Part shown: positions 1 through 64,000 of the stretch, piece after piece
How positions within the stretch are numbered: position 1 is the stretch's first letter
How the letters are laid out: each line of letters opens with the position of its first letter
Source: Armillaria gallica
Lineage: Eukaryota > Basidiomycota > Agaricomycetes > Agaricales > Physalacriaceae
NCBI GenBank assembly: GCA_037576215.1
Contig: JBANDB010000001.1
Span: 5,022,001 to 5,086,000, forward strand
Direction: 5' to 3'
DNA: 64,000 nt
Translations under genes and position numbers: made by a program
The notes under the pieces: model-generated
What the model saw: only the letters and a program-made list of their open reading frames with translations
Told to the model about the DNA's origin: nothing
Databases searched by the model: none

Positions 1-1567
1 ACATTCTGAGATAAACCCTGGTTATAGGTGTGTACACAAAGCTATAGACAGAAATTGAACACAGAAATATTAAAAGAGGAGTTGAGGATGTGATAGATAC
101 ATGTAGGAAAATGAGAGATCCTAGAAAGAATTGGAGCAAGGCCATTGCAAGCAAGAGATGTATATGCTATTTATAGTGCATCTATGCACTTTTGAAGCCA
201 ACATGTGTAGACATGCAACTTGTACCAGCCTATAATGACAAATCTGGTAGAATAATATTACATACCAGAGCAAGTGATGTATATTCATATCAAGATGGTT
301 ACAAGAACTTGTAATTTATTATAATAAAAACTGATCTTTTTAAGCAGTTGCAAATCAGCTAAGTGATTACCTTGCATGGGAAGCAATTGATATTTTTTAT
401 AATGCATTTTAAGCCATGCCTAGGGTTTTCTTGATTATCTCTCATGTGATATTATTTCTCTGGATCTCCAGGGACCATGTGTCATAGATTACAGACATAT
501 ATTTATCTAAATTAGTCTCAGCCTATATACAAGCACATTCCACAAAGGCTGCATCTTCTAATGCAAACAGATTATTTTGCAAGCTAGCTTGCTCTTCAGC
601 CTTATTGGCATGCATGCCTATAAGGTACAGTGCAGTGACAAAGTTCTTATGTTTTAATTCTGCTGCTTCTTTTTCTATTATAGAGCTTGCTGCCTTCATG
701 ATCTTGCTTCTTTGTGTGCCACTTGTACCACCAGCCTGCTTACTATGCTCCTGCATTGTTAAAATTTTTGTAAAATTACACCTCTAAACATGCTGTGGGC
801 ATGACAGTGTTATGGCTGTAGCAAATGATACCTTGTTCATTGGAAAGGTTATAATAGTAGCCACAACACTTGATTATCTGGACTAGAACTGAAAGACAAC
901 ATTGTGCTTGACTAATGAGAGTTGCATTTGGATGATCTGGCTGAGGACTAGGGTATGGCTATTTTCCCACCAGGTTTTTAATGTCTTCTTATTGATGTTG
1001 ACCATATTTTTTTTTTTCTTCTAAACTTTCTTTTTATACTGCTCCCTGATTTTCTTCCAAAAGCAGAGAAAGTGCAAGTGTAGTGCTTACTGTATACTGA
1101 TTATAACTAACTAATACTAATTAATCTTATCTACTTAGATTATACAGACATATATATATAGTTATCCCAACATTTGAGACCCTACCTTTTGCTACCATAC
1201 TTCCATCTTCCATTCTTCTTTTTTCCCTTCTTTTGCTAGTGTTTTTATTTACTATTTCAATTGACACACATTGATCTCATTACTTTCTGTTTCATTCTGA
1301 GTGTGATATTCTTAACTAAAACATACTTTCAAGAGTATATATATTATATTTATATTAGAACAAGCTTGGTATATGTGTACTATAACTTGAAGAACAGAGA
1401 ATGAGTATGAATTGAGCAAATGATGATTTCAGTAATACATTCCTATAATCTATATATTTTCATATAAATTTGGCTACTATTATATTAAAAATTACAGTGG
1501 CAGTTGAACAGATCTTGAATTTTATCATATAATCTTTCAGATATGTAATGTTTATACAATACTCTAA
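1..1567. other. AT-rich region without a recognisable gene
   Basis: This stretch is strongly AT-rich with no gene I can assign. The one ORF that reads like old coding sequence is on the minus strand at 523-756 (77 codons, with a Lys/Glu/Ala-rich helical-looking middle), but I recognise no family and it has no clear start context or partner exon. Its base composition matches the neighbouring DUF6535 relic and the Helitron, so it is probably decayed transposon or accessory DNA. Confidence 0.5.
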
Positions 1568-1830
1568 CATTGCATGGAGAATCTAATATTTTAGTCTCAG
1601 ATATTGAATTCTATAACTATTTATTTTTTTAATATATTATAGCAGAATACTGAAATAATATTTTTGATATATTTGCAATATTTGTGAAATTTCCAATATT
1701 TTTTCAATAAACAAGAATATTAAAATAATATTTGAAATAATAGTTTGATATTCAAGCTTATATGTTGGCAAAAATAAATAATTATAGAATCTAATATTTT
1801 AAGCTGAAATATTGAATTCTCCATGCAGTG
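1568..1830. repeat. MITE, CACTGCATG family, copy 1
   Basis: This 263-bp AT-rich element has long imperfect terminal inverted repeats. The left end starts CATTGCATGGAGAAT and the right end, reverse-complemented, starts CACTGCATGGAGAAT; the similarity runs for about 60 bp. It is flanked by the 3-bp direct repeat TAA (1565-1567 and 1831-1833). A second copy of the same size lies inside the Helitron gene. The TNA-type 3-bp target duplication suggests mobilisation by a PIF/Harbinger-type transposase, which is an inference from target length only. There is no coding capacity. Confidence 0.8.
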
Positions 1831-1962
1831 TAATGAGTTTTCTCAGCAGTGTTACTATATATATTGCTTACTCATTTGGTTGTAAATCAGCAAATAATCA
1901 TTCTATATCTAAATAATATATAATATGTTACAAGTTAAATAAATATCTTTTAAACTGAATCT

Positions 1963-4900
1963 TTATACAGCATCAGCATCTGATAATGCTATATTTTCAA
2001 GAGTTAAAGTATCTTTAGTAATATATTGTTGAAACTTATACCATACATTATGCCACAGATTCCTTAGAGATTTGACAGAAGAATAGTCATTCAACTCAAC
2101 AGCCCATAAGAGTGTTCTTCTAAACCATGAATCAACACAACCTCTTTTAAGAAAGATTTTAAAATCTTCAAGAAGCATCCATATTTCATCTTAATCTGAT
2201 GAATCAACTTCAAATACATATTCTTCAAGCCCTTCTAAGCAAATAAGCCAGGCACGATCATCAGGACAAAGCTTTGCAAGATCACAAAGAGTGATATCAC
2301 AGAATCCACTATCAGTCAAAGAAAGCTCTATGAGTATAACACACATAGTAAATAGAATATCAGGCTCATAGAGGTACTCTAGAAAATCTTTAAATATTTG
2401 AGGTTTTAGCTCTGAAGATGAGAGATTGGTGATCAAGGTTGGTATAATTTGTCCTAAACAACTATAATTAAGACTGCCATCATAATTATCTTGATGAAGT
2501 ATTTTGACTAATAGGTTAAAGAAACATTTAGTTGTAACATATTTAAAAGCCTCATTCATAATAATAGGAAACTGAAAAAGTTGATCAACATGTTTGTATA
2601 AATAATCCCAGGAATAATCTGTTTGTTTGTATTTAGTCCATTCATCATTTTCAAAGAAAATCTTGACAAATGCTGTAGCTAGTTTTGAAGTACACCAGTC
2701 TTCTCTTATAAATGAAGGCAAACGGGATGTGGATTTTATCATGCTCAAAAAAAGGCTAAGAGCAGCACATCTATGTATAACTGACACCTCCTCTGTATAG
2801 AAATGATCTGATGATAACAATGTGTATAAGAACTTCAAAGTAGCCAGCTGATGATTGGTGAAATCCACTTTTAATTGAGGATATTCTTTTGACTTATAGT
2901 TGATCCCAAAAAACCATTCAATATTTGAAATAACTTGGCAGAATAAGCTCTCATCAGGATCTTCAGCTTTTGTATTTTGAATAAAAAGTGAGCCAGCCAT
3001 AGTCAAGAGAAGGCAGAGTTTAGAATTCTGAGGAGAAGAATATTCATCTGGATTGAAAACACTATTCATAATGCTTAATTGGCTTTGGAGCTGACATACT
3101 ACAGTGTTACACAGTGTTACACCAGCCAGTGAGACACCCAAATAGAAATCGGTCTCGGAACAATATTAAATGGGGTCTGATTAGAGATCGGACCGCACTA
3201 TTTGCACCATAGGTATTTGCTGTATAAAACATAGTATAATTATGGATGCGATGTGTGCGAAATTGTGTTGCAATAAGCTTATCAGTACAAAAAGTCAAGA
3301 TCAGTCACAAAACCACTCAGTGAGACATCACAAAATTTCTATATCAGGCAGGACTTTGGCAGAGAGTCACAAGTGTCACACATCTCGCTGGCTTGATCAA
3401 ATTTTAACAGTGGCTTACTCGCTGGATGCGAGCTCCTTTGGGTGTAAAAAGTATCGAAATATATCTCTATTAGTCTTATAACTATTATTTTGTAAACTCC
3501 GGGACCAAATGTGGTTCAGAGCGGCTACCCGAAGCCATTGTCTCACTGACCGGTGCTGTCTCACTGGCTGGTGTAACACTGTACCCATGGATATAGATAA
3601 AAACAAATAGTATTGCCAAGTGTGATTTTTTTCAATTCTTTATCACATATATAATCTGATATTTCAATTTTATTCAAACGATATTGACTCATAAAAACTG
3701 TAGGAGGGTCAGAAAAGTCAGGTCACCAATAAAGTGGTGAAATATGTTGAAAAGACATTTAATCATATCATGATCATCTGGACCAAATGATAACAGCCTA
3801 CAGAGCAGGGAGACCCATACAATAGGTTGCAATTGAATATGTTCTCAAAAATATGCAGATAAATTATATGAAATTAATTCCTGTATTTCATGGTCTCTAT
3901 CCCAGGTAAGACACAGAAGTGATGCATATTGATCTGGAAGCAAACAGTCCTTCAGATGTTTAATCATACTAATGTTGGAAGTTACAATTTGACCAAAGTG
4001 AAGGTATGTTCAAATAGTACGATCAACTAGATCTTCTGGAAACAGATGACTATTCTCTGGCTGAAATATATCATGTTCAAGAGTTTGAAACATATATGGA
4101 ATGTCAACTATCTGCTCTTTTAATGATTTCATAGATTTAAGTGGCAGAGCACTTGTTGACTGTATAACAATAGTCTGAACACTAGAGTTGGATGAGTTGG
4201 AATATAGCCAGGACAGAGCAAGCATATCTATTTTATCAGCATACTTGTCACTGCTGACAGCTGCAATTTCAGCACCTTTAAGTGTATATGAAACTGGTAG
4301 AGCTGATTTTATAGAATTTGATTTTATCCTTGATTCTATTGGAGTTGAGAAAAAGCAAGATTTGAGGATTGTATTAGAAATAACCTGCTTCAACAAAGCA
4401 GCATTGTTCATGATATAGTGATAAAGAGGAAAAATATAACATGACAGTGGTGTCTTATAGGGACATGAGGGATATAAGATTGGAAGGAAATTTGTAATCA
4501 AGTATATAGTAAATGAAATGAAGGCAATGACTCCAACAACAGATGCAATGGATACTTGAAGGGGAATGATAAAGAGAACCAGTCCCACCAGAAACACAGC
4601 AAGAGATACACTCATGAAAACAGGTAGTAATCTAATAATAAGATCCACACTCTACTGTTCCAGTCTCTTGTATCAAAACTGATGCAGTCGAGCTCTATCA
4701 CGTGATATTCTTGATGGAACTGTCATGTACTCATGTATCTATTGTTTGGTCAAAACAGCAAAGAGTGCTGTGGCAAGACTGAGAGATAGACTGGTAAACC
4801 ATAAGCCATTGACCCATGAGTCAGATGTTGAAGAATAAAAGGTCAGGTCTGAGCGAGAGACATCATTTATAGATGACCCATTTGCTGCTGAGCATTGAAC

Positions 4901-5937
4901 ATTGATAAGCTCAATCAGCAGTGTGGCTGTGACCTGACCATAATCAACCTGCAGACTTTGAGATGTCTGAACAACAAATGTAGTAACCACAGCAGAGAAA
5001 AGACCAGCCTGTTTCCCTAATGTTAGCAAAGAAGAAATGAATATTTAAATCAGAGCACTGACAAAAACAAGTAAAACATCTAAGGCATCTCGCCATCCTT
5101 CAACCATCTCCAGATCAAGAGGTGTGCACTCTTCAATATATGTTTTCCATACTCTAGCCATTGGTCCCAGCTCCTCATAGCACTTATCTTCTGGAAACCT
5201 TTGCTCATAGTTAAGTGGATCATTTGCTGAATGTGAAATGAGGTTTAGTGTGCACCAAGAAGTGAATAAAACATACCTCTAATATAGTTGCTACAGTGCA
5301 TGCCCATCACCTTGTGTTTCACCTTTTGTCAGCTCCACCTTGAAGAATATTGCTGATTCTCCTGACCTGACTGCTGGCTTTGATCTCCAGAGACCTGAGA
5401 CATCCCAAAATGATGATCATCCTCAGAGTCATCAGAGATACTCAAGTGACTGTCATCATTATTGGCAGCTTTTGTGCCATGAACAGGGTGCCCAAATTGG
5501 CCATTGGATGCATAAGAGACCCCAGAATGATTGTCACCTCCAGAGTCATCAGATGTACTTGAGTGACTATCATTGTCATTTGCAGCCTGTGTAGCACAAA
5601 GATAGTGACCTTGGCCTTTGGAGGCACCAGAGGAGGATCTAGAATGATCATCATTCTCAGAGTCATTGGATATGCCTAAATGACTGTCATACCTATTGAC
5701 CTTTGCGGCATGAACAGAGTGCCCTTTGGAATAACCCCCACTGCTCCCAGGGTTTTCAGATTTCTTCAGATGATTATTGTTCTTCTTAGCCTGTGCAGCA
5801 ATGATAGGTCCGTGGTCCTCAGAGACTAGAAGTGTATCTGGACCACCGTCATTCTCAGTGCCACGAGATGCGGCATGAGAGGAATTGTTGTCGCAGTGAA
5901 TACTTGGGACAGTATGAGTAGATGGTGTTGGTGTCAT
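1963..5937 (-). pseudogene. DUF6535-domain membrane protein, decayed
   Basis: The gene reads from an ATG at 5937 into a Ser/Asp/His-rich N-terminal region with imperfect repeats (5937-5329). A short exon follows with the DUF6535 lead-in (YEQRFPED, ARVWKTYIEE), then an intron at 5009-5062 whose removal joins DVLLVF to AGLFSAVVTTF, the family hallmark. Membrane segments follow (WVNGLWFTSLSLSLATALFAVLTKQ; then SVSLAVFLVGLVLFIIPL and a third near 4500). The C-terminal helical region continues to 1963. Many in-frame stops occur where the family has Trp or Arg: TAG at 4739-4741, TGA at 4673-4675, TAG at 4652-4654, TGA at 4010-4012 and TAA at 2188-2190. A MITE interrupts it at 3102-3581. DUF6535 proteins are expanded in agaric genomes and have no known function. 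Confidence 0.85.
3102..3581. repeat. Tc1/mariner-like MITE inside the DUF6535 pseudogene
   Basis: This 480-bp element is bounded by inverted repeats CAGTGTTACACCAGCCAGTG and continuation (about 25 bp), with TA on both sides (3100-3101 and 3582-3583). The left end carries an extra tandem CAGTGTTACA. Inside, the motif CAGTGAGACA recurs near both ends in inverted orientation. CAGT-starting ends with a TA target fit pogo/Fot1-like Tc1-mariner elements. It has no transposase and is non-autonomous. The DUF6535 reading continues on both sides. Confidence 0.75.
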
Positions 5938-7040
5938 GGTGGTACGAGTTCAAGCTGTGAGTAGGCGCTGTGCCTCGTGGACATGTCACATAACCCACAG
6001 TCGTAAGCAATACCGGGATAAAGCTATGTGCGGTGACAGGGTGCATGCTGAAGTATAAATATCTCGTTCCGTTCGAGCACCTGTACTCAGATTGATGCAA
6101 AAATGGTAAAACGAATCGGACAGGGTGCATTTGCTTGTGAACTTTAGCAGGAATACAGGCAGTTGAATACAGCAGATCAGGTTGCTGGAGCTGAAAAACT
6201 GTTACGATGGACTTCGGGGACATCCCTCTTACAGGGACAGGATCTCGCCGTCACGGTTCTTATCATGAGATGATGCATGCGTTCATTGTGAACATCCTTC
6301 GGAATGTATTGTCTACCTGCGAGATGATCACTCTCTATTTTTGTTCAACATTCAAGCAGATATTGAGCGCTTCAGTGTGGGAATGGGGTTTGAAAAGGGT
6401 GCATCCTGGCGTTAAACTCACAAAATAGGAATAGGGGAGCAAGTTGCGAATGGAGTTGAACTAGCATAACATGATAGATAGAACACAGGTGCTTGTAAGT
6501 CATCATTCTTTCGTGGCAGATATTGCAGCAAAGACCGTTGAGCAGACCATGTGGAAAGATAGAAGGAGGGGATACAATGAGGTAGAGCAGCTTCTTCAGG
6601 TAGGGCTATTAGCTGCTAGGATAGGCTTTGAAGATGATCCTCTTACATGGATCAAGTCATTTGGCCGGTCCTGACGCACTCTGGGTTAAAGTGTGAACAT
6701 CACTCAAAAGAGTATTGCCTCAGAGTTGGACCAGCATAATTCCAAGTCCTATGAATATAGGAATTACTCGGTCATTATGTAGGCTAAAATGCTGTGGGAA
6801 TATTTACAACGTCCAACATGCAAATTGCCAAGCTTGCACCACTGGGCCCCCATGGGAAATTTTGCATCGTCCATCACTGCTTTGCCCCCTTATGGTGCAT
6901 ATCCGGTTTCCGGCTACCTTACATCCTGTTTACACTTTCTCCGCTTCGCTTCATGTGCTGTGTTCTTTTTCTCTTGCCTTATGGTTCGTGTTGGAGACTA
7001 TTTCGGATGTCAGATTATGTAACTTTGCTACAACATAACA
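5938..7040. other. Intergenic region with a repeat block
   Basis: No gene is recognised here. The region holds the presumptive promoter of the DUF6535 relic, a plus-strand ORF at 6471-6674 of unknown nature, and at 6742-6880 a block repeated at 7960-8092. That block lies about 160 bp past the stop codon of A', just as its counterpart lies about 160 bp past the stop of A. Confidence 0.5.
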
Positions 7041-7376
7041 TTACATCATAATTGATTCCATCTCTTTGTTGCCGTTGTCCTGGAACTCTGCTCTCTTTCT
7101 TTGCCTGTCCATATCCTCTGTTTCCATTTCATCATCTGTAATGTACGCTAACTTGCGCTTGACCGCTCTCCTTCCTGTTACGCTTTCCCATGTTTTCGAC
7201 ACCGTTTTGGCTGCCTCGGCCTGATTTGCTGCCTTGGTTTCACCGCCTGGTTAGATCTTCATATCAATACGAAAGTGCTAATTGCTCACCTGTGTGAAGT
7301 CCCTGTCTATGAGCGCCACTGCCCTGAGAATTGGTTTCAGTCTGAACGTCGTTTTCTTCCCTCTAACGATCGCCAC
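7041..7376 (-). pseudogene. Gene A' 3' part, split by the hAT-bounded insertion
   Basis: Read on the minus strand, this holds the end of exon 4 (VAIVRGKKTTFRLKPILRAV, then ALIDRDFTQ), a short intron starting GTGAGC at about 7296, and a last exon rich in Lys/Arg/Glu ending at TAA (7041-7043). It is the direct continuation of the sequence beginning at 34871: the reading frame passes from one side of the 27.5-kb segment to the other through the duplicated 8 bp ATCGCCAC (7369-7376). The block aligns with exon 4 of intact gene A at 8459-8605 (IVKGKGMKHRMKLVLQAIALLD). The family is uncharacterised. Confidence 0.8.
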
Positions 7377-7959
7377 TAGGGCTGCGCGCTGTAGCTGTAT
7401 AGTACGGTTATCGGTAACCATGATACGGTATATGGCCCAAATCCAAGAGCACCAAAATGGCTCTTCATACGGAACGGTATATGGCGATTCCATCACCATC
7501 ATGGGTCCTCAGGTACGGCCGTCCAATGGCATAATACAGCTTACTGTTGCATGTATGCAAAACAGCCAGACCACAATGCCCATCTCTCCCATTTCGAATC
7601 TGTTCCATCTCTGTAGCTTCCCAGTCAATGTCGCTTGCATTCTCTAGCCATCTGCTGGCACATGAACCATTCCAACCCATTTTATTATGCTCAGACAGTT
7701 GCTAAAGTCATTGAAATTTACTGACACTTGTATCTTCTCGTGTTCCAATTCCTCCTGGGATATGGCTGACCAGCTAGCATGTAAAAGATGGAAAGGTAGC
7801 TGTTTTCTCTATCCTTTGTTCACGATCCGTGATACAAATTGACTCTGACATATTTAATCCTACATGTACGTTCGTAAACGGCCGTCGACGGCCGTAAAGT
7901 ATCCGTACCGATGCCGACAAGGCTTGAGATTTCAGTTGACAGTACAGTATACGGATGTT

Positions 7960-8092
7960 CCGAGTCCTATATGTATATATAGGTATTACTCGGTCCTTAT
8001 ACTGGATTATACCATGGGATTGATCCTATTCGGAAGTTGCCGATTGCCTGTGGAGAAATATCATGGGAACTTTTGAGCTCGTCCATCAAAAG
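7960..8092. repeat. 3'-flank repeat shared with 6742-6880
   Basis: The block starts with a palindromic core, CCGAGTCCTAT followed by TATAGG and ATTACTCGGTC, and ends with CATGGGAACTTTTG and CGTCCATCA. The copy at 6742-6880 has CCAAGTCCTAT, ATAGGAATTACTCGGTC and CATGGGAAATTTTG with CGTCCATCA. Each copy lies about 160 bp beyond the stop codon of a gene-A family member, so flank and gene were copied together. Confidence 0.65.
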
Positions 8093-8252
8093 TCTGGGAA
8101 GTCTCTTCCTCTTCCGTTCGGTTACACGTCATCTTTTCCTTGTTTTCTTCTCTGCTTTCTTCTTCGTCTGTTGTTGATTTCATCCTCTTTTCTATCTTTG
8201 TACTATCGCTATTCTCTGTCTACGTGATTTACTGACCTCCTTCTCGCCTTCT

Positions 8253-9582
8253 TTAACCACTTTCATCCATGTGCTGACTTTCTCTAGCCCTTTTGTGCGT
8301 CGTTTCTCCGACTTCTTTGTCTTCCAAGTAACCTACTTTTGGCTTCAGACGTCTTGTCTTGCTTTCGTCAGTCATGCGGATCTTGCTCATCTGGCACTTC
8401 GCCTCCTTTCTTTATGGTGAGCATTTTGTTTGCCTCTTGAACGTGTGGTCCACTCACCAGTGCTATCTCGCAGTCCAGCAGCGCTATTGCCTGCAACACT
8501 AGCTTCATCCTGTGCTTCATTCCTTTCCCTTTGACGATGATCACCGAGCATTGCACCTCTACGATGTCCCCGACTCTGAACAGCTGTGGCCGGGCCTGTT
8601 GGTATCTGTTTCAAACATCAGTTTGCTTTTCTGTTTATCCAGGTGTGTGGACATGCCGTCGCTTTCCATCCTTGTCAACACTGCTCTTAAAATATTGAAC
8701 TTCATTTTCTTCAGTGTGGATGAGGTCGTTCCTTGCCAGCCGTTGAAGAATTCTGACTGGATCAATGTCTTTGGAGAAGGGCACCTCTTCTTGATGGGCT
8801 CCGTCTTTTATAGTGCGAAAGTATCTGTTAGAGAGCATGAACACTGGAAACCCATGGTATGTTCCCGTATTCCATTTCTCCAGCATGCCGTTTTTGAACT
8901 CCCTTTCCGCCGTCAGCCTGATCTCTTGCAATGTCGATATGGTGTCCTCGAAACTTTGACAACCAAGTCCTGTCACCGTCACACTCTGCGCCATCGTGAA
9001 TGCATTATCTCGTGCGCCGCTGTTTAAGGATATTCAGTCTTCGGTGCGGCACTACCATGAAACGTGCTTACCTGGGTGACCTGATGACTGGAGGCAGATC
9101 AGCGTCTCCTATCACTCCATTACATGCAAACACCATCTCTTCCATCTCGTCGTCTCCTTGCTTCTTCACTAGGCGCCATACATGTTCATCATCATCTTTT
9201 TGGAGCACAACGTCGCCCATCTCCGTGCCTCTCTGAATATGTTCTTGTTGGTCACTCTCAGTTTCGATATCAATATTGTTGCTTACTTTCAGTATTCCGG
9301 ACAGATGTAGTGGGTTCGTCTTCATACTGTTCTCCATATGAGTTTGAAGCACAGCTTCTGCGATTCGGTCAGTGTTTTGGATGTTTGTTTTAAATAAATT
9401 GACTCACTGGCTTTTGCATAGTCGTAGAACTCGTCCATCGATATTCGCGGTGCACTTGGGGCCAATGGGGTGGGGGCTAGGATCGCTGGTTTTATCCTGG
9501 TCATACCTCTTCTCTTACTATTTCCCTCTATTATCCCGATCTGATCGTGCAGAGATGGGGGATCTGTTTTCCTTCCTGGCAT
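8253..9582 (-). CDS. Gene A: uncharacterised agaric protein, intact, 5 exons
   Basis: Exons are 9582-9408, 9357-9072, 9019-8657, 8605-8459 and 8406-8253. They sum to 1125 nt, or 374 residues, with no internal stop. The start MPGRKTDPPS lies in the only upstream ATG-led exon. The product is hydrophilic with acidic stretches, then a conserved tail: SNRYFRTI, then FSKDIDPVRIL, then HTEENEVQYFKSSV, then RPQLFRVGDIVEVQ, then LVLQAIALLD, and a basic end. The third intron uses a GC donor (gcatgt), where the paralogue A' has GTGAGT. I recognise the tail as a recurrent agaric family of unknown function, often seen near genes like B; that context is recalled, not checked. No transmembrane segment or catalytic motif is visible. 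It is divergent from gene B with 587 bp between starts. Confidence 0.75.
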
Positions 9583-10169
9583 CTGGCGTCAATGACTAGT
9601 CTGTTTGATGGCCGTGTTGACAGGTCCCTTTGCTTGTGTTCTTGCCGTCATCATCCTCCCTCCTCCCCTGAGACTTTTTTAGTGTCTTGTTTTGCCTTTC
9701 TTCCTTCATTTGGCCTCGTTTGCCGGTGTCAGATACCGGTGTTGGATCCATCCGTTCTCTTGGCCCCGTTGCTTTGTTCCTATTACATTCTTTTCGCTCT
9801 TGGGCTTTACTCATTCCCATCTTGCATATATCATGGGGATGCATTTGTGGTTAATGGACTATGTGTGGCATTCATTTCCATTCTGTCCCTCATTTTTTTT
9901 CCCTCCTTGCCGCCGCCTCCTTTCTCGGTGGTCTGCAATATAGTTTAACTAGTTTCTATGTTTATTTTGGCTAGCTTCTTTGACTGTCTATTGCGTGTAA
10001 TGTACTTGATCCCCGTGTATTGTTTATCGCTTCTTTTATTTTGATATTGTTTTGATTATTAGTGCTCGGTTACCCCCTCATCCAGACGTATTTATATGTC
10101 GCTCTTCCGTCGTCTCCCTTCCCATCCCACTTTGTTGCTTCTCTGCTCGCTATCAATTCAGTCCTAGCA
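9583..10169. promoter_or_regulatory. Shared upstream region of divergent genes A and B
   Basis: These 587 bp separate the start codons of A (minus) and B (plus). The plus strand is rich in C/T runs, as is common in fungal promoters. I see no strong TATA box at either end and no tandem repeats. A bidirectional promoter is inferred only from the arrangement. Confidence 0.4.
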
Positions 10170-13100
10170 ATGCCTTCTCGGTGCGTTGTCGTGATGCTGT
10201 CTTGGCGTTCGAGTTCCGACTCGTTTACCTTCTGCAGTAATCTATCTAAATGCAAACAAATTGACTCCTCGCCCATTCCTGCCTCCTCGCCTGAGACTCA
10301 AAGGTCCGCGATTCCTCACACTCACGTGTATTGCCTCTCATCGTTGTTGTTTTCTTTCAGTGTCCCACGCAAGCGAAACAAAACTGCTGCTCCTGTCACT
10401 CCCGTCCCTAAGTATGTGTGACAATCGTCATGTCATGTTCATTTTTTCTTATTGACACGTTGCATAACTTGTAGGTCTGGAAAGTCCACAGCTACGGCGG
10501 CTTCTTCCAAGTCATCTCACGCTTTGTTGCCTGCAGTGTCTATCACGTATGTCCCTTTTCTGCACTGTATTCCCTAACTTCACTGTTGACGTCCACCAAG
10601 ATCATGTCAGACTCGATGTGCCGCTTCGTCTTGCAAGGTGTCCTACGGCGACTTGTCTGAGGAGGAGGTCGAGAGTGTCGCCCAGCAATCCAATGTCACC
10701 GATTCAGAGCTGTCGGCCCATTCTCTTCGTCGCCGTGGTCGCGTCCTTTTCATAGATGATGAAGCATCAGAAGGGTCGGGAAAATCCACTACAGGGTCCA
10801 ATGCTGATGAAGAGGCCGGCATTGAGGATATTGCGGAGTGCGTATTTATTATCGTGTCTGTCGTGTGATTCGCTAAATTTTCTTTTTATTCTAGGTCAGA
10901 CTCGAGTTCTGTCGGCGACACTGCTATTTCGGGTACCCAGTCTCAATCTGCCGTTGTCCGCGATTCTGAGTCTGAATCTGTTGGTGACACTGTTGAACTT
11001 GCCGTTGTCCAAGGCCGTTCTTCGTGCGTAGCTGTATCTCCATGTTCTTTACATTTGTTGACGTGGTGCAGAAGGATCAAAACCAAAACTCCCAAAGGTG
11101 CCTACATCGACTCTATGTCAGCTCATTCCTTTCTCGATATATATTTTATTTTTATTTTTACTGCCCAGGTTGAGCTCTGGTAAGGAGGCCAACATTGCTG
11201 ATGACGACGACACCAAGAAGGATCCAACCATTCCAGCGTACGTCTGCGACCGTTTTCCTCTGTGTTCTGCACTCAGTGTCCTTTCAGTCACACCTCCCGC
11301 AGCAAGAAACCTGACATGCAGGTTTATCTAGAGGATCTGGAAACCCTGAGGCCCCCCACTCGCATGAAAAGCAAGTCTCCCGTCAAGCCTTCTACCACTG
11401 CTAGTTCCTGCAAGTCAAAGGCTGCGAAGGCTGTCGAGAACAACCATCGTCTTCAAGTGGAGGTGTCCGTAGACCCTGTCTCCAACTCTATTTCCAAGAC
11501 TGTCACTCTGTCACTGTCCCCATCAAAACCGAGGAATAAAATAATTACCTCTGGTATGTGTTTTCTTGCGCCTTTCTCGTTCATGACCTGATATCCCTTC
11601 TTACAGTGGCGTCTGACGATGTGGTCGACATCCCTTCTCCATCTGCTGGATCCACATGCCGCTCTTCGAAGAAAGAAGCCATTGTCATCGACAGTAGCAA
11701 AAGTGACGGTGAAGGCGATGATCGTTCTGCAGACACTGCTTCTGCTAAACCTTTGAAATCTGCTGGATCAAAATCTGACAAGGTCTCTGGATCTGGCAGG
11801 TCGAGAGCCCCCAAAAAGCCCCCAGTTAAACCCGCTTTAAAATCCAAATCTGGCAGGGACCTTTCACCAGAAAGAACGGGCAAGGCGAAAGGGAAGGGTA
11901 AGGGTAAGGGCAAGGCGACCGAGCCTTTGTTTTGTTCATCTGGTACCGCTCTGTTTTCCTTCCTTTGATACTTTATCTGCCTTGCTGATTATGGTTACTT
12001 TAGACAAAGATGCTCCCCCCTCTCCTTCGACTTCTATTCCACCTTCCTCTCAGGTTGCTAATCAGCTTACAGCTCTTCTCGGGTGCGTGTTTCCACATAT
12101 TCCTTCGTGTTATCCTTTCTGATGTGTGTTTTTGTCTCTTAGGGACAATCTACTCCACTCCCAGTCTCCTGAAGTGGATGCAGATGCTCCTGTTTCTCGT
12201 TTACCTGATACCGTTTTGTACATGTTAGTTCGACCTCGTCCTTTGCATCCCTGATTGTTTTTTTTTGTGGGGGTTTTTCAAGGTCGACTTCCGATGTAGA
12301 TTTGTCTGAGCCTGCAGATCTGACTCTTCGCATCATGCAGCCTCATCTCATGGAAGAACATCTTGTTACACTTGGAGCGTATCTCGAGTTGCCTCCTCTC
12401 GGGTGAGTGACCGTTCATCCTGTTTTACTGTGCCATGCATTGATGATCAACCGTAGATACTACCGGATTGTTGTTCCTGTCGGCTACCCGCCCGATAACT
12501 TTGATGCCCCTCCTTTCCATTCTTTTGACGTCGTTTCTAAGTTGTTCCACATAGAGAGCTTGACGTGAGTTTCTTCATCAGCATTGGGCTCATTTGCTGA
12601 TTGTTTTCCCTAGGTCGCTACTGGAATATTTCAAGTGGACATCATATGGTAACTATGTCAATCTCAGATGCATGGCATATTCGATTCTCTCTCTAGAAGG
12701 GAGGACTGTTCGCATGGGCGACTCTCTGGCGGTGTGCATGACAGTTGGTCTTGTGACTGAATGTATGTTGTTCCAGCCTGCCACCCAGAGTGGTTTCAGT
12801 GGTAACACGGGAAAGTGTGCACGTCATCTCCGTATCATGCCATTCCACCAATGGTTCCATCGTGAGTCGACCATGTGGGGCTTGTTGCTCGGTTTGGACT
12901 TCACAGAGACCACCTGCCTCTCAGAACGGGGCGTGTCTTTTCCTACAAGAGTCGAGGATCCGACTGGACATGGAAACAAGAACTCAATGTGTCTGTATCC
13001 AGTCCGTCTTCTCCCAGCTTATTCTGACTTGTGTTGTTCTTCCAGATTCCAGCAGTCAGTCTTCTCTGGCTAAAGGTGGTCGCTGGAGAACACCGGTTAA

Positions 13101-13496
13101 GAATGTCTCTGCGGCGACAGTGTCTTCAGGAGGGGGCTATCCTTCTTCTTTAGGCTTTGGGGACAAAGGTATGAACCCCCTTTAACTCTAAATGCATCAC
13201 TGTCTTAAGTCTATCATCCGCTTCATTTACTAGTTCCAATATATGATGGACACTCTTCTGCCGGTCAACATTTCTTATTCTGTCCGTCTGACTTCGCTTC
13301 TCTCAAATCGCTACCCCGCTACACAACTTCCCACAATTTGGACGCTTTCACTTTGGTGTCCGTCGGATATTCGCTTTCAGTTTGGGCCAGTAGCTACAAC
13401 AACAAACCCCGTCTTACTCCAAATATCCTGTTCGTTATCGTCTTAGGATCTGCTCCCAAGAAAAACGTGCTTGTCACACAGTGTTTGTTACAATGA
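10170..13496 (+). CDS. Gene B: Ser/Lys-rich multi-exon agaric protein
   Basis: I read at least ten exons. The first is tiny (MPSR, 10170-10180), followed after about 180 bp by VPRKRNKTAAPVTPVPK. A long low-complexity part follows, rich in Ser, Asp, Lys and Pro (10.6-11.95 kb), with a KGKGKGKGK run at about 11.9 kb that looks nuclear or nucleic-acid binding. The C-terminal half (12.3-13.5 kb) is folded-looking: YYRIVVPVGYPP, then YFKWTSYGNYVNL, then PRLTPNILFVIVLG near the end, stopping at TGA 13494-13496. I recall this architecture as a repeated agaric family without known function. The intron near 12.99-13.05 kb does not join in frame with a standard donor, so the gene may carry one defect. 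Confidence 0.55.
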
Positions 13497-13898
13497 GTTC
13501 ACGTTTCTATGCTAGTCTTTACAATCATAGTTATCATATCGTAGGGTGTTAAGTCGTGTGCGTACCATGGTCCATAGGGTATTCTTTTATGTACTTGGCA
13601 GTAGTAAATGAATATTCCCTTCTCAGATCTTTCCTGTCTGAAGCCAATGTGAAGAGAACGTGTGTGTGATCTTCCACTGGAACGTCTTGATTGTATGGTG
13701 CCATTTGTATCTCATTGGTGTTGTTTTTCTTTTTCTTTTGGTATCTGGTCTTCTTTCTTGATTTACATCTGTCTTCGTACCAATTGCTCACATCCGTTCT
13801 GCCCTGACTAGTGTTGAATTAGCTGTTCGGGTCCTTGCCCCTCAGTTTTGCTTAAATATGGCTCGCCTTTGCTTTTCGTGCCTTGTTGAACTCTTTCT

Positions 13899-15793
13899 AT
13901 GGCTTACTACAATCTGACTGACATTCCCGTATGTTTCTTCGTATTGTGCTTCTGATGCTATATTTATACTGTCTTCGCACAGTTCGACGACTCTTTGGAG
14001 GATCGTATCATTGATGAGATCGATACCTACAATGATGGGCTGGACGACATGAGACTGCTGGATCGTATAGATGATGATATGTGCCTTCGTTTGTTTTCCT
14101 TTCTATCTTTTTGTTTTTCTGACAACTCTCCAGGCGATCATCTCTATTATCGTTATATGGAACAGCTCACCCATGTCGGTCGTCCCTCTAATAGCACGCT
14201 TTACTGTTCCCTCTTCGAAGGCTATCATTATCTCATCTCGGATGCCCCCACTTACATCGATCCACTCCTCCAGTACTACATCCCCAATGTTGATTGTCGT
14301 CCATCCCTCCGTGACCCTAACTACCTACCTGCTGAAATGTGGACCAAGGTGTTTTTGTTGTTACCCAGAGATGAATTGCCAGTGTTGCGGCTGGTCTGCA
14401 TCTTCTGGAACAATGTCTCCAGTCGCCTGGTTTTCACTTCAGTTCACCTGCAGCTCCCTTTTGCTTGGCAGCTGTCCTCGAGGTCTGAGGTTTACAGACA
14501 TCTCGCTAACAGGTCTGAGGTAGGGCTGGTTTTATTTGCGGCTCGTAACAATCTCAGCAATGTCATTCAGTCCATCACGTTCTCGAATTGGGCCTTCACT
14601 CCTTATTGCTTCTTTTTGCATTCATTCACCAATGTTCGCACCGTCCGGTTCCTTGCTGATGCCGGTACACCTGCAACCACCCCTCACATCCCGTATCCTT
14701 ACCTTCTCCCATCCACTGTGACTCATCTTGTCATCAGTCGTTGTTCTTTAGAGGGTCATAGTGTCAAAGGGATGCTCTCCCCCGATACTTCTTTGGAAAG
14801 TTTGGAGCTTCGAGGTTTAGAACATGGCGCCATGGTATGTTGTTTTATTTGTTGGTACCCGATTCCTTTGCTCATACTCTATCTTTGTTCAGTATCTTCC
14901 CCCGGTTCCCAGTCCTATGGAGGTAGTTACATGGTGATCTCTCACTGGGGTTGAAGGATTTTGTGCTTCCTGTCTAGATCACCCCCCTCTCCCTACGCTT
15001 AGACAGCTTTGCATCGACTACTCTCGGAACTCCATCTTCCGCATTTTGTATCCCAACGATCCCATGTCTTCCCTGGGTTTGGCTGCAGCTATGCTGCGGC
15101 AACTCTTTCGTGACCAATCGTTTCAGGCTGACATTGCCCCTATGCTGTTACCCACGCAGCATTTTCCCATCGTCCTTTGCTGCAACATGTTGACATACCT
15201 GGATATCGCTGTGGCTCACAACCTGTTCCATGTTTTGTCTGGAGTATTGGAGGACGTCCAATTCTCTCTCCGGGTCCTTATTCTTCGCTACCGTGCGTAT
15301 ATTTTGTTTTCATTATCGGTTGTCTCTTACCCAACACCCATTGTCTATAGCAGCCTGCATTTTTTGCTCGAATTCTTCCCAGACACACGTGTCTTTGGCT
15401 GCATTGCTTTCCCTCCATAGCTTAACGATCCACACCAGTCCACGTTTTTGGCATTGCTCCATGCGATCCACCTTCACGTGGGCTTCTCTCCCAAGGACTT
15501 TGGAATCATCAGAGCTGCGTATGATCATCGATTATGAAGGCGACGACCTTGTTCTTTGTACTAACATGCGCTGTGCTCATCTGGAGAATATGCTTCGGGG
15601 ACCGGACGATTCTGGTCTCCAATTGCAGTGGGTCCCATTTCGTGGCGAGTTCAGTCTTCAATTGGTTATGCAGGAGCATATGACCTTTCCATGCCATGAT
15701 TATGAAGTCTCAACTAGGTTGTTGGATGAGGTATCTCAGAGTCCACTTGTACCAGCCATCATGCTCCCTGTCGAGGTCATAATGCAAGCTTAG
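13899..15793 (+). pseudogene. Gene D: F-box-like protein, first of three paralogues
   Basis: Exons are 13899-13928, 13983-14076, 14134-14834, 14893-15292 and 15351-15793, 1668 nt in the same phases as gene F. Exon 2 is acidic (LEDRIIDEIDTYNDG). Exon 3 carries the F-box-like part (YLPAEMWTKVFLLLPRDELP, then VLRLVCIFWNNV), and the rest reads like leucine-rich-repeat sequence. Two defects are visible. The second intron's donor is AT (atatgt at 14077) where F and E have GT; retention would add 57 nt in frame. A TGA at 14935-14937 stands where F has Arg (WRSL versus W-stop-SL), as expected from CGA to TGA. F-box proteins recruit substrates to SCF ubiquitin ligases; that role is inferred from the family. 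Confidence 0.7.
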
Positions 15794-17626
15794 TTTAATA
15801 TGCCTACCTTTTATTATTTCATCTTGGTCATGTTCACTCGGTTTATCTTGCACTTTAATATTCATTTTGATCACATATTCTTCTTGGTCTTTGTATTTAA
15901 GCTGGTCTGTTCTTGCAGGCGCTTAATCTTCCTATGCTAAAGGTCGGATACTTTCTGGTTACGTGTGCATACTCGACGATATCAAGTGACGCCACATATC
16001 TCGGCCATTTGAAGGGCACTTTGTTAACTGAGTCGGTATCAGCACTCGCGTGCCTGGATGTTATATTAGGCCAGATCTGACCAAGAGTCACTTCAACGAC
16101 ACTTCCCCATTTCACGGCTGCATGCGGCAACCTGCATATTCGGCTCGTTCACGGGTCATCTGAATGAGTTGTGTTTTGCATCGTGTCCGTGGTTCATTCC
16201 TGTACTAGCAGATGCCAGATAGTCGTGTCACGCGAGCTAAAAATTGAGGGTAGGAATTTCACTTTGGCTGTGTAGGTTCCACCGACCTTCCGTCGGAACA
16301 TCACGAAGCCTGAGCAGAAGCGGGAGAAGAGTCGCACCTAGACATGCCAGTGTGCCACACTGTCAATGCGCCCTGCTCATCTACACTTGATTCTGCTCAG
16401 TATGGGTATCGTGGGCAGATATGACATTGTTTTCATGCAGTTCTGCTCTCATGGCTGGTCTCGAAGTTTGGCGAATGCCGTCGCGGAGTAATTTACCAAT
16501 TGGACACGGCACGCCACATTGTCAACGCGCTCGTGGAGTAGCTAGATGTGGCTTTGCGCAAGACAGAACCCAAGGGCGATTATTATGCCGTGCCAATGCG
16601 GTTAAGGTTGTCTCCGTGGCTTGGCGAATGGTACCAAGTTTCCGATTGGACACAGTGTGCCACGTCGTCAACACGCTCGTGGAGCAGCTAGATGTGGCTT
16701 TGCGCAAGACAGAAGTCGAGGGTGATTATTACACCAAGCTAATACAGTTAAGGTTGCCACCGATTCTTGGCGAGCGGGAGAAGGATTCCAGTTGGCATCG
16801 CGCCGCATTTGTAGAGTAGCGAGACATGTCCTTGTGCATTACAGAAGGCATGGGTGAACATTGCGCTAAGTCCCTTCCTCCGAGTGAGCATACACATGTT
16901 TAGCTGGCCCAAATTCTTCTCTTCAAGGGTTGCCCTGTTTCATCATATTCTGAATTCATGTTAGCAATTGTTAGTGGTCAACCTGCTATTATCACATGCT
17001 CAAAATCCGTATTCAGTACACGTCACACACGTGCTCCTTTTTTTGACATGTTAGTCTCTTTCGCACTCCTCCTGTCCCTGCTTGACTACAACACTACTCT
17101 ATTCTGGGGAGGGGGAAGGTCATATTTGCTCTATTCTTGTGCCTTATTTCGGGCACGTTGGCTTGGCCATCGATAAGCTCAGGAAATTGCTCGGTTGTAC
17201 ATTTTTGTTGGCGAATTTAATTACTGGCTGACTTGCCATTTCCTCCTCCCTTCAGTTACTTGGCATTCGTACCTCGTCCAGACTCTGTTTGAGCGGCATT
17301 GTGCTTATCGATGATGTATTTGAATCTTGATCTCACTATGTCCACCTGCCCTACAAACTTCATTAGCCTGCGCCTTGAACTGGTGCCATGATGTCGTGTA
17401 ATGACACACCAACATCTCTTTGACGTAAATATCGTAGCCTGATCTCATTGTGTGTGGACTGTACGGGGTCTACCGCAACCTCAACTTCATACCATCATGT
17501 TTCTATCCGATCCCTCGTGCCCTTTGTGAATTCATCATCACATCATTGCATACTCTCACCCACTTCAACTTGCACTTGCAACCTTTATTCTGGTTTCGTC
17601 TCTTTGTCTGATTGTGCGTGCCAACA
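15794..17626. other. Intergenic region between D and E
   Basis: No gene is recognised. The region contains a diverged tandem repeat array (16.27-16.87 kb, listed separately). The remainder (15.8-16.25 and 16.9-17.6 kb) shows only short frames and pyrimidine-rich sequence on the plus strand. Confidence 0.5.
16270..16870. repeat. Diverged tandem repeat, period about 146 bp
   Basis: The sequence GGACACGGCACGCCACATTG at 16502 recurs as GGACACAGTGTGCCACGTCG at 16648. Both continue through GTGGAGYAGCTAGATGTGGC and TTTGCGCAAGACAGAA. More degenerate copies lie before (CAGTGTGCCACACTGTCAAT near 16349) and after (GTAGAGTAGCGAGACATG near 16815). I estimate about four units. No protein function is evident. 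Confidence 0.65.
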
Positions 17627-19427
17627 ATGGAACCTTCCCCAGTTTTCGGTATCTGTCGGGATCTGCTGGTTGATACCCAGGTAAGTCTTCACTCTGTATA
17701 ACGATCCACGAATCATTTCTGTGCAGTTAAACGATGAGTTAATTCTCCTCTGTTGTAGTTCGATTGTACAGAATTATGCCTATCTATCCATCGCACGGAA
17801 AACGATGCTAACTTTTCAAATATGTTCATGGGCATTGAGGATGGTAAGCTCTTCTGCATGTTGTTTCTTGTCACTTGCTAAACGTACTGGTTTTCACTAG
17901 GTTCCCATCCTTATTGTGTTTTCCTCTCCAAGGTCTCCAACCTGGCTCACTGTATACAACACCCCGCTGTCATCGTGTCCGAGCACCAGGATCGGGCTAG
18001 TTCACCTACTTCCAAACTCCACCTATTCTATTGATCATGTATTATGTTTCTTTTAACTGTCGTCGATACCTTTCCCTCCCTTTGTCCGGATCAAGCGGCG
18101 TCCCAGCCTGAACCACCATCTCCAAGCCCCCTCCCTTTTTTCCCTTTCACATATTTTCCATGCCTACGGAGGTCATTCATCTCGTCTTTTCTTTTGTTCC
18201 GAAGCGAGATCTTATTAGTCTGCGAACTGTTAATAGGACCTGGCTTCAATTGTCTACCAGGATCACTCACAGTCGTTTGCGTCTTTTGCTTCCTCCCAAC
18301 TGGCAAGAATTTCTGGATGGAGCAGCACCCATGAGGACGATAATGGAAGACTACGCGTTGACCACAGAAATTGCTGTGGTGTATCTCATGAGTCGATGGG
18401 AGCTGACCCTGGCAGTGGAAGAGGTGACTCTGGTGAATTGGCCAGCACGATCAGTCTGCTTTTTTTACTACGTCTTCCCGAACGTTTGTGTGTTTCGTTT
18501 CATCAGCATCAGCCCTTTCAAGTCTCCTGCATATGAGCCCGCGCTCCTTTACGGGTATTGTTTGCCTTCAACACTGCAGGAGCTTTCGCTGGACCACTGC
18601 TCCCTGCTCGATACCAGCATCGAAGAGATGCTAGGCCCTCGTTCAGAGGTCCAGATTGTTTCCTTGAATTGTGTGGCCTATGGTTATGTTGTGCATTGAA
18701 TTTCTTAACTCTTGCGTTATCTGTGTTCAGTTGTCTTCTTGAACAGGCAGTTCCCGTTACGCTTGGAGACACTCCTATGGAATCTGACTTGGTTCATCGT
18801 CGGTATTGGCGGATGCGCCATGAGCTCGACACTGATTCCAGTCGACGCCCTCCTTCCCCTCCTGCTCTTCGCAAGCTCCGCATCGAGTTCATGACCGATT
18901 ACGACCATCCTGAGTGCACGCAGTGTTGCATGCCTCATCTTCTTCATGATCAACTCTTTTCAACTCCGGCTGCTCGGGCAGCATTTGCACGGTTGGTCCC
19001 ATCTGGGCATACCTTCCCGGTGGCTATGCACTGTGACCTGCTCGAGGAACTGGATATCGTCGTGGGAGATCTCCTATGGTGTGTGCAGTCCGATATGTGG
19101 GAGTGTACCAAGTTGACTTTGTCGACTCTTTCATTGACTATTCGTGAGTGTCATACTGTCTATAGAATGCGGCGATGTTAATACTGCATGGTCTGTCTAG
19201 CTCATGCGACTGAATATGCTCTCGGGAGGACGGTCGTCCTCTCAAGCCTATGCCGACTTCAGTACCTCAAACTTGACGCCTTTCTCCCCAACGTCGCACT
19301 GCTGTTGAATGCCGTGGGAACATGGGCAGGCCTGCTACGTGAAGCGACCAGTTCCCGCATGGTACTTCGAGTCAACATGTCCCATTCCCACTATGGTAGT
19401 CTTGCCACCACTTTGCGAATGTCTTGA
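17627..19427 (+). pseudogene. Gene E: F-box-like paralogue, frameshifted
   Basis: Exon 1 is 17627-17680 and exon 2 is 17759-17843, 85 nt exactly as in gene F. Exon 3 opens with SHPYCVFLSKV, matching SHMYFVYLQDL in F. The frame then stops at TGA 18032-18034, while the F-box-like part (MPTEVIHLVFSFVPKRDLIS, then LRTVNRTW) from 18160 is in a different frame. A frameshift therefore lies between about 18.0 and 18.16 kb. The remainder runs through exons to about 18690, then two more to TGA at 19425-19427 with leucine-rich segments. Translation from 18160 could still yield a shorter protein. Confidence 0.6.
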
Positions 19428-20684
19428 CTCTTGCATTTCTTCTTACCTTCCCCATCCAACTCTAACTCATCCTTCAGGAGTAGCTTTACCCTCATAATTG
19501 GGGCATCTCATCGGTTGAACCTGTCAGACAGCAACCACGCTGATTGATTAATTCAAGATTTGGTCGCGGACTCTCGGGTGGTCGCAAAAATCTGTTCATG
19601 GGTATATGCCTGTCGAGACGATTAATCCAGGTATCAAGCTTAACACCGTAACATTGTTCTCCGTTGTTTCTTGTCGAGTTTTCGTTGTTCTACTATAATG
19701 TGTTTATCTCAATTTGACTGTTACACGCTGTGCTTGTAATTGCAACATCCTCAAACACTTTCAATACAAGACCCCTCCCATTGAAAATTTAGCCTAGCCG
19801 ATTGGCACGCATATGTTGTTGCTATGTAATTGGATTTTCTTTGTTTGTCCTTGTTGACATGTCACCTCTTCCTTAGTCTTCTCTCCATCCAAATCTGGCT
19901 CGTTCAATCCTCAAATTGTTCTCTTGTTTTTGTAGTACCTCTTCATAAAACCCATCTATCCCACCTCGTTTCTGTCCAACCATGTGGATCGTATCAAAAT
20001 CGTACACTTATCTTCGTATCTGTTGGTGGCATTCTTCTATATGTGTGGCGTGAAATCGGGGTACATCTCGTTCCTCTAACCATATTAGTGTATGCCCTGG
20101 CGGACGTCTCTATGCAGTAAATGCGCTCTGAAAGTTTACTTGACATGAAGCTATTGACTTGCCCTGTTTTTATTTTTTTCCCTGTCTTCTCATTTATTTG
20201 AGTGTTTACGCTTTGTCCCAGGCATCGTTACCCGCTGGTTCCTGCACTTCTGCCGCAAACATGAGTTCTGTCCCTTGATGTTCGTGAAGCAAATATATAT
20301 ATATATACAATACTCCCCGTCCCAACAGATGGTAAATTTCTGTATCGGGATGAATTCGGGGGGGGGGGAGGAAATCCCTTTTATCTTTCATGCCTTGAGG
20401 GTTTTCGTTTTTAAGCTGGGTTTGCTGGATGAGTTGCCCTCTACGTCTCTTGCCTCGCTCTTCGACCTCTTTATCTCGCTCTTTCTCTTTCACTCTGCCT
20501 TTTTGTGCTCGACTCTGGTGTACTCACATCGGTGTTTACCTCATTTGCAGGCTTCGGTGCGTGTGGTTCCATCAAGCTACTATCGTCTACCAAACACTCA
20601 CCCCTGCCTCTTTTCAAGAAGTGCGCTTTAGCAATATCTTACCGCTTGTGCAACTGTTCATTGTATCAGCTCTATACTGGAAGT
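19428..20684. other. Intergenic region between E and F
   Basis: No gene is recognised. Short simple repeats are present: an (AT)n run near 20295 and a G run near 20358-20367. The region just before F is C/T-rich on the plus strand. Confidence 0.5.
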
Positions 20685-22616
20685 ATGCCTGTGTATAATG
20701 AGGTAAGTTTTCCATGTCGTTCTTCGTCCCTACTTCCCTATTGACATGACGTTGTCGTACCTTTTAAGTTTGATTATGAAGATATGGATAGGTCTATCGA
20801 TGCCTACGAGTCTGAAATGACCACTCAGGACATTCTCAGAGCTATTTCCAATGGTACATTCCGCTGTTGTAACCGAGTAGTCCATTCACAGTGCTCATTA
20901 TCTACAATTTAGGATCGCACATGTACTTTGTGTACCTGCAAGACCTCATTTCCTCCAGTGCTATCGATGGCAATCTCCTCAAGGCTAACGTATACGAAAG
21001 CCTCGAGCCGTACCTATCTCGCTTCATAAACCATTGGCACCAGCGTTCCCTTAGCCGTTTCCCCCTGGCTGCGACTCACTGGACCGTACCACTATCGTCA
21101 TCATGGATGGATTTCCCTGCTGAAATTCAACTAGAAATTATCGCGTTCATTCCTATTTCCGACCTTCTGAACCTCCGTGTCACCAACAATTACAACAGAC
21201 ATATCATCACTCTGATCACTCATTGTCGATTGCGGTTTCGCTTACCTCCCAGTTGGACCGATTTCACTGCCTTGTCTGTGGATCCATGGGAGTGGGCCGC
21301 AAGCGCTGAGCTCTTGGGTGCCATTTTCATCGCTGAAGCATGGTTCCCCATATATTCTGTGTCGTTCGATTCTTGGCCCATCTCCAATTATTGCTTTTTC
21401 AAATTCTTGCGTAACGCCAACATCACAAATGTGTCCATCATCGGGTTTAGACGTGCCAATACCTATTATCCGCACGTTCCCTATCCCTTTATGCTACCTC
21501 CCACCGTCAAACATCTTTCCGTCGCCCGATGCTCTCTTGTGACCCATAGCATCATCGGATTACTGTCGCCCGGCACGATGTTAGAGTCTTTAGAGATCGA
21601 TCGCATTGACAATGGTTTTCTTGTACGTGTTTGATTGATCTGCTACCTTTATCTCACCTGACGCTTGGCACACACGCTCTCTCTCTCAGATTACGCCGCT
21701 GCACCCGGGAACATATGGGATCGACATCTGGCGATCACTCAATGGCCTAGATTCCTATCGTTGTGCTCTTGTCCGTCTCCCACCCATGGCTTCCTTAAAG
21801 CGTCTGAAGTTGCACTTCAGTCCTTTTATCCCCAATGGAAATTGGCACAATAAACCACCTTTGTATTTCCAGCCTCGGTACATGCAAAGGCTTTTTCTCG
21901 CCCAGCTGTTCCATACCCCTCGAGCACAGAGCATTGTGAACACATGCTTGAATGCCTGGGAGACCTTCCCTCCCCATTTACTACTTTCGGCTGTCATGGA
22001 CTTGGATATTTGTCTGGGTTCTTATCTCTATCAGAGTGTTCGATGGGGTTGGAATGAAATGGCCGACTCACTTACAACATTGACCATCCGAGATTGTATG
22101 TTACATCCTTTCCTTTGAATGGCTGTTCTGTTCTTACGCGATCTTACCTTTGCAGGTCTTGTTGAGCAGTCATCCGATAGTCGCTTGCACCTTCCTCTCA
22201 AAGGTTTGCGTGCTCTGCAAAGTGTCAAGGTCGTCGGACCTGTATGTTCGATTCGCTGTCTCCTTTGGAGTTTGGTCAGTTGGAGCTCTGCTGCAAAGGA
22301 ACTCCCATCAGCGTCTCTTACCATCCTTATGCACATTGATAGACGTGATTGCTGGGATGTGCCTAGAGTCCTGACTTATGACATCCTGCTTTGTGTTCTG
22401 ACAGCATCTTCTTATACCGGTTTCCGTTATTTTGGCGGAACTGTGGGTTTCGAGATAGTGTCGAAGATGGAAATGGCCTTGTTAGCGCATGAGTTACTTC
22501 ATCTTTATGATCTCATGGCCCAGTTAAATGCTAACTCTTCTGTGAAGGCGACGTTTGCCCCCCCTCGATTACTTATTTATCCAAATGATTTCAACAACAT
22601 GGTCGTGCATGTTTAA
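20685..22616 (+). CDS. Gene F: F-box-like/LRR protein, intact
   Basis: Five exons are visible: 20685-20702, 20769-20853, 20913-21622, 21690-22095 and 22156-22616. They total 1680 nt, or 559 residues, with consistent phases and no stop. Exon 2 is acidic (FDYEDMDRSIDAYESEM). Exon 3 holds the F-box-like helix pair (MDFPAEIQLEIIAFIPISDL, then LNLRVTNNYNRHI) followed by LRFRLPPSWTDF, also found in E as LRLLLPPNWQEF. The C-terminal 350 residues alternate leucine-rich segments such as LPPTVKHLSVARCSL and LKRLKLHFSPF. It is the only undamaged member of the D/E/F trio. An SCF substrate-receptor role is a family inference; no target can be guessed. Confidence 0.75.
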
Positions 22617-23033
22617 TCCCCCACCGTGCTTATCAATTGCTCTATACCTACTTATTTCTTGACGTCTCTATTTGTCTCGCATACACATAATACTTATCAG
22701 TAGGCTATAGCTCTATACCTGCTTATTTCTTGATCTCTGCTTGTCTCATTAATATAATTACATTCAAACAGCATGCTAAAGCGTACAAGATCGTTCCTCT
22801 TATCTATCACTATCGTCTCCGTCGATGATAACTATGCCATGGTTGAACGCAGGTCCCGTTGAACACTGCTTCATGCGTCAACGGCGATTCTGGCACAATT
22901 CTTGGGGGGGGGTGGATTGTCGTGTGCCAATGAAAGTGACTTCTTCCACACAGGACAACCTAAATACAGTATTAGAAAAAAACAGTAGAACAATTCATCG
23001 CATACAACACGTGTAAGAACTGATTATGCACAT
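22617..23033. other. Convergent 3' intergenic region of F and G
   Basis: This separates the 3' ends of F (plus) and G (minus). It holds two copies of CTATACCTRCTTATTTCTTG about 70 bp apart (near 22643 and 22713). No gene is seen. Confidence 0.5.
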
Positions 23034-24617
23034 TTAAAACAAAGGTTCAGAGGATTCTACGACTTCCAATCCACCGTTTTGTAATTCTTCCCACATGGTT
23101 GTATAAAGATTCGGCCCTTCATACAGAGTTATATCTGACTCTAACACAAGGTGTTTCACGGTTGCGCAAGTAGCAGATCTCGCACGTGTATGTAAGGTGT
23201 CAATCAGCAGGAAGATGTCATCATCAGGAACTGGGAAGGAAGGCATGATCCAAAGCAATGTAATGTCCGTGAGAGCAGGCAAAAAACGAGTATCGGATCG
23301 CATTTTTTCAAGCAATATGAGAGTGGTATGATAGCATGACAAACGCAGAGTAGTGATGTTCGGCAATGACTGTAACATCACGATGAGATTGCATTCAAAG
23401 TCTGGGAACTTGGAATCTGCAAATGAATTAACGTAACAGGCGATGTTGGTGATATGTGGATTGTGTTTGTCAAATAGAGGGAGTCTCAGGTGGAAAACTA
23501 CCCCTTCATATGCCAGCTGAAGAGACGTCACGTTGGGAAGGTTCAATTTGGACCACGCATCAGGAATATCATGTGTATCGTTGTAATCCCTTAGAGTGAT
23601 TTGAGAAAGCAAAGGAAGGTGGACCATATCGTCGTCATCGCGCCATTTCACATCACAGAGTATATCCAAGGACTTCAACGCCCACATTGCTGGAAGAAGG
23701 CATGAGACATCGTGAAGCTGATCAAAGAGGTTAACCGAGAATTCCTGGATATGGTTATACATAGTTTCGGTGGAAAGTGATAAAGACAAAAGCGGAAGAG
23801 GTGATAGGAATAGTCGGCATAGTTTGGGGGTGAAACGAAATGCCTTGAGGATGACCCCGGTGTATCGATCTTCCTCCTCGAGGTCCCCATCCAAGTAGAC
23901 AGAATCAGTGATAGAAAGGGTACGCAACTCTGTCAGAGATTCTCTGGGACATTTTTCAAACATCTTGTACACCTCAGGTCCTGCATCAACAGTTAACGAT
24001 CGCCACCTGGCCGCCGATGTGAGAAGGCGGGAAAGAACCCTATTGGTATCTGGATGGGTACGGGGGCCATGGACGAAGACATTGAGAAGATGACTTCCGC
24101 TCCTTTCGAGACGATCGACGAGGATACACTCAGCACGGGATAAATGATATTTCAAGTATATGTCGTCGTCGAAATTGAGATGTACATCGGACCACAGGGA
24201 CAGTGTCCCTAGAATAAGGGCTCTCCACCATTGACAAACGCGAGCACATGCCCAAAGAACCGTGTCAGTTGAAACGGCAGATTTGCGTGTAAAATTGACG
24301 ACTAGAGCGAACAACTCCAGCAAAACGTCGTCGGGTACACAGCAGACAGGATGTAAGATCAATTTCAGATGGACAAGAAGCTTTTCCGCCTTAGCTTTCT
24401 CCATGGACAAGAACAAATGATCCTTCACAACCAAACGATGACCAAATCTGTTGACCGTGACGATAAAGCGCTGGCATTCCTGGATTTTCGCTAGAACGGC
24501 GGGTCTGATAGCGTCGGAAGGAGGGAGATTATGGAGAAGCCCTTCAATGATTTCTGGCGAAGGAGGTGATGGTATGGCTTTCATGAAGGTCTCTTTTAAA
24601 ACATCATTAGACTCCAT
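23034..24617 (-). CDS. Gene G: single-exon F-box-like protein
   Basis: An uninterrupted 527-residue frame starts MESNDVLKETF at 24617 and ends at 23034. Residues 1-90 form a helical lead (LLHNLPPSDAIRPAVLAKIQ). Residues about 90-145 resemble the agaric F-box-like block: CVPDDVLLELFALVV, then LWACARVCQWWRALIL, then GTLSLWSDVHL. The rest contains regularly spaced leucine-rich segments such as LTELRTLSITDSVYL, LPNVTSLQLAYEGV and LPNITTLRLSCYHT, in line with a solenoid. It is unrelated in detail to D/E/F and has no introns. No defect is seen. Confidence 0.75.
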   Translation of the reverse strand: MESNDVLKETFMKAIPSPPSPEIIEGLLHNLPPSDAIRPAVLAKIQECQRFIVTVNRFGHRLVVKDHLFLSMEKAKAEKLLVHLKLILHPVCCVPDDVLLELFALVVNFTRKSAVSTDTVLWACARVCQWWRALILGTLSLWSDVHLNFDDDIYLKYHLSRAECILVDRLERSGSHLLNVFVHGPRTHPDTNRVLSRLLTSAARWRSLTVDAGPEVYKMFEKCPRESLTELRTLSITDSVYLDGDLEEEDRYTGVILKAFRFTPKLCRLFLSPLPLLSLSLSTETMYNHIQEFSVNLFDQLHDVSCLLPAMWALKSLDILCDVKWRDDDDMVHLPLLSQITLRDYNDTHDIPDAWSKLNLPNVTSLQLAYEGVVFHLRLPLFDKHNPHITNIACYVNSFADSKFPDFECNLIVMLQSLPNITTLRLSCYHTTLILLEKMRSDTRFLPALTDITLLWIMPSFPVPDDDIFLLIDTLHTRARSATCATVKHLVLESDITLYEGPNLYTTMWEELQNGGLEVVESSEPLF

Positions 24618-25293
24618 TTTGTTAAGTTCTATAACTGATGGCAGTTCCTATAAATCACATCATATCAGCACATACTTATATGATACCACGAACGGTACCT
24701 ACCTTTGTGAATTATCGTGAAATACTTAGTATGAAGAGAATAAGTACAAGGTGATCCATACATAGCCTGATACCCGGGGCGGGGGTCCTCACGAATTTTC
24801 GAACTCCGCAGGGATGCCGGACTGATGCAGAATTTCATGCCGTTCATTATCGTTTCTCATTCTTCCCCATGACTCCTTCCCCCTCCATGGCTACCAGCAG
24901 ACAGGCCCCTAAAATATGTACTTGTTTTCTCCCCCCTATCCATGTTCAAAGAAGTTCTCACTGTCTCTCATTCTCCCAGTGAAAAGGCAAAGGGCGCACT
25001 CACAGTGGCCAAATGCCTTTCCCCCACCGAAAACATGCCTGGTGCCCGGTCCAGGGTATATACCGTCTCGATATCCACTGTGTTGGGGTTGCACGCTCAG
25101 ACACGTCGTCGGCATATCAGAAGAAGGTGTTGCAGAAAGAAATTTATGCTGCCCATACTCACGCTCTTGATGTCTGCTGATATCTTTTTAAAGACGAGAA
25201 CCTTCCATGTGCGGTGCATATGCCTATTTTTCTTCTATGTTCGGAGAGATGGTTTACTTCTTTCAATAGCCGCTGTAATCCACTGTCAGTGTC
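24618..25293. other. Intergenic region upstream of G
   Basis: No gene is recognised. The plus-strand frames at 24.9-25.2 kb are short and lack a family signature. Confidence 0.4.
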
Positions 25294-27180
25294 ATGGTTG
25301 AGGAGCTCAAAGCCCGCAAATCATCAACACGTACTGATAAAGAGGCCCGTCGCAGAGCAGCAATCATGGACCAAGCTCTGTCTTCTACAATACGCCATAT
25401 ATATGATCCAGGACGACTCCAGGGAGCCTCAAACTCTGGTAGCATACTTTAGTAGCCATCCTGATCCTGATGGTGTGGAGGTCCATGATGGCTTCAAGGT
25501 CGGCCTTTCAGTGTCGCGTCTTCACCTGCTTACACGTTTCAGGATTTTAACTTGTGCCTGTTGGCGTCACCCAGCAAACTATCAGCGAGCTGTCTATCAA
25601 GTCACCAGTGGTGGGTGGGGACAAACGACATTTGTCCACCGCTGTGTTTCCATTCATGGATTATGACCTTGAAAAGTTGAATGGAGAGATAGATTGTATG
25701 TACTGCCGTCGTTGTGTGCGCCCTATACTCGTGTTTTCGATCTAGTTAGCATGCACTGAGTCAGTCGGCATTCGTCATGACTGCGAGTGCTGGTTTTAGC
25801 AAGGGGTAACAGTCCTACTTCATTGCTAACCATTTACTTCTCGCCTGATCATCCTTCAGCATAGCAACCCTATCCCTCTGCTGTCAGACTTCTGTACCAT
25901 TCTATGAGTGAATGGCTTCCAGGGAACATATCCGAAGGCGGCGCTTGCATGCTGGGTCATATGTCTTGGGTTCGTTTTATGCATAAAAAGGTGGTGGAAT
26001 GGATGAAGGGAACTGGTTCATACCCAATTGTTATACTGGAGATCTTTTACTATACTTGTTCGTTCCCTCCGCCCATCATGAAATTATGCACTGGATTCTT
26101 GATGTAATCTCCTCGGTCGAGTGGGTTGCCATGTGCCGGTCTCACATGAGTCCATGTTGGCCTTTGCCACGTCAGCGGTTCTTCCTCCTCCCTTTGCACT
26201 TTCCACATATCATGTTTATCCTTGGGCTTATCATGATGCATTATCTTTTCTTCGTTGTTGCATTCTTTATTTCCTGAGTGAACGTTAATCGTCCTCAGGT
26301 CGTGGCTGTCTGTCGCTCCGCTTTATGCGTCGAGCCCCTCCTCCCTGAAGTATCTGTAGGTTATCTTGTTCTTACCTGGGATCTACTGTGGGTTCACCCC
26401 TTCTTCAGAACGCTTCCTCCATTCTTCATGTATCCTCGCCGGTGACCGGTCTCTCGACTTCTGGAGTTGTGCATAGCACGGTGAGCTTTCAAATTCTCAT
26501 TTGGTTGTGCGCATGTTCTCAGTATCGTATCTGCAGCTCTCACCTTTTACGTCCATCTATAATCTCTATCATGTATCCCATTGCTCGAACCTTACTTTGG
26601 TGAGGAAGCCACTCCAGCATCAGTTACCTACTCGCTTATGCTCTCAGTCTTCGATTCAGTGCGCCTTTTCGTCCTCTGTGTCTCACCTGTTACAGTGTTC
26701 TGACATATGGGTACGTGGACTATGTGAATCATTTTGTACCTATGCTAACCTTGATCTGGCTATCAGAAAAATACTGGCTGTTGCTCCTCTGTTGCAGTTG
26801 ATTCGCTCTCTGTGTCTGGTAAGTGTCCGTTTGCTAGAATGGCCTGGATGAATCTGACGGTAAAGCCATAGGTTTTTCTGACGTATACACCATGTCTTTA
26901 TATCTCATACCATTCGCCAAACATATGGGAACGGATTATCTGGAACGCGTACACACCAGAAATATGGGTGTTGCACCGCTGTCTAGAATTAGACTTTGTC
27001 TTTTTGGACCAACTTTGTATGCCCTTCTATTGGGTACATTTCTGCCGAGTTCCATTGAACATGTCCATTACCTCGATACATGTATTCTTTTGTCGTCTTA
27101 TGTGACCACTGGTCTTGGAGTTGTAGTATGCTTTTGCTTTGTCTTTTTCATACAATGGTTTGTTTGATATGCTCGTGTGA
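25294..27180 (+). pseudogene. Gene C: decayed multi-exon agaric protein
   Basis: The plus strand starts MVEELKARKSSTRTDKEARR at 25294. A frame change near 25430 leads into TLVAYFSSHPDPDGVEVHDG. Further on, LGHMSWVRFMHKKVVEWMKG (to about 26015) must change frame to continue as FIPNCYTGDLLLYLFVPSAH, then HEIMHWILDVISSVEWVAMC. Later pieces up to about 27.18 kb are coding-like but I cannot join them. I recall similar blocks in agaric proteins of unknown function. At least two frameshifts make this a likely pseudogene. It ends where the AT-rich Helitron begins. Confidence 0.45.
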
Positions 27181-27308
27181 ACATGTACGACAGTACTGCT
27201 GTCAATAATATTGTTGACGACTTTGATTTTTGTGGGCCATCCATCCGAGGCTCGCACGAGGGTGGTAGTGGTATACAGTACGTTGATTATGTGACTGTAA
27301 GTGCGTAG

Positions 27309-30300
27309 CTCCCAGTTTCTGATGTACCATTTGAGACCTTGCAAAATACATATCATTATAGTTTTGTTGATCATCATACAAATGAGGCTGAGTTGCATAA
27401 GCCTTTGGCTGATAATCTGATATTGACTAAAGTACCTTTGTCTGTTATATGCAAGTATGTTCCATTAAAGACACTTAAATCATTGGCCAAGCTACACACT
27501 GTTGGTATTAAAGGCCTATCCTATATGAATAAAGCTGCAATAGTTACTTTGTTCAGTACCCATGACTGCAAACATTGCATGAACTCTGTCACAGTTTTAA
27601 AACAGCATGTTATGTTTGGAAGTCAACCTGTGCCTACAAAGCAGGGATTTGCAGGACCAGGTTCATTATGTGAACCGATTTCTTTGGAATTTCCACCTAA
27701 GCCACTAGATGAGAAGCTTTCTCATACGATCATTTCTGATTTCTGTGCTGCTTCAGCTCCAGAAGAGTTTAAAGAGGCTGGATGTGCAGTCTGTGGTCAG
27801 CTAATTCTGCTGAAAAAATTAAGTAGCATACGGCACATGAAACATTTTTTACATATTTTGGAAAACCCTTCTGCAACTCGTAAAGAGAGATACCATGAAA
27901 CTGATCCAGTGACACATCTTGATGGTCCTGTGCTTGACACATCCACTGATTTTATATGCTTGTCCTGTCGTGCTTCAGTGCGGAAAGGTATCATATCTCC
28001 AAATGCATTATGTAATGGCCTTTGGCTTGGAGCTATCCCTAAGGTATTGAGTGAGCTGTCCTTTGTAGAGCGTTTGTTGGTATCACGCATACGACATAAC
28101 AGTTGCTTTGTAAAGGTTGCTATGGCTTCAAGTGGATATCCTGAGCTTGGAAGCCAAAAGATGATATCTCATGTTATATCGTTTGAGTCACCACTTGCAA
28201 GAATATATGATATACTCCCTCCTCCAAAGAAAGATATTGATGAAGTGTTGGCTATCTTATTTACTGGGCCCAATAAACCCACTGATGAAGATCTAAAACG
28301 AACCCCATTACTGGTGCGGCATAATGTTGTATTCAATGCATTGTCCTGGTTATGTAATAATCATACTGATTATCAACATGTCAAAATTTCCAAAGCAAAT
28401 CTTAATGAATACAAAGAAAATGAGACTCCTGTTGATATTATTTATTAGCATAGTCTCTCTAATAAAGTACCAGAAGGAACAAGTGTCTTTGATATGACAG
28501 AAGCTGATGGTACAGATAATGGTATATGTCCAATTGTTGTTCATAGTATAGTTGGTGAACAACTGCCTATGACCGATATTAAAACTCAAAAAAGCATTGC
28601 TACTCAACATTTTAAAAATGATAATGGAGTACTTGCTATTGGACATGCTGAGCATCCTGAATCTATTTATAATAATCCCACATTATACCCATCAATGTTT
28701 CCATGGTTATTTCCCTATGGATTGGGAGGTGTTGGTTTAACACATCTGTCAGATACTGCACATAAAAAATGGTTAATGATGTATCATGATAAACGTTTTC
28801 AAACTGATGTTGGGTTTCCATTTGTGGCATTCAGTCATGAACAAATAAAGGCAAGTACAACTGCAGGTTATCTCTTAGTTAAAAAAGATAAATTCCATCA
28901 TATTGCTGATCGTATATTACGATTAGATGAGAATATTCTTGATTCATTATCTGCATGACTTAGTAGTGGAGAATCAGTGAAAACTGTGACTCCAGCTGAA
29001 AAGGATTGCTTTCAGTTATTTAATGATCTAGATCATGTTTCTTATAAAGTCCAAGGATCACTTACATCAAAAAAGTATATGCGCAATGAAGTTTACTCAC
29101 TGATGGCAGCAGAAGGTGCCCCTTCATGGTATATCACATTTGCACCATCTGATCATAAGCATCCAATTTCATTATATTGGGCTGATAAAGAAATTGAGTT
29201 TTCTCCAGTTTTACGGACTGAGCGAGAACGATTACTTTTAGTGACTGGAAATCCTGCTGCTGCTGCTAGGTTCTTTAATTTTATGGTTAATTTATTTATT
29301 AAATATGTTTTACGTCCAGATCAAGAACAGCCAGGTGCATATGGAAATGTCTCATCATATTATGGAGCAGTTGAGCAACAAGGTAGACTTACATTACATT
29401 TACACTTAATTGCTTGGATTAGAAGTAGTCTGAGCCCACAAGAAATATGTGACCGGCTGTTAAACAATGACTCTGAATTTCAAAAGCAGTTTATAGCATA
29501 TCTTGAAGCTGCACATACTGGTGACTACTTTACTGGATCAAGTCTTGAGGTGATCCAGATGCGTCATGAGGAGAGTTTATTATCTACATATCAGGATCCT
29601 ACAGAAACACTGCCTGTTCCACCTCCTGTGTTATGTCAATGCGACTCTAATGATTGCACAAAGTGTGAACAAACAACATCATGGTGGATTTATTTCAAAA
29701 GGACAGTAGATTGTCTATTAAACATGGTTAATGTACATTCATGTCATCAGAATACTTATGCAGATGGAACATTAAAAAACACCTCAACAGCAAAAGGTTG
29801 TAAAGATAATAAATGGGGAAAATGTAGAGGCCGATTTCCACAGCCATTGTTTAAAGAAACAGTTGTAGAATCTGAGACTGCACATATAAATATGAAAAAA
29901 CGCGAAGCTTGAATTAATACATTTACACCTATATTGACTTATTTGCTTAGATGTAATACAGATGTGACTTCTCTATGGTCAGGCACTGCTATAAAAGCAG
30001 TATTGATTTATGTAAGTGATTATATTACTAAACCTGCATTGAAAACTCATGTCTTTTTTGATGTAATCAAAAGTGTGTTTCAGCATAGTAAAGATCATCT
30101 TGTTAATGGTAAAGGTGAAAAGGATCAAGCAAGAAAACTTATGACACAAATGGTAAATGTATTAGGAGCAAAAATGGAAATAGGTGCACCTATGATATGC
30201 TCATATCTGCTGGGTTTACCTGATCACTATACAAATCGCACCTTTGTTACTTTTTACTGGAAGTCATTTGTATCTGAAGCTAAAAATGACTGGAAACATG

Positions 30301-33300
30301 AGGGTGAACCTTTAGAAGAAGTGAAGATACAAATAAAAAAACAAGACAATAAAATAGTCGGTGTCTCTCCAGTTGAAGACTATATGAACCAACCTGTAGA
30401 GCTTGAATCTATGTGTCTATATGAATGGATATGCCGATGTGAGTGTGTGTCTAATCGCAAATCATCTACAGATTCAGATCATTTCAAAGGCCCCTTAAAT
30501 ACTCATGAAAATGAAAATGAATCAGATTTAGCTTTACTAGAAGAACAAGGAGATAGTTGTTTATCTGACACTGGTGATATGCAAGAATATTCAGATAATG
30601 ATGAGATTGACTCTATGAAGGACTTTATTGAGAAAGATAGTTCAGTATCTGATGATGAAAACAGTGAATATATTAACACAGAGTTAAAACAGGTTTTTAA
30701 CACTTATTCTAACTCTCAAAAGACTATGGTGAATAGTCAAGAGCATGAACAGGTTGATATCACATCAACTCAGTCAACTGATGCTACTCTTATAAATGAG
30801 GATATTACTCTTGATAATAAGTCTGTTCGTGGTCACCATACTAAAATATTGAAGTATAAATTTTTAAATAAACATCCTCTTTATGATACACATTATATGT
30901 CTGTACGTCCTGAAACTGAACGGCATATTCCTAATTTTGTTGGTGGTTTATTACCAAGACATAATGTAGGTGATCGAGAGTACTATTGTATTACAATGTT
31001 AGTATTATTTAAACCTTGGCGTCAAGGTAAAGATTTAAAGTCTATTGATGCTACATGGGATGCAGCTTTCACTTCATTTGAACTTGTATCATGGCAGAAA
31101 AGGCTGATTACATATTTTAATCTGCGGTATGAATGTCTTGATGCTAAGGATGACTATAATGCTCACACTGTATGATGGCTTTGATATGTAAGGCTGAAAT
31201 ATTGATATTGAAAAATATTTATTTTTAGCCAGTTTTTAGCTTAAAATATCAAAGAGATATGCACAATATCTTTTCCATATTTGTGATTTTATCCAGTTTT
31301 GAGATGATTTTCACAAATATAGAAAAGATATTATGCATATTTCTTTGATATTTTAAACTAAAACTAGCTAAAAATAAATAACTTTCAATTTCAATATTTC
31401 AGCCTCACATATCAAAGCCATCATGCAGTGTCAGTTAAAACAAGGTGGTGCTGAACTTATTCAAAAGTTTGATACAAATTGGACAGCATTAGATTATAAT
31501 AATGATCTATTTATTTCAAGTGAAGAGATTGAAACTGGTATATCATCTGAAATTGGTGCTATTAGTAGACATTTGGAAACTGGTCATGTTAAACGCATGC
31601 AAAAAATTACAAAAATAAATTGTATGATGAGTGAAGCTGGATGCAGTTGGTCACAGCCTCAGCCTGAACTTGCAGATACAACAAATATAATAAATACTAG
31701 TCCTCCTCAATATCAAACAGCTGCAGAGTGGAGAGAGGAAGTACAGCACATACGACAGGCAGTATTAGATGGACGAACTAGTGAACAAGGCAAATCAAAT
31801 GTATCAAAGCACATGCTTCCATCTAAGCATATTGATCAAGCAGAAATTACATATCAAAGCCATTTGAATCAACAGACATCTAATAATACAGTATCAGATG
31901 TTATACAGCATGTCAAAGTATTATTTAAACTCAATAAGGAACAAGATCGAGCCTTCTCTATTGTGGCTCGATATGCAATGTCTCCAATATCTGAGCAGCT
32001 TTGGATGTATATTGGTGGAATGGGAGGAACTGGTAAATCACAAGTATTGAAGGCATTAACTGAGTTTTTCAGACTTAGAAATGAAAGTGCACGTCTGGTA
32101 TGAGTTGCTCCAACAGGTACTGCTGCTTCAATTATTAAAGGATCCACATATCATTTTATGTTTGGCATTAATGAATTTGCAGGTAGCAGTATTAGTAAAA
32201 AAAAGTCTGGGTGAAGTGAAAGCAAGATTATCAGGTGTTGAATATGTATTTCTTGATGAAGTTTCTATGCTTTCTTGTACAGATTTATATAAAATAAGTG
32301 ATCGTCTAGCTGCATGTCTTAATAGATCAGATTTACCATTTAGCAGTATGAATATGATATTTGCAGGGGATTTTGCTCAGCTTCCACCTGTGATTGGTGG
32401 AGAAAACTCTGCATTATACTCACCTGCACATGATATGTATGCTTCTAGTAAAAAAACACAAGATGCAGCACTTGGTAAAGCTATATGGCATCAGGTAACT
32501 ACTGTAGTCATATTACGGCAAAATATGCATCAAAGCACACAATCAGAAGGAGACAGTAAGCTAAGAACTGCATTAGCAAATATGAGATATAAAGCCTGTA
32601 CAAAAGATGATATTGCATTTTTAAATTCATGTGTATGTAAGTTATCTGATTCTGCTCCAGATATTACTAGTCAAAAATATAGAAATGTATCTATTATTAC
32701 TGGTCTAAATATTCATAAGGATGCATTCAATCAACTAGGCACCATACGTTTTGCTCAGGAAACAGATCAAGAGCTTACTCATTTTTTCTCTGATGACAAT
32801 ATATCTGAGTCTGTTGATATTGTTCATGCAAAGTATGCAAAGCAAAAAAAGACAACTATTCTATCTCCTCAAATTCAAATTGAGCTATGGAACACTTATC
32901 CTAGTATGAATAATAAACATATACCTGGAAAGTTATCATTATGTAAAGGATTATCTGTTATGATTAGATTGAATTCTGCTACTGAGTTAGGCATCACAAA
33001 AGGACAAGAGGCAACAGTATATGATTGGGAGGAGGGTACAGGTTCTCGTGGACAAAAAATATTAGATACACTCTTTGTTAAACTAAATTCACCACCAGAA
33101 ACAATTTGTATACCTGGATTACCAAAGAATGTTGTACCTCTTTTACGTACATCAACTTCTATAACATGTATGTTGCAAGATGATTCTAGAATCAACATTA
33201 ACCACAGTAAGGTAGAAATCATAACTAATTTTGCAATGACCAACTACTGTTCACAAGGAAAAACAAGACCAATTAACCCTGTTTACTTAAATAATTGTTG

Positions 33301-34720
33301 ATCACATCAATCATATTATACTGTGTTGTCCTGAAGTGCATCATGTGATGGAACTCTAATCTTACCAGATTTTACTGATCGTAACAGAGTTGCTTTTGAT
33401 CCAAAGAAAATACAAGGCATGTGTTCTGGCCATCTACGACAAGAATTTCGAGAATTGGAGTTGTTAGATCATATCACTACTTTATTATATGAAAAAAAAC
33501 TCCCTGATTCTGTTTGTGGTGATCGTCGATATACATTAATTGAGTCTTTTCAATCAGCATTTGGTAATGATTTTGTACCTGACATAGTTGAATCTTCAAT
33601 TAGATGGTCTAAATCAGATCTGCTACATATTATAGATCAAGATGACTTTAAATGGGATACAAAAAATCATACACATTTTCCTATACAAAATATATCAAAA
33701 ATACAATCTAAACATATAAATACTCCAGCAATGACATGCATTAATTTGCCAAGTTCAGTTAAAGTACAAGACAGAATATTTACACCTATGAAACCTTCAA
33801 TAAAAAGAAAAGGCAGAGTATCTGATACTGAAATGACTTATTCAGATGACAAGCTACAATTAAAACAAAATCCACATACTACAGTAATGTCTGAAGTAAC
33901 ATCTTCCTCTTTAGAAAGTATTATACCTCAAGGTTGTCGTTGGTATAATAACAGCTGTGCCTATGATGCAATCGTGTTTATTCTGTATAATATATGGGCA
34001 TCTGATGTTGATTACTTTTCAATCAAATTCAGAGAACTGAACTCTGAATGGCTAGGATTGATGTCTGATTCATTTAAAAAGCATATAAATAAACAATATA
34101 GTCTTGAACAGATTCAGGATTATATTCGCCACAGATTATGCAATGTATATCCTGATCATTTTAAATTTGGGGCTAATGCTAGTGTTGAAGGTGTATTTAG
34201 TAAGATATTTACTGGATCTACTGTATTTAATAAAGTGTATCGCACTTGCTCCAATGGACATCAAACACATATAATAGAAAGTTACAACTGTTCCTTTTAT
34301 CCAGGAGGGACAGGAGAGTTACAGTGGACCACAATTCAGGATTTTTTCAATATCTGCAATAACAGACCTGTATCTCAAAAGTGTAATGTGTGTGGTTGCA
34401 ATATGAAAAAAATAGATATGCTGATGTATGCACCTGGTATGATTGCTGTAGTTGTCTCACGGACAGCTATACCTGCTGATCATACACTTCATATAAACAT
34501 TAATGAGAATGCCACTCAGTATATACTTTGTGGGATTATCTATTTTGGAGAAAACCATTTTACAGCTCGATACATAGATAATACTCAAACTGTATGGTTC
34601 AATGATGGTATAGAAACTGGTAGAAGGGCCATTTCAGAGGGTGATATCTTCAATATTGACATGAGCAAAGCACCAGATGATCGGAACACTGAGATATATA
34701 TATATACTCTAATTCATTGA
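27309..34720 (+). pseudogene. Helitron Rep-helicase with C-terminal cysteine-protease-like domain
   Basis: One long plus-strand coding unit is broken by stops and a MITE. In order: an N-terminal Zn-finger-like region (CKHCMN, CAVCGQ, CLSCRA); the Rep domain with HUH motif (GRLTLHLHLIAWI, about 29390-29425) and the two-tyrosine motif (YVSDYITK, about 30010); then the helicase with Walker A (GGMGGTGKSQ, about 32020), Walker B (VFLDEVSML), FAGDFAQLPPV and the final motif (YCSQGKTRP, about 33245). From about 33.9 kb a domain with RWYNNSCAYDAIVFILYNIW, HFTARYI and WFNDG suggests a USP/OTU-type thiol protease with Cys, His and Asp. Stops are TAG 28447-28449 and TGA near 28957, 29910, 32101, 33299 and 33332; a frameshift lies at an A run near 32197-32204. 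Confidence 0.85.
31166..31430. repeat. MITE, CACTGCATG family, copy 2, inside the Helitron gene
   Basis: This 265-bp element has inverted ends CACTGTATGATGGCTTTGAT and CACTGCATGATGGCTTTGAT, extending about 60 bp. It is flanked by TCA on both sides (31163-31165 and 31431-31433). One TCA plus the flanks gives an uninterrupted reading (DDYNA followed by QLKQGGAEL), so the insertion is precise. Size, end sequence, internal AATATT motifs and TNA target match the element at 1568-1830. Confidence 0.85.
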
Positions 34721-34756
34721 CTATAGTACTTTAATTCTTGATAAAAATTATAGACT

Positions 34757-34870
34757 ATAGGACTCGGTAATGCCACGCGAATGTGATGGCCCTCAAAAGC
34801 TAGTTTCCGTAGCCGACTGAGACTGCGACTTTACGGCCGTATACCGTATACGGTACGGTGCGCAGCCCTA
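34757..34870. repeat. hAT right arm; related block at 36024-36071
   Basis: The arm starts ATAGGACTCGGTAATGCCAC and ends at the terminus GCGCAGCCCTA. It contains TACGGCCGTATACCG. Its first 48 bp recur at 36024-36071 (ATAGGACTCGGATCTGCCAC, about 40 of 48 matching). Its ATAGGACTCGG and TTTACGGCCGT motifs recur at the same spacing, inverted, at 7862-7970. The 36 kb copy lies outside the 27.5-kb segment, so this element family is present more than once. Confidence 0.6.
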
Positions 34871-35180
34871 ATCGCCACGGTAAACGATATCTCTACTATG
34901 TCGCCGTTTCGGAATGTCTGCGGTTTCGCTCGGTTATATCTGTACGTGTTACTCTTCGAACACCTAAATCACAATGATACTCACCTTCTTCGGCCATCAT
35001 TGGACACGCTGCTTCTGAAGTACTGCACGGCGTTCTCCTCCGTGTGCGCCAGATCTGTTCTGACCATCCCTGCCAATATGCCTTTCGGGTCGACGTCCTT
35101 AGGGAATGGGATACCCACATCGCCTTCCTCGTTGCCTATCCGTCTGAAGTATCTGTTCGTGCACTCACTGAACTCGGGCG
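34871..35180 (-). pseudogene. Gene A' 5' part, split by the insertion
   Basis: The minus strand reads CTNRYFRRIGNEEGDVGIPF, then PKDVDPKGIL, then HTEENAVQYFRSSVSNDGRR. An intron with donor GTGAGT follows (acceptor ACGTACAG), then KPQTFRNGDIVEISF up to 34871. This parallels gene A exon by exon. Exon 4 continues at 7376. The upstream exons are missing: at about 35180 the sequence changes to a GH10 xylanase fragment on the opposite strand. Confidence 0.8.
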
Positions 35181-35742
35181 GTGCAGGTTATACATCAACA
35201 ATTACAATCTCGACTCGAATAACGCCAAGGTCGAAGGTTAGTTGCTACCACTTTTCCTTCAGCCGATTTCTTCGATCTTGTCTTTCAGGAATAGTTGCCC
35301 TTGTTAAACGGATCAATGCCGATGAACAGCTAATTAACGGTATCTGTGCGCAGGTACACTTATCAGTACATTGGCACCCGCTCAGACATTTATTTGGCGT
35401 TGAACATGCATCAGCCGGTGGTTCAAGCGGGGCAGTTGCAGCTCTGACAACACTAGCAGAGGCCGGTATAGATGTTGCTATCACCGAGCTGGACATCGCC
35501 GATGCAAACACATCTGACTATACTACCGTTGTTGACGCCTGCCTCTCCAACTATGCCTGTGTCTCGATCACTAGCTGGGGAGTCAGCGATGTTGTGAGCC
35601 CACTTCCATTCGGGTTATCTATGACTTTACTCAGCTATTTGTCTTCCAGAACTCCTGGCATGCCCGCTTTATGCTTCTGTTGTTCTACAGTAGCTACGAG
35701 CCAAAGGATGCGTATACGACGGCTATATCTGACCTATCTTGA
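35181..35742 (+). pseudogene. GH10 endo-1,4-beta-xylanase, 3' half only
   Basis: Three exons are visible. The first ends at 35236 (LYINNYNLDSNNAKVEG). The second is 35289-35593 (IVALVKRINADEQLINGI, then SSGAVAALTTLAEAGIDVAI and TELDIAD). The third is 35650-35742 (NSWHARFMLLLFYSSYEPKD, then AYTTAISDLS, stop TGA). The nucleophile Glu of the ITELD motif is kept, but the half with the signal peptide and the acid/base Glu is absent. An in-frame excess of about 11-14 residues follows QVHLS. GH10 enzymes cut the xylan backbone outside the cell; this fragment cannot do so alone. Confidence 0.85.
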
Positions 35743-36237
35743 GAGCTTGTTCGGTTCTTCTGAGTCTATGGTTTGTTATCTCTATTCGTAGCGAGTCCGA
35801 CCCGAATTCTTTCATTCCAGTCCGTTACTGTGCACTGCCGTTCGCACACTCATTTTTATGTCTCCCTCTGGGCTGTGTGACACTCGCAGCTCCCTTCGTG
35901 GGTCTCCGCTGTCACGGATGCTGATACACGGGTGAGTCAGAGGCGTACATTGATAAAAAAAATGTAATAAGAGATCATGACGACCAGTAGATGCCAGACT
36001 ACTGAACCCGATATACTACTAGAATAGGACTCGGATCTGCCACACGCATGTGATGGCCTTCAAATGCTAGTGTAGCAAGGCGTTCTCACATCGGGTGTTG
36101 CAGCAAAGATTGAGGGCCGTCGAGGCGATATGGTGGGCGCAGGGTTAGGAGCTAATTGCGTAAACGCATGCAACTTACGGCGGACGTCGATGTTGTGCGA
36201 AGACGACGACCACTCCTTCTTCTCCCGACCTCGATAT
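35743..36237. other. Intergenic region between the GH10 and ALG6 relics
   Basis: No gene is seen. The hAT-arm-like block at 36024-36071 is the only recognised content. Confidence 0.5.
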
Positions 36238-37831
36238 GCATCCCTGCGAGGACCAGAACTGCATGCACTCTGACCCTGATGGCACCTCCCGCTATGGCTG
36301 TACGACTTAGACCCATCCCCAACATCGCCCGCGGTTCATAGCATCTCCTTCTGCCCCGCATGCCCCGTCTACTGCTGCACGACGATTACTGAAATACCGT
36401 CTGACAATCGCCGCGACGATGCTGATCAAATTTTTTGTGGGCTTGGGATCGTACTCGGGGCAGGGTGCACCAGCGATGTATGGGCACTTTGAAGAGCAGA
36501 GGCAACAGATGGAGATTACGCCGCATCTGGCGCCGAGGGAATGGTACTAGTACGAGCTAGAGTGACAGCTCACGTTGACTGCGCTGGTTTTGTGATTTTG
36601 TCGGGAACAAGCTCGACAGCAGACGACTTGCGCTGGATTCGAGTCGGAGAATGGAGGGCGAGGGCCTGAAATTGTTCATGCGATGGACGGTAGTTGTGCT
36701 TGACGCGGCGATACGGGTGCCGGCCGTAGTTTGGTGGGCGCGATGTCGAGAGCAAGGGTGCGTTTTCTTTTATTCCATATGTCCATGTCTAACTCGTTGC
36801 AGTCGGTGTCTATCATCGCTACGCTTGCCAAATCTATGTCTCGTCGACTTTGGGCACTTCCAACACAACTCTACAATGCTTGGCCTTACTCTCCAGCCTG
36901 TGCCTTCGTGAACAAACGGTACCTTGTCGGCGCTGTTCTGTTTTCGTCGTCGTTTCATTCAAACAGATGACGCAGTACTATACTCCTGCCATTGGCATTT
37001 CACTCCTCGCCACGTGCCTTCAGACGCCTCTCCTTTTCCTCAAACTCGCCGCCGTCATAACAACCACCTTTCTCCTCGTCTTTGCTCCGTTTCTTTCCAC
37101 CATTTCCCAGGCCATTCGTCGTATATTCCCTTTTGCACATGGCTTGTTCGAAGACAAAACTTTTGGTGTTTTACCAATGTTCTTATCAAACGGCGCCTAC
37201 TACTCTCCATCCCAAGCCATGCCCGTTTATCAACCATTCTAACCGACCTCGCATTCCTTCCTGCCGTCCTCCTAGTGGCCCAAGCACGGAAACCTCGTCT
37301 TCTCCTCTACGCCCTTCTCACCAGCTCACTCGCTTTCTTCTTATTCAGCTTTCAGGTCCACGAAAAGGCCATCCTCGCCCCCCTCCTTCCAGCTCTCATG
37401 CTTTCCACAACATCAGAGTGGATCACCCTCTTTAGCAACACCGCCGCATTCAGCATGTGGCCCCTCTTAAACGCGACGGCGTCGAACTCCAGTGCGTCTC
37501 TGGAACGGTCTCGTAGGATGCAACCCGTTTTCATTTGCGCGTGATGGATGTCGTCAAATTCTTCTCTGTGGACGTGTACGCCGCTGCGTTTTTGCTGCAC
37601 CTCGCAGAACTCCCTTTCCCCGCTCCTTCCCGGCATCCTGACTTATGGGCAGTAGCCAACGTCTTGGTCTGCAACCCCATCTTCTTTGCCGTCTGGGCGT
37701 GGAGCGTCAATGCGGGTATGGAGGAAAGATGGGCTGGCGCACCTTTCCTAGCGACAAAAAGTCCATTCAAGCGGCAATTCTTTGTTGTCGGCTACTCCGA
37801 GGCCAAAGAGCCGTTTGTCAAGAGTCTTTAG
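36238..37831 (+). pseudogene. ALG6: ALG6-type dolichyl-P-Glc alpha-1,3-glucosyltransferase, decayed
   Basis: Recognisable blocks in order are VGLGSYSGQGAPAMYGHFEE (about 36437), ITPHLAPREWY followed by a stop, LKLFMRWTVVVLDAAIRV (about 36665), DFGHFQHNSTMLGLTL (about 36847), QMTQYYTPAIGISLLATCL (about 36964), RRIFPFAHGLFEDK, then ANFWCFTNVL in another frame, SLAFFLFSFQVHEKAILAPL (about 37330) and MWPLL (about 37455). The final membrane part (37535-37831) is in a third frame. These are hallmarks of ALG6, which adds the first glucose to the lipid-linked N-glycan precursor in the ER. Stops and frame changes mean this copy is dead; ALG6 is normally single-copy, so a functional copy should exist elsewhere. 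Confidence 0.75.
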
Positions 37832-38749
37832 TTGGGTAGTCTTCTTCAATGCCATATATTCCAGGGCTCACCCGAACCTCAGTTGTAAAATTCGTCTCCT
37901 CTTCAGCTATAGATTTATTTTGAAAATGGAGATCTCAAGGCTACCTTCATCGGAGTTATGTGGGTTCCGCTACCGAAAAGGGTGCTCAATTCACCGTGAA
38001 GACTGAGCACAGAAGGGCGAGCGCGGCTTGCTTTTCGGAAATGATCTGTTCATTTCAGATCCTGTCGATTGCATTCGTTAACAGGATGACGTTTCGGTCC
38101 CGTAGGTGGTGCAATTGCATCTCTTTCGACGTTCAAAGGTAAAAGGGAAAAAAATCCCGACGTTCATTGGTCAAAACCGCACGCGTGTCATTTTCATGCC
38201 TGGCAGTGACTTTTCTGGTTTCTCCCAAGCATGTTATAAGACAAATGAATAATCAGAACCTTACTTATTCGATTCCTCATTTAAAAACAAGTGCCGGCCA
38301 GTTCCGCTATTCATCGGTAATCCACCGTGAGTATGGACACATACTGTCCTACGAAAGGGCTAGCTCGGTGTCACTGCTGTTAACTAGTGGTCTGGTATCT
38401 TTCTTTCTCTGGTGCTGAGGCACTTCCGTAGATCCCTCGCTGACATAGTAACCCATCTGTATCTTTTCAATTCATCAGTCTTGCATCATTTGCTGGTATC
38501 TATCTCGCAATCCAACTTTCTGGGAATTGCAGAAACTGTATCGGTGCTACGCTTGCAAAATGTCGGTAATTCCCAATCATTTAATACACTCTCCGCTGCA
38601 TTAGTAGCGACTAACTCTTCGAGGACTTCGTCGCATGAAATTTTGATGTTGACGTCGACAGGCCTTGTTACCGATATCGAAATTCTCTCATGCTTGCAAA
38701 AATGACAGTGTAGAAATGGAAAGCAAAATGCAGTAACAACCGTACCAGA
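37832..38749. other. Region without recognisable gene
   Basis: Only short frames are present on both strands; none has a family signature or consistent splice pattern. Confidence 0.45.
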
Positions 38750-40303
38750 AATTGAAGGAGACGGTTTTGAGTTATGGAGACTCTGCTGATAAGGACATTG
38801 CTGGCGCACCGATATCTACTCTCGAAGCCAAAGGGTTCCCGCCGCATACATCCTCTTCTTTTCGCGCTGCAGCAGGCGACACGAGGATCATCTACTCTGT
38901 GCCTGGCATCACGCCTATCCGACGATGACATCTCGGGAGAGTCGAACTCCACGTCCAATAAGCATCGCCGGATTCGTTTATCCGCGAGTGCGGAACTCTC
39001 GTTGTTGCCCTACAAATAATGAATGACTGCCACAGAACTGAATATTGAACGGACTGGGCGCGTTGCTTCTAGCCCATGAACGGAACCTTGTGAGGCTATT
39101 GCAAACAGCGAGGGAAGCCACTGATATCGACACGCTTGTAACGCCTCACCTGTGAACAACGCGCAGGCATCGGAGGGAAAGAAGAATGAAAATGCTCGGG
39201 AAGGAGAAGGAGAGAAAGGTGTAGAGGAGAGCGGGCATTGCATGCATTCGTTCGGTGCCAATTCGTGAAGGAGGAGACCGGTCAGGGAATTTCGGGGTGC
39301 GCGTGGAAATAGTGACATGGCTGGTTGCCTGGTCGAGGTAATGACAAGCAAACACTTTCGAGGTAGCTCAATCAAGGAATCTTCGAAAGGACTAGAGCAA
39401 ACGACCGTCGAACTTGGATCAGATTAGGGAAGTGGCTGATTAGCTATTCAGTAGTGCTCGAAAGCAGGCGTCAGCGTTGATACCTCCTAGGAAACAGTTC
39501 TGATAATGAGATTCGCGGTCCGGGACCAAAGACGGCTACATATCGTTTATGGACGGGGACTGCATGAACGCCGTGAGGCCCTCGGTCCAGCTGTGTAAGG
39601 CTCGAACACGAGCACGTAGGCATTGGAGGGCCGATGACGCGCCCCCTCAGACCAGGACAAGGTTGAGCTGGGGTGTATGGTAAAAGTTGGTGGACAGCAG
39701 CGCCAACTACGAAAAACGACATGGCCAGCAAGTGTCACTTCGTGGCAACGACTAGCGAACGGCTTAGTTCGTGCTCCAGAGCGAACAGGCCATCGAGGTC
39801 CGTCAAGGAATGGAATCCACCTTGGTTGTCTCTGGGCGATTGGAGGACTGTATCGTGTTCGTGATATCGATGATGGCGGGTGTGTGATGAAAGCGCGACC
39901 GGTATGCAAGTGAGGAAGCGAACCAATGATCACCAAACTTGACAACAACACTCTAAAGATCCGGTCCTTCTCACGACGATGTAGAGTAGCAGCATCGGGA
40001 GAAGGGAGAGGAATACAATAGTTTTCCCATAGTAGACCGAGTTGGAACGTAGAGGTGGGAGAGAGAAACGCATCGAGAGATGCCGCCAAAAGTACTTCGT
40101 CACTTTGAGTGTATTAAGACTCAGAAACTTCATAGAATGACATTGACATTGGTGTGGACTACGTTAATACAACATTGACAGAAGGATAATCAACGCTAAG
40201 TAGATACACATTAGCATCACCAACATCAGACACGAAGCGGAGTAAACCTCACCAGAACGCGTCGAGCACAATCCAAAATCCTCCGCATGCGCGCGTGGCA
40301 CGT

Positions 40304-40548
40304 TTACTCACTATGAACCAAACAGTCAGCCCGGGACCCACAAGACGACGACGACCAACTCACAGGAGCGACAAGGTGATGTCACCGTTGACCTTCGCCT
40401 GGATGGCGATCTCGACCTCGAGGTTGAGGTCAAGACGGAGCTTCACGGATGCGGGGGGTGCAGCGGCGCGCTGGGAGCGGCCGACGATCTGACCGCCGAG
40501 GACGGAGGAGGTTTCGGTAGGTGCGAATTGGGTTTGTGGGGCAGACAT
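40304..40548 (-). CDS. Small repeated gene, copy 1 (63 aa)
   Basis: Exon 1 is 40548-40364, the intron 40363-40311 (53 bp, GTGAGT...CATAG), and exon 2 encodes only the last residues and TAA. The protein starts MSAPQTQFAPTETSSVLGGQ, has a basic/Ala-Pro middle (GRSQRAAAPPASV), and ends with the family core KLRLDLNLEVEIAIQAKVNG followed by DITLSLLE. Hydrophobic residues alternate through the core, as expected for amphipathic beta strands with a turn at NGD. There is no signal peptide or membrane segment. The family has no name I know; recalled look-alikes are short fungal proteins of unknown function. The TATA box on the minus strand begins 44 nt before the start codon. Confidence 0.85.
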
Positions 40549-41219
40549 TGTTGTGTTGAGGAGGGAGAGACGGTGGGATAGAGGGTTTTATACAAGGAGG
40601 ATTGCGCCATATTGGTCTATGTTCCTCAGAACGAGGAGAGGGGCGAGAGCAACGTTATGGATTGCGCCATGGTGCATTTAGCAACTCGGGTGCCTCGTCG
40701 TCGTATATTGGATGAGAAGAGAAGACTAAGTAGACAGGTCCGGGTTAAATTCCGTGGGTTGTCATTGTCAAACACGTACCAAGTGCGAACACCCGGGTAC
40801 CTCTTGGGTCACCTTGTGATTAGTCTCAGGCGGGGACGATGCGTACGGGCAGGTTCTTCTTCTCCATTTGGAGGTGGAGCGAAGCACGGGAACTGGCAGG
40901 CAGAAACAGAACGTAGGCCTTGTCGTAACGGTCTGGAAGTGGGGTGCCTTCGAGAAAAAAAAACTTGAAGTGCTCATGTATTACTATCATGGGAGGAAGA
41001 GAGAGAGGCTGGACTGTTGGGTTCCCACGGATGTATTCATTAGTCCTACTGCATCAGAAAATTTCCCGTCAACGAGGCAGATTGCAAGCTTCCATGTACA
41101 TGTATATTCAAATGAAATTTCAATGGTTACGGGAGCATTCGCGCGCCGAGTACTCCGCAACGGTAGTCCAGTTAGTTATAAAAGCCCTCACCTGGCCGTC
41201 CTCAATCTTCAGCATAATC
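40549..41219. promoter_or_regulatory. Divergent promoter of copies 1 and 2
   Basis: TATAAAA boxes lie at 40592-40586 (minus, 44 nt before the ATG) and 41177-41183 (plus, 43 nt before the ATG). The motif CGAGGCACCCGA (minus, 40697-40686) lies 138 bp upstream of copy 1; the same motif precedes copies 3, 6 and 8. Copy 2 has CTTCAGCATAATC just before its ATG. Confidence 0.65.
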
Positions 41220-41467
41220 ATGTCTGCCCCACAAACCCAATACGCACCCACCCAATCTTCCTCTGTCCTCGGTGGACAAGTCGTCGGCCGCTCTGAGCGC
41301 CAGGCTGTCGCACCCCCCGCAGCTTTGAAGTTGCGCCTTGACCTTAACCTCGAAGTCGAGATCGCCATCCAGGCCAAGGTCAACGGTGACATCACTTTGT
41401 CCCTCCTGTAAGTGTGTTGCTTCGTGTTGGCGCGTCGGAGGGCTAACTGGTGGTTTGCAGTGAGTAA
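41220..41467 (+). CDS. Small repeated gene, copy 2 (64 aa)
   Basis: Exon 1 is 41220-41407, the intron 41408-41460 (53 bp), and exon 2 is 41461-41467 (T GAG TAA), so the chain ends LLE. The N-terminus is MSAPQTQYAPTQSSSVLGGQ, the middle VVGRSERQAVAPPAA, and the core LKLRLDLNLEVEIAIQAKVN is the same as in the other copies. The long minus-strand frames across it are shadows created by the skewed codon pattern. Confidence 0.88.
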
Positions 41468-43100
41468 ATGTGCTATGCGCATTGGGAGATGGAGTCGGCG
41501 CGCAGTCGTCCGTTCGAGGTGAGCTTTGTCTGTCGGTGTGTTCGTCGGTTTTGTGCTGACGCTCGTTAAGGCACCGCGATGTACCGGCTACATTCTTCTC
41601 GTCGTCCTTGGTTGGCAGTGAATTAGTGTCTGTACACCTATTAGATACCAATGTCATTGTTTTCTGGGATCATGCAATTGAGATTTTACCAACAACGAGG
41701 CGTGTGTTCCAAGTTTCGGGGTGGTAAGCTTGTCGACTGGAGTTGTCGGGGATTTCTACCGCGATTGAGAGCATGGCAGTGTATAAGTGACTTTGGGCGG
41801 CATCTTCCGATGCGTTCTCTCTCCCGCACTAACGCTCCAACTCAGGACTACTGTATTCTTCTCGCCTCTCCCTTTGCTGCTACCTCACATTGTCGTGAGA
41901 ATGACCAAGTTCTTAGAGCCAGGGTGTTGCCGGTGCCGTGGTGCGAGCAAGTTTGTTAATTTACCATGATTCTCCTCTCATAGACCACTCAGCTAGGTTC
42001 GCTTCCTCAATTGCATACCGGCGGCGCTTTCATCACACATCCACCACCATCGACATAAGTCCTCCATTCGCCCGCCATACAAAGGTGGTATAAGACGACC
42101 ACAGTGGATTCCATTCCTTGACGGACCTCGATGGCAAGTGAGAACCATTTACTCTGGAGCGCGAGCATCAGGAGATTCGCTAGTCGTCGTTACAGCGAGC
42201 CGCCAACTTGTACCATTGCACCAACGGCGCGCTCTCTCCTCCCGAGCGTCAACCGCCCTCCAAAGCCTGCTCGCTCATGTTCGCGGCTTCCGTTACAATT
42301 ACATCAATATTGGCGGCTTTCTCACGTTATCAAGAGCATGAATACAACGCAATACTAGGCCATTCCTTACCGCACTGACAATGTGCAGGCCGTGGCGGAG
42401 ACGCCCACCACTTGTCAATGTGTTTGCTAACCACCACTCGCCTCCCGCGCACCCTCAATTCCCTGACCCAGCTTGGGAGATTGAGCTGTTTGCTAGCCGT
42501 CGCCACGAACCAACACTCGCCGGCCAAGTTGTTACCTCCCGAGCACGAGCATCATCACTTCCTGTCTGCCTGCGCGTTCGTATTCGCGGCTTTCGTGGCA
42601 GAATGAGGGCCTCGCAGTGTCCGCCCGTTGATGGTTGACTCGGACTGTCGAGTATACACGCGACACTATGCTCTTCCACCACAACCGTCCCTACTTCCCT
42701 AGTTCAACCATGCAAGCTAGGTAGCTTGAGAGCGTCCGACCTAGTAACCACCACTCACTCTGACGCTCCTCCCGCGCACCCTCCATTCGTCTACCCTCCT
42801 CTCCCCTATATCCCTCTCCATCCCAGAGTCACAAACATGTCAATATCGCTGTTTGAAAGATGGCAAGCTCGTGCAGTCCACATTCGGGCCTTTCGATATT
42901 CAGTACGAGAGTTCCATACTCGCGGGTAAAAGGATCCGATGTTTGCTTATTGGGCATATCCCGGGATGGGATCGTCGGATGGATAGCAGGTGTAGATTCG
43001 CCTACTGCAGTGAGGATGTATACGGTGGGGACCCTTTGGTGTGCTAGGAGGGTTTCCATAACTCAAAGCCGTCTCCTCCATTTTCTGGTACAGTTGTTCC

Positions 43101-45780
43101 TGCACTTTGCATTCTGTAAATCTAATACACAACCAACTAGCTTCCACGCATCGTCAACGAGATAGTATCTCTCTCGAGACGCCGTATCCATCTCCACACT
43201 GTCATTTTTTCACCAAGGACGCTTCCACACTCGCGGATAAATGGGTCCGACGCTTTCGCGTGGAGTTCGATTCTCCCGAGGCGTAGTTCTTGGGGTGTAT
43301 AGATGTTTTTTCGGCAAGGGCTGTGCGTCTCATTTTAACAAGCATAGTCACGATTCTTTGACTCACGCCCGGTAAAGGGTTTGGATGAGCAAGTTGGGGA
43401 TCGTCTGTCGCTTGCTCAGTCGTCGTGTTGACTGCATACCTCTACCCTTCTGTGCTCAAACCCTCGTGTTTCGTGTCTTTCCTTACGTGTTCCGCATTCC
43501 GTCCTCCACTCTCTGAATTTCTGAGTCGCACCTAGCAGGATTCCGAGCCGTTCCGTATCCAATCGCACTGTTGGGCAGCAGGTTTGGCGGCTTCTCTCAT
43601 AATTCTCCTCTCATCGACTATATCTCAGCCAAGTTCGCTTCCTCGCTTGCCGATGAGCGTCATCCAGGCATAATGGCTATGCGTTCATCACACATCCGGT
43701 ATCATCAGATTCCATTCCAACCCGGACCTCGATGACAAGTCGGACCCCGATGAACTGTTCGCTAGCCGTCGCTACAGCGAATTACGATATATGCTCGTCG
43801 TCCACTCCTCCACGACCGCCACCAACACTCACTAGCACTGGCTATGTTGTTACTTTACAGCAGGCGCTACTCCGGGAAGTCCGCCGACTTGTACCTTTGC
43901 ACCCCAGCGCAACCAACGAACCCCACCAAGCATCACCACTCATTGTCTGCCCTAAAAAGCCCTGTCGTCCTAGACTATTTACGTAGAGCTGTCTACGAAA
44001 GCACGACCCCGACCAGGAAACCACCATTCGTCAGCCATGTCTTTCCGATTGCGTACCCCTCAATTCTCTCCTCCTTCACGAATAGGCATAGACGCCGCGC
44101 AGAACTTTCAAGCCCTCTCTCCCCTACGCTTTTCCCACTATGTGGAGGGATATGAACACCAGTGGCTTGAAAGACGACCATTGGGACGCCTTGCAGCGTT
44201 CCATTGAGTGTGCTCTCAAGCTAGAAGGAACGCGTCCCGCCCCTCTCCTCTTACCGGGTAGAAATTACCGATCTTTCCTTACTCGTACCTCAAAGTGGCC
44301 TCCTCCATTTGCTATTGTGCGGTACCACATTTGAATACATAACCCACCGCCTCATCATCTTTACCTACCGGCAATGGGAGTTTCACGTACCTATGATGGG
44401 ATCCTTTTCATTGTCTCGACAAGGATACACTGCTAAATGGAAAGCACCGACGCCGTATATATTTCTACACTGTCGGCAGGTCCGCTTCACGTGCTTGTTT
44501 GCCACAAGGATGAACTGAACGGTTCCACTCGCGGGTAAATGGGTCCGATGTTTTGGCTAATTGGTGCTGTCATTATCCTCTCCCCTTTTAATCCGTGTCG
44601 CGTTGAAATTTGCGTCTTTTCCTTACCTAGTCCACATTCCGCTCGTGTTCTGGTCTTCCGATGAACCTTCACGAGTTACGATCCTGAGCGTACGCCTGCT
44701 CTCGTGGTGTGTGTACCGGCACAAGGAACGTCCGGGTCCACAGCCCTAACATCGAAGTGGTCATTGGTGGGACTAGATACGAGAGAGAATCAACCGCTCG
44801 CTCACAATTATGGCGATTTCGCTACTCTACCATACACGTCGATGGCAAAGTTGGTTGTCGTGTCTGTCCTCAGTTCGAATCTGGGTCTACTCATAAGGGT
44901 GGTTTGGTCACATTTGTTTTCTGCCTCGTCGTCACTGGAATCGATCGACTGGGTTATCGTAGTGCCTGCCCTGTTGAAACTTGACGTCCTGTTCCCGAGT
45001 GACGAATGTCCCCGGTTTTTATCTCTTCTATCCCGCGACAGATATCACCGTTTTCCCTGGCCACGTACCCGAAATGTACGATGGGGAGCTGTGGCTTATT
45101 TTTGGTTTTGTTTCTGTAAGTCTAATGCATGACTACCACGTCCACTCTCCGCACTCTGGTGGTGGGAGACCTGTCGAGCACACTATTCCATCTGCCCTTT
45201 TACTATCCAGCTGAAAAATGTCGGCTCCTTCAAGGCAAAGGAAAGTACTATTGTGCCGCTAGGAGTTCCTGTCGTACATAATCCGTAGAAGGTGTCTTCA
45301 TTGCTCTGGATCATGGCTCCTCCAGTCTCGGTGAGTAGACTAGAAAGTGATCCCGAAGCAACACTGATATTGATATCTCGTAGGGGGACGGGAACTCTCA
45401 GTATAGTGCAAGTAAGGGTACGCGACAATATGGGAAGAAGGTATTCCGACCTGTAATTGCTCTCAGCACGAAATAAAATGCAGGGAACGAAGGAAATTTG
45501 CAAACTTGTCACTCCAGAAGAGCTGGAACTCTTACTCATTCAAAACCGGACAACATGATCCCAAAAAAACACCGGTATTGATATTCCACAGGTATAAACG
45601 CTCGTAAATACTAATACGTTGTAGGTAAGGGAACGGAAGGAGAGAAGAAAGTTGTAGTCAACAAAGCCGTGGATGATTTCTAGTATAACGACGCTCAGCA
45701 CAAAGACGACGAAATTATGGAACAGTTGGTCTTACCTCGATCCAACTAATGCAACATTACTTCGACTCCCCACGTCCTTC
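43101..45780. other. Repeat-derived region between copies 2 and 3
   Basis: No gene is recognised. It contains two further copies of the CACTCGCGGRTAAA block (43221-43252 and 44521-44550). At 43.6-43.8 kb there is a diverged copy of the 42.0-42.2 kb sequence. At 45.34-45.66 kb lie duplicated segments that also follow copies 4, 5 and 7 (GGTATAAAACGCTCGTAAAT type). Confidence 0.5.
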
Positions 45781-45786
45781 ACACAT

Positions 45787-46038
45787 TTACTGGCTAAAAA
45801 TCAAGCAATCAGCTTCAGCACACCCAGCAAGGCGACAGAATACGACTTACAGGAGCGACAAGGTGATGTCACCGTTGACCTTCGCCTGGATGGCGATCTC
45901 GACCTCGAGGTTCAGGTCAAGGCGCAGCTTCAAGGCTGCGGGAGGAGCAACAGCCTGGCGCTCAGAGCGGCCGACGATCTGTCCACCGAGGACGGAAGAG
46001 GATTGAGTAGGTGCGAATTTGGTTTCTGGGGCAGACAT
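45787..46038 (-). CDS. Small repeated gene, copy 3 (64 aa)
   Basis: Exon 1 is 46038-45851, the intron 45850-45794 (57 bp, GTAAGT...TTTTTAG), and exon 2 reads C CAG TAA, so the chain ends LLQ instead of LLE. The N-terminus is MSAPETKFAPTQSSSVLGGQ and the core is unchanged. Downstream flanks match those of copies 5 and 7, showing common duplication. Confidence 0.87.
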
Positions 46039-46200
46039 AGTGATGCTGAAGAATCAGAGGTCAACTTGCTGCGCCTTTTATACGAATTTCGACAGCCTCC
46101 CCGGATTAGGACGGGGGCCAGAGCAACGTTATAATACTAATTACATTCCCGGAAGCGCTTGTAATTTGTGCAACCGAAATCGGGTGCCTCGTTGTAGCAA
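46039..46200 (-). promoter_or_regulatory. Promoter of copy 3
   Basis: The TATAAAA box begins at 46082 (44 nt before the ATG). CTTCAGCATCACT immediately precedes the start codon. The motif CGAGGCACCCGA lies at 46191-46180, 142 bp upstream. A divergent plus-strand partner like copies 2, 6 and 8 is missing here. Confidence 0.6.
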
Positions 46201-47250
46201 TTTGATTGAGCCTCGACAGCGAAGCGCTCCAGAAGAGAAGGCTCCGAGTCAAATTTGGGGGTACGTAAACAGTTTCAACTTCGGTCCGAGGGTAACAAGC
46301 GCCTGTTCGGTAACCGCAGATGTGTGGACGATTGTAGGTCCAGGTCTAGACCTTGTTGGTTGCCTTCTTACACCCATCACGTATTCTGCGCGACTTTTCC
46401 TTCTCATAATAATTGCGCTTCCTTGACCACCAGCAGAAAGAAAAGTCCAGGAGACGATTCGATATACATCTGTTCTGGGGGATTAGACCTGCCTCGACTT
46501 TGCAGCCCTAGTTACAGAACGACTTCAGCAGCGACTTCCACAGGGAAATAGCAACGAAACTCGTTGTCTTTGGAGTCTCGTTGCTTTTGTGAGTTTCCAT
46601 CGTTCCAGCTGATCTGCGTCTATTCTCCGCCACCCTGTTGTCCAAATATGCCAGACAACTGTCTACGAACGTCGGCACGAGAGACCGTGATGACCAGCAT
46701 TTTCCATGCTCTAGATTCGAACGAGGATGCTCTCTCAACGTTAACCCCAGTGCTCGTTCAAACGCAGGAAATACCATGCCTATCGCTTCCGTACGCTGAT
46801 GTCAAATTTGATGGCTCTTTGGTCCCATCCTCAAACTCGTCGGTCTCTTCACGCGTGCGCCATATATTTTACCCCGCCTACGAACATCCTTTGTGACATG
46901 TATCTGAAACCCCGGTGGACCATCCTTTTTCTTTCGGATTCATCATTTCATTAACGCTTACTTCATGAATCATAACGTGGTGGAGGTACAGGTCCCCAGG
47001 CGACCTCCTTTCCTCTTGCCCCGGGTCCCTCCGCTCATTAATCTGGTGTTTCGACGTGTTGTGTAGCGGACATTTTCGGTAAATTTTAACTCTGTGTTGC
47101 GGTCAGCCAAGGCCGTGGAGTGTGTCGTACTTCAGTGTCATGCTCTCGTGATGTTGCGGGTATATGTCAACTATCCGTGCTCGTCTTCTGTGTCGTCCTC
47201 CCCTTCACGTCGTTCTCTTTCCTTTTCCTCCTCGGTTTTTAGAGCATGCC
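46201..47250. other. Region without recognisable gene
   Basis: A plus-strand frame at 46564-46896 (110 codons) is the longest but has no family signature. Otherwise nothing is seen. Confidence 0.4.
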
Positions 47251-47481
47251 TCAGACTTCGTGGCTCCCCTGATGAAGTGAACGCTCCGGTGTTCCAATGG
47301 GTTCGTTCAGTGCTGTAATCCCTTCTTTAGTGCCAAGAATGTCCGGCAGGTACGATCTTGACACATTCAGAAGTACCTCCTGTTGGCCCTCATATCCGAG
47401 AGGACACTCGAGGATGATATGTTCCTGTGTCTGAAAAATATGACTCGCCACGGGAACAGCCAACGTCCTCGCTTGGCACAA
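47251..47481 (-). pseudogene. Non-LTR retrotransposon tail relic
   Basis: The minus-strand frame contains TQEHIILECPLG followed by LPDILGTKEGITALNEPI. This resembles the C-terminal end of fungal Tad/LINE-type reverse transcriptase proteins, where a Cys/His knuckle (EHI..EC) is followed by an LG(T)..G..AL segment. No reverse transcriptase core is nearby. The match is by recalled consensus only. Confidence 0.45.
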
Positions 47482-48024
47482 AATACGCCAATGTATGAAA
47501 CCCTGGGCCGTCAGTATCGGTTCGTTTTGCCTGCGTATGTATCCTTCTGTTAAATAAAGAATGCGAAATCATTTATTGGTATCTGTCAGGCTCGAGCAAA
47601 AATCAAGCAGACGATTGGCCGTCGGTAGGTACAGTATGCTAATGGACGCTTTAAGCCGATACCGATAGAAAATGTCATGATGGGATCACCAACAACCATT
47701 TAAGTAGAACAAATTTCGAGGGGATTCGAGAATACAGTCATTGGAATACTTGTCACCTCAAAATACCGAACTCGTAAGCTTATTCGAAACTGGAACCCGT
47801 GACCCCGAAAAAATACTGATATTGATGTAGAATGCTCTTAATACTAATACAGTGCAAGTAGGGGAACGTGAGAGGACGGGAAAGCCTCAGCCGACAAGGA
47901 TAGAAACGATTTCGAGCGTCACAAGTTTCAAGATGAACACGATGAAGACAAGCTACAATCAGTTCCTTAGTACCTCGATCCAACTAATGCAATGCTACTC
48001 CAACTCCCCATGCCTGCGCAACAT

Positions 48025-48277
48025 TTACTGCCTGTAGAAGCCAATTGCTCAGCACGACGACGCAACACGAAGAATCTACTTACAGGAGCGACAAGGTGAT
48101 GTCACCGTTGACCTTTGCCTGAATGGCGATCTCGACTTCGAGGTTGAGGTCAAGACGGAGCTTCAAAGCTGCGGGAGGTGCGACAGCCTGGCGCTCAGAG
48201 CGACCGACGATTTGTTCACCGAGGACGGAGGAAGATTGCGTATGGGTAGGTGCGAATCGGGTTTGTGGGTTAGACAT
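48025..48277 (-). CDS. Small repeated gene, copy 4 (66 aa)
   Basis: Exon 1 is 48277-48084, the intron 48083-48032 (52 bp), and exon 2 reads G CAG TAA (LLQ). The start MSNPQTRFAPTHTQSSSVLG was chosen because the TATA box lies 45 nt upstream; an in-frame ATG at 48346 lies upstream of that TATA box. Differences are an inserted His-Thr and LGEQ instead of LGGQ. Confidence 0.83.
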
Positions 48278-48776
48278 GGGGATACTGAAGAAAAGGGAAG
48301 TCCAATTGCTGGGCCTTTTATACGAATACTTATCGACACCTTCCACTTCGGATTAGGATGAGGGCTAGAGCAATAGAGCCGTTGCAACGTTGCGGGGTAC
48401 CTCATGTTAATAACTTGGGCTTTCGAGGACGTGGAAAAGTACCGGGGTGGGTTCCGCGACTCGTGTCGCGAGTACCGTATCAACACCATTACCAGTTAGA
48501 CGCGTAAGCTAGGAGATGATGGATCCAGATTCCCATAGCAAGTTTCTGATTGTAACGACCCAACGCGCTTTCCCTTACCTCCCGCATCAGAGTCTTATAT
48601 TGCTTTGTATTCTCCAAGCACACGAACACGGTCCAGAAGATTACAGGGAGGCGGTTTCGTGAGCGTCGGCAGCGAGGATCGTTCGTCGCTCTACCCTCTG
48701 ACTCCACGCGTCGGACTTTTGACAGCGACAAGTCCCCGTTGCTCATAAGATGAACGTAAATATCCTCGAAATTTGT
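48278..48776. promoter_or_regulatory. Divergent region between copy 4 and the relic
   Basis: The TATAAAA box of copy 4 begins at 48322 on the minus strand. The segment 48.5-48.77 kb matches 52.4-52.68 kb and 59.64-59.9 kb (for example CCCATAGCAAGTTTCTGATT), so it belongs to the duplicated unit. Confidence 0.5.
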
Positions 48777-48862
48777 GATATCGCCTTGGAGTCGCTCCTG
48801 TAAGTCTACTGTATTGCTCGCTGGGTGCGTCGTTGGGCTGACTTTTTGTTTACAGTGAATAA
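48777..48862 (+). pseudogene. Small repeated gene, relic copy (3' end only)
   Basis: Only the end of exon 1 remains (GATATCGCC...GTCGCTCCT, 48777-48799). It is followed by an intact-looking intron (48800-48855, GTAAGT...TTTACAG) and the terminal exon T GAA TAA. The 3' flank (TCGGCGTACAGTCGTCCGTT) matches that of copy 2. The upstream sequence is the normal promoter-side flank, so promoter, ATG and most of exon 1 are deleted. Confidence 0.75.
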
Positions 48863-49353
48863 ATGCGCACAGCGGCATAGGAAGATGAAGTCGGCGTACA
48901 GTCGTCCGTTCGCGGCGAGATTTATTTTTCGGCGTGCTCGTCGGTTTTTTTTTGACACTTTTAGGGCACAGTCGTGTACTGGTGACATTCTTCCCCCTGT
49001 CCTGGATTATAGTGCTTTGTGTCTCCATAGCCATCAGATACGAATGTCAATATCAGTTCTTTTTGTCTGCTCGTGTGTCCCTTTGTTAAGGAAGTAAAGA
49101 ATGCGACATCATTTATTGGTCTCTATCAGACTGGGGCAAAGATCATGCAGACAAGTGGCCATCGGTGCGTGCAGGATGCTCGGCGAAGAAGCAGGGCTTG
49201 ATGGATCCGACAGGATTTCCAGGCACGGCACAGTCAAGAAGCGCTATCATCATAACCAAAACGCATACACAAGGGAGAGTAGGAACTAGAACAACAGGAG
49301 GTAAGTGAACACACAGGGCGCTGAGAAGGGCACCAGGTGGAGAATTAGTGATA

Positions 49354-50416
49354 TCAAGTTGCGTTTGGAGGTGAAGAGGAAAGCTGATCCACCAGGTTCC
49401 TTATATGGTCGTCGAGGTCGTCGAGTTCCTTCTGCTTTCTCGTGAGCTCTTCCCGCAACACCGTCATCTCCTGTCTCAACCTTTCAGTCTCTCGAAAATT
49501 TGCTTCCGTCTGTCGTTTGACCCTTCGCATCGGTTCCTCCCTCACCTACGATCCAAAATAAGTACCCAGCCTTGGGAACAGGTAGAAGAAGCACCTCTAT
49601 CCTCTCCTGAACATCCACCTGGAACTCGCGCCATTTCTCAACGTAGGTTTGGGCCAACTGCTTTGAGGTGACTATATCCTCAAGCGGCCCTTTTCCTTTG
49701 GTGTGCTTCAAGTTCCCCGCTTGCGACTCCAGGATGATGTTATAAATCACCCGAGCATACGGGTAAGACGTGTCGCTGCATTCTTCGGCGGCGGCACTAG
49801 CTACCATGGCGATCACAGCAGCCTCCTCTATCGTGAATGCCGAATTAGGTGTGAAAGTCAAAGTGGATAGGATATCGTAGTCCTCGATCGGGATGACCGG
49901 CATGCAGGTGATAGCAAAGCGGTCCCGCGCCGGAAGACAGAGGGACTCGGGGGAGAGAGCGTGATTACTGGTGCGCGAGACGGATTCTGAGGAAGGGGAC
50001 AGCTTATCCTGTATGGGGGGTTGACCCAGAGAAGGGGTCATAATATCAAAACGTGTCGGCCTCCAGTAAGGGGGAGCACTGTCACTAAAGCGCTCTATTC
50101 GAATAACAGCCTCCCTGCCATATATGTTTCGGTGGTCCTTAACATAGCAGATGAGAAACTCGTGGTTCGGAATCCGCGAGGACTTCATGAGCTCGATCTT
50201 CTTGACGACGGCCTCTCCAGCCCCGTGAGGACAGCCGTGAGCTATAAAGCTGAGATAAGAACGAGCAGTCTGGCGTGTTCTATATCTGCGATCAAAGACG
50301 TCGGGCACGAAAATGACATAGTTCTGTGGAGGGATAGTACGGAAGTCGTAGGGAGCGTAGTAAGTCAAAATAGCGTAGAAGAGAAACTGAAGATGCCTCA
50401 GGGCCTTTAACAACAT
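49354..50416 (-). CDS. Uncharacterised two-exon gene with C-terminal coiled coil
   Basis: Exon 1 is 50416-49550 and exon 2 is 49509-49354. The intron is only 40 bp (GTAGGTGAGG...CGACAG) and joins LFWI to TEANFRETERLRQEM in phase 0. The start MLLKALRHLQFLFYAIL is the first ATG; the first 20 residues are hydrophobic and could be a signal anchor. The centre holds a Ser/Pro-rich linker (PSSESVSRTSNHALSPESLC). A likely folded part (FTIEEAAVIAMVASAAAEEC) follows, and the end is a Glu/Arg/Leu coiled coil (LREELTRKQKELDDLDDHIR). I do not recognise the family. The frame is intact, so it may be a working gene among repeats. Confidence 0.65.
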
Positions 50417-51916
50417 GGTAGTTGACTGCACTTCAGATAGAAGAACGATAGCAAGGGCAAGGGCCCTCAACACGCTGTTACGAAGTACTTATATAATAGA
50501 GAGAATTGAAGAGCGTGGCAAACACGTGCCAGTGGCCGATCCGCGATCACTGCCGCTGGTACAAACGAACCGCCATGTCGTCGATTGATTTTGCATCCCC
50601 TCAGCGGCTGCTTTAGCTAGTCCTCGATTCTACCGGGAACATCCAGCCAGGACTGTCTAGTTGACATCCCATCGCCAACCATGACAACTACCGCATGCTC
50701 TTCAATACAACAGTATGTCGATACACGACTGTGTTTCTACCGCCAGTCCACGTCCATCTGATATCAATCAACGCCAGGTGCATTTAATGTTCCATGTTTG
50801 GAATTTTGGGGAGGACTAACTCTCCCACCAGCACGGAGTTCAATGTAATCGTTGTGGCTTGATCCCATCTTGGTGGCGCTTAACTTTTTATTAAAGTTTC
50901 TGAACCAATTAAGCTGAACGAGTTTACCATGCGTGAACCGCGTTGCCACCTTGACCAATCCTTTATTGGAACGCTTTCTCCTAGCCATCTGTCGGAGATG
51001 TTGGACTTTAGGTACCTCCATGAGATTGATCATCAATAGTGATATCTACTCAATTCCGTCTGTTCTCGACTCGCGGAAACGGTACGTCTGGCGATTAATC
51101 ACTACCCAGTCCGAATCGGATTCTTTGGTACTTATATTCTGATAGCAGGCTCCCGAGTCGCATACATCTCGCGGGTGACAAGGCAACAGATCGAGAGATA
51201 CCTATCTGAGCAAACTTAGCGCCATGAGACAGTGTGTTCTCATGAAAGTATCTTTTTCGACCTGGGTTGTTCATGTGCGATTCAATTCTTACCTTTACGC
51301 TCACGGATCCGCTCTTGAACGAGTATGTCTAGGCATCGACCTTTCCCACCAATTCAAAACGGCCGCCAAGGGCTGTCGTTTTGTGGGAAAGAACGGGCGC
51401 TCTAAGCCGATATCGATGGAAAACGGTCTCCCATTCTCCTACCGTCCGTGCATCCTATGGACATGCCGCGAAGGTGAAGACGCGTACGCTGACAACCTTC
51501 CTCTCGGATTAGCTCAGAATGACCATTCACCATCAATTCATTACATCCAAGCACGACAACGGTGTCATCGTGGGATCACCGACGATCATTCATGTAGAAC
51601 AGATCTGGAGGCAAATTCAGTCCTTGTGGTGTATGCCACCTCAGGACAGCCGAACCCGTAAGCTTATTCAAAACTAGAAACTTTGATCCCGAACAAACAC
51701 TGATATTGATATTCCAAAGGTATAAAACGCTCGTAAATACTAATACAATGTAGGTAAGGGACGGGAAGAGGATAGGAAAGTCGCGGCCGACAAAGATAGA
51801 AACGACTTCTAAGGTTGCAAGCCTCAGCATGAACACGACGAAGACATATAACGCGAGCGCCTTACCTCGATCCAACCAATGGAACACAACTCCAAGTCCC
51901 CAAGTTTGTTGTACAT

Positions 51917-52168
51917 TTACTGGCTAAAAATCAAGCAATCAGCTTCAACACGTCCAGCAAGGCAACGGAATTCAACTTACAGAAGCGACAAGGTGATGTC
52001 ACCGTTGACCTTGGCCTGGATGGCGATCTCGACTTCGAGGTTAAGGTCAAGGCGCAACTTCAAAGCTGCGGGAGGTGCGACAGCCTGGCGCTCAGAGCGG
52101 CCGACGACTTGTCCACCGAGGACGGAGGAAGTTTGGGTAGGTGCGAATTGTGTTTGTGGGTTAGACAT
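51917..52168 (-). CDS. Small repeated gene, copy 5 (64 aa)
   Basis: Exon 1 is 52168-51981, the intron 51980-51924 (57 bp), and exon 2 reads C CAG TAA (LLQ). The N-terminus is MSNPQTQFAPTQTSSVLGGQ, one residue different from copy 7. The TATAAAA box begins at 52211, 43 nt before the start. Confidence 0.87.
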
Positions 52169-52898
52169 GGTGATACTGAAGAAAGAAAGCCGTTCAAGTT
52201 CATCTTTTATACGCGTATCGACACACTCCCCGGATTAGGATGGGGGCTAGAGCAATATAGCCATCGCATCGTTGCGAAGTACCTTGTGTTGGCAACTTGG
52301 GCTTTTGGGGATGTAGAAGAACACGGGGGTTGTGTGTTCCTCAACGAGCGTTGTGCGGGTACCATATCAATACCTATTACCATCACCAGCTAGACGCGTA
52401 AGGATCCAGATTCCCATAACAAGTTTCTGATTGTAACGACTCAACGCGCTTTCTCTTACCACCCACATCAGAGTTCTATACAGCTTTGTATTCTCCAAGG
52501 ACACTAAGCACGGTCCAGAAGATGACAGGGAGGCGGTTTCGTGAGCGTTGGCAGCGAAGACCGTTCGTCGCCATACCCTCCGGCTCCACGTGCCCCCACT
52601 ATAACTTACTGGAGATGACGGAACTTTTGACAGCGACAAGTCCCCGCTGTTGCTCATCAGAAGAAACGCAAATCCCCTCGAAATTTGTCGACAGCATGTT
52701 TTATGAAATAATAAACCTTTATTTACGTTCGTAATAATAATCTTCTCTTCTTCTAATTTTACGCCTAGACTCAATCAAGTTGCAACCACGAGGCACCCGA
52801 GTTGCTGAATGCACCACAAATTCAATCATTCCTAATCTGGGGGGGGGCATACTCGTATAAAAGGATCGCCTAGGTGAGTACTACTCTCCAGCTTCAAA
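52169..52898. promoter_or_regulatory. Divergent promoter of copies 5 and 6
   Basis: The minus TATA box is at 52211-52205 and the plus TATA box (TATAAAAGG) at 52856-52864, each 43 nt from its ATG. CGAGGCACCCGA lies at 52789-52800, 99 bp before copy 6. CTTCAGTATCACC precedes copy 5 and CTCCAGCTTCAAA precedes copy 6. Confidence 0.65.
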
Positions 52899-53150
52899 AT
52901 GTCTGCCCCAGAAACCGCTACCAAATTCGCACCCACCCAATCCTCCTCCGTTCTCGGTGGACAGATCGTCGGTCGCTCCCAGCGTGCCCCTGCACCCCCC
53001 GCGGCTGTGAAGCTGCGCCTTGACCTCAACCTCGAGGTTGAGATCGCCATCCAGGCAAAGGTCAACGGTGACATCACCTTGTCCCTTCTGTAAGTGTATC
53101 GCTCAATTTGACGCGTCGTTGAGCTGACCATTGATTTTTACAGCGAGTAA
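52899..53150 (+). CDS. Small repeated gene, copy 6 (65 aa)
   Basis: Exon 1 is 52899-53089, the intron 53090-53143 (54 bp), and exon 2 reads C GAG TAA (LLE). The N-terminus is MSAPETATKFAPTQSSSVLG, two residues longer than the standard, with middle GRSQRAPAPPAAV. The core is unchanged. Confidence 0.87.
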
Positions 53151-53360
53151 ATGTGCCACTCGCATGGGAAGATTGAACTGGTTGAAGTCGTCCATTCAAG
53201 GTGAGGATCGTTGTAGCCGTATTCGTCGGTTTCGCATTGACGCTCTTCAGGGCAGCCATTCCGTTGCATTATTCCCGTTGTCCTCAGTTGATAGTGTATT
53301 AGTCTTAACGTTTCTATAACGATTACATACCAATATCATTGTCATTCTGGGATCATGCAT

Positions 53361-54520
53361 TGTGCAATTGAGGTTTTGGCGTTGCCAACAAAGCGTTCAA
53401 CTGCTTGTCGAAAACTCCTTACGGATGTCCTGAGTTGCCATGTCAAGGATTGCAGTAGTTTTTGTTAGTATGTTGGCAAGGCAACACGGCATCTCCCGAA
53501 CTGTTGTTCTCTCCGGCACCAATGTTCCGATTCGTTCAACAGACGTCCTCTAAATCTCATCCGTGGGGACCGACCCGAATCAGTCGTAGTCGGTGCGTTC
53601 ACCACACCGTACGGCGTACGCTATCATCACGTCCGCAAATCCTTACATTTACTCAGATAGGGTATCCAGCCGTTTCATTTCATCGCATGTCGAATGGCCA
53701 ATAGTCTCCCCTAGACAGTACATTCCTGGCCGCTTGCGTCATCCCAACTATTCCTTCAAAAAATCGGCTTTGGTCCTCGATGGGAAGCGGAAGTCGTTCG
53801 CCCAGCTTGAGATTTAGTCCTTCTTGAATACACTTCTTTCACCGAGCTATCCGGATTTCACGAAATTGTTTGCTAGTAGTCTCTTTCCGTGGACACTCGA
53901 ACTTGCCAGCCTCAACTGACGTCTTTCAACATCTTAATTCTGACTTTCGCCCAAGCCCTAAGCATAGCGCGCCAAGCTGTACCTTCGTACCCAGCAATTC
54001 CATGACTCGGTCTCTTTCACGAATTGGCACTGTACTGCCCGTAGAGCTCTTCTCCCGCTTCCTCGCCTGGTCTGCATATCGATATAAACAGCTTTGCTCG
54101 TCGTGATAGAATAACGGCGGACCGCGCAATTGGAATGAGGATCTCATTTTGTTAGTGCAACCTGTGACGAGCGAATGTTCAGTGAAAGGCCAAGGATGTA
54201 ATGCTTTCCTACTTCGCGGATAAAAGGGTCCGATGCTCATTGACATGGAGTACGACAGGAATACAAAGCATTCTTTTCAACACTCGGGTGTACGAAAGAC
54301 TCGGTTGTAACCAAGTACTAAAAAGCTTTATTGCACTGCGATAGTAGGTATCCAGGATAGAACTGGGTCTTCGTCTGTTACTCTCCCAAGTGAGCTATGC
54401 ACCTCCCTTCTCCTGATGTCGAGCGCCGATTCTCGAATGCATGAAGTTGTCGAGACCTAATATTGGTCCAATGTCGCCACTTTAGAGCCCTGTATAGGAA
54501 TACAACGTTCTTCTGCCAAG
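53361..54520. other. Region without recognisable gene
   Basis: It contains one more CTTCGCGGATAAAAGGGTCC block (54204-54235) and a diverged piece of the 42-44 kb repeat (GTTTGCTAGTAGTCTC near 53870). No gene is seen. Confidence 0.45.
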
Positions 54521-55108
54521 TAGTGTGGCGCCGATTAGCCAAGTCTGATTTGCACGGGCTAATCAGCAGAGGGGTCGGACAGAGTCAATTTTACGGTGCG
54601 AATCAGAGCGAATCAGATAGAATTTGAATATCTGTATATTCAGCATGACTGACAACAAATTCTAGTGTCGGAGCAGGAGGTTGTTTATTCTAGTTTTCAA
54701 GACTCCTACTTCGGAGTCCACCATTCTGTTGAATCCGTTCGCGTCACCATAAACAGTCCCCACCCCGGACCTGGACAAGTCTTCACTATGGGCAATAAAG
54801 GGCAGGAACAGCTCACCACCATTCCCAGCGCCCACCTAACGAATATTTAGACCCCGAGTTTAACAAAAATAAATGACCCAATTGGAGGCAAGAAGATATT
54901 CTGGGTGGTTGTCTCCGGCTGGTCACCTTGCTAATTCGCAGCTGATTAGAGGCTGATTCGCGGGCTAATTAGCATTGGCTTCCCGGGGGCTTCGGCCCCG
55001 GGACTTCCTCTGATTAGCCGTGATTCAGCCCGCGAATCAGGCCCGTGCAGAGGCCTTGTGCTAATCTGCAGGGCGCATTAGGTCGGAGACCTAATCAGCG
55101 CTACACTA
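54521..55108. repeat. hAT-type MITE with strong internal hairpin
   Basis: This 588-bp element has ends TAGTGTGGCGCCGATTAG and, reverse-complemented, TAGTGTAGCGCTGATTAG. It is flanked by CTGCCAAG (54513-54520) and CTGTCAAG (55109-55116), an 8-bp target duplication with one mismatch that fits nTnnnnAn. Inside, CTAATCAGC-type motifs repeat in both orientations. A GC-rich hairpin, TCCCGGGGGC-TTCG-GCCCCGGGA, lies near 54981-55003. It has no transposase. Confidence 0.75.
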
Positions 55109-55822
55109 CTGTCAAGACAGTTCAAGATCACGACCGCCTAACGCAGTAAGAAACGAGCAAGTGTGGGCAACATTCCCGTCTAATGGGCTTGTGTTAGGCA
55201 CGCGGAATTCTTCTCTCTGGTTCAATCTTGGGTGCCCCCATTGACCCTGTAATGCATCTTGTAGGTTCTTTTTGGTGGGGGAAATTTGTTAAGAATCAGA
55301 GTATTTAGAGTAATACACGAGATAATGAATACTCGAGTAAAACTCAGGTCGTGAGCGAGGATGTCCCAAAGCCGAGTTCCAACCACCAAGAGAGATCCGA
55401 TATGGGTGCTAACAAGCGCTTGGCGTAGTTAACGAGGGCGTCAGCAAGCGCTAGGCGTAACTGACAGGGTTTCTGACAAGCGCTAGGCGTAGTCGGGAAG
55501 CAGTTGATTGGCAAGCGTTGGGCGTAACCGTCGCTGTGGGTTCGATGGTATGGAACTGAGCCAGGCTACAGGTGGGGATTCAAGAGTGCACGCCTTCCCA
55601 AAATCGGATTTGTACCTGAAGATGATGAAGGGGCATTCGGCTTTGTTGATCCCTCTCTGGTTCTCCGCGCGTGTCATTTGACTCCAGTATTTTCGGCTGG
55701 TCGTACTCGTACACTGCTCGATTTTTCCCCATCTGCCGCTCGACATCCAGGAGAAGACGGACTGGGTGAATTACTATGTCATGATGTGAGTTCACCGCCT
55801 TTAACCGCTTCCTAGCTGAGTT
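55109..55822. other. Region with short tandem repeats, no clear gene
   Basis: It contains the tandem array at 55412-55532. Further on (55.56-55.82 kb) are coding-like but frame-broken segments that may belong to the acidic gene tail at 55823. Confidence 0.4.
55412..55532. repeat. Tandem repeat, 4 units of about 32-36 bp
   Basis: The core CAAGCGCTWGGCGTAR occurs four times in direct orientation; the last reads CAAGCGTTGGGCGTAAC. Spacers are 16-20 bp and variable. They follow one another without genes beside them, so this is a minisatellite, not a CRISPR array. Confidence 0.65.
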
Positions 55823-56161
55823 GTGTGTCTTGTCGCGGCAAGCTTTGTTGATAGAGACGTGTATATGCGCTACGTCGGTGGAGGGATTGGCCACGGCGCG
55901 GACCCTCTCGAAGAGAACGATAACGCGACAGGTGCCGAGATCACACACGAAACAACATCCTATGAAATGAGCGATGAAACTGCCGTAGGTGGAAATACAC
56001 TGGAGGAAGGTGATGAAGACGATGAAGAAGAAGATGATGGCGAGGACCTGAGTTCCGAGGACAGCGGGGATGAGAGGGATCCCGAAGAAGACGGTGATTC
56101 TGATGGGTCTGTAGAGTCGAGCTACCTTGATGTCGAAGATACAGGGTTTGCCGACTTGTAG
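55823..56161 (+). pseudogene. Acidic C-terminal tail of a transposon-associated protein
   Basis: The frame reads DRDVYMRYVGGGIGHGADPL, then a long Glu/Asp run, and ends VEDTGFADL. I recall this combination (RxxYMRxxGGGxGH followed by an acidic tail ending GFADL or similar) as the C-terminus of large repeat-associated proteins in agaric genomes. The sequence upstream to about 55.56 kb is frame-broken. It is likely a truncated relic; its own ATG at 55823 is probably not a real start. Confidence 0.45.
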
Positions 56162-56714
56162 CGCATTTACATGTCACTTGAATCACTAGGACTATTTTAA
56201 AACCACTTTGTGTGAGCTAGATAGCAATTTATTGAGCTCACAGTAGCGATAGATGAGCTAAAAATAATCCTACGCAGTCTTGAAGGCCAACGTATTATTA
56301 TGGGGGATCGTAATAGCATAAAAAACGGTCGCATCATTATGCCTCGATTATATGGCCTTGTAAGACCTTGACAAAGCGGATAAGAATTATACCGGATCGT
56401 GGTCGCCGCAATCCCCGGCAATTTTTTCCCCAATCTGCTGATGCCTATAGGTCCTCAAGTTCTACAACGGCGGATCACTCTGTCTGGGTTTCTCGGTCGT
56501 GAGCTCGGCTTTGGGAATAAGTAGAGGGTAGTGAGTTTCGTAGTGCAGTTTGCGTCCGGCGTGCCCGAAGGTACCGTGCCATGTAATGATGAGATGAGAT
56601 ATCCCAGGTGGGCTATGCAACCCCTCGAAACGCGGTGTAGCATACTTAAATATCCGTCGTAACTGACGAGTCATATTAGACTGTCCACTTCCCCCTTGCT
56701 CATCACTTCAAGAG
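56162..56714. other. Upstream region of the GNAT gene
   Basis: Short minus-strand frames (56455-56674) have no signature. A TATA-like TTAAATA at about 56646 is 68 bp before the GNAT start codon. Confidence 0.4.
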
Positions 56715-57457
56715 ATGGCTCCAGCGGTCAAATTCTGCTTTCCCATCCCGGCGGCATTAGAGAGCGAGCGCGTCAAGTTGATTCCTTTCGATGTAAGCCA
56801 GTGGGGTCTTGAAAATATGATAATTATTGATAGCGCTCACGTCATGTCAAGCTCGCTGTTCACACGAAACTACTAGTCACAGCCTACTCTGATGCCAGCG
56901 ACTACGATTGCATCCCCTTGGGTCCGTGCAAGGATGAAGAAGAGTTTACCGCTTCTCTCCGGAACATGGAAGATAATGGAATAGCTATGTTCGCGGTGTA
57001 TGACAAAACCAAGGAGAAAGAGGAGGCATACGCTGGACTCATCGGCTATTTAAACTCGTCAGCCCAAGATCTAGTCACGGAAATCTTCGTGATCATCGCT
57101 CCGGCATTCCGGAGGACGCATGTAACTTCGAACGCGATCGGGATCCTCTTGAAATACGCGCTTGACCTTGGTGGCCTTGGCTTGCGGAGAGTGGTTTGGC
57201 AGGCCAGTGCAGCCAATGCTGCTAGTATCAGGACAGCGGAGAGGATGGGGTTCCGGCGGGAGGGGGTTCTGAGGTGGCATAAAGTGTGGCCTGAGTCCAA
57301 GTCCCGTGGTGCGAATGGGACTCGTGTGAGAAAGGGGGATCCTAGGGAGGAAATGTTTCCGTTGGGACGGGATACGGTGGTTTTGAGTATTTGTTGGGAT
57401 GATTGGGAAGGCGGGGTGCGAGCTCATGTTGAGGCGACGATGGCGCGAACAGAATAA
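56715..57457 (+). CDS. GNAT-family N-acetyltransferase (RimJ/RimL-like)
   Basis: Exon 1 (56715-56792, MAPAVKFCFPIPAALESERV then KLIPFD) joins after a 59-bp intron (56793-56851) to exon 2 (LAVHTKLLVTAYSDASDYDC and onward), giving 227 residues. Hallmarks are IAMFAVYDK, YAGLIGYLNSS (beta strands), then EIFVIIAPAFRRTHVTSNAI with the acetyl-CoA-loop position, GLGLRRVVWQASAANAASIR, and AERMGFRREGVLRWHKVWP. This is the usual order in fungal Acetyltransf_3 proteins that modify small molecules or protein N-termini; the substrate cannot be told. No defect is seen. It sits between a transposon relic and the second duplication unit without related neighbours. Confidence 0.88.
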
Positions 57458-57959
57458 ATTGCCTGCACCAGTCCTGTTGGTACCAATTCGAGCTCGAAAT
57501 GAGGAAATGGGTACATAAACAATGCATAGATTATTTAGTAGTATCCAGTGTCGTGTATAGTCCCGAGAAGTAATATAATGGTTCGGTAGGTCGATGTCGT
57601 CTCCGGGGAAATGTGCGGCATCTTCTCGGCAACCTTAAATAAATAAACGCGGAAATGTACGTCATGTGCGCAATTTTAATTATTTCCGCCACTCCCTTGC
57701 GACAATCATCACATCCAACAGCTCGAAGAAACTCGGTGCTTCACATCACGCTCGCCGTCGAGCTCGATATCACGAAAAGTCTTTACAATGATGCGTTTAT
57801 ACACCATTCCCGCATGCACGTCCTAAAGTTCTATTTCGCTGACATGCCAGGGCGTCAGGAATCCAACTATCACGACAATCCACAAACGTGTTCGCTCGTG
57901 GACACCCACTACTTCCAGACACTGAATCAGAAGCGTGGATGCGAGTTCGGGATTCTGCC
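57458..57959. other. 3' flank of the GNAT gene, no gene seen
   Basis: Short frames only. The left edge of the second duplication unit begins at about 57960. Confidence 0.45.
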
Positions 57960-59163
57960 AGAAATATCGGGCCAGGACTGTCTAGTTGAAAACACATTGC
58001 CAACCATGAGAACTGCCGCACCTTCTCTGATAGCTATCCGGATTCATGACTATCGCCAGTCCACACCCATCTATCGATCAACGTCAGGTGTGATTTGTGT
58101 TCCAAGTTCGATGGTTTGTAGACGACTAACATTCCTTCTGGCAAAACAGAGTCGGATTTAATCGTTGTGGCTCCGAGTCGATGGGCGCGTAGCTTCTAAA
58201 GTTTCTCGGATCCTGGCTAAACGAGTTTACAATGCGTAATCTGCACTGGGAAGAGGCTGGGGTATACCGTCAGTCTGTTACTAGCAAGTTTCTCCTGGCC
58301 ATCTGTCAATCCTTCACAGGGTTATTCAACAGCGATATCTACCCAATGCTATGCGGCCGAGGTACATCTTACGATTGATTCCGACTCTTTGATTCTTATT
58401 TTTCTAATAACAGGAACCAACGAAAGCGCCCCTGAAAGCAACTGCAGATCCTAAATACCGATCCGAGTATACTCAAGCTTAGCGACATAAGACACTGTTT
58501 CCTCACGTCAGTGCTGTTACTCCCGCTACACCATGCCGTCCCGCCGTTCGACCCGAGTCATTCGTATGTGATTCACTGCTCACTCTTGCGCCACGATTGG
58601 GCTTTGGTTCCTGGACAAGTACGTCTTCACATTGCTCTGCCATACATCTTCATAACGCTCATCAAGATCGCCAATTTGTATGAAAAAACAGGTGCTCCAA
58701 GCTGATATTAAGAGAAGCCGGTCTAAGGATCGTCTTGCCGTCCCATATCATGCCGCAAAAGGCGAGGACGCGCGCGCTGACTCACCTTCGTCTCGTATCA
58801 TTTCAGAATAAAACACTCACACCCTATGACTATGAAGACCTCGCAACGAGATCATGAACGACCATTCACGTCGAACGAATCCTGAACCGTGATGTTACCC
58901 GAGGAAAACCTAGTTCTTACTCATTCAAAACCGGACACCATGACCCCGAAAAAAGCACTGGTATTGGTATTCCATAGGTATAAAACGCTCGTAAATACTA
59001 ATACTGTGTACCTAAGGGAACGGAAAGGTCTTAGTCGACAAGGACGTGGACGATTTCTAGTATCACAATTCTCAGCACGAAAACGACGAAACCATGGAAC
59101 AGTTAGTCTTACCTCGATCCAACTAATGCAATGTTACTCCGACTCTCCGCGTTCTTCACACAT

Positions 59164-59411
59164 TTACTCGCTAGAAATCAAGCAATCAACCTCAGCACGG
59201 TGACAACCAGGTAATCGACTTACAGGAGGGACAAGGTGATGTCACCGTTGACCTTGGCCTGGATGGCGATCTCGACTTCGAGGTTAAGGTCAAGGCGCAA
59301 CTTCAAAGCTGCGGGAGGTGCGACAGCCTGGCGCTCAGAGCGGCCGACGACTTGTCCACCGAGGACGGAGGAAGTTTGGGTAGGTGCGTACTGGGTTTGT
59401 GGGTTAGACAT
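59164..59411 (-). CDS. Small repeated gene, copy 7 (64 aa)
   Basis: Exon 1 is 59411-59224, the intron 59223-59171 (53 bp), and exon 2 reads C GAG TAA (LLE). The N-terminus is MSNPQTQYAPTQTSSVLGGQ and the core is unchanged. The TATA box begins at 59453, 42 nt before the start. Confidence 0.87.
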
Positions 59412-60095
59412 GTTGATGCTGAAGAAAAAACTTATCCAGGTTCTCCTTTTATATGAATATCGCGGCCAGAGTCACGTTGTCATTGCATCGTTGCGCAGTA
59501 CCTTCAGGGAATTTCACATGGAAGAGTACGGAGGCTTTCTCGACTCGTGTCACCGGTACCAATACCGTCGCCGTTCAATAATAAACATGCTCTCAAAGCT
59601 AACTGATTCGATGCGAAAACTGGGGGCTGGATCCATATTCCCATAGCAAGTTTCTGATTAATCATGTGAGGACCCAACGTGTTTTCTCTTACCACTCCCA
59701 TCAGACTTCCTTTTCCTCAAAGATACCAAACACGCTCCAGAAGAGTCGCGTTGAGCGCCACAACCGTTCCTCGCTCTATTTGAATGCCATCACGTGCTTT
59801 CCCGCGGAACTCAGGAATACAGAAGCTCGCCGCTGAGGACTTTGATGGCGAGAAGTCCGTGTTGCTCATCAGAAGAACGCAAATCCCCTTGAAATTTGCA
59901 CGCAGCACGTTCCTGTGAAACAAATATACCTTTACGTTCATAGATTTTTCTTCCTCTAATTTAACACCTAGGTTGCGACGAGGCACCCGAGTTGCTAAAG
60001 ACACCATGGCGCAATCATAACGTTGCCCTCGCCCCGGTCCCGCTCGTATTCGTATAAAAGGAGAACCTGGACGGATTTCTTTCTTCAGCATCACC
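59412..60095. promoter_or_regulatory. Divergent promoter of copies 7 and 8
   Basis: The minus TATA box is at 59453-59447 and the plus TATA box (TATAAAAG) at 60053-60060. CGAGGCACCCGA is at 59979-59990, 106 bp before copy 8. CTTCAGCATCAAC and CTTCAGCATCACC directly precede the two start codons. Confidence 0.65.
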
Positions 60096-60340
60096 ATGTC
60101 TGCCCCACAAACCCAGTACGCACCTACTCAATCTTCCTCCGTCCTCGGTGGACAAATCGTCGGCCGCTCTGAGCGCCAGGCTGCGCCCCCCGCCGCTGTG
60201 AAGCTGCGCCTTGACCTTAACCTCGAGGTCGAGATCGCCATCCAGGCAAAGGTCAACGGTGACATCACCTTGTCGCTCCTGTATGTGTATTGCTTATTTT
60301 GATGCGTTGTCGGACTGATCGTTTGGTTCACAGTGAGTAA
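60096..60340 (+). CDS. Small repeated gene, copy 8 (63 aa)
   Basis: Exon 1 is 60096-60280, the intron 60281-60333 (53 bp, GTATGT...TTCACAG), and exon 2 is T GAG TAA (LLE). The N-terminus is MSAPQTQYAPTQSSSVLGGQ, as in copy 2. The middle is one residue shorter (SERQAAPPAAV). The core is unchanged. Confidence 0.88.
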
Positions 60341-60545
60341 ATGCACTACACGCATGGGAGATGAGTCGGCGTGCAGTCGTCAATTCGAGGTGTGCTTTGT
60401 CCTTTGGTGTACTGGGATTCCTGCTGATGCTTTTTTAGACACAGTCGTATCATTCTCCCCTTTGACCTTGGTTTACGATGTAGTTAGTATTTAGCGGTGT
60501 TTCTATGCCCATAGATACCAATGTCATTGTTATTCTGGCATCATA

Positions 60546-61893
60546 ATGGAGGTTTTACGACTCATGCATCTAGCCTTCAGCTGATTTCTGAGGGGGGTGT
60601 CCTAAATTTCCGTGTGAAGGGAATAGATCCTTGACTAGGACCATTGCGGATGTCGATGCAGATACAATGGATGTAGTTGGTGTTTGTAGACACTACCGAA
60701 CCCAGAGCATCTCCAGTTCTATGACGAGAAGCTGAGCGGGAATCTGTAGAAGTACGGCACGTACAGGTGGATCTGATGAGGCAGCACCAGAAAGCTTTAA
60801 CCTTTAGAATGTTGAATTAGCGTGTCCATGCGGGTAATTTTGTATGAGTGCATAAGTAGCAAGACTGCACGGAGAAGAGCGCTACTGCTTACATCGTCTT
60901 GAATAATGAGAACAACAAGAGGACAATCAGCACCGAGTTTTAATGCGTTTAAATTGAGTTATCTATTCTTATCCGTCGGTGGAAATAAGGCAACGGAGAT
61001 ATGGCGATCCCATCTCAACGAAATCAGATTTACGTGCACTCCGTTATCGATTCCAGCCACCATCTTCCTCATCGTCAAAATTCCCTGGTAAGAATGTCCG
61101 ACAACAATCGAAGTCAGTTATCAAATATTCGTCTTGCCAGTGCGTTTTCTTTTGAGGCTAGATAATGCGTTGGTGTTCTAACTTCTGCCAGTGAGGCATC
61201 GAGCAGATCCGGGTTGGATGAAAGAGTTCCAAGAAATTAAGTGCATCGGAATAACAGCCTATGCTAGGGTTCGTCTCTCGGTGCTCTACCAGCTGACTGA
61301 CTTCCTAACTTTTCGTGCAGTCGGAAAATCTATGCTGCGACGATGGCAGCTCCAGGCCCTTCAAAGTCGTACCTTTCTATTACCTAGCTGAGGACCCAGG
61401 AAACCGGAGGGTAAGAAAGTCACGGCTTTCATCGAGGCATATCAAACTTGAAAATACAGATCACTCTACTACCGCAGCTGCGTACACGCCAAGATATACG
61501 AAACCTCGATGATGACCAGTTAAACAGTTATCTCACTGGATACAGACTGGGACACTTGTGCCGCGCTTCGCGTAAAGCAAAGCTTATAGGTCTATGCAAA
61601 CACATTGGATGCAGGCCGGCAGTCTGCGAGTAGATGCCCGGATCAAAGAGAGATGTTTAGTTTTGTTCACTTTCCTCATACTTACTTACTATCGCGCTCG
61701 CTGAGGCTCGTAAGTAGTAATATGTCGTGCCTACATATTCAAATGAAGACAAAGGTTTCTGACCTCGGCCCTCGGGAGACAGATTGACCCTGGTGCAAGA
61801 CTACGAGTATACTTGTAACTTCCTTCTTCCTTCTATTAAAAGAGGACATGTCACTTGAAAAAATGGAAATACTTCAGTTACCAGTAACTGAGC
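60546..61893. other. Region without recognisable gene
   Basis: Short plus-strand frames (60906-61091, 61191-61391, 61448-61633) show no family signature or joinable exons. Confidence 0.45.
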
Positions 61894-61898
61894 AAAAA
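61894..61898 (-). terminator. Pol III terminator of tRNA-Val
   Basis: A TTTTT run on the minus strand lies about 20 nt past the tRNA 3' end. Confidence 0.6.
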
Positions 61899-61918
61899 GC
61901 GGAGACAAGAAAGATACA

Positions 61919-61999
61919 TGAGTCGGCCCAGGTTCGAACTGAGGACCTTCTGTGCACATAGTGTTAGACAGATGCGATAACCAGCTACGCCACCGACCC
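61919..61999 (-). tRNA. tRNA-Val(AAC) with a 7-nt intron
   Basis: On the minus strand the acceptor arm GGGTCGG pairs with CCGACTC, followed by discriminator A. The A box is TGGCGTAGCTGG, the anticodon stem TCTGT pairs with ACAGA, and the loop CTAACA gives anticodon AAC. A short insertion of 7 nt sits right after position 37, where eukaryotic tRNA introns occur. The B box/T loop is GTTCGAACC. The body closely follows the eukaryotic tRNA-Val-AAC consensus as I recall it. Confidence 0.9.
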
Positions 62000-64000
62000 C
62001 GCGAACAAGAATCAGGGGACACGGGGCCCAAGGGGCTCCACACACAAAGTACCATGAAGACAAGAGGTAGACAGCCTCAGAGAGGGAGGGAGCAGGTTTA
62101 ACGAGACTGACACGCGCAGATACCCCTCCGGAAATGCCAGATTTGAGTGTATCCGTGATTCGAGTGTAGTTGTCAGCGTGTTGAGGAGGAATTCCCGCCC
62201 GATTGAGGTTGATTTGTCAGTCAAACAGCGAGAGACGAAGATGGTGGAGGATGCTGTTCGAAAACAGACCAGTAAACACCATATACTTCATAAGTTCGCG
62301 CGAGATCTCGTTAAAGTCGCTACGAGTTTGATCGGATTCAGGCTTCGGGTCGCGTGGTCAAGGGCTTCAGACTGTAGAGAGGTATCATTGTGAGATTCAG
62401 AATCAGCGAACCAGAGATAGGCTATTACCTATGCACAACATCAATGAAGACGAGAGATCCTCCTCTCAGGATATGCGGGCCTCTCCCGTAGCTTGGACCA
62501 GCCATCGTGGTTACTCGTGGAAACGTATAATATAACATCAATGAAAACTCTGAGCGTGTTGAAAAAATTCAGGTACATATCCAGTCCGATGCACTGAGAA
62601 GAACTCGTGGTATCTCTGATAGCGCCCAGAAAGATGAGGACGCCTCGGGAAAATTGAACTTCACGCTGATTATCAGCATTGGACCCGTGCGCCTTGTTGC
62701 CATGTCCTCGGTGTCAAAGAAGTTACAATTTCAAGACGAAATATAAATTCTGGCAAGAGCGGGTCCTTGGAGGGTGGATAGCTCTTTGCAGGGAAGATAA
62801 ATGGCAGCAGTTATTGGATGGCTGTGGGATTGTCTCCCGGAGCATGGCACGAAAGAGGTCCACGTAACAAAGTCTGGGTCACTGTCTATCTGAATAAATT
62901 TTGAGTGAGACGAGCAAAAATCATGATGCCGAAAGATTACTGACCAGCAAGAACGCACATCCCAATAACGCGACGAAGTCTGAACTCGTCACCGCGTTTC
63001 GTTTCCGCCACAGAAGTGGGGAAATAGACTGCCCATCCTGCTTGCAGGACACCTACATGCGTACAGAGATTGCTTCTCGGCACCAGACCCAACTGTCGGC
63101 GAGAACAATCTTTCCGTGGTCCGAGATAGATGCGGTATTGTGAGGAGAGATGCGGAAGACTGTCGGAGCAGAGTTGTTGGATTGAACATCGTGATATCTA
63201 ACAACAGGAAGATAGTAGGGGCGTCTGGATGACTGTTGAATACTTGCAGTCAAGAGACAAGGTCGAACTATTCACCAATACACCGTTGCTGCCGGCACTT
63301 CGCGACCTGCCCAATAAGCGTGATTTGACGGTGGTTTCCTGTTCAGTTCCTTTCAGTGTTGGGCACAGACAACGATTTCCTGAAGAAATACAAATGACAA
63401 GAAGGAATGATACAAAAAAGGGAGAATCAATAACAGCGAGTGGTGGAGAGTTTAGAGTTTAGATAACCGGACAAGGTCCCAAAAAGGAACGCCGGGGTTC
63501 TGTGCCGCCACTAAAAGTGTCACAGACTACAACACTTTGTCCGCTTCTGTCACGTTCACCTCGATCCCTCGCAGGATAGTCAGCGAAATGATAGACACAT
63601 TTATCAGTGCCTGAGGCAGCGAAAGAGACAGGATAGAGAAATGGATGCACCGAACACGGAACACACAGACGTGATCATGCAAGGGACATGGAACACGATT
63701 AACAGGGCAAACAAATAAGGAACACGAATAATACGGCGAACGAACACAACGGAACCTGGAACACAGTGAGGAAACAGAGAAAAATGCGACACAGCGGTAA
63801 CACACAAAGAACCTGCTGGGGCCGCCAGGATACGAGGAGCCCAAAACTGGGTAACAATCCCTCGTACTTGCGTCGGATGCCAATGACAGTACACGCCTCA
63901 GGGCCTGCTAGGATACGAGGAGCCCAAAAGGGCAACAAATCCCTCGTACCAGCGTCCAGGACCGTAACAGGAAGGGCGCCCTTCAGTTTGACTGAAGCAT
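62000..64000. other. Region without recognisable gene
   Basis: Only short frames appear on both strands. Near the end (63.5-63.9 kb) the minus-strand frames reflect simple GGAACAC-type repetition, not a protein. The window end contains the 82-bp period repeat listed separately. Confidence 0.45.
63820..63956. repeat. Tandem duplication, period 82 bp
   Basis: GGATACGAGGAGCCCAAAA followed by AACAA and CCCTCGTAC occurs at 63820-63873 and again at 63902-63956, in direct orientation. More units could continue beyond the window. Confidence 0.6.

Follow-up and report, generated by a model that had tools for sequence, protein, structure and literature searches.

A giant Helitron with F-box cargo in a probable three-level nest of transposons in Armillaria gallica

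Helitrons and giant elements of fungi

Starships are giant elements of filamentous ascomycetes that carry recurrent cargo and encode a tyrosine recombinase, while Helitrons have a reputation for gene capture, most of their recognised cargo consisting of captured genes or gene fragments. The element described here was found in a 64,000-nt stretch of Armillaria gallica DNA (the window, to which all positions without prefix refer); it is likewise a giant fungal element with recurrent cargo, but its enzyme is a Rep/helicase. A literature search, covering mostly titles and the openings of abstracts, returned nothing under 'giant Helitron' or 'largest Helitron' and nothing under Helitron, cargo genes and Agaricomycetes combined.

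The HELPO1 elements of Pleurotus ostreatus are basidiomycete Helitrons that insert at AT, have CTRR ends and carry 'cap' genes, some of which, according to the authors, occur in Helitrons alone, and one of which (capB) had a match in Armillaria mellea (PMC4289320). They are given as 1.5–13.7 kb long, against up to 26.8 kb here; the cap genes of autonomous members are placed downstream of RepHel, whereas the cargo here lies upstream of it, and the Results section of the same paper names no F-box gene, in contrast to the F-box cargo of the Armillaria element (PMC4289320). Asymmetric terminal inverted repeats and a 5' hairpin, as found here, are described for the Helitron2 group (PMC3627910) and for FoHeli of Fusarium (PMC5148889), and FoHeli shares the TC/TTC ambiguity at the 5' end, but at about 5–11 kb is smaller (PMC5148889). 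The element also departs from the accounts of both (PMC3627910, PMC5148889) in its canonical-type CTAG 3' end, its A/G^T target and its F-box cargo.

Limits of the elements in the probable nest

The preliminary description had noted inverted ends of hAT type with a perfect 8-bp target duplication, and both proved exact. The terminal repeats TAGGGCTGCGC lie at 7377-7387 on the plus strand and 34860-34870 on the minus strand, agree at 11/11 bp and span 27,494 bp, and the duplication ATCGCCAC stands at 7369..7376 on the left and at 34871..34878 on the right. The 11-mer pair is weak evidence alone, with 0.51 matches expected in the window at one mismatch and two or more found in 9/100 shuffles; genome-wide there are 84 exact matches, compared with 53 for the reversed pattern used as a control. 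Among 16 facing pairs of ends examined, 12 have exact 8-bp duplications, two have duplications matching at 7/8 positions and two have none, and it is these duplications, not the 11-mer ends, that are decisive. The terminal inverted repeats are of the TAGGG type expected of this superfamily, and a 4.5-kb relative encodes the hAT dimerisation domain (Dimer_Tnp_hAT, PF05699, E 6e-8).

Two of the hAT relatives are 4.5 kb long and most others are 0.5–0.9 kb. In 21 of the 33 hAT loci examined the sequence runs ungapped across the point corresponding to 7957|34804 of the window (continuity scores of 78–103 of 112); the other 12 are at background (44–51, with 45–46 in four unrelated control loci). The window hAT is thus a 648-bp copy, classed as non-autonomous, whose left part occupies 7377..7957 and whose right part, including the right terminal repeat, occupies 34804..34870 (both plus strand; level 2 of the nest). 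It has TAGGG ends and 8-bp duplications in common with other non-autonomous elements of the superfamily and is ordinary save for the Helitron inside it. In another hAT copy, L034, a 1.8-kb Helitron of the same end family sits at a different point, where the window copy is uninterrupted. That a hAT of 27.5 kb moved as a single unit with at least six genes aboard, a possibility raised in the preliminary description, is almost certainly wrong despite the perfect terminal repeats and 8-bp duplication, given the size of the relatives, the continuity of 21 of 33 hAT loci where the cargo starts and stops, and the Helitron ends of the cargo itself, which occur elsewhere without this hAT; a short hAT in relatives, with the cargo at a distinct internal point, is the very arrangement that the same description had set against a giant hAT.

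The giant Helitron fills the gap in the hAT copy (7958..34803, plus strand, 26,846 bp; level 3), its limits being fixed by alignment of its ends with those of other copies and by the uninterrupted hAT loci. It begins TTCCGAG, ends CTAG and sits at G^T. The asymmetric terminal inverted repeats, a trait of the Helitron2 group, are CCGAGTCCTATA in the 5' end (7958..7993, plus strand) and TATAGGACTCGG in the 3' end (34756..34803, plus strand), both delimited by end alignment and folding. The former lies within a hairpin of -9.4 kcal/mol (z -5.2; none of 200 shuffles as good), while the latter is followed by the terminal CTAG and has a weak hairpin, conserved in sequence but folding no better than shuffles (z +0.34 and -0.64). 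The end pattern of the family is TTCC(G/A)AGTCCTAT...CTAG, and its 27-base 5' pattern gave 20 copies, against none for the reversed control. The 3' terminus is of the CTRR type (CTAG in 7/8 copies, CTGG in one), and at the start of the element, TTCC, both TC and TTC fit as the 5' terminus. At independent loci the left flank ends in A in 8/9 cases, the window having G, and the right flank begins with T in 8/8; insertion is thus at A^T in 8/9 copies, and both the window copy and L034 have G^T. At two uninterrupted sites there is no target duplication apart from one T attributable to the element. The sites compared are A/G^T, not the TTTT^T/C target of the Helitron2 group or the TT of Helentrons, and Helentron-like insertion at T^T was rejected, since ten left flanks and the two uninterrupted sites fit A/G^T better.

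Changes within the giant Helitron were also seen. A 265-bp insert (31166..31430, strand unassigned; level 4) has CACTG...CAGTG ends and a 3-bp TCA duplication; it has dozens of copies in the genome, about 90–97% alike among the matches listed, and is absent from the same point in two related giants, C1 and C2. These two also have no counterpart of an extra F-box gene, F-box gene D below.

The hAT copy lies in turn within a gene, termed A'. As had been reported, its two flanks are halves of a single exon, the minus-strand reading continuing from the first half (34879..34938), which is cut by the hAT, to the second beyond it (7281..7376). The upstream exon (34984..35139, minus strand) resembles the A genes at C19:1580358 (75% identity) and C4:1713663 (71% identity), each of which adjoins F-box cargo. 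The preliminary description took the same exon to be intact in gene A. That intact exon belongs to a paralogue that has diverged (49% identity over 51 aa) and, at 8452-8604 on the minus strand, lies inside the 27.5-kb segment, where it had gone unrecognised as part of the first cargo gene.

An ordinary host gene split by the hAT was considered and dropped after ends of the family had been found on either side, the 5' end at 6740 and the 3' end at 36070. These bound an apparent outer Helitron (6740..36070, plus strand; level 1) that begins with TTCCAAGTCCTATG, ends in GCTAG and sits at A^T. Leaving out the hAT and one copy of its target, the sequence of its own comes to 1,829 bp. Its last 93 bp are 90% identical to C19:1603208-1603300 and C4:1726885-1726977, and its 5' end folds at -4.2 kcal/mol, a value that has no shuffle comparison; a looser form of the 5' motif recurs once, at 14906, without a hairpin-like continuation, and no empty site was seen for this element. 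Gene A' seems to be a passenger of this 1.83-kb Helitron with similar ends. A second passenger is a fragment of a GH10 xylanase gene (35164..35875, plus strand; PF00331, E 2.1e-12), which is 85% identical to C17:1837728-1838442 and was probably captured. Both the true limits of the giant Helitron and the position of A' within an outer one lay beyond the view of the preliminary description.

The locus is very probably a nest of three levels, in which an outer Helitron holds a hAT element that holds a giant Helitron of a Rep clade with recurrent F-box cargo. On this reading, the non-autonomous outer element, with its A-type gene and xylanase fragment, would have inserted at A^T, the non-autonomous hAT would then have entered an exon of the A-type gene with its 8-bp duplication, and the giant would have entered the hAT at G^T without target duplication, presumably by rolling-circle transposition.

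Cargo of the giant Helitron and of its Rep clade

The estimate of at least six genes in the segment was about right, as the giant Helitron carries an A-type gene, four F-box genes and a RepHel with a protease domain. The A-type gene (8449..8805, minus strand; two exons seen) is the first cargo gene and lies 491 bp from the 5' end. Three F-box genes follow on the plus strand, all with approximate limits: A (13956..15306, several exons; PF00646, E 2.2e-4), B (18112..19604; PF12937, E 5.1e-7) and C (20873..22616; F-box, E 1.3e-3). F-box gene D lies on the minus strand (23034..24647; F-box-like, E 1.9e-3). A and B pass the Pfam cut-off and C and D miss it, as does one of two F-box fragments scanned from the C2 giant, the other having no match. 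Two exons of gene A and 8 of 10 other ORFs of the window matched no Pfam family, and searches for Rfam matches and tRNAs also found none. Protein searches with F-box D found five proteins, two of them named, from Armillaria borealis and, weakly, Mycena floridula, and those with an F-box gene of a further element (C5) found two, from Armillaria luteobubalina and Desarmillaria tabescens, while the best match overall to a named protein was from Armillaria gallica; such searches detect just relatives with short exact words in common and do not describe a distribution outside Armillaria.

RepHel (27309..33301, plus strand) has matches to DUF6570, Helitron_like_N (the Rep domain; PF14214, E 1.2e-24) and PIF1 helicase (PF05970, E 1.3e-7). 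In-frame stops, frame changes and a small insertion break it up and, as read without intron models, it looks dead. C-terminal to the helicase is a putative cysteine protease domain of USP fold (33335..34717, plus strand), placed by fold comparison and alignment: a PDB sequence search gave no matches and the window copy has no Pfam match, and in the fold comparison human USPL1 came first among PDB entries (E 2.5e-11, 13% identity, TM 0.35/0.57), closely trailed by other USPs. The Cys box residues W203, S207 and C208 are invariant across 49 aligned sequences, and PF15499 (USPL1, Peptidase C98) is present in 2 of the 120 protease homologues listed.

In the C1 and C2 giants (17.7 and 22.1 kb, both ends mapped), F-box B, F-box C and RepHel follow one another as they do in the window. 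This bears on the alternative that a small hAT was swollen by successive unrelated insertions, with the Helitron being the 7-kb RepHel part alone, which would suit the different G+C of RepHel (about 0.34) and cargo (0.46) and the absence of F-box D and the 265-bp insert from C1 and C2. We consider it very improbable, since the family 5' end at 7958 falls exactly on the break in the hAT with the 3' end opposite, and the two relatives keep their order at unrelated sites. The preliminary description had offered as its second possibility a small hAT inflated by later insertions; the inflation stands, but a single Helitron insertion explains all 26.8 kb.

Genome-wide, the close Reps were defined as those at least 52% identical to the window Rep, itself included (n=18; the cut was set after the list had been seen). 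Related F-box genes lie upstream on the same strand at 14 of these 18, and an A-type gene lies farther upstream on the opposite strand at 13; 16 have at least one of the two kinds of cargo and two have neither. Among 16 more distant Reps, none has the F-box genes and two have an A-type gene. Conversely, of 39 F-box homologues (three of them in the window), 32 are upstream of a Rep, on its strand and at most 30 kb away, where 0.6% would be expected for each, and the other seven have no Rep inside 30 kb. Of the 15 A genes in the span that was listed in full, 10 have a family 5' end within 2 kb, each of them being on the opposite strand, and 37 of 53 A-type matches are more than 40 kb from any Rep. 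Gene-by-gene comparison with both ends mapped covers the window, C1 and C2, and position and strand were used elsewhere; for example, the F-box order at C19 is roughly A, B, C. A candidate giant at C4:1712931-1726977, in which no Rep was found, is based on the end pattern and DNA matches, and the C5 element has a 5' end, with no 3' end seen in the 2 kb examined. The clade would tend towards a plan of 5' end, backwards A gene, as many as three F-box genes, then RepHel and its USP-fold protease, and 3' end.

Not every Helitron with these ends bears F-box cargo. Among 12 other loci examined with the family 5' end, C1 and C2 matched the window cargo, and no F-box or RepHel similarity to the window element was found in the other 10 (L034, L042-L047, L053, L054/L055 and L056, several of them short and some partly covered). 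These cargo-less loci, and the captured look of the xylanase fragment, would suit an F-box association that arose by repeated landing in, or capture from, host F-box genes. That origin is quite unlikely, as it has to account for the 32 homologues upstream of a Rep and on its strand, the agreement of side and strand at 14 Rep loci, and the gene order common to three giants and roughly kept at C19.

Coding constraint and a possible role

In the F-box genes, differences occur at third codon positions at about three times the rate seen at second positions (ratio 2.1–3.7), as in RepHel. The bias holds on alignments chosen by protein and on those chosen by DNA only, and is gone in shifted frames; dN/dS figures are rough because synonymous sites are saturated. 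The F-box cargo thus shows the signature of coding constraint. Stops occur in some F-box frames, and RepHel is interrupted in each of the three giants with mapped ends, as might be expected if the cargo genes were passengers held by co-amplification, without selection for function; we regard this as unlikely in view of the frame-specific bias. The comparisons would be best explained if the element already carried its F-box genes before the divergence of the three giants and these genes have been constrained since.

As F-box proteins are substrate receptors of SCF and the protease would act on ubiquitin or SUMO, these domains suggest that the cargo might act on a host factor by which the element is limited or silenced, altering that factor's stability or its modification. 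We tentatively propose, as a reading that is quite possible, an Armillaria clade of giant Helitrons (about 14–27 kb) whose F-box array, A-type gene and USP-fold protease are selected on the element as a ubiquitin/SUMO toolkit, probably against host control.

Two cautions apply to similar loci: terminal repeats with a perfect duplication can feign a giant transposon when another element nests inside, and a 'host gene' split by a transposon may itself be mobile. Related F-box genes that keep to the same side and strand of the Reps of one clade, with a signature of coding-frame constraint, make it directly testable whether Helitrons carry functional accessory genes and, if the proposal is true, the clade would be a Helitron counterpart of the cargo-bearing giant elements of fungi.

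The hAT copy and the giant Helitron within it

The first description of the 27.5-kb segment holds for its inverted ends, its 8-bp duplication and the exon that it splits. The segment had also been read as a possible giant hAT element, a reading that does not hold: the actual hAT is 648 bp, and its two parts (7377–7957 and 34804–34870) adjoin in relatives. The joint (7957/34804) is found gap-free over 165 bp at 90–92% identity in both of two 4.5-kb hAT elements, and in the nearest copies the uninterrupted sequence is GGATGTTTCCG. Scored without gaps over 112 bases, the joint gave 78–103 in 21 of the 33 distinct hAT loci fetched. The remaining 12, among them a 531-bp subfamily, scored 44–51, similar to four unrelated loci (45–46), so either this segment is not common to part of the hAT family or the fetched sequence was partial.

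The window covers positions 5022001–5086000 of contig C1 in a genome of 86.0 Mb and 28 contigs. The 11-bp hAT end motif alone is weak evidence (with one mismatch allowed, the window should hold 0.51 matches; the genome contains the exact motif 84 times, versus 53 times for its reverse), and it is the paired ends that carry the weight. Among 16 facing end pairs fetched, 12 had an exact 8-bp duplication, two matched at 7 of 8 bases and two had none. Two facing pairs are 4.5 kb apart, and one such element (locus L010) has an ORF with a hAT dimerisation domain (PF05699, E 6e-8).

The content of the hAT is one Helitron of 26,846 bp (7958–34803), and its nesting, ends, target and cargo position can all be read directly. 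Eight fetched places share its first 140–160 bp and seven its last ~50 bp. Nine 5' ends gave the consensus TTC(C/T)(G/A)AGTC(C/T)TAT, while the 3' terminus is CTAG in seven of eight ends and CTGG in one, followed by T. The final base of the left flank is A in 8/9 copies and G in the window copy, as it also is at locus L034. The 5' end contains CCGAGTCCTATA, with an inverted repeat, TATAGGACTCGG, lying 36 bp short of the 3' end; PMC3627910 and PMC5148889 define such asymmetric inverted repeats, along with hairpins. A hairpin is formed by the 5' end (−9.4 kcal/mol, z −5.2); at the 3' end the hairpin sequence is conserved, but its folding is no better than that of shuffles. Across the genome, a 27-base 5' pattern (≤3 mismatches) occurs 20 times and a 31-base 3' pattern 33 times, each versus 0 reversed, and a 14-base 5' pattern (≤1 mismatch) 256 times versus 47. 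At L034 (879–2676), a second hAT copy of the same family carries a 1.8-kb Helitron with these family ends and a TTCCGAGTCCTATG end; its insertion point differs from that of the giant, and the window's hAT is unbroken there.

Related Helitrons and their cargo

The family 5' end was found at 12 other fetched loci, two of which are giants with both ends mapped: C1:7519862 (17.71 kb) and C2:1400750 (22.06 kb, with an inserted reverse-transcriptase ORF, PF00078). The genes for F-box B, F-box C, RepHel and the protease domain have the same order and strand in all three giants, and the RepHel reading, taken without introns, is interrupted in each. F-box D (23034–24647, minus strand) and a 265-bp insert (31166–31430) are not present in the C1 or C2 giants. 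F-box or RepHel similarity was absent from the other ten of the 12 loci. Five of these (L034, L042, L043, L044 and L046) are short, 1.8–5.2 kb, and presumably non-autonomous; for the rest (L045, L047, L053, L054/L055 and L056), 10–20 kb of each was read. A 14.0 kb element (C4:1712931–1726977) has the 5' end, an A gene, an F-box gene and the 3' end, and a search for Rep within it turned up none.

The cargo recurs together with one clade of Reps. A protein search with F-box B as query found 39 matches, three of them in the window. Reps gave 36 matches at 34 loci (two loci with two each), and 32 of the 39 F-box matches lie upstream of one of these loci, at a distance of 4–26 kb and in the same orientation, a placement expected by chance for 0.6% per match; the other seven are Rep-free within 30 kb. 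The close Reps comprise 18 loci sharing 52% or more identity with the window Rep, itself included, a cut-off set after inspection of the list, with one match covering part of the query. F-box genes lie within 32 kb upstream on the same strand at 14/18, an A-type gene on the opposite strand, up to 40 kb upstream, at 13/18, and one or both at 16/18. For the 16 more distant Reps the figures are 0/16 (F-box) and 2/16 (A-type); two of them (C2:6835297 and C2:6006681) instead have an F-box D relative ~5–7 kb upstream, and F-box D relatives on contigs C3 and C7 adjoin F-box or helicase pieces. The A-type exon had 53 matches, 37 of them not near a Rep and 16 within 40 kb of one (14 upstream-opposite, two upstream-same by the nearest-Rep rule, none downstream). 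Within the span having a complete 5'-end list (C1–C3, and C4 to 4.1 Mb), 10 of 15 A matches are followed on the 3' side, at a distance of up to 2 kb, by a family 5' end, which in every case lies on the opposite strand (chance expectation 0.6% per match). All counts produced by the searches are lower bounds. Two F-box Helitron loci, C19:1310108 (−) and C19:1360312 (+), are inverted, 50 kb apart and identical in F-box and A match scores, which points to either a recent duplication in inverted orientation or an effect of the assembly.

The plus strand of the giant's cargo (7958–22700) is pyrimidine-biased (A/T skew mostly −0.2 to −0.38). The bias, which the C1 and C2 giants also show over their F-box part, changes at F-box D and RepHel. 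The cargo also contains a 146-bp tandem duplication, 78% identical, at 16490–16781.

Coding constraint and the protease domain

The F-box cargo has been constrained in its coding frame. In protein-chosen blocks, differences between the window and the C1/C2 giants at codon positions 1, 2 and 3 were 0.23–0.41, 0.16–0.27 and 0.53–0.62 for F-box genes, and 0.18–0.22, 0.07–0.12 and 0.46–0.49 for RepHel. Because such blocks could bias the result, the analysis was redone on alignments chosen by DNA alone, giving 0.22–0.32, 0.14–0.20 and 0.51–0.58 (F-box) and 0.19–0.20, 0.11 and 0.47–0.48 (RepHel). NG86 dN/dS was 0.07–0.16 where computable (undefined, with dS saturated, in three of ten comparisons), and pN/pS in shifted frames was 0.92–2.51. 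Since order and strand are common to the giants, the sequence divergence is later than the arrival of the genes on the element. Several F-box blocks contain present-day stops.

The protease domain (33335–34717) had no Pfam match and no matches in a PDB sequence search. Among the best 120 of 244 homologues, two carry PF15499 (Peptidase C98) and eight a PF05970 helicase. For the Helitron C-terminal protein, the best named match was the Armillaria gallica protein P0002 (95% over 53% of the query), with P0001 ranking above it; the host is accordingly treated as an Armillaria or a near relative. An AlphaFold2 model from 49 sequences had a mean pLDDT of 78.6, with most of residues 200–461 above 90 and residues 99–192 below 50. 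Its top structural match was human USPL1 (7zju, E 2.5e-11, TM 0.35/0.57), and other ubiquitin-specific proteases ranked just below it; the predicted fold is clearly that of a USP, and the model does not separate SUMO from ubiquitin as target. Homologues of the protease domain (P0003) and of F-box D (P0124) each lie on a 12,541-bp contig, possibly a single one that represents a Helitron in another genome.

The putative outer element and the likely order of insertions

The hAT lies inside a putative outer Helitron (6740–36070), identified by its ends: the family 5' end at 6740 (TTCCAAGTCCTATGAATATAGG...ACTCGG, flank ATAA) and the family 3' end at 36026–36070 (...GCTAG, then T). A looser 5' motif at 14906 lacks the hairpin-like continuation. 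The outer element's own length, leaving aside the hAT and a single target copy, is 1,829 bp; no empty site was seen for it. The split gene A' that it carries looks to be mobile too. The nearest matches to its upstream exon are A genes adjoining F-box genes, one on C19 (75%) and one on C4 (71%), and the final 93 bp of the outer element match, at 90% identity, sequence downstream of the same two F-box loci. The outer element also holds a fragment of a GH10 xylanase gene (PF00331, E 2.1e-12; 85% identical to C17:1837728–1838442), probably captured.

Elsewhere in the window, positions 1–5000 are A+T-rich (G+C 0.28–0.37) with minus-strand ORFs, one having a weak, below cut-off match to DUF6535 (E 0.0099). 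Between 40353 and 60434 a short sequence or gene is repeated in a dispersed array, with several direct families and inverted pairs, and a GNAT acetyltransferase gene (PF13302, E 1.2e-10) lies at 56834–57457.

From the nested layout, the order of events would be a small Helitron, the hAT, the giant Helitron and then the 265-bp, CACTG-ended insert. The Rep/helicase and the absence of a target duplication suggest that the giant moved by rolling-circle transposition. In the available part of PMC4289320, Pleurotus Helitrons reach 13.7 kb with passenger genes, which in autonomous elements are downstream of RepHel. The accessible part of PMC4905642 mentions no F-box gene borne by a Helitron, nor did F-box Helitrons or giant Armillaria Helitrons appear in titles and abstract openings, a body of literature mostly outside subscription journals, and this falls short of proving novelty. 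We propose that the F-box proteins and the USP-fold protease may act on a host factor, to the benefit of the element.
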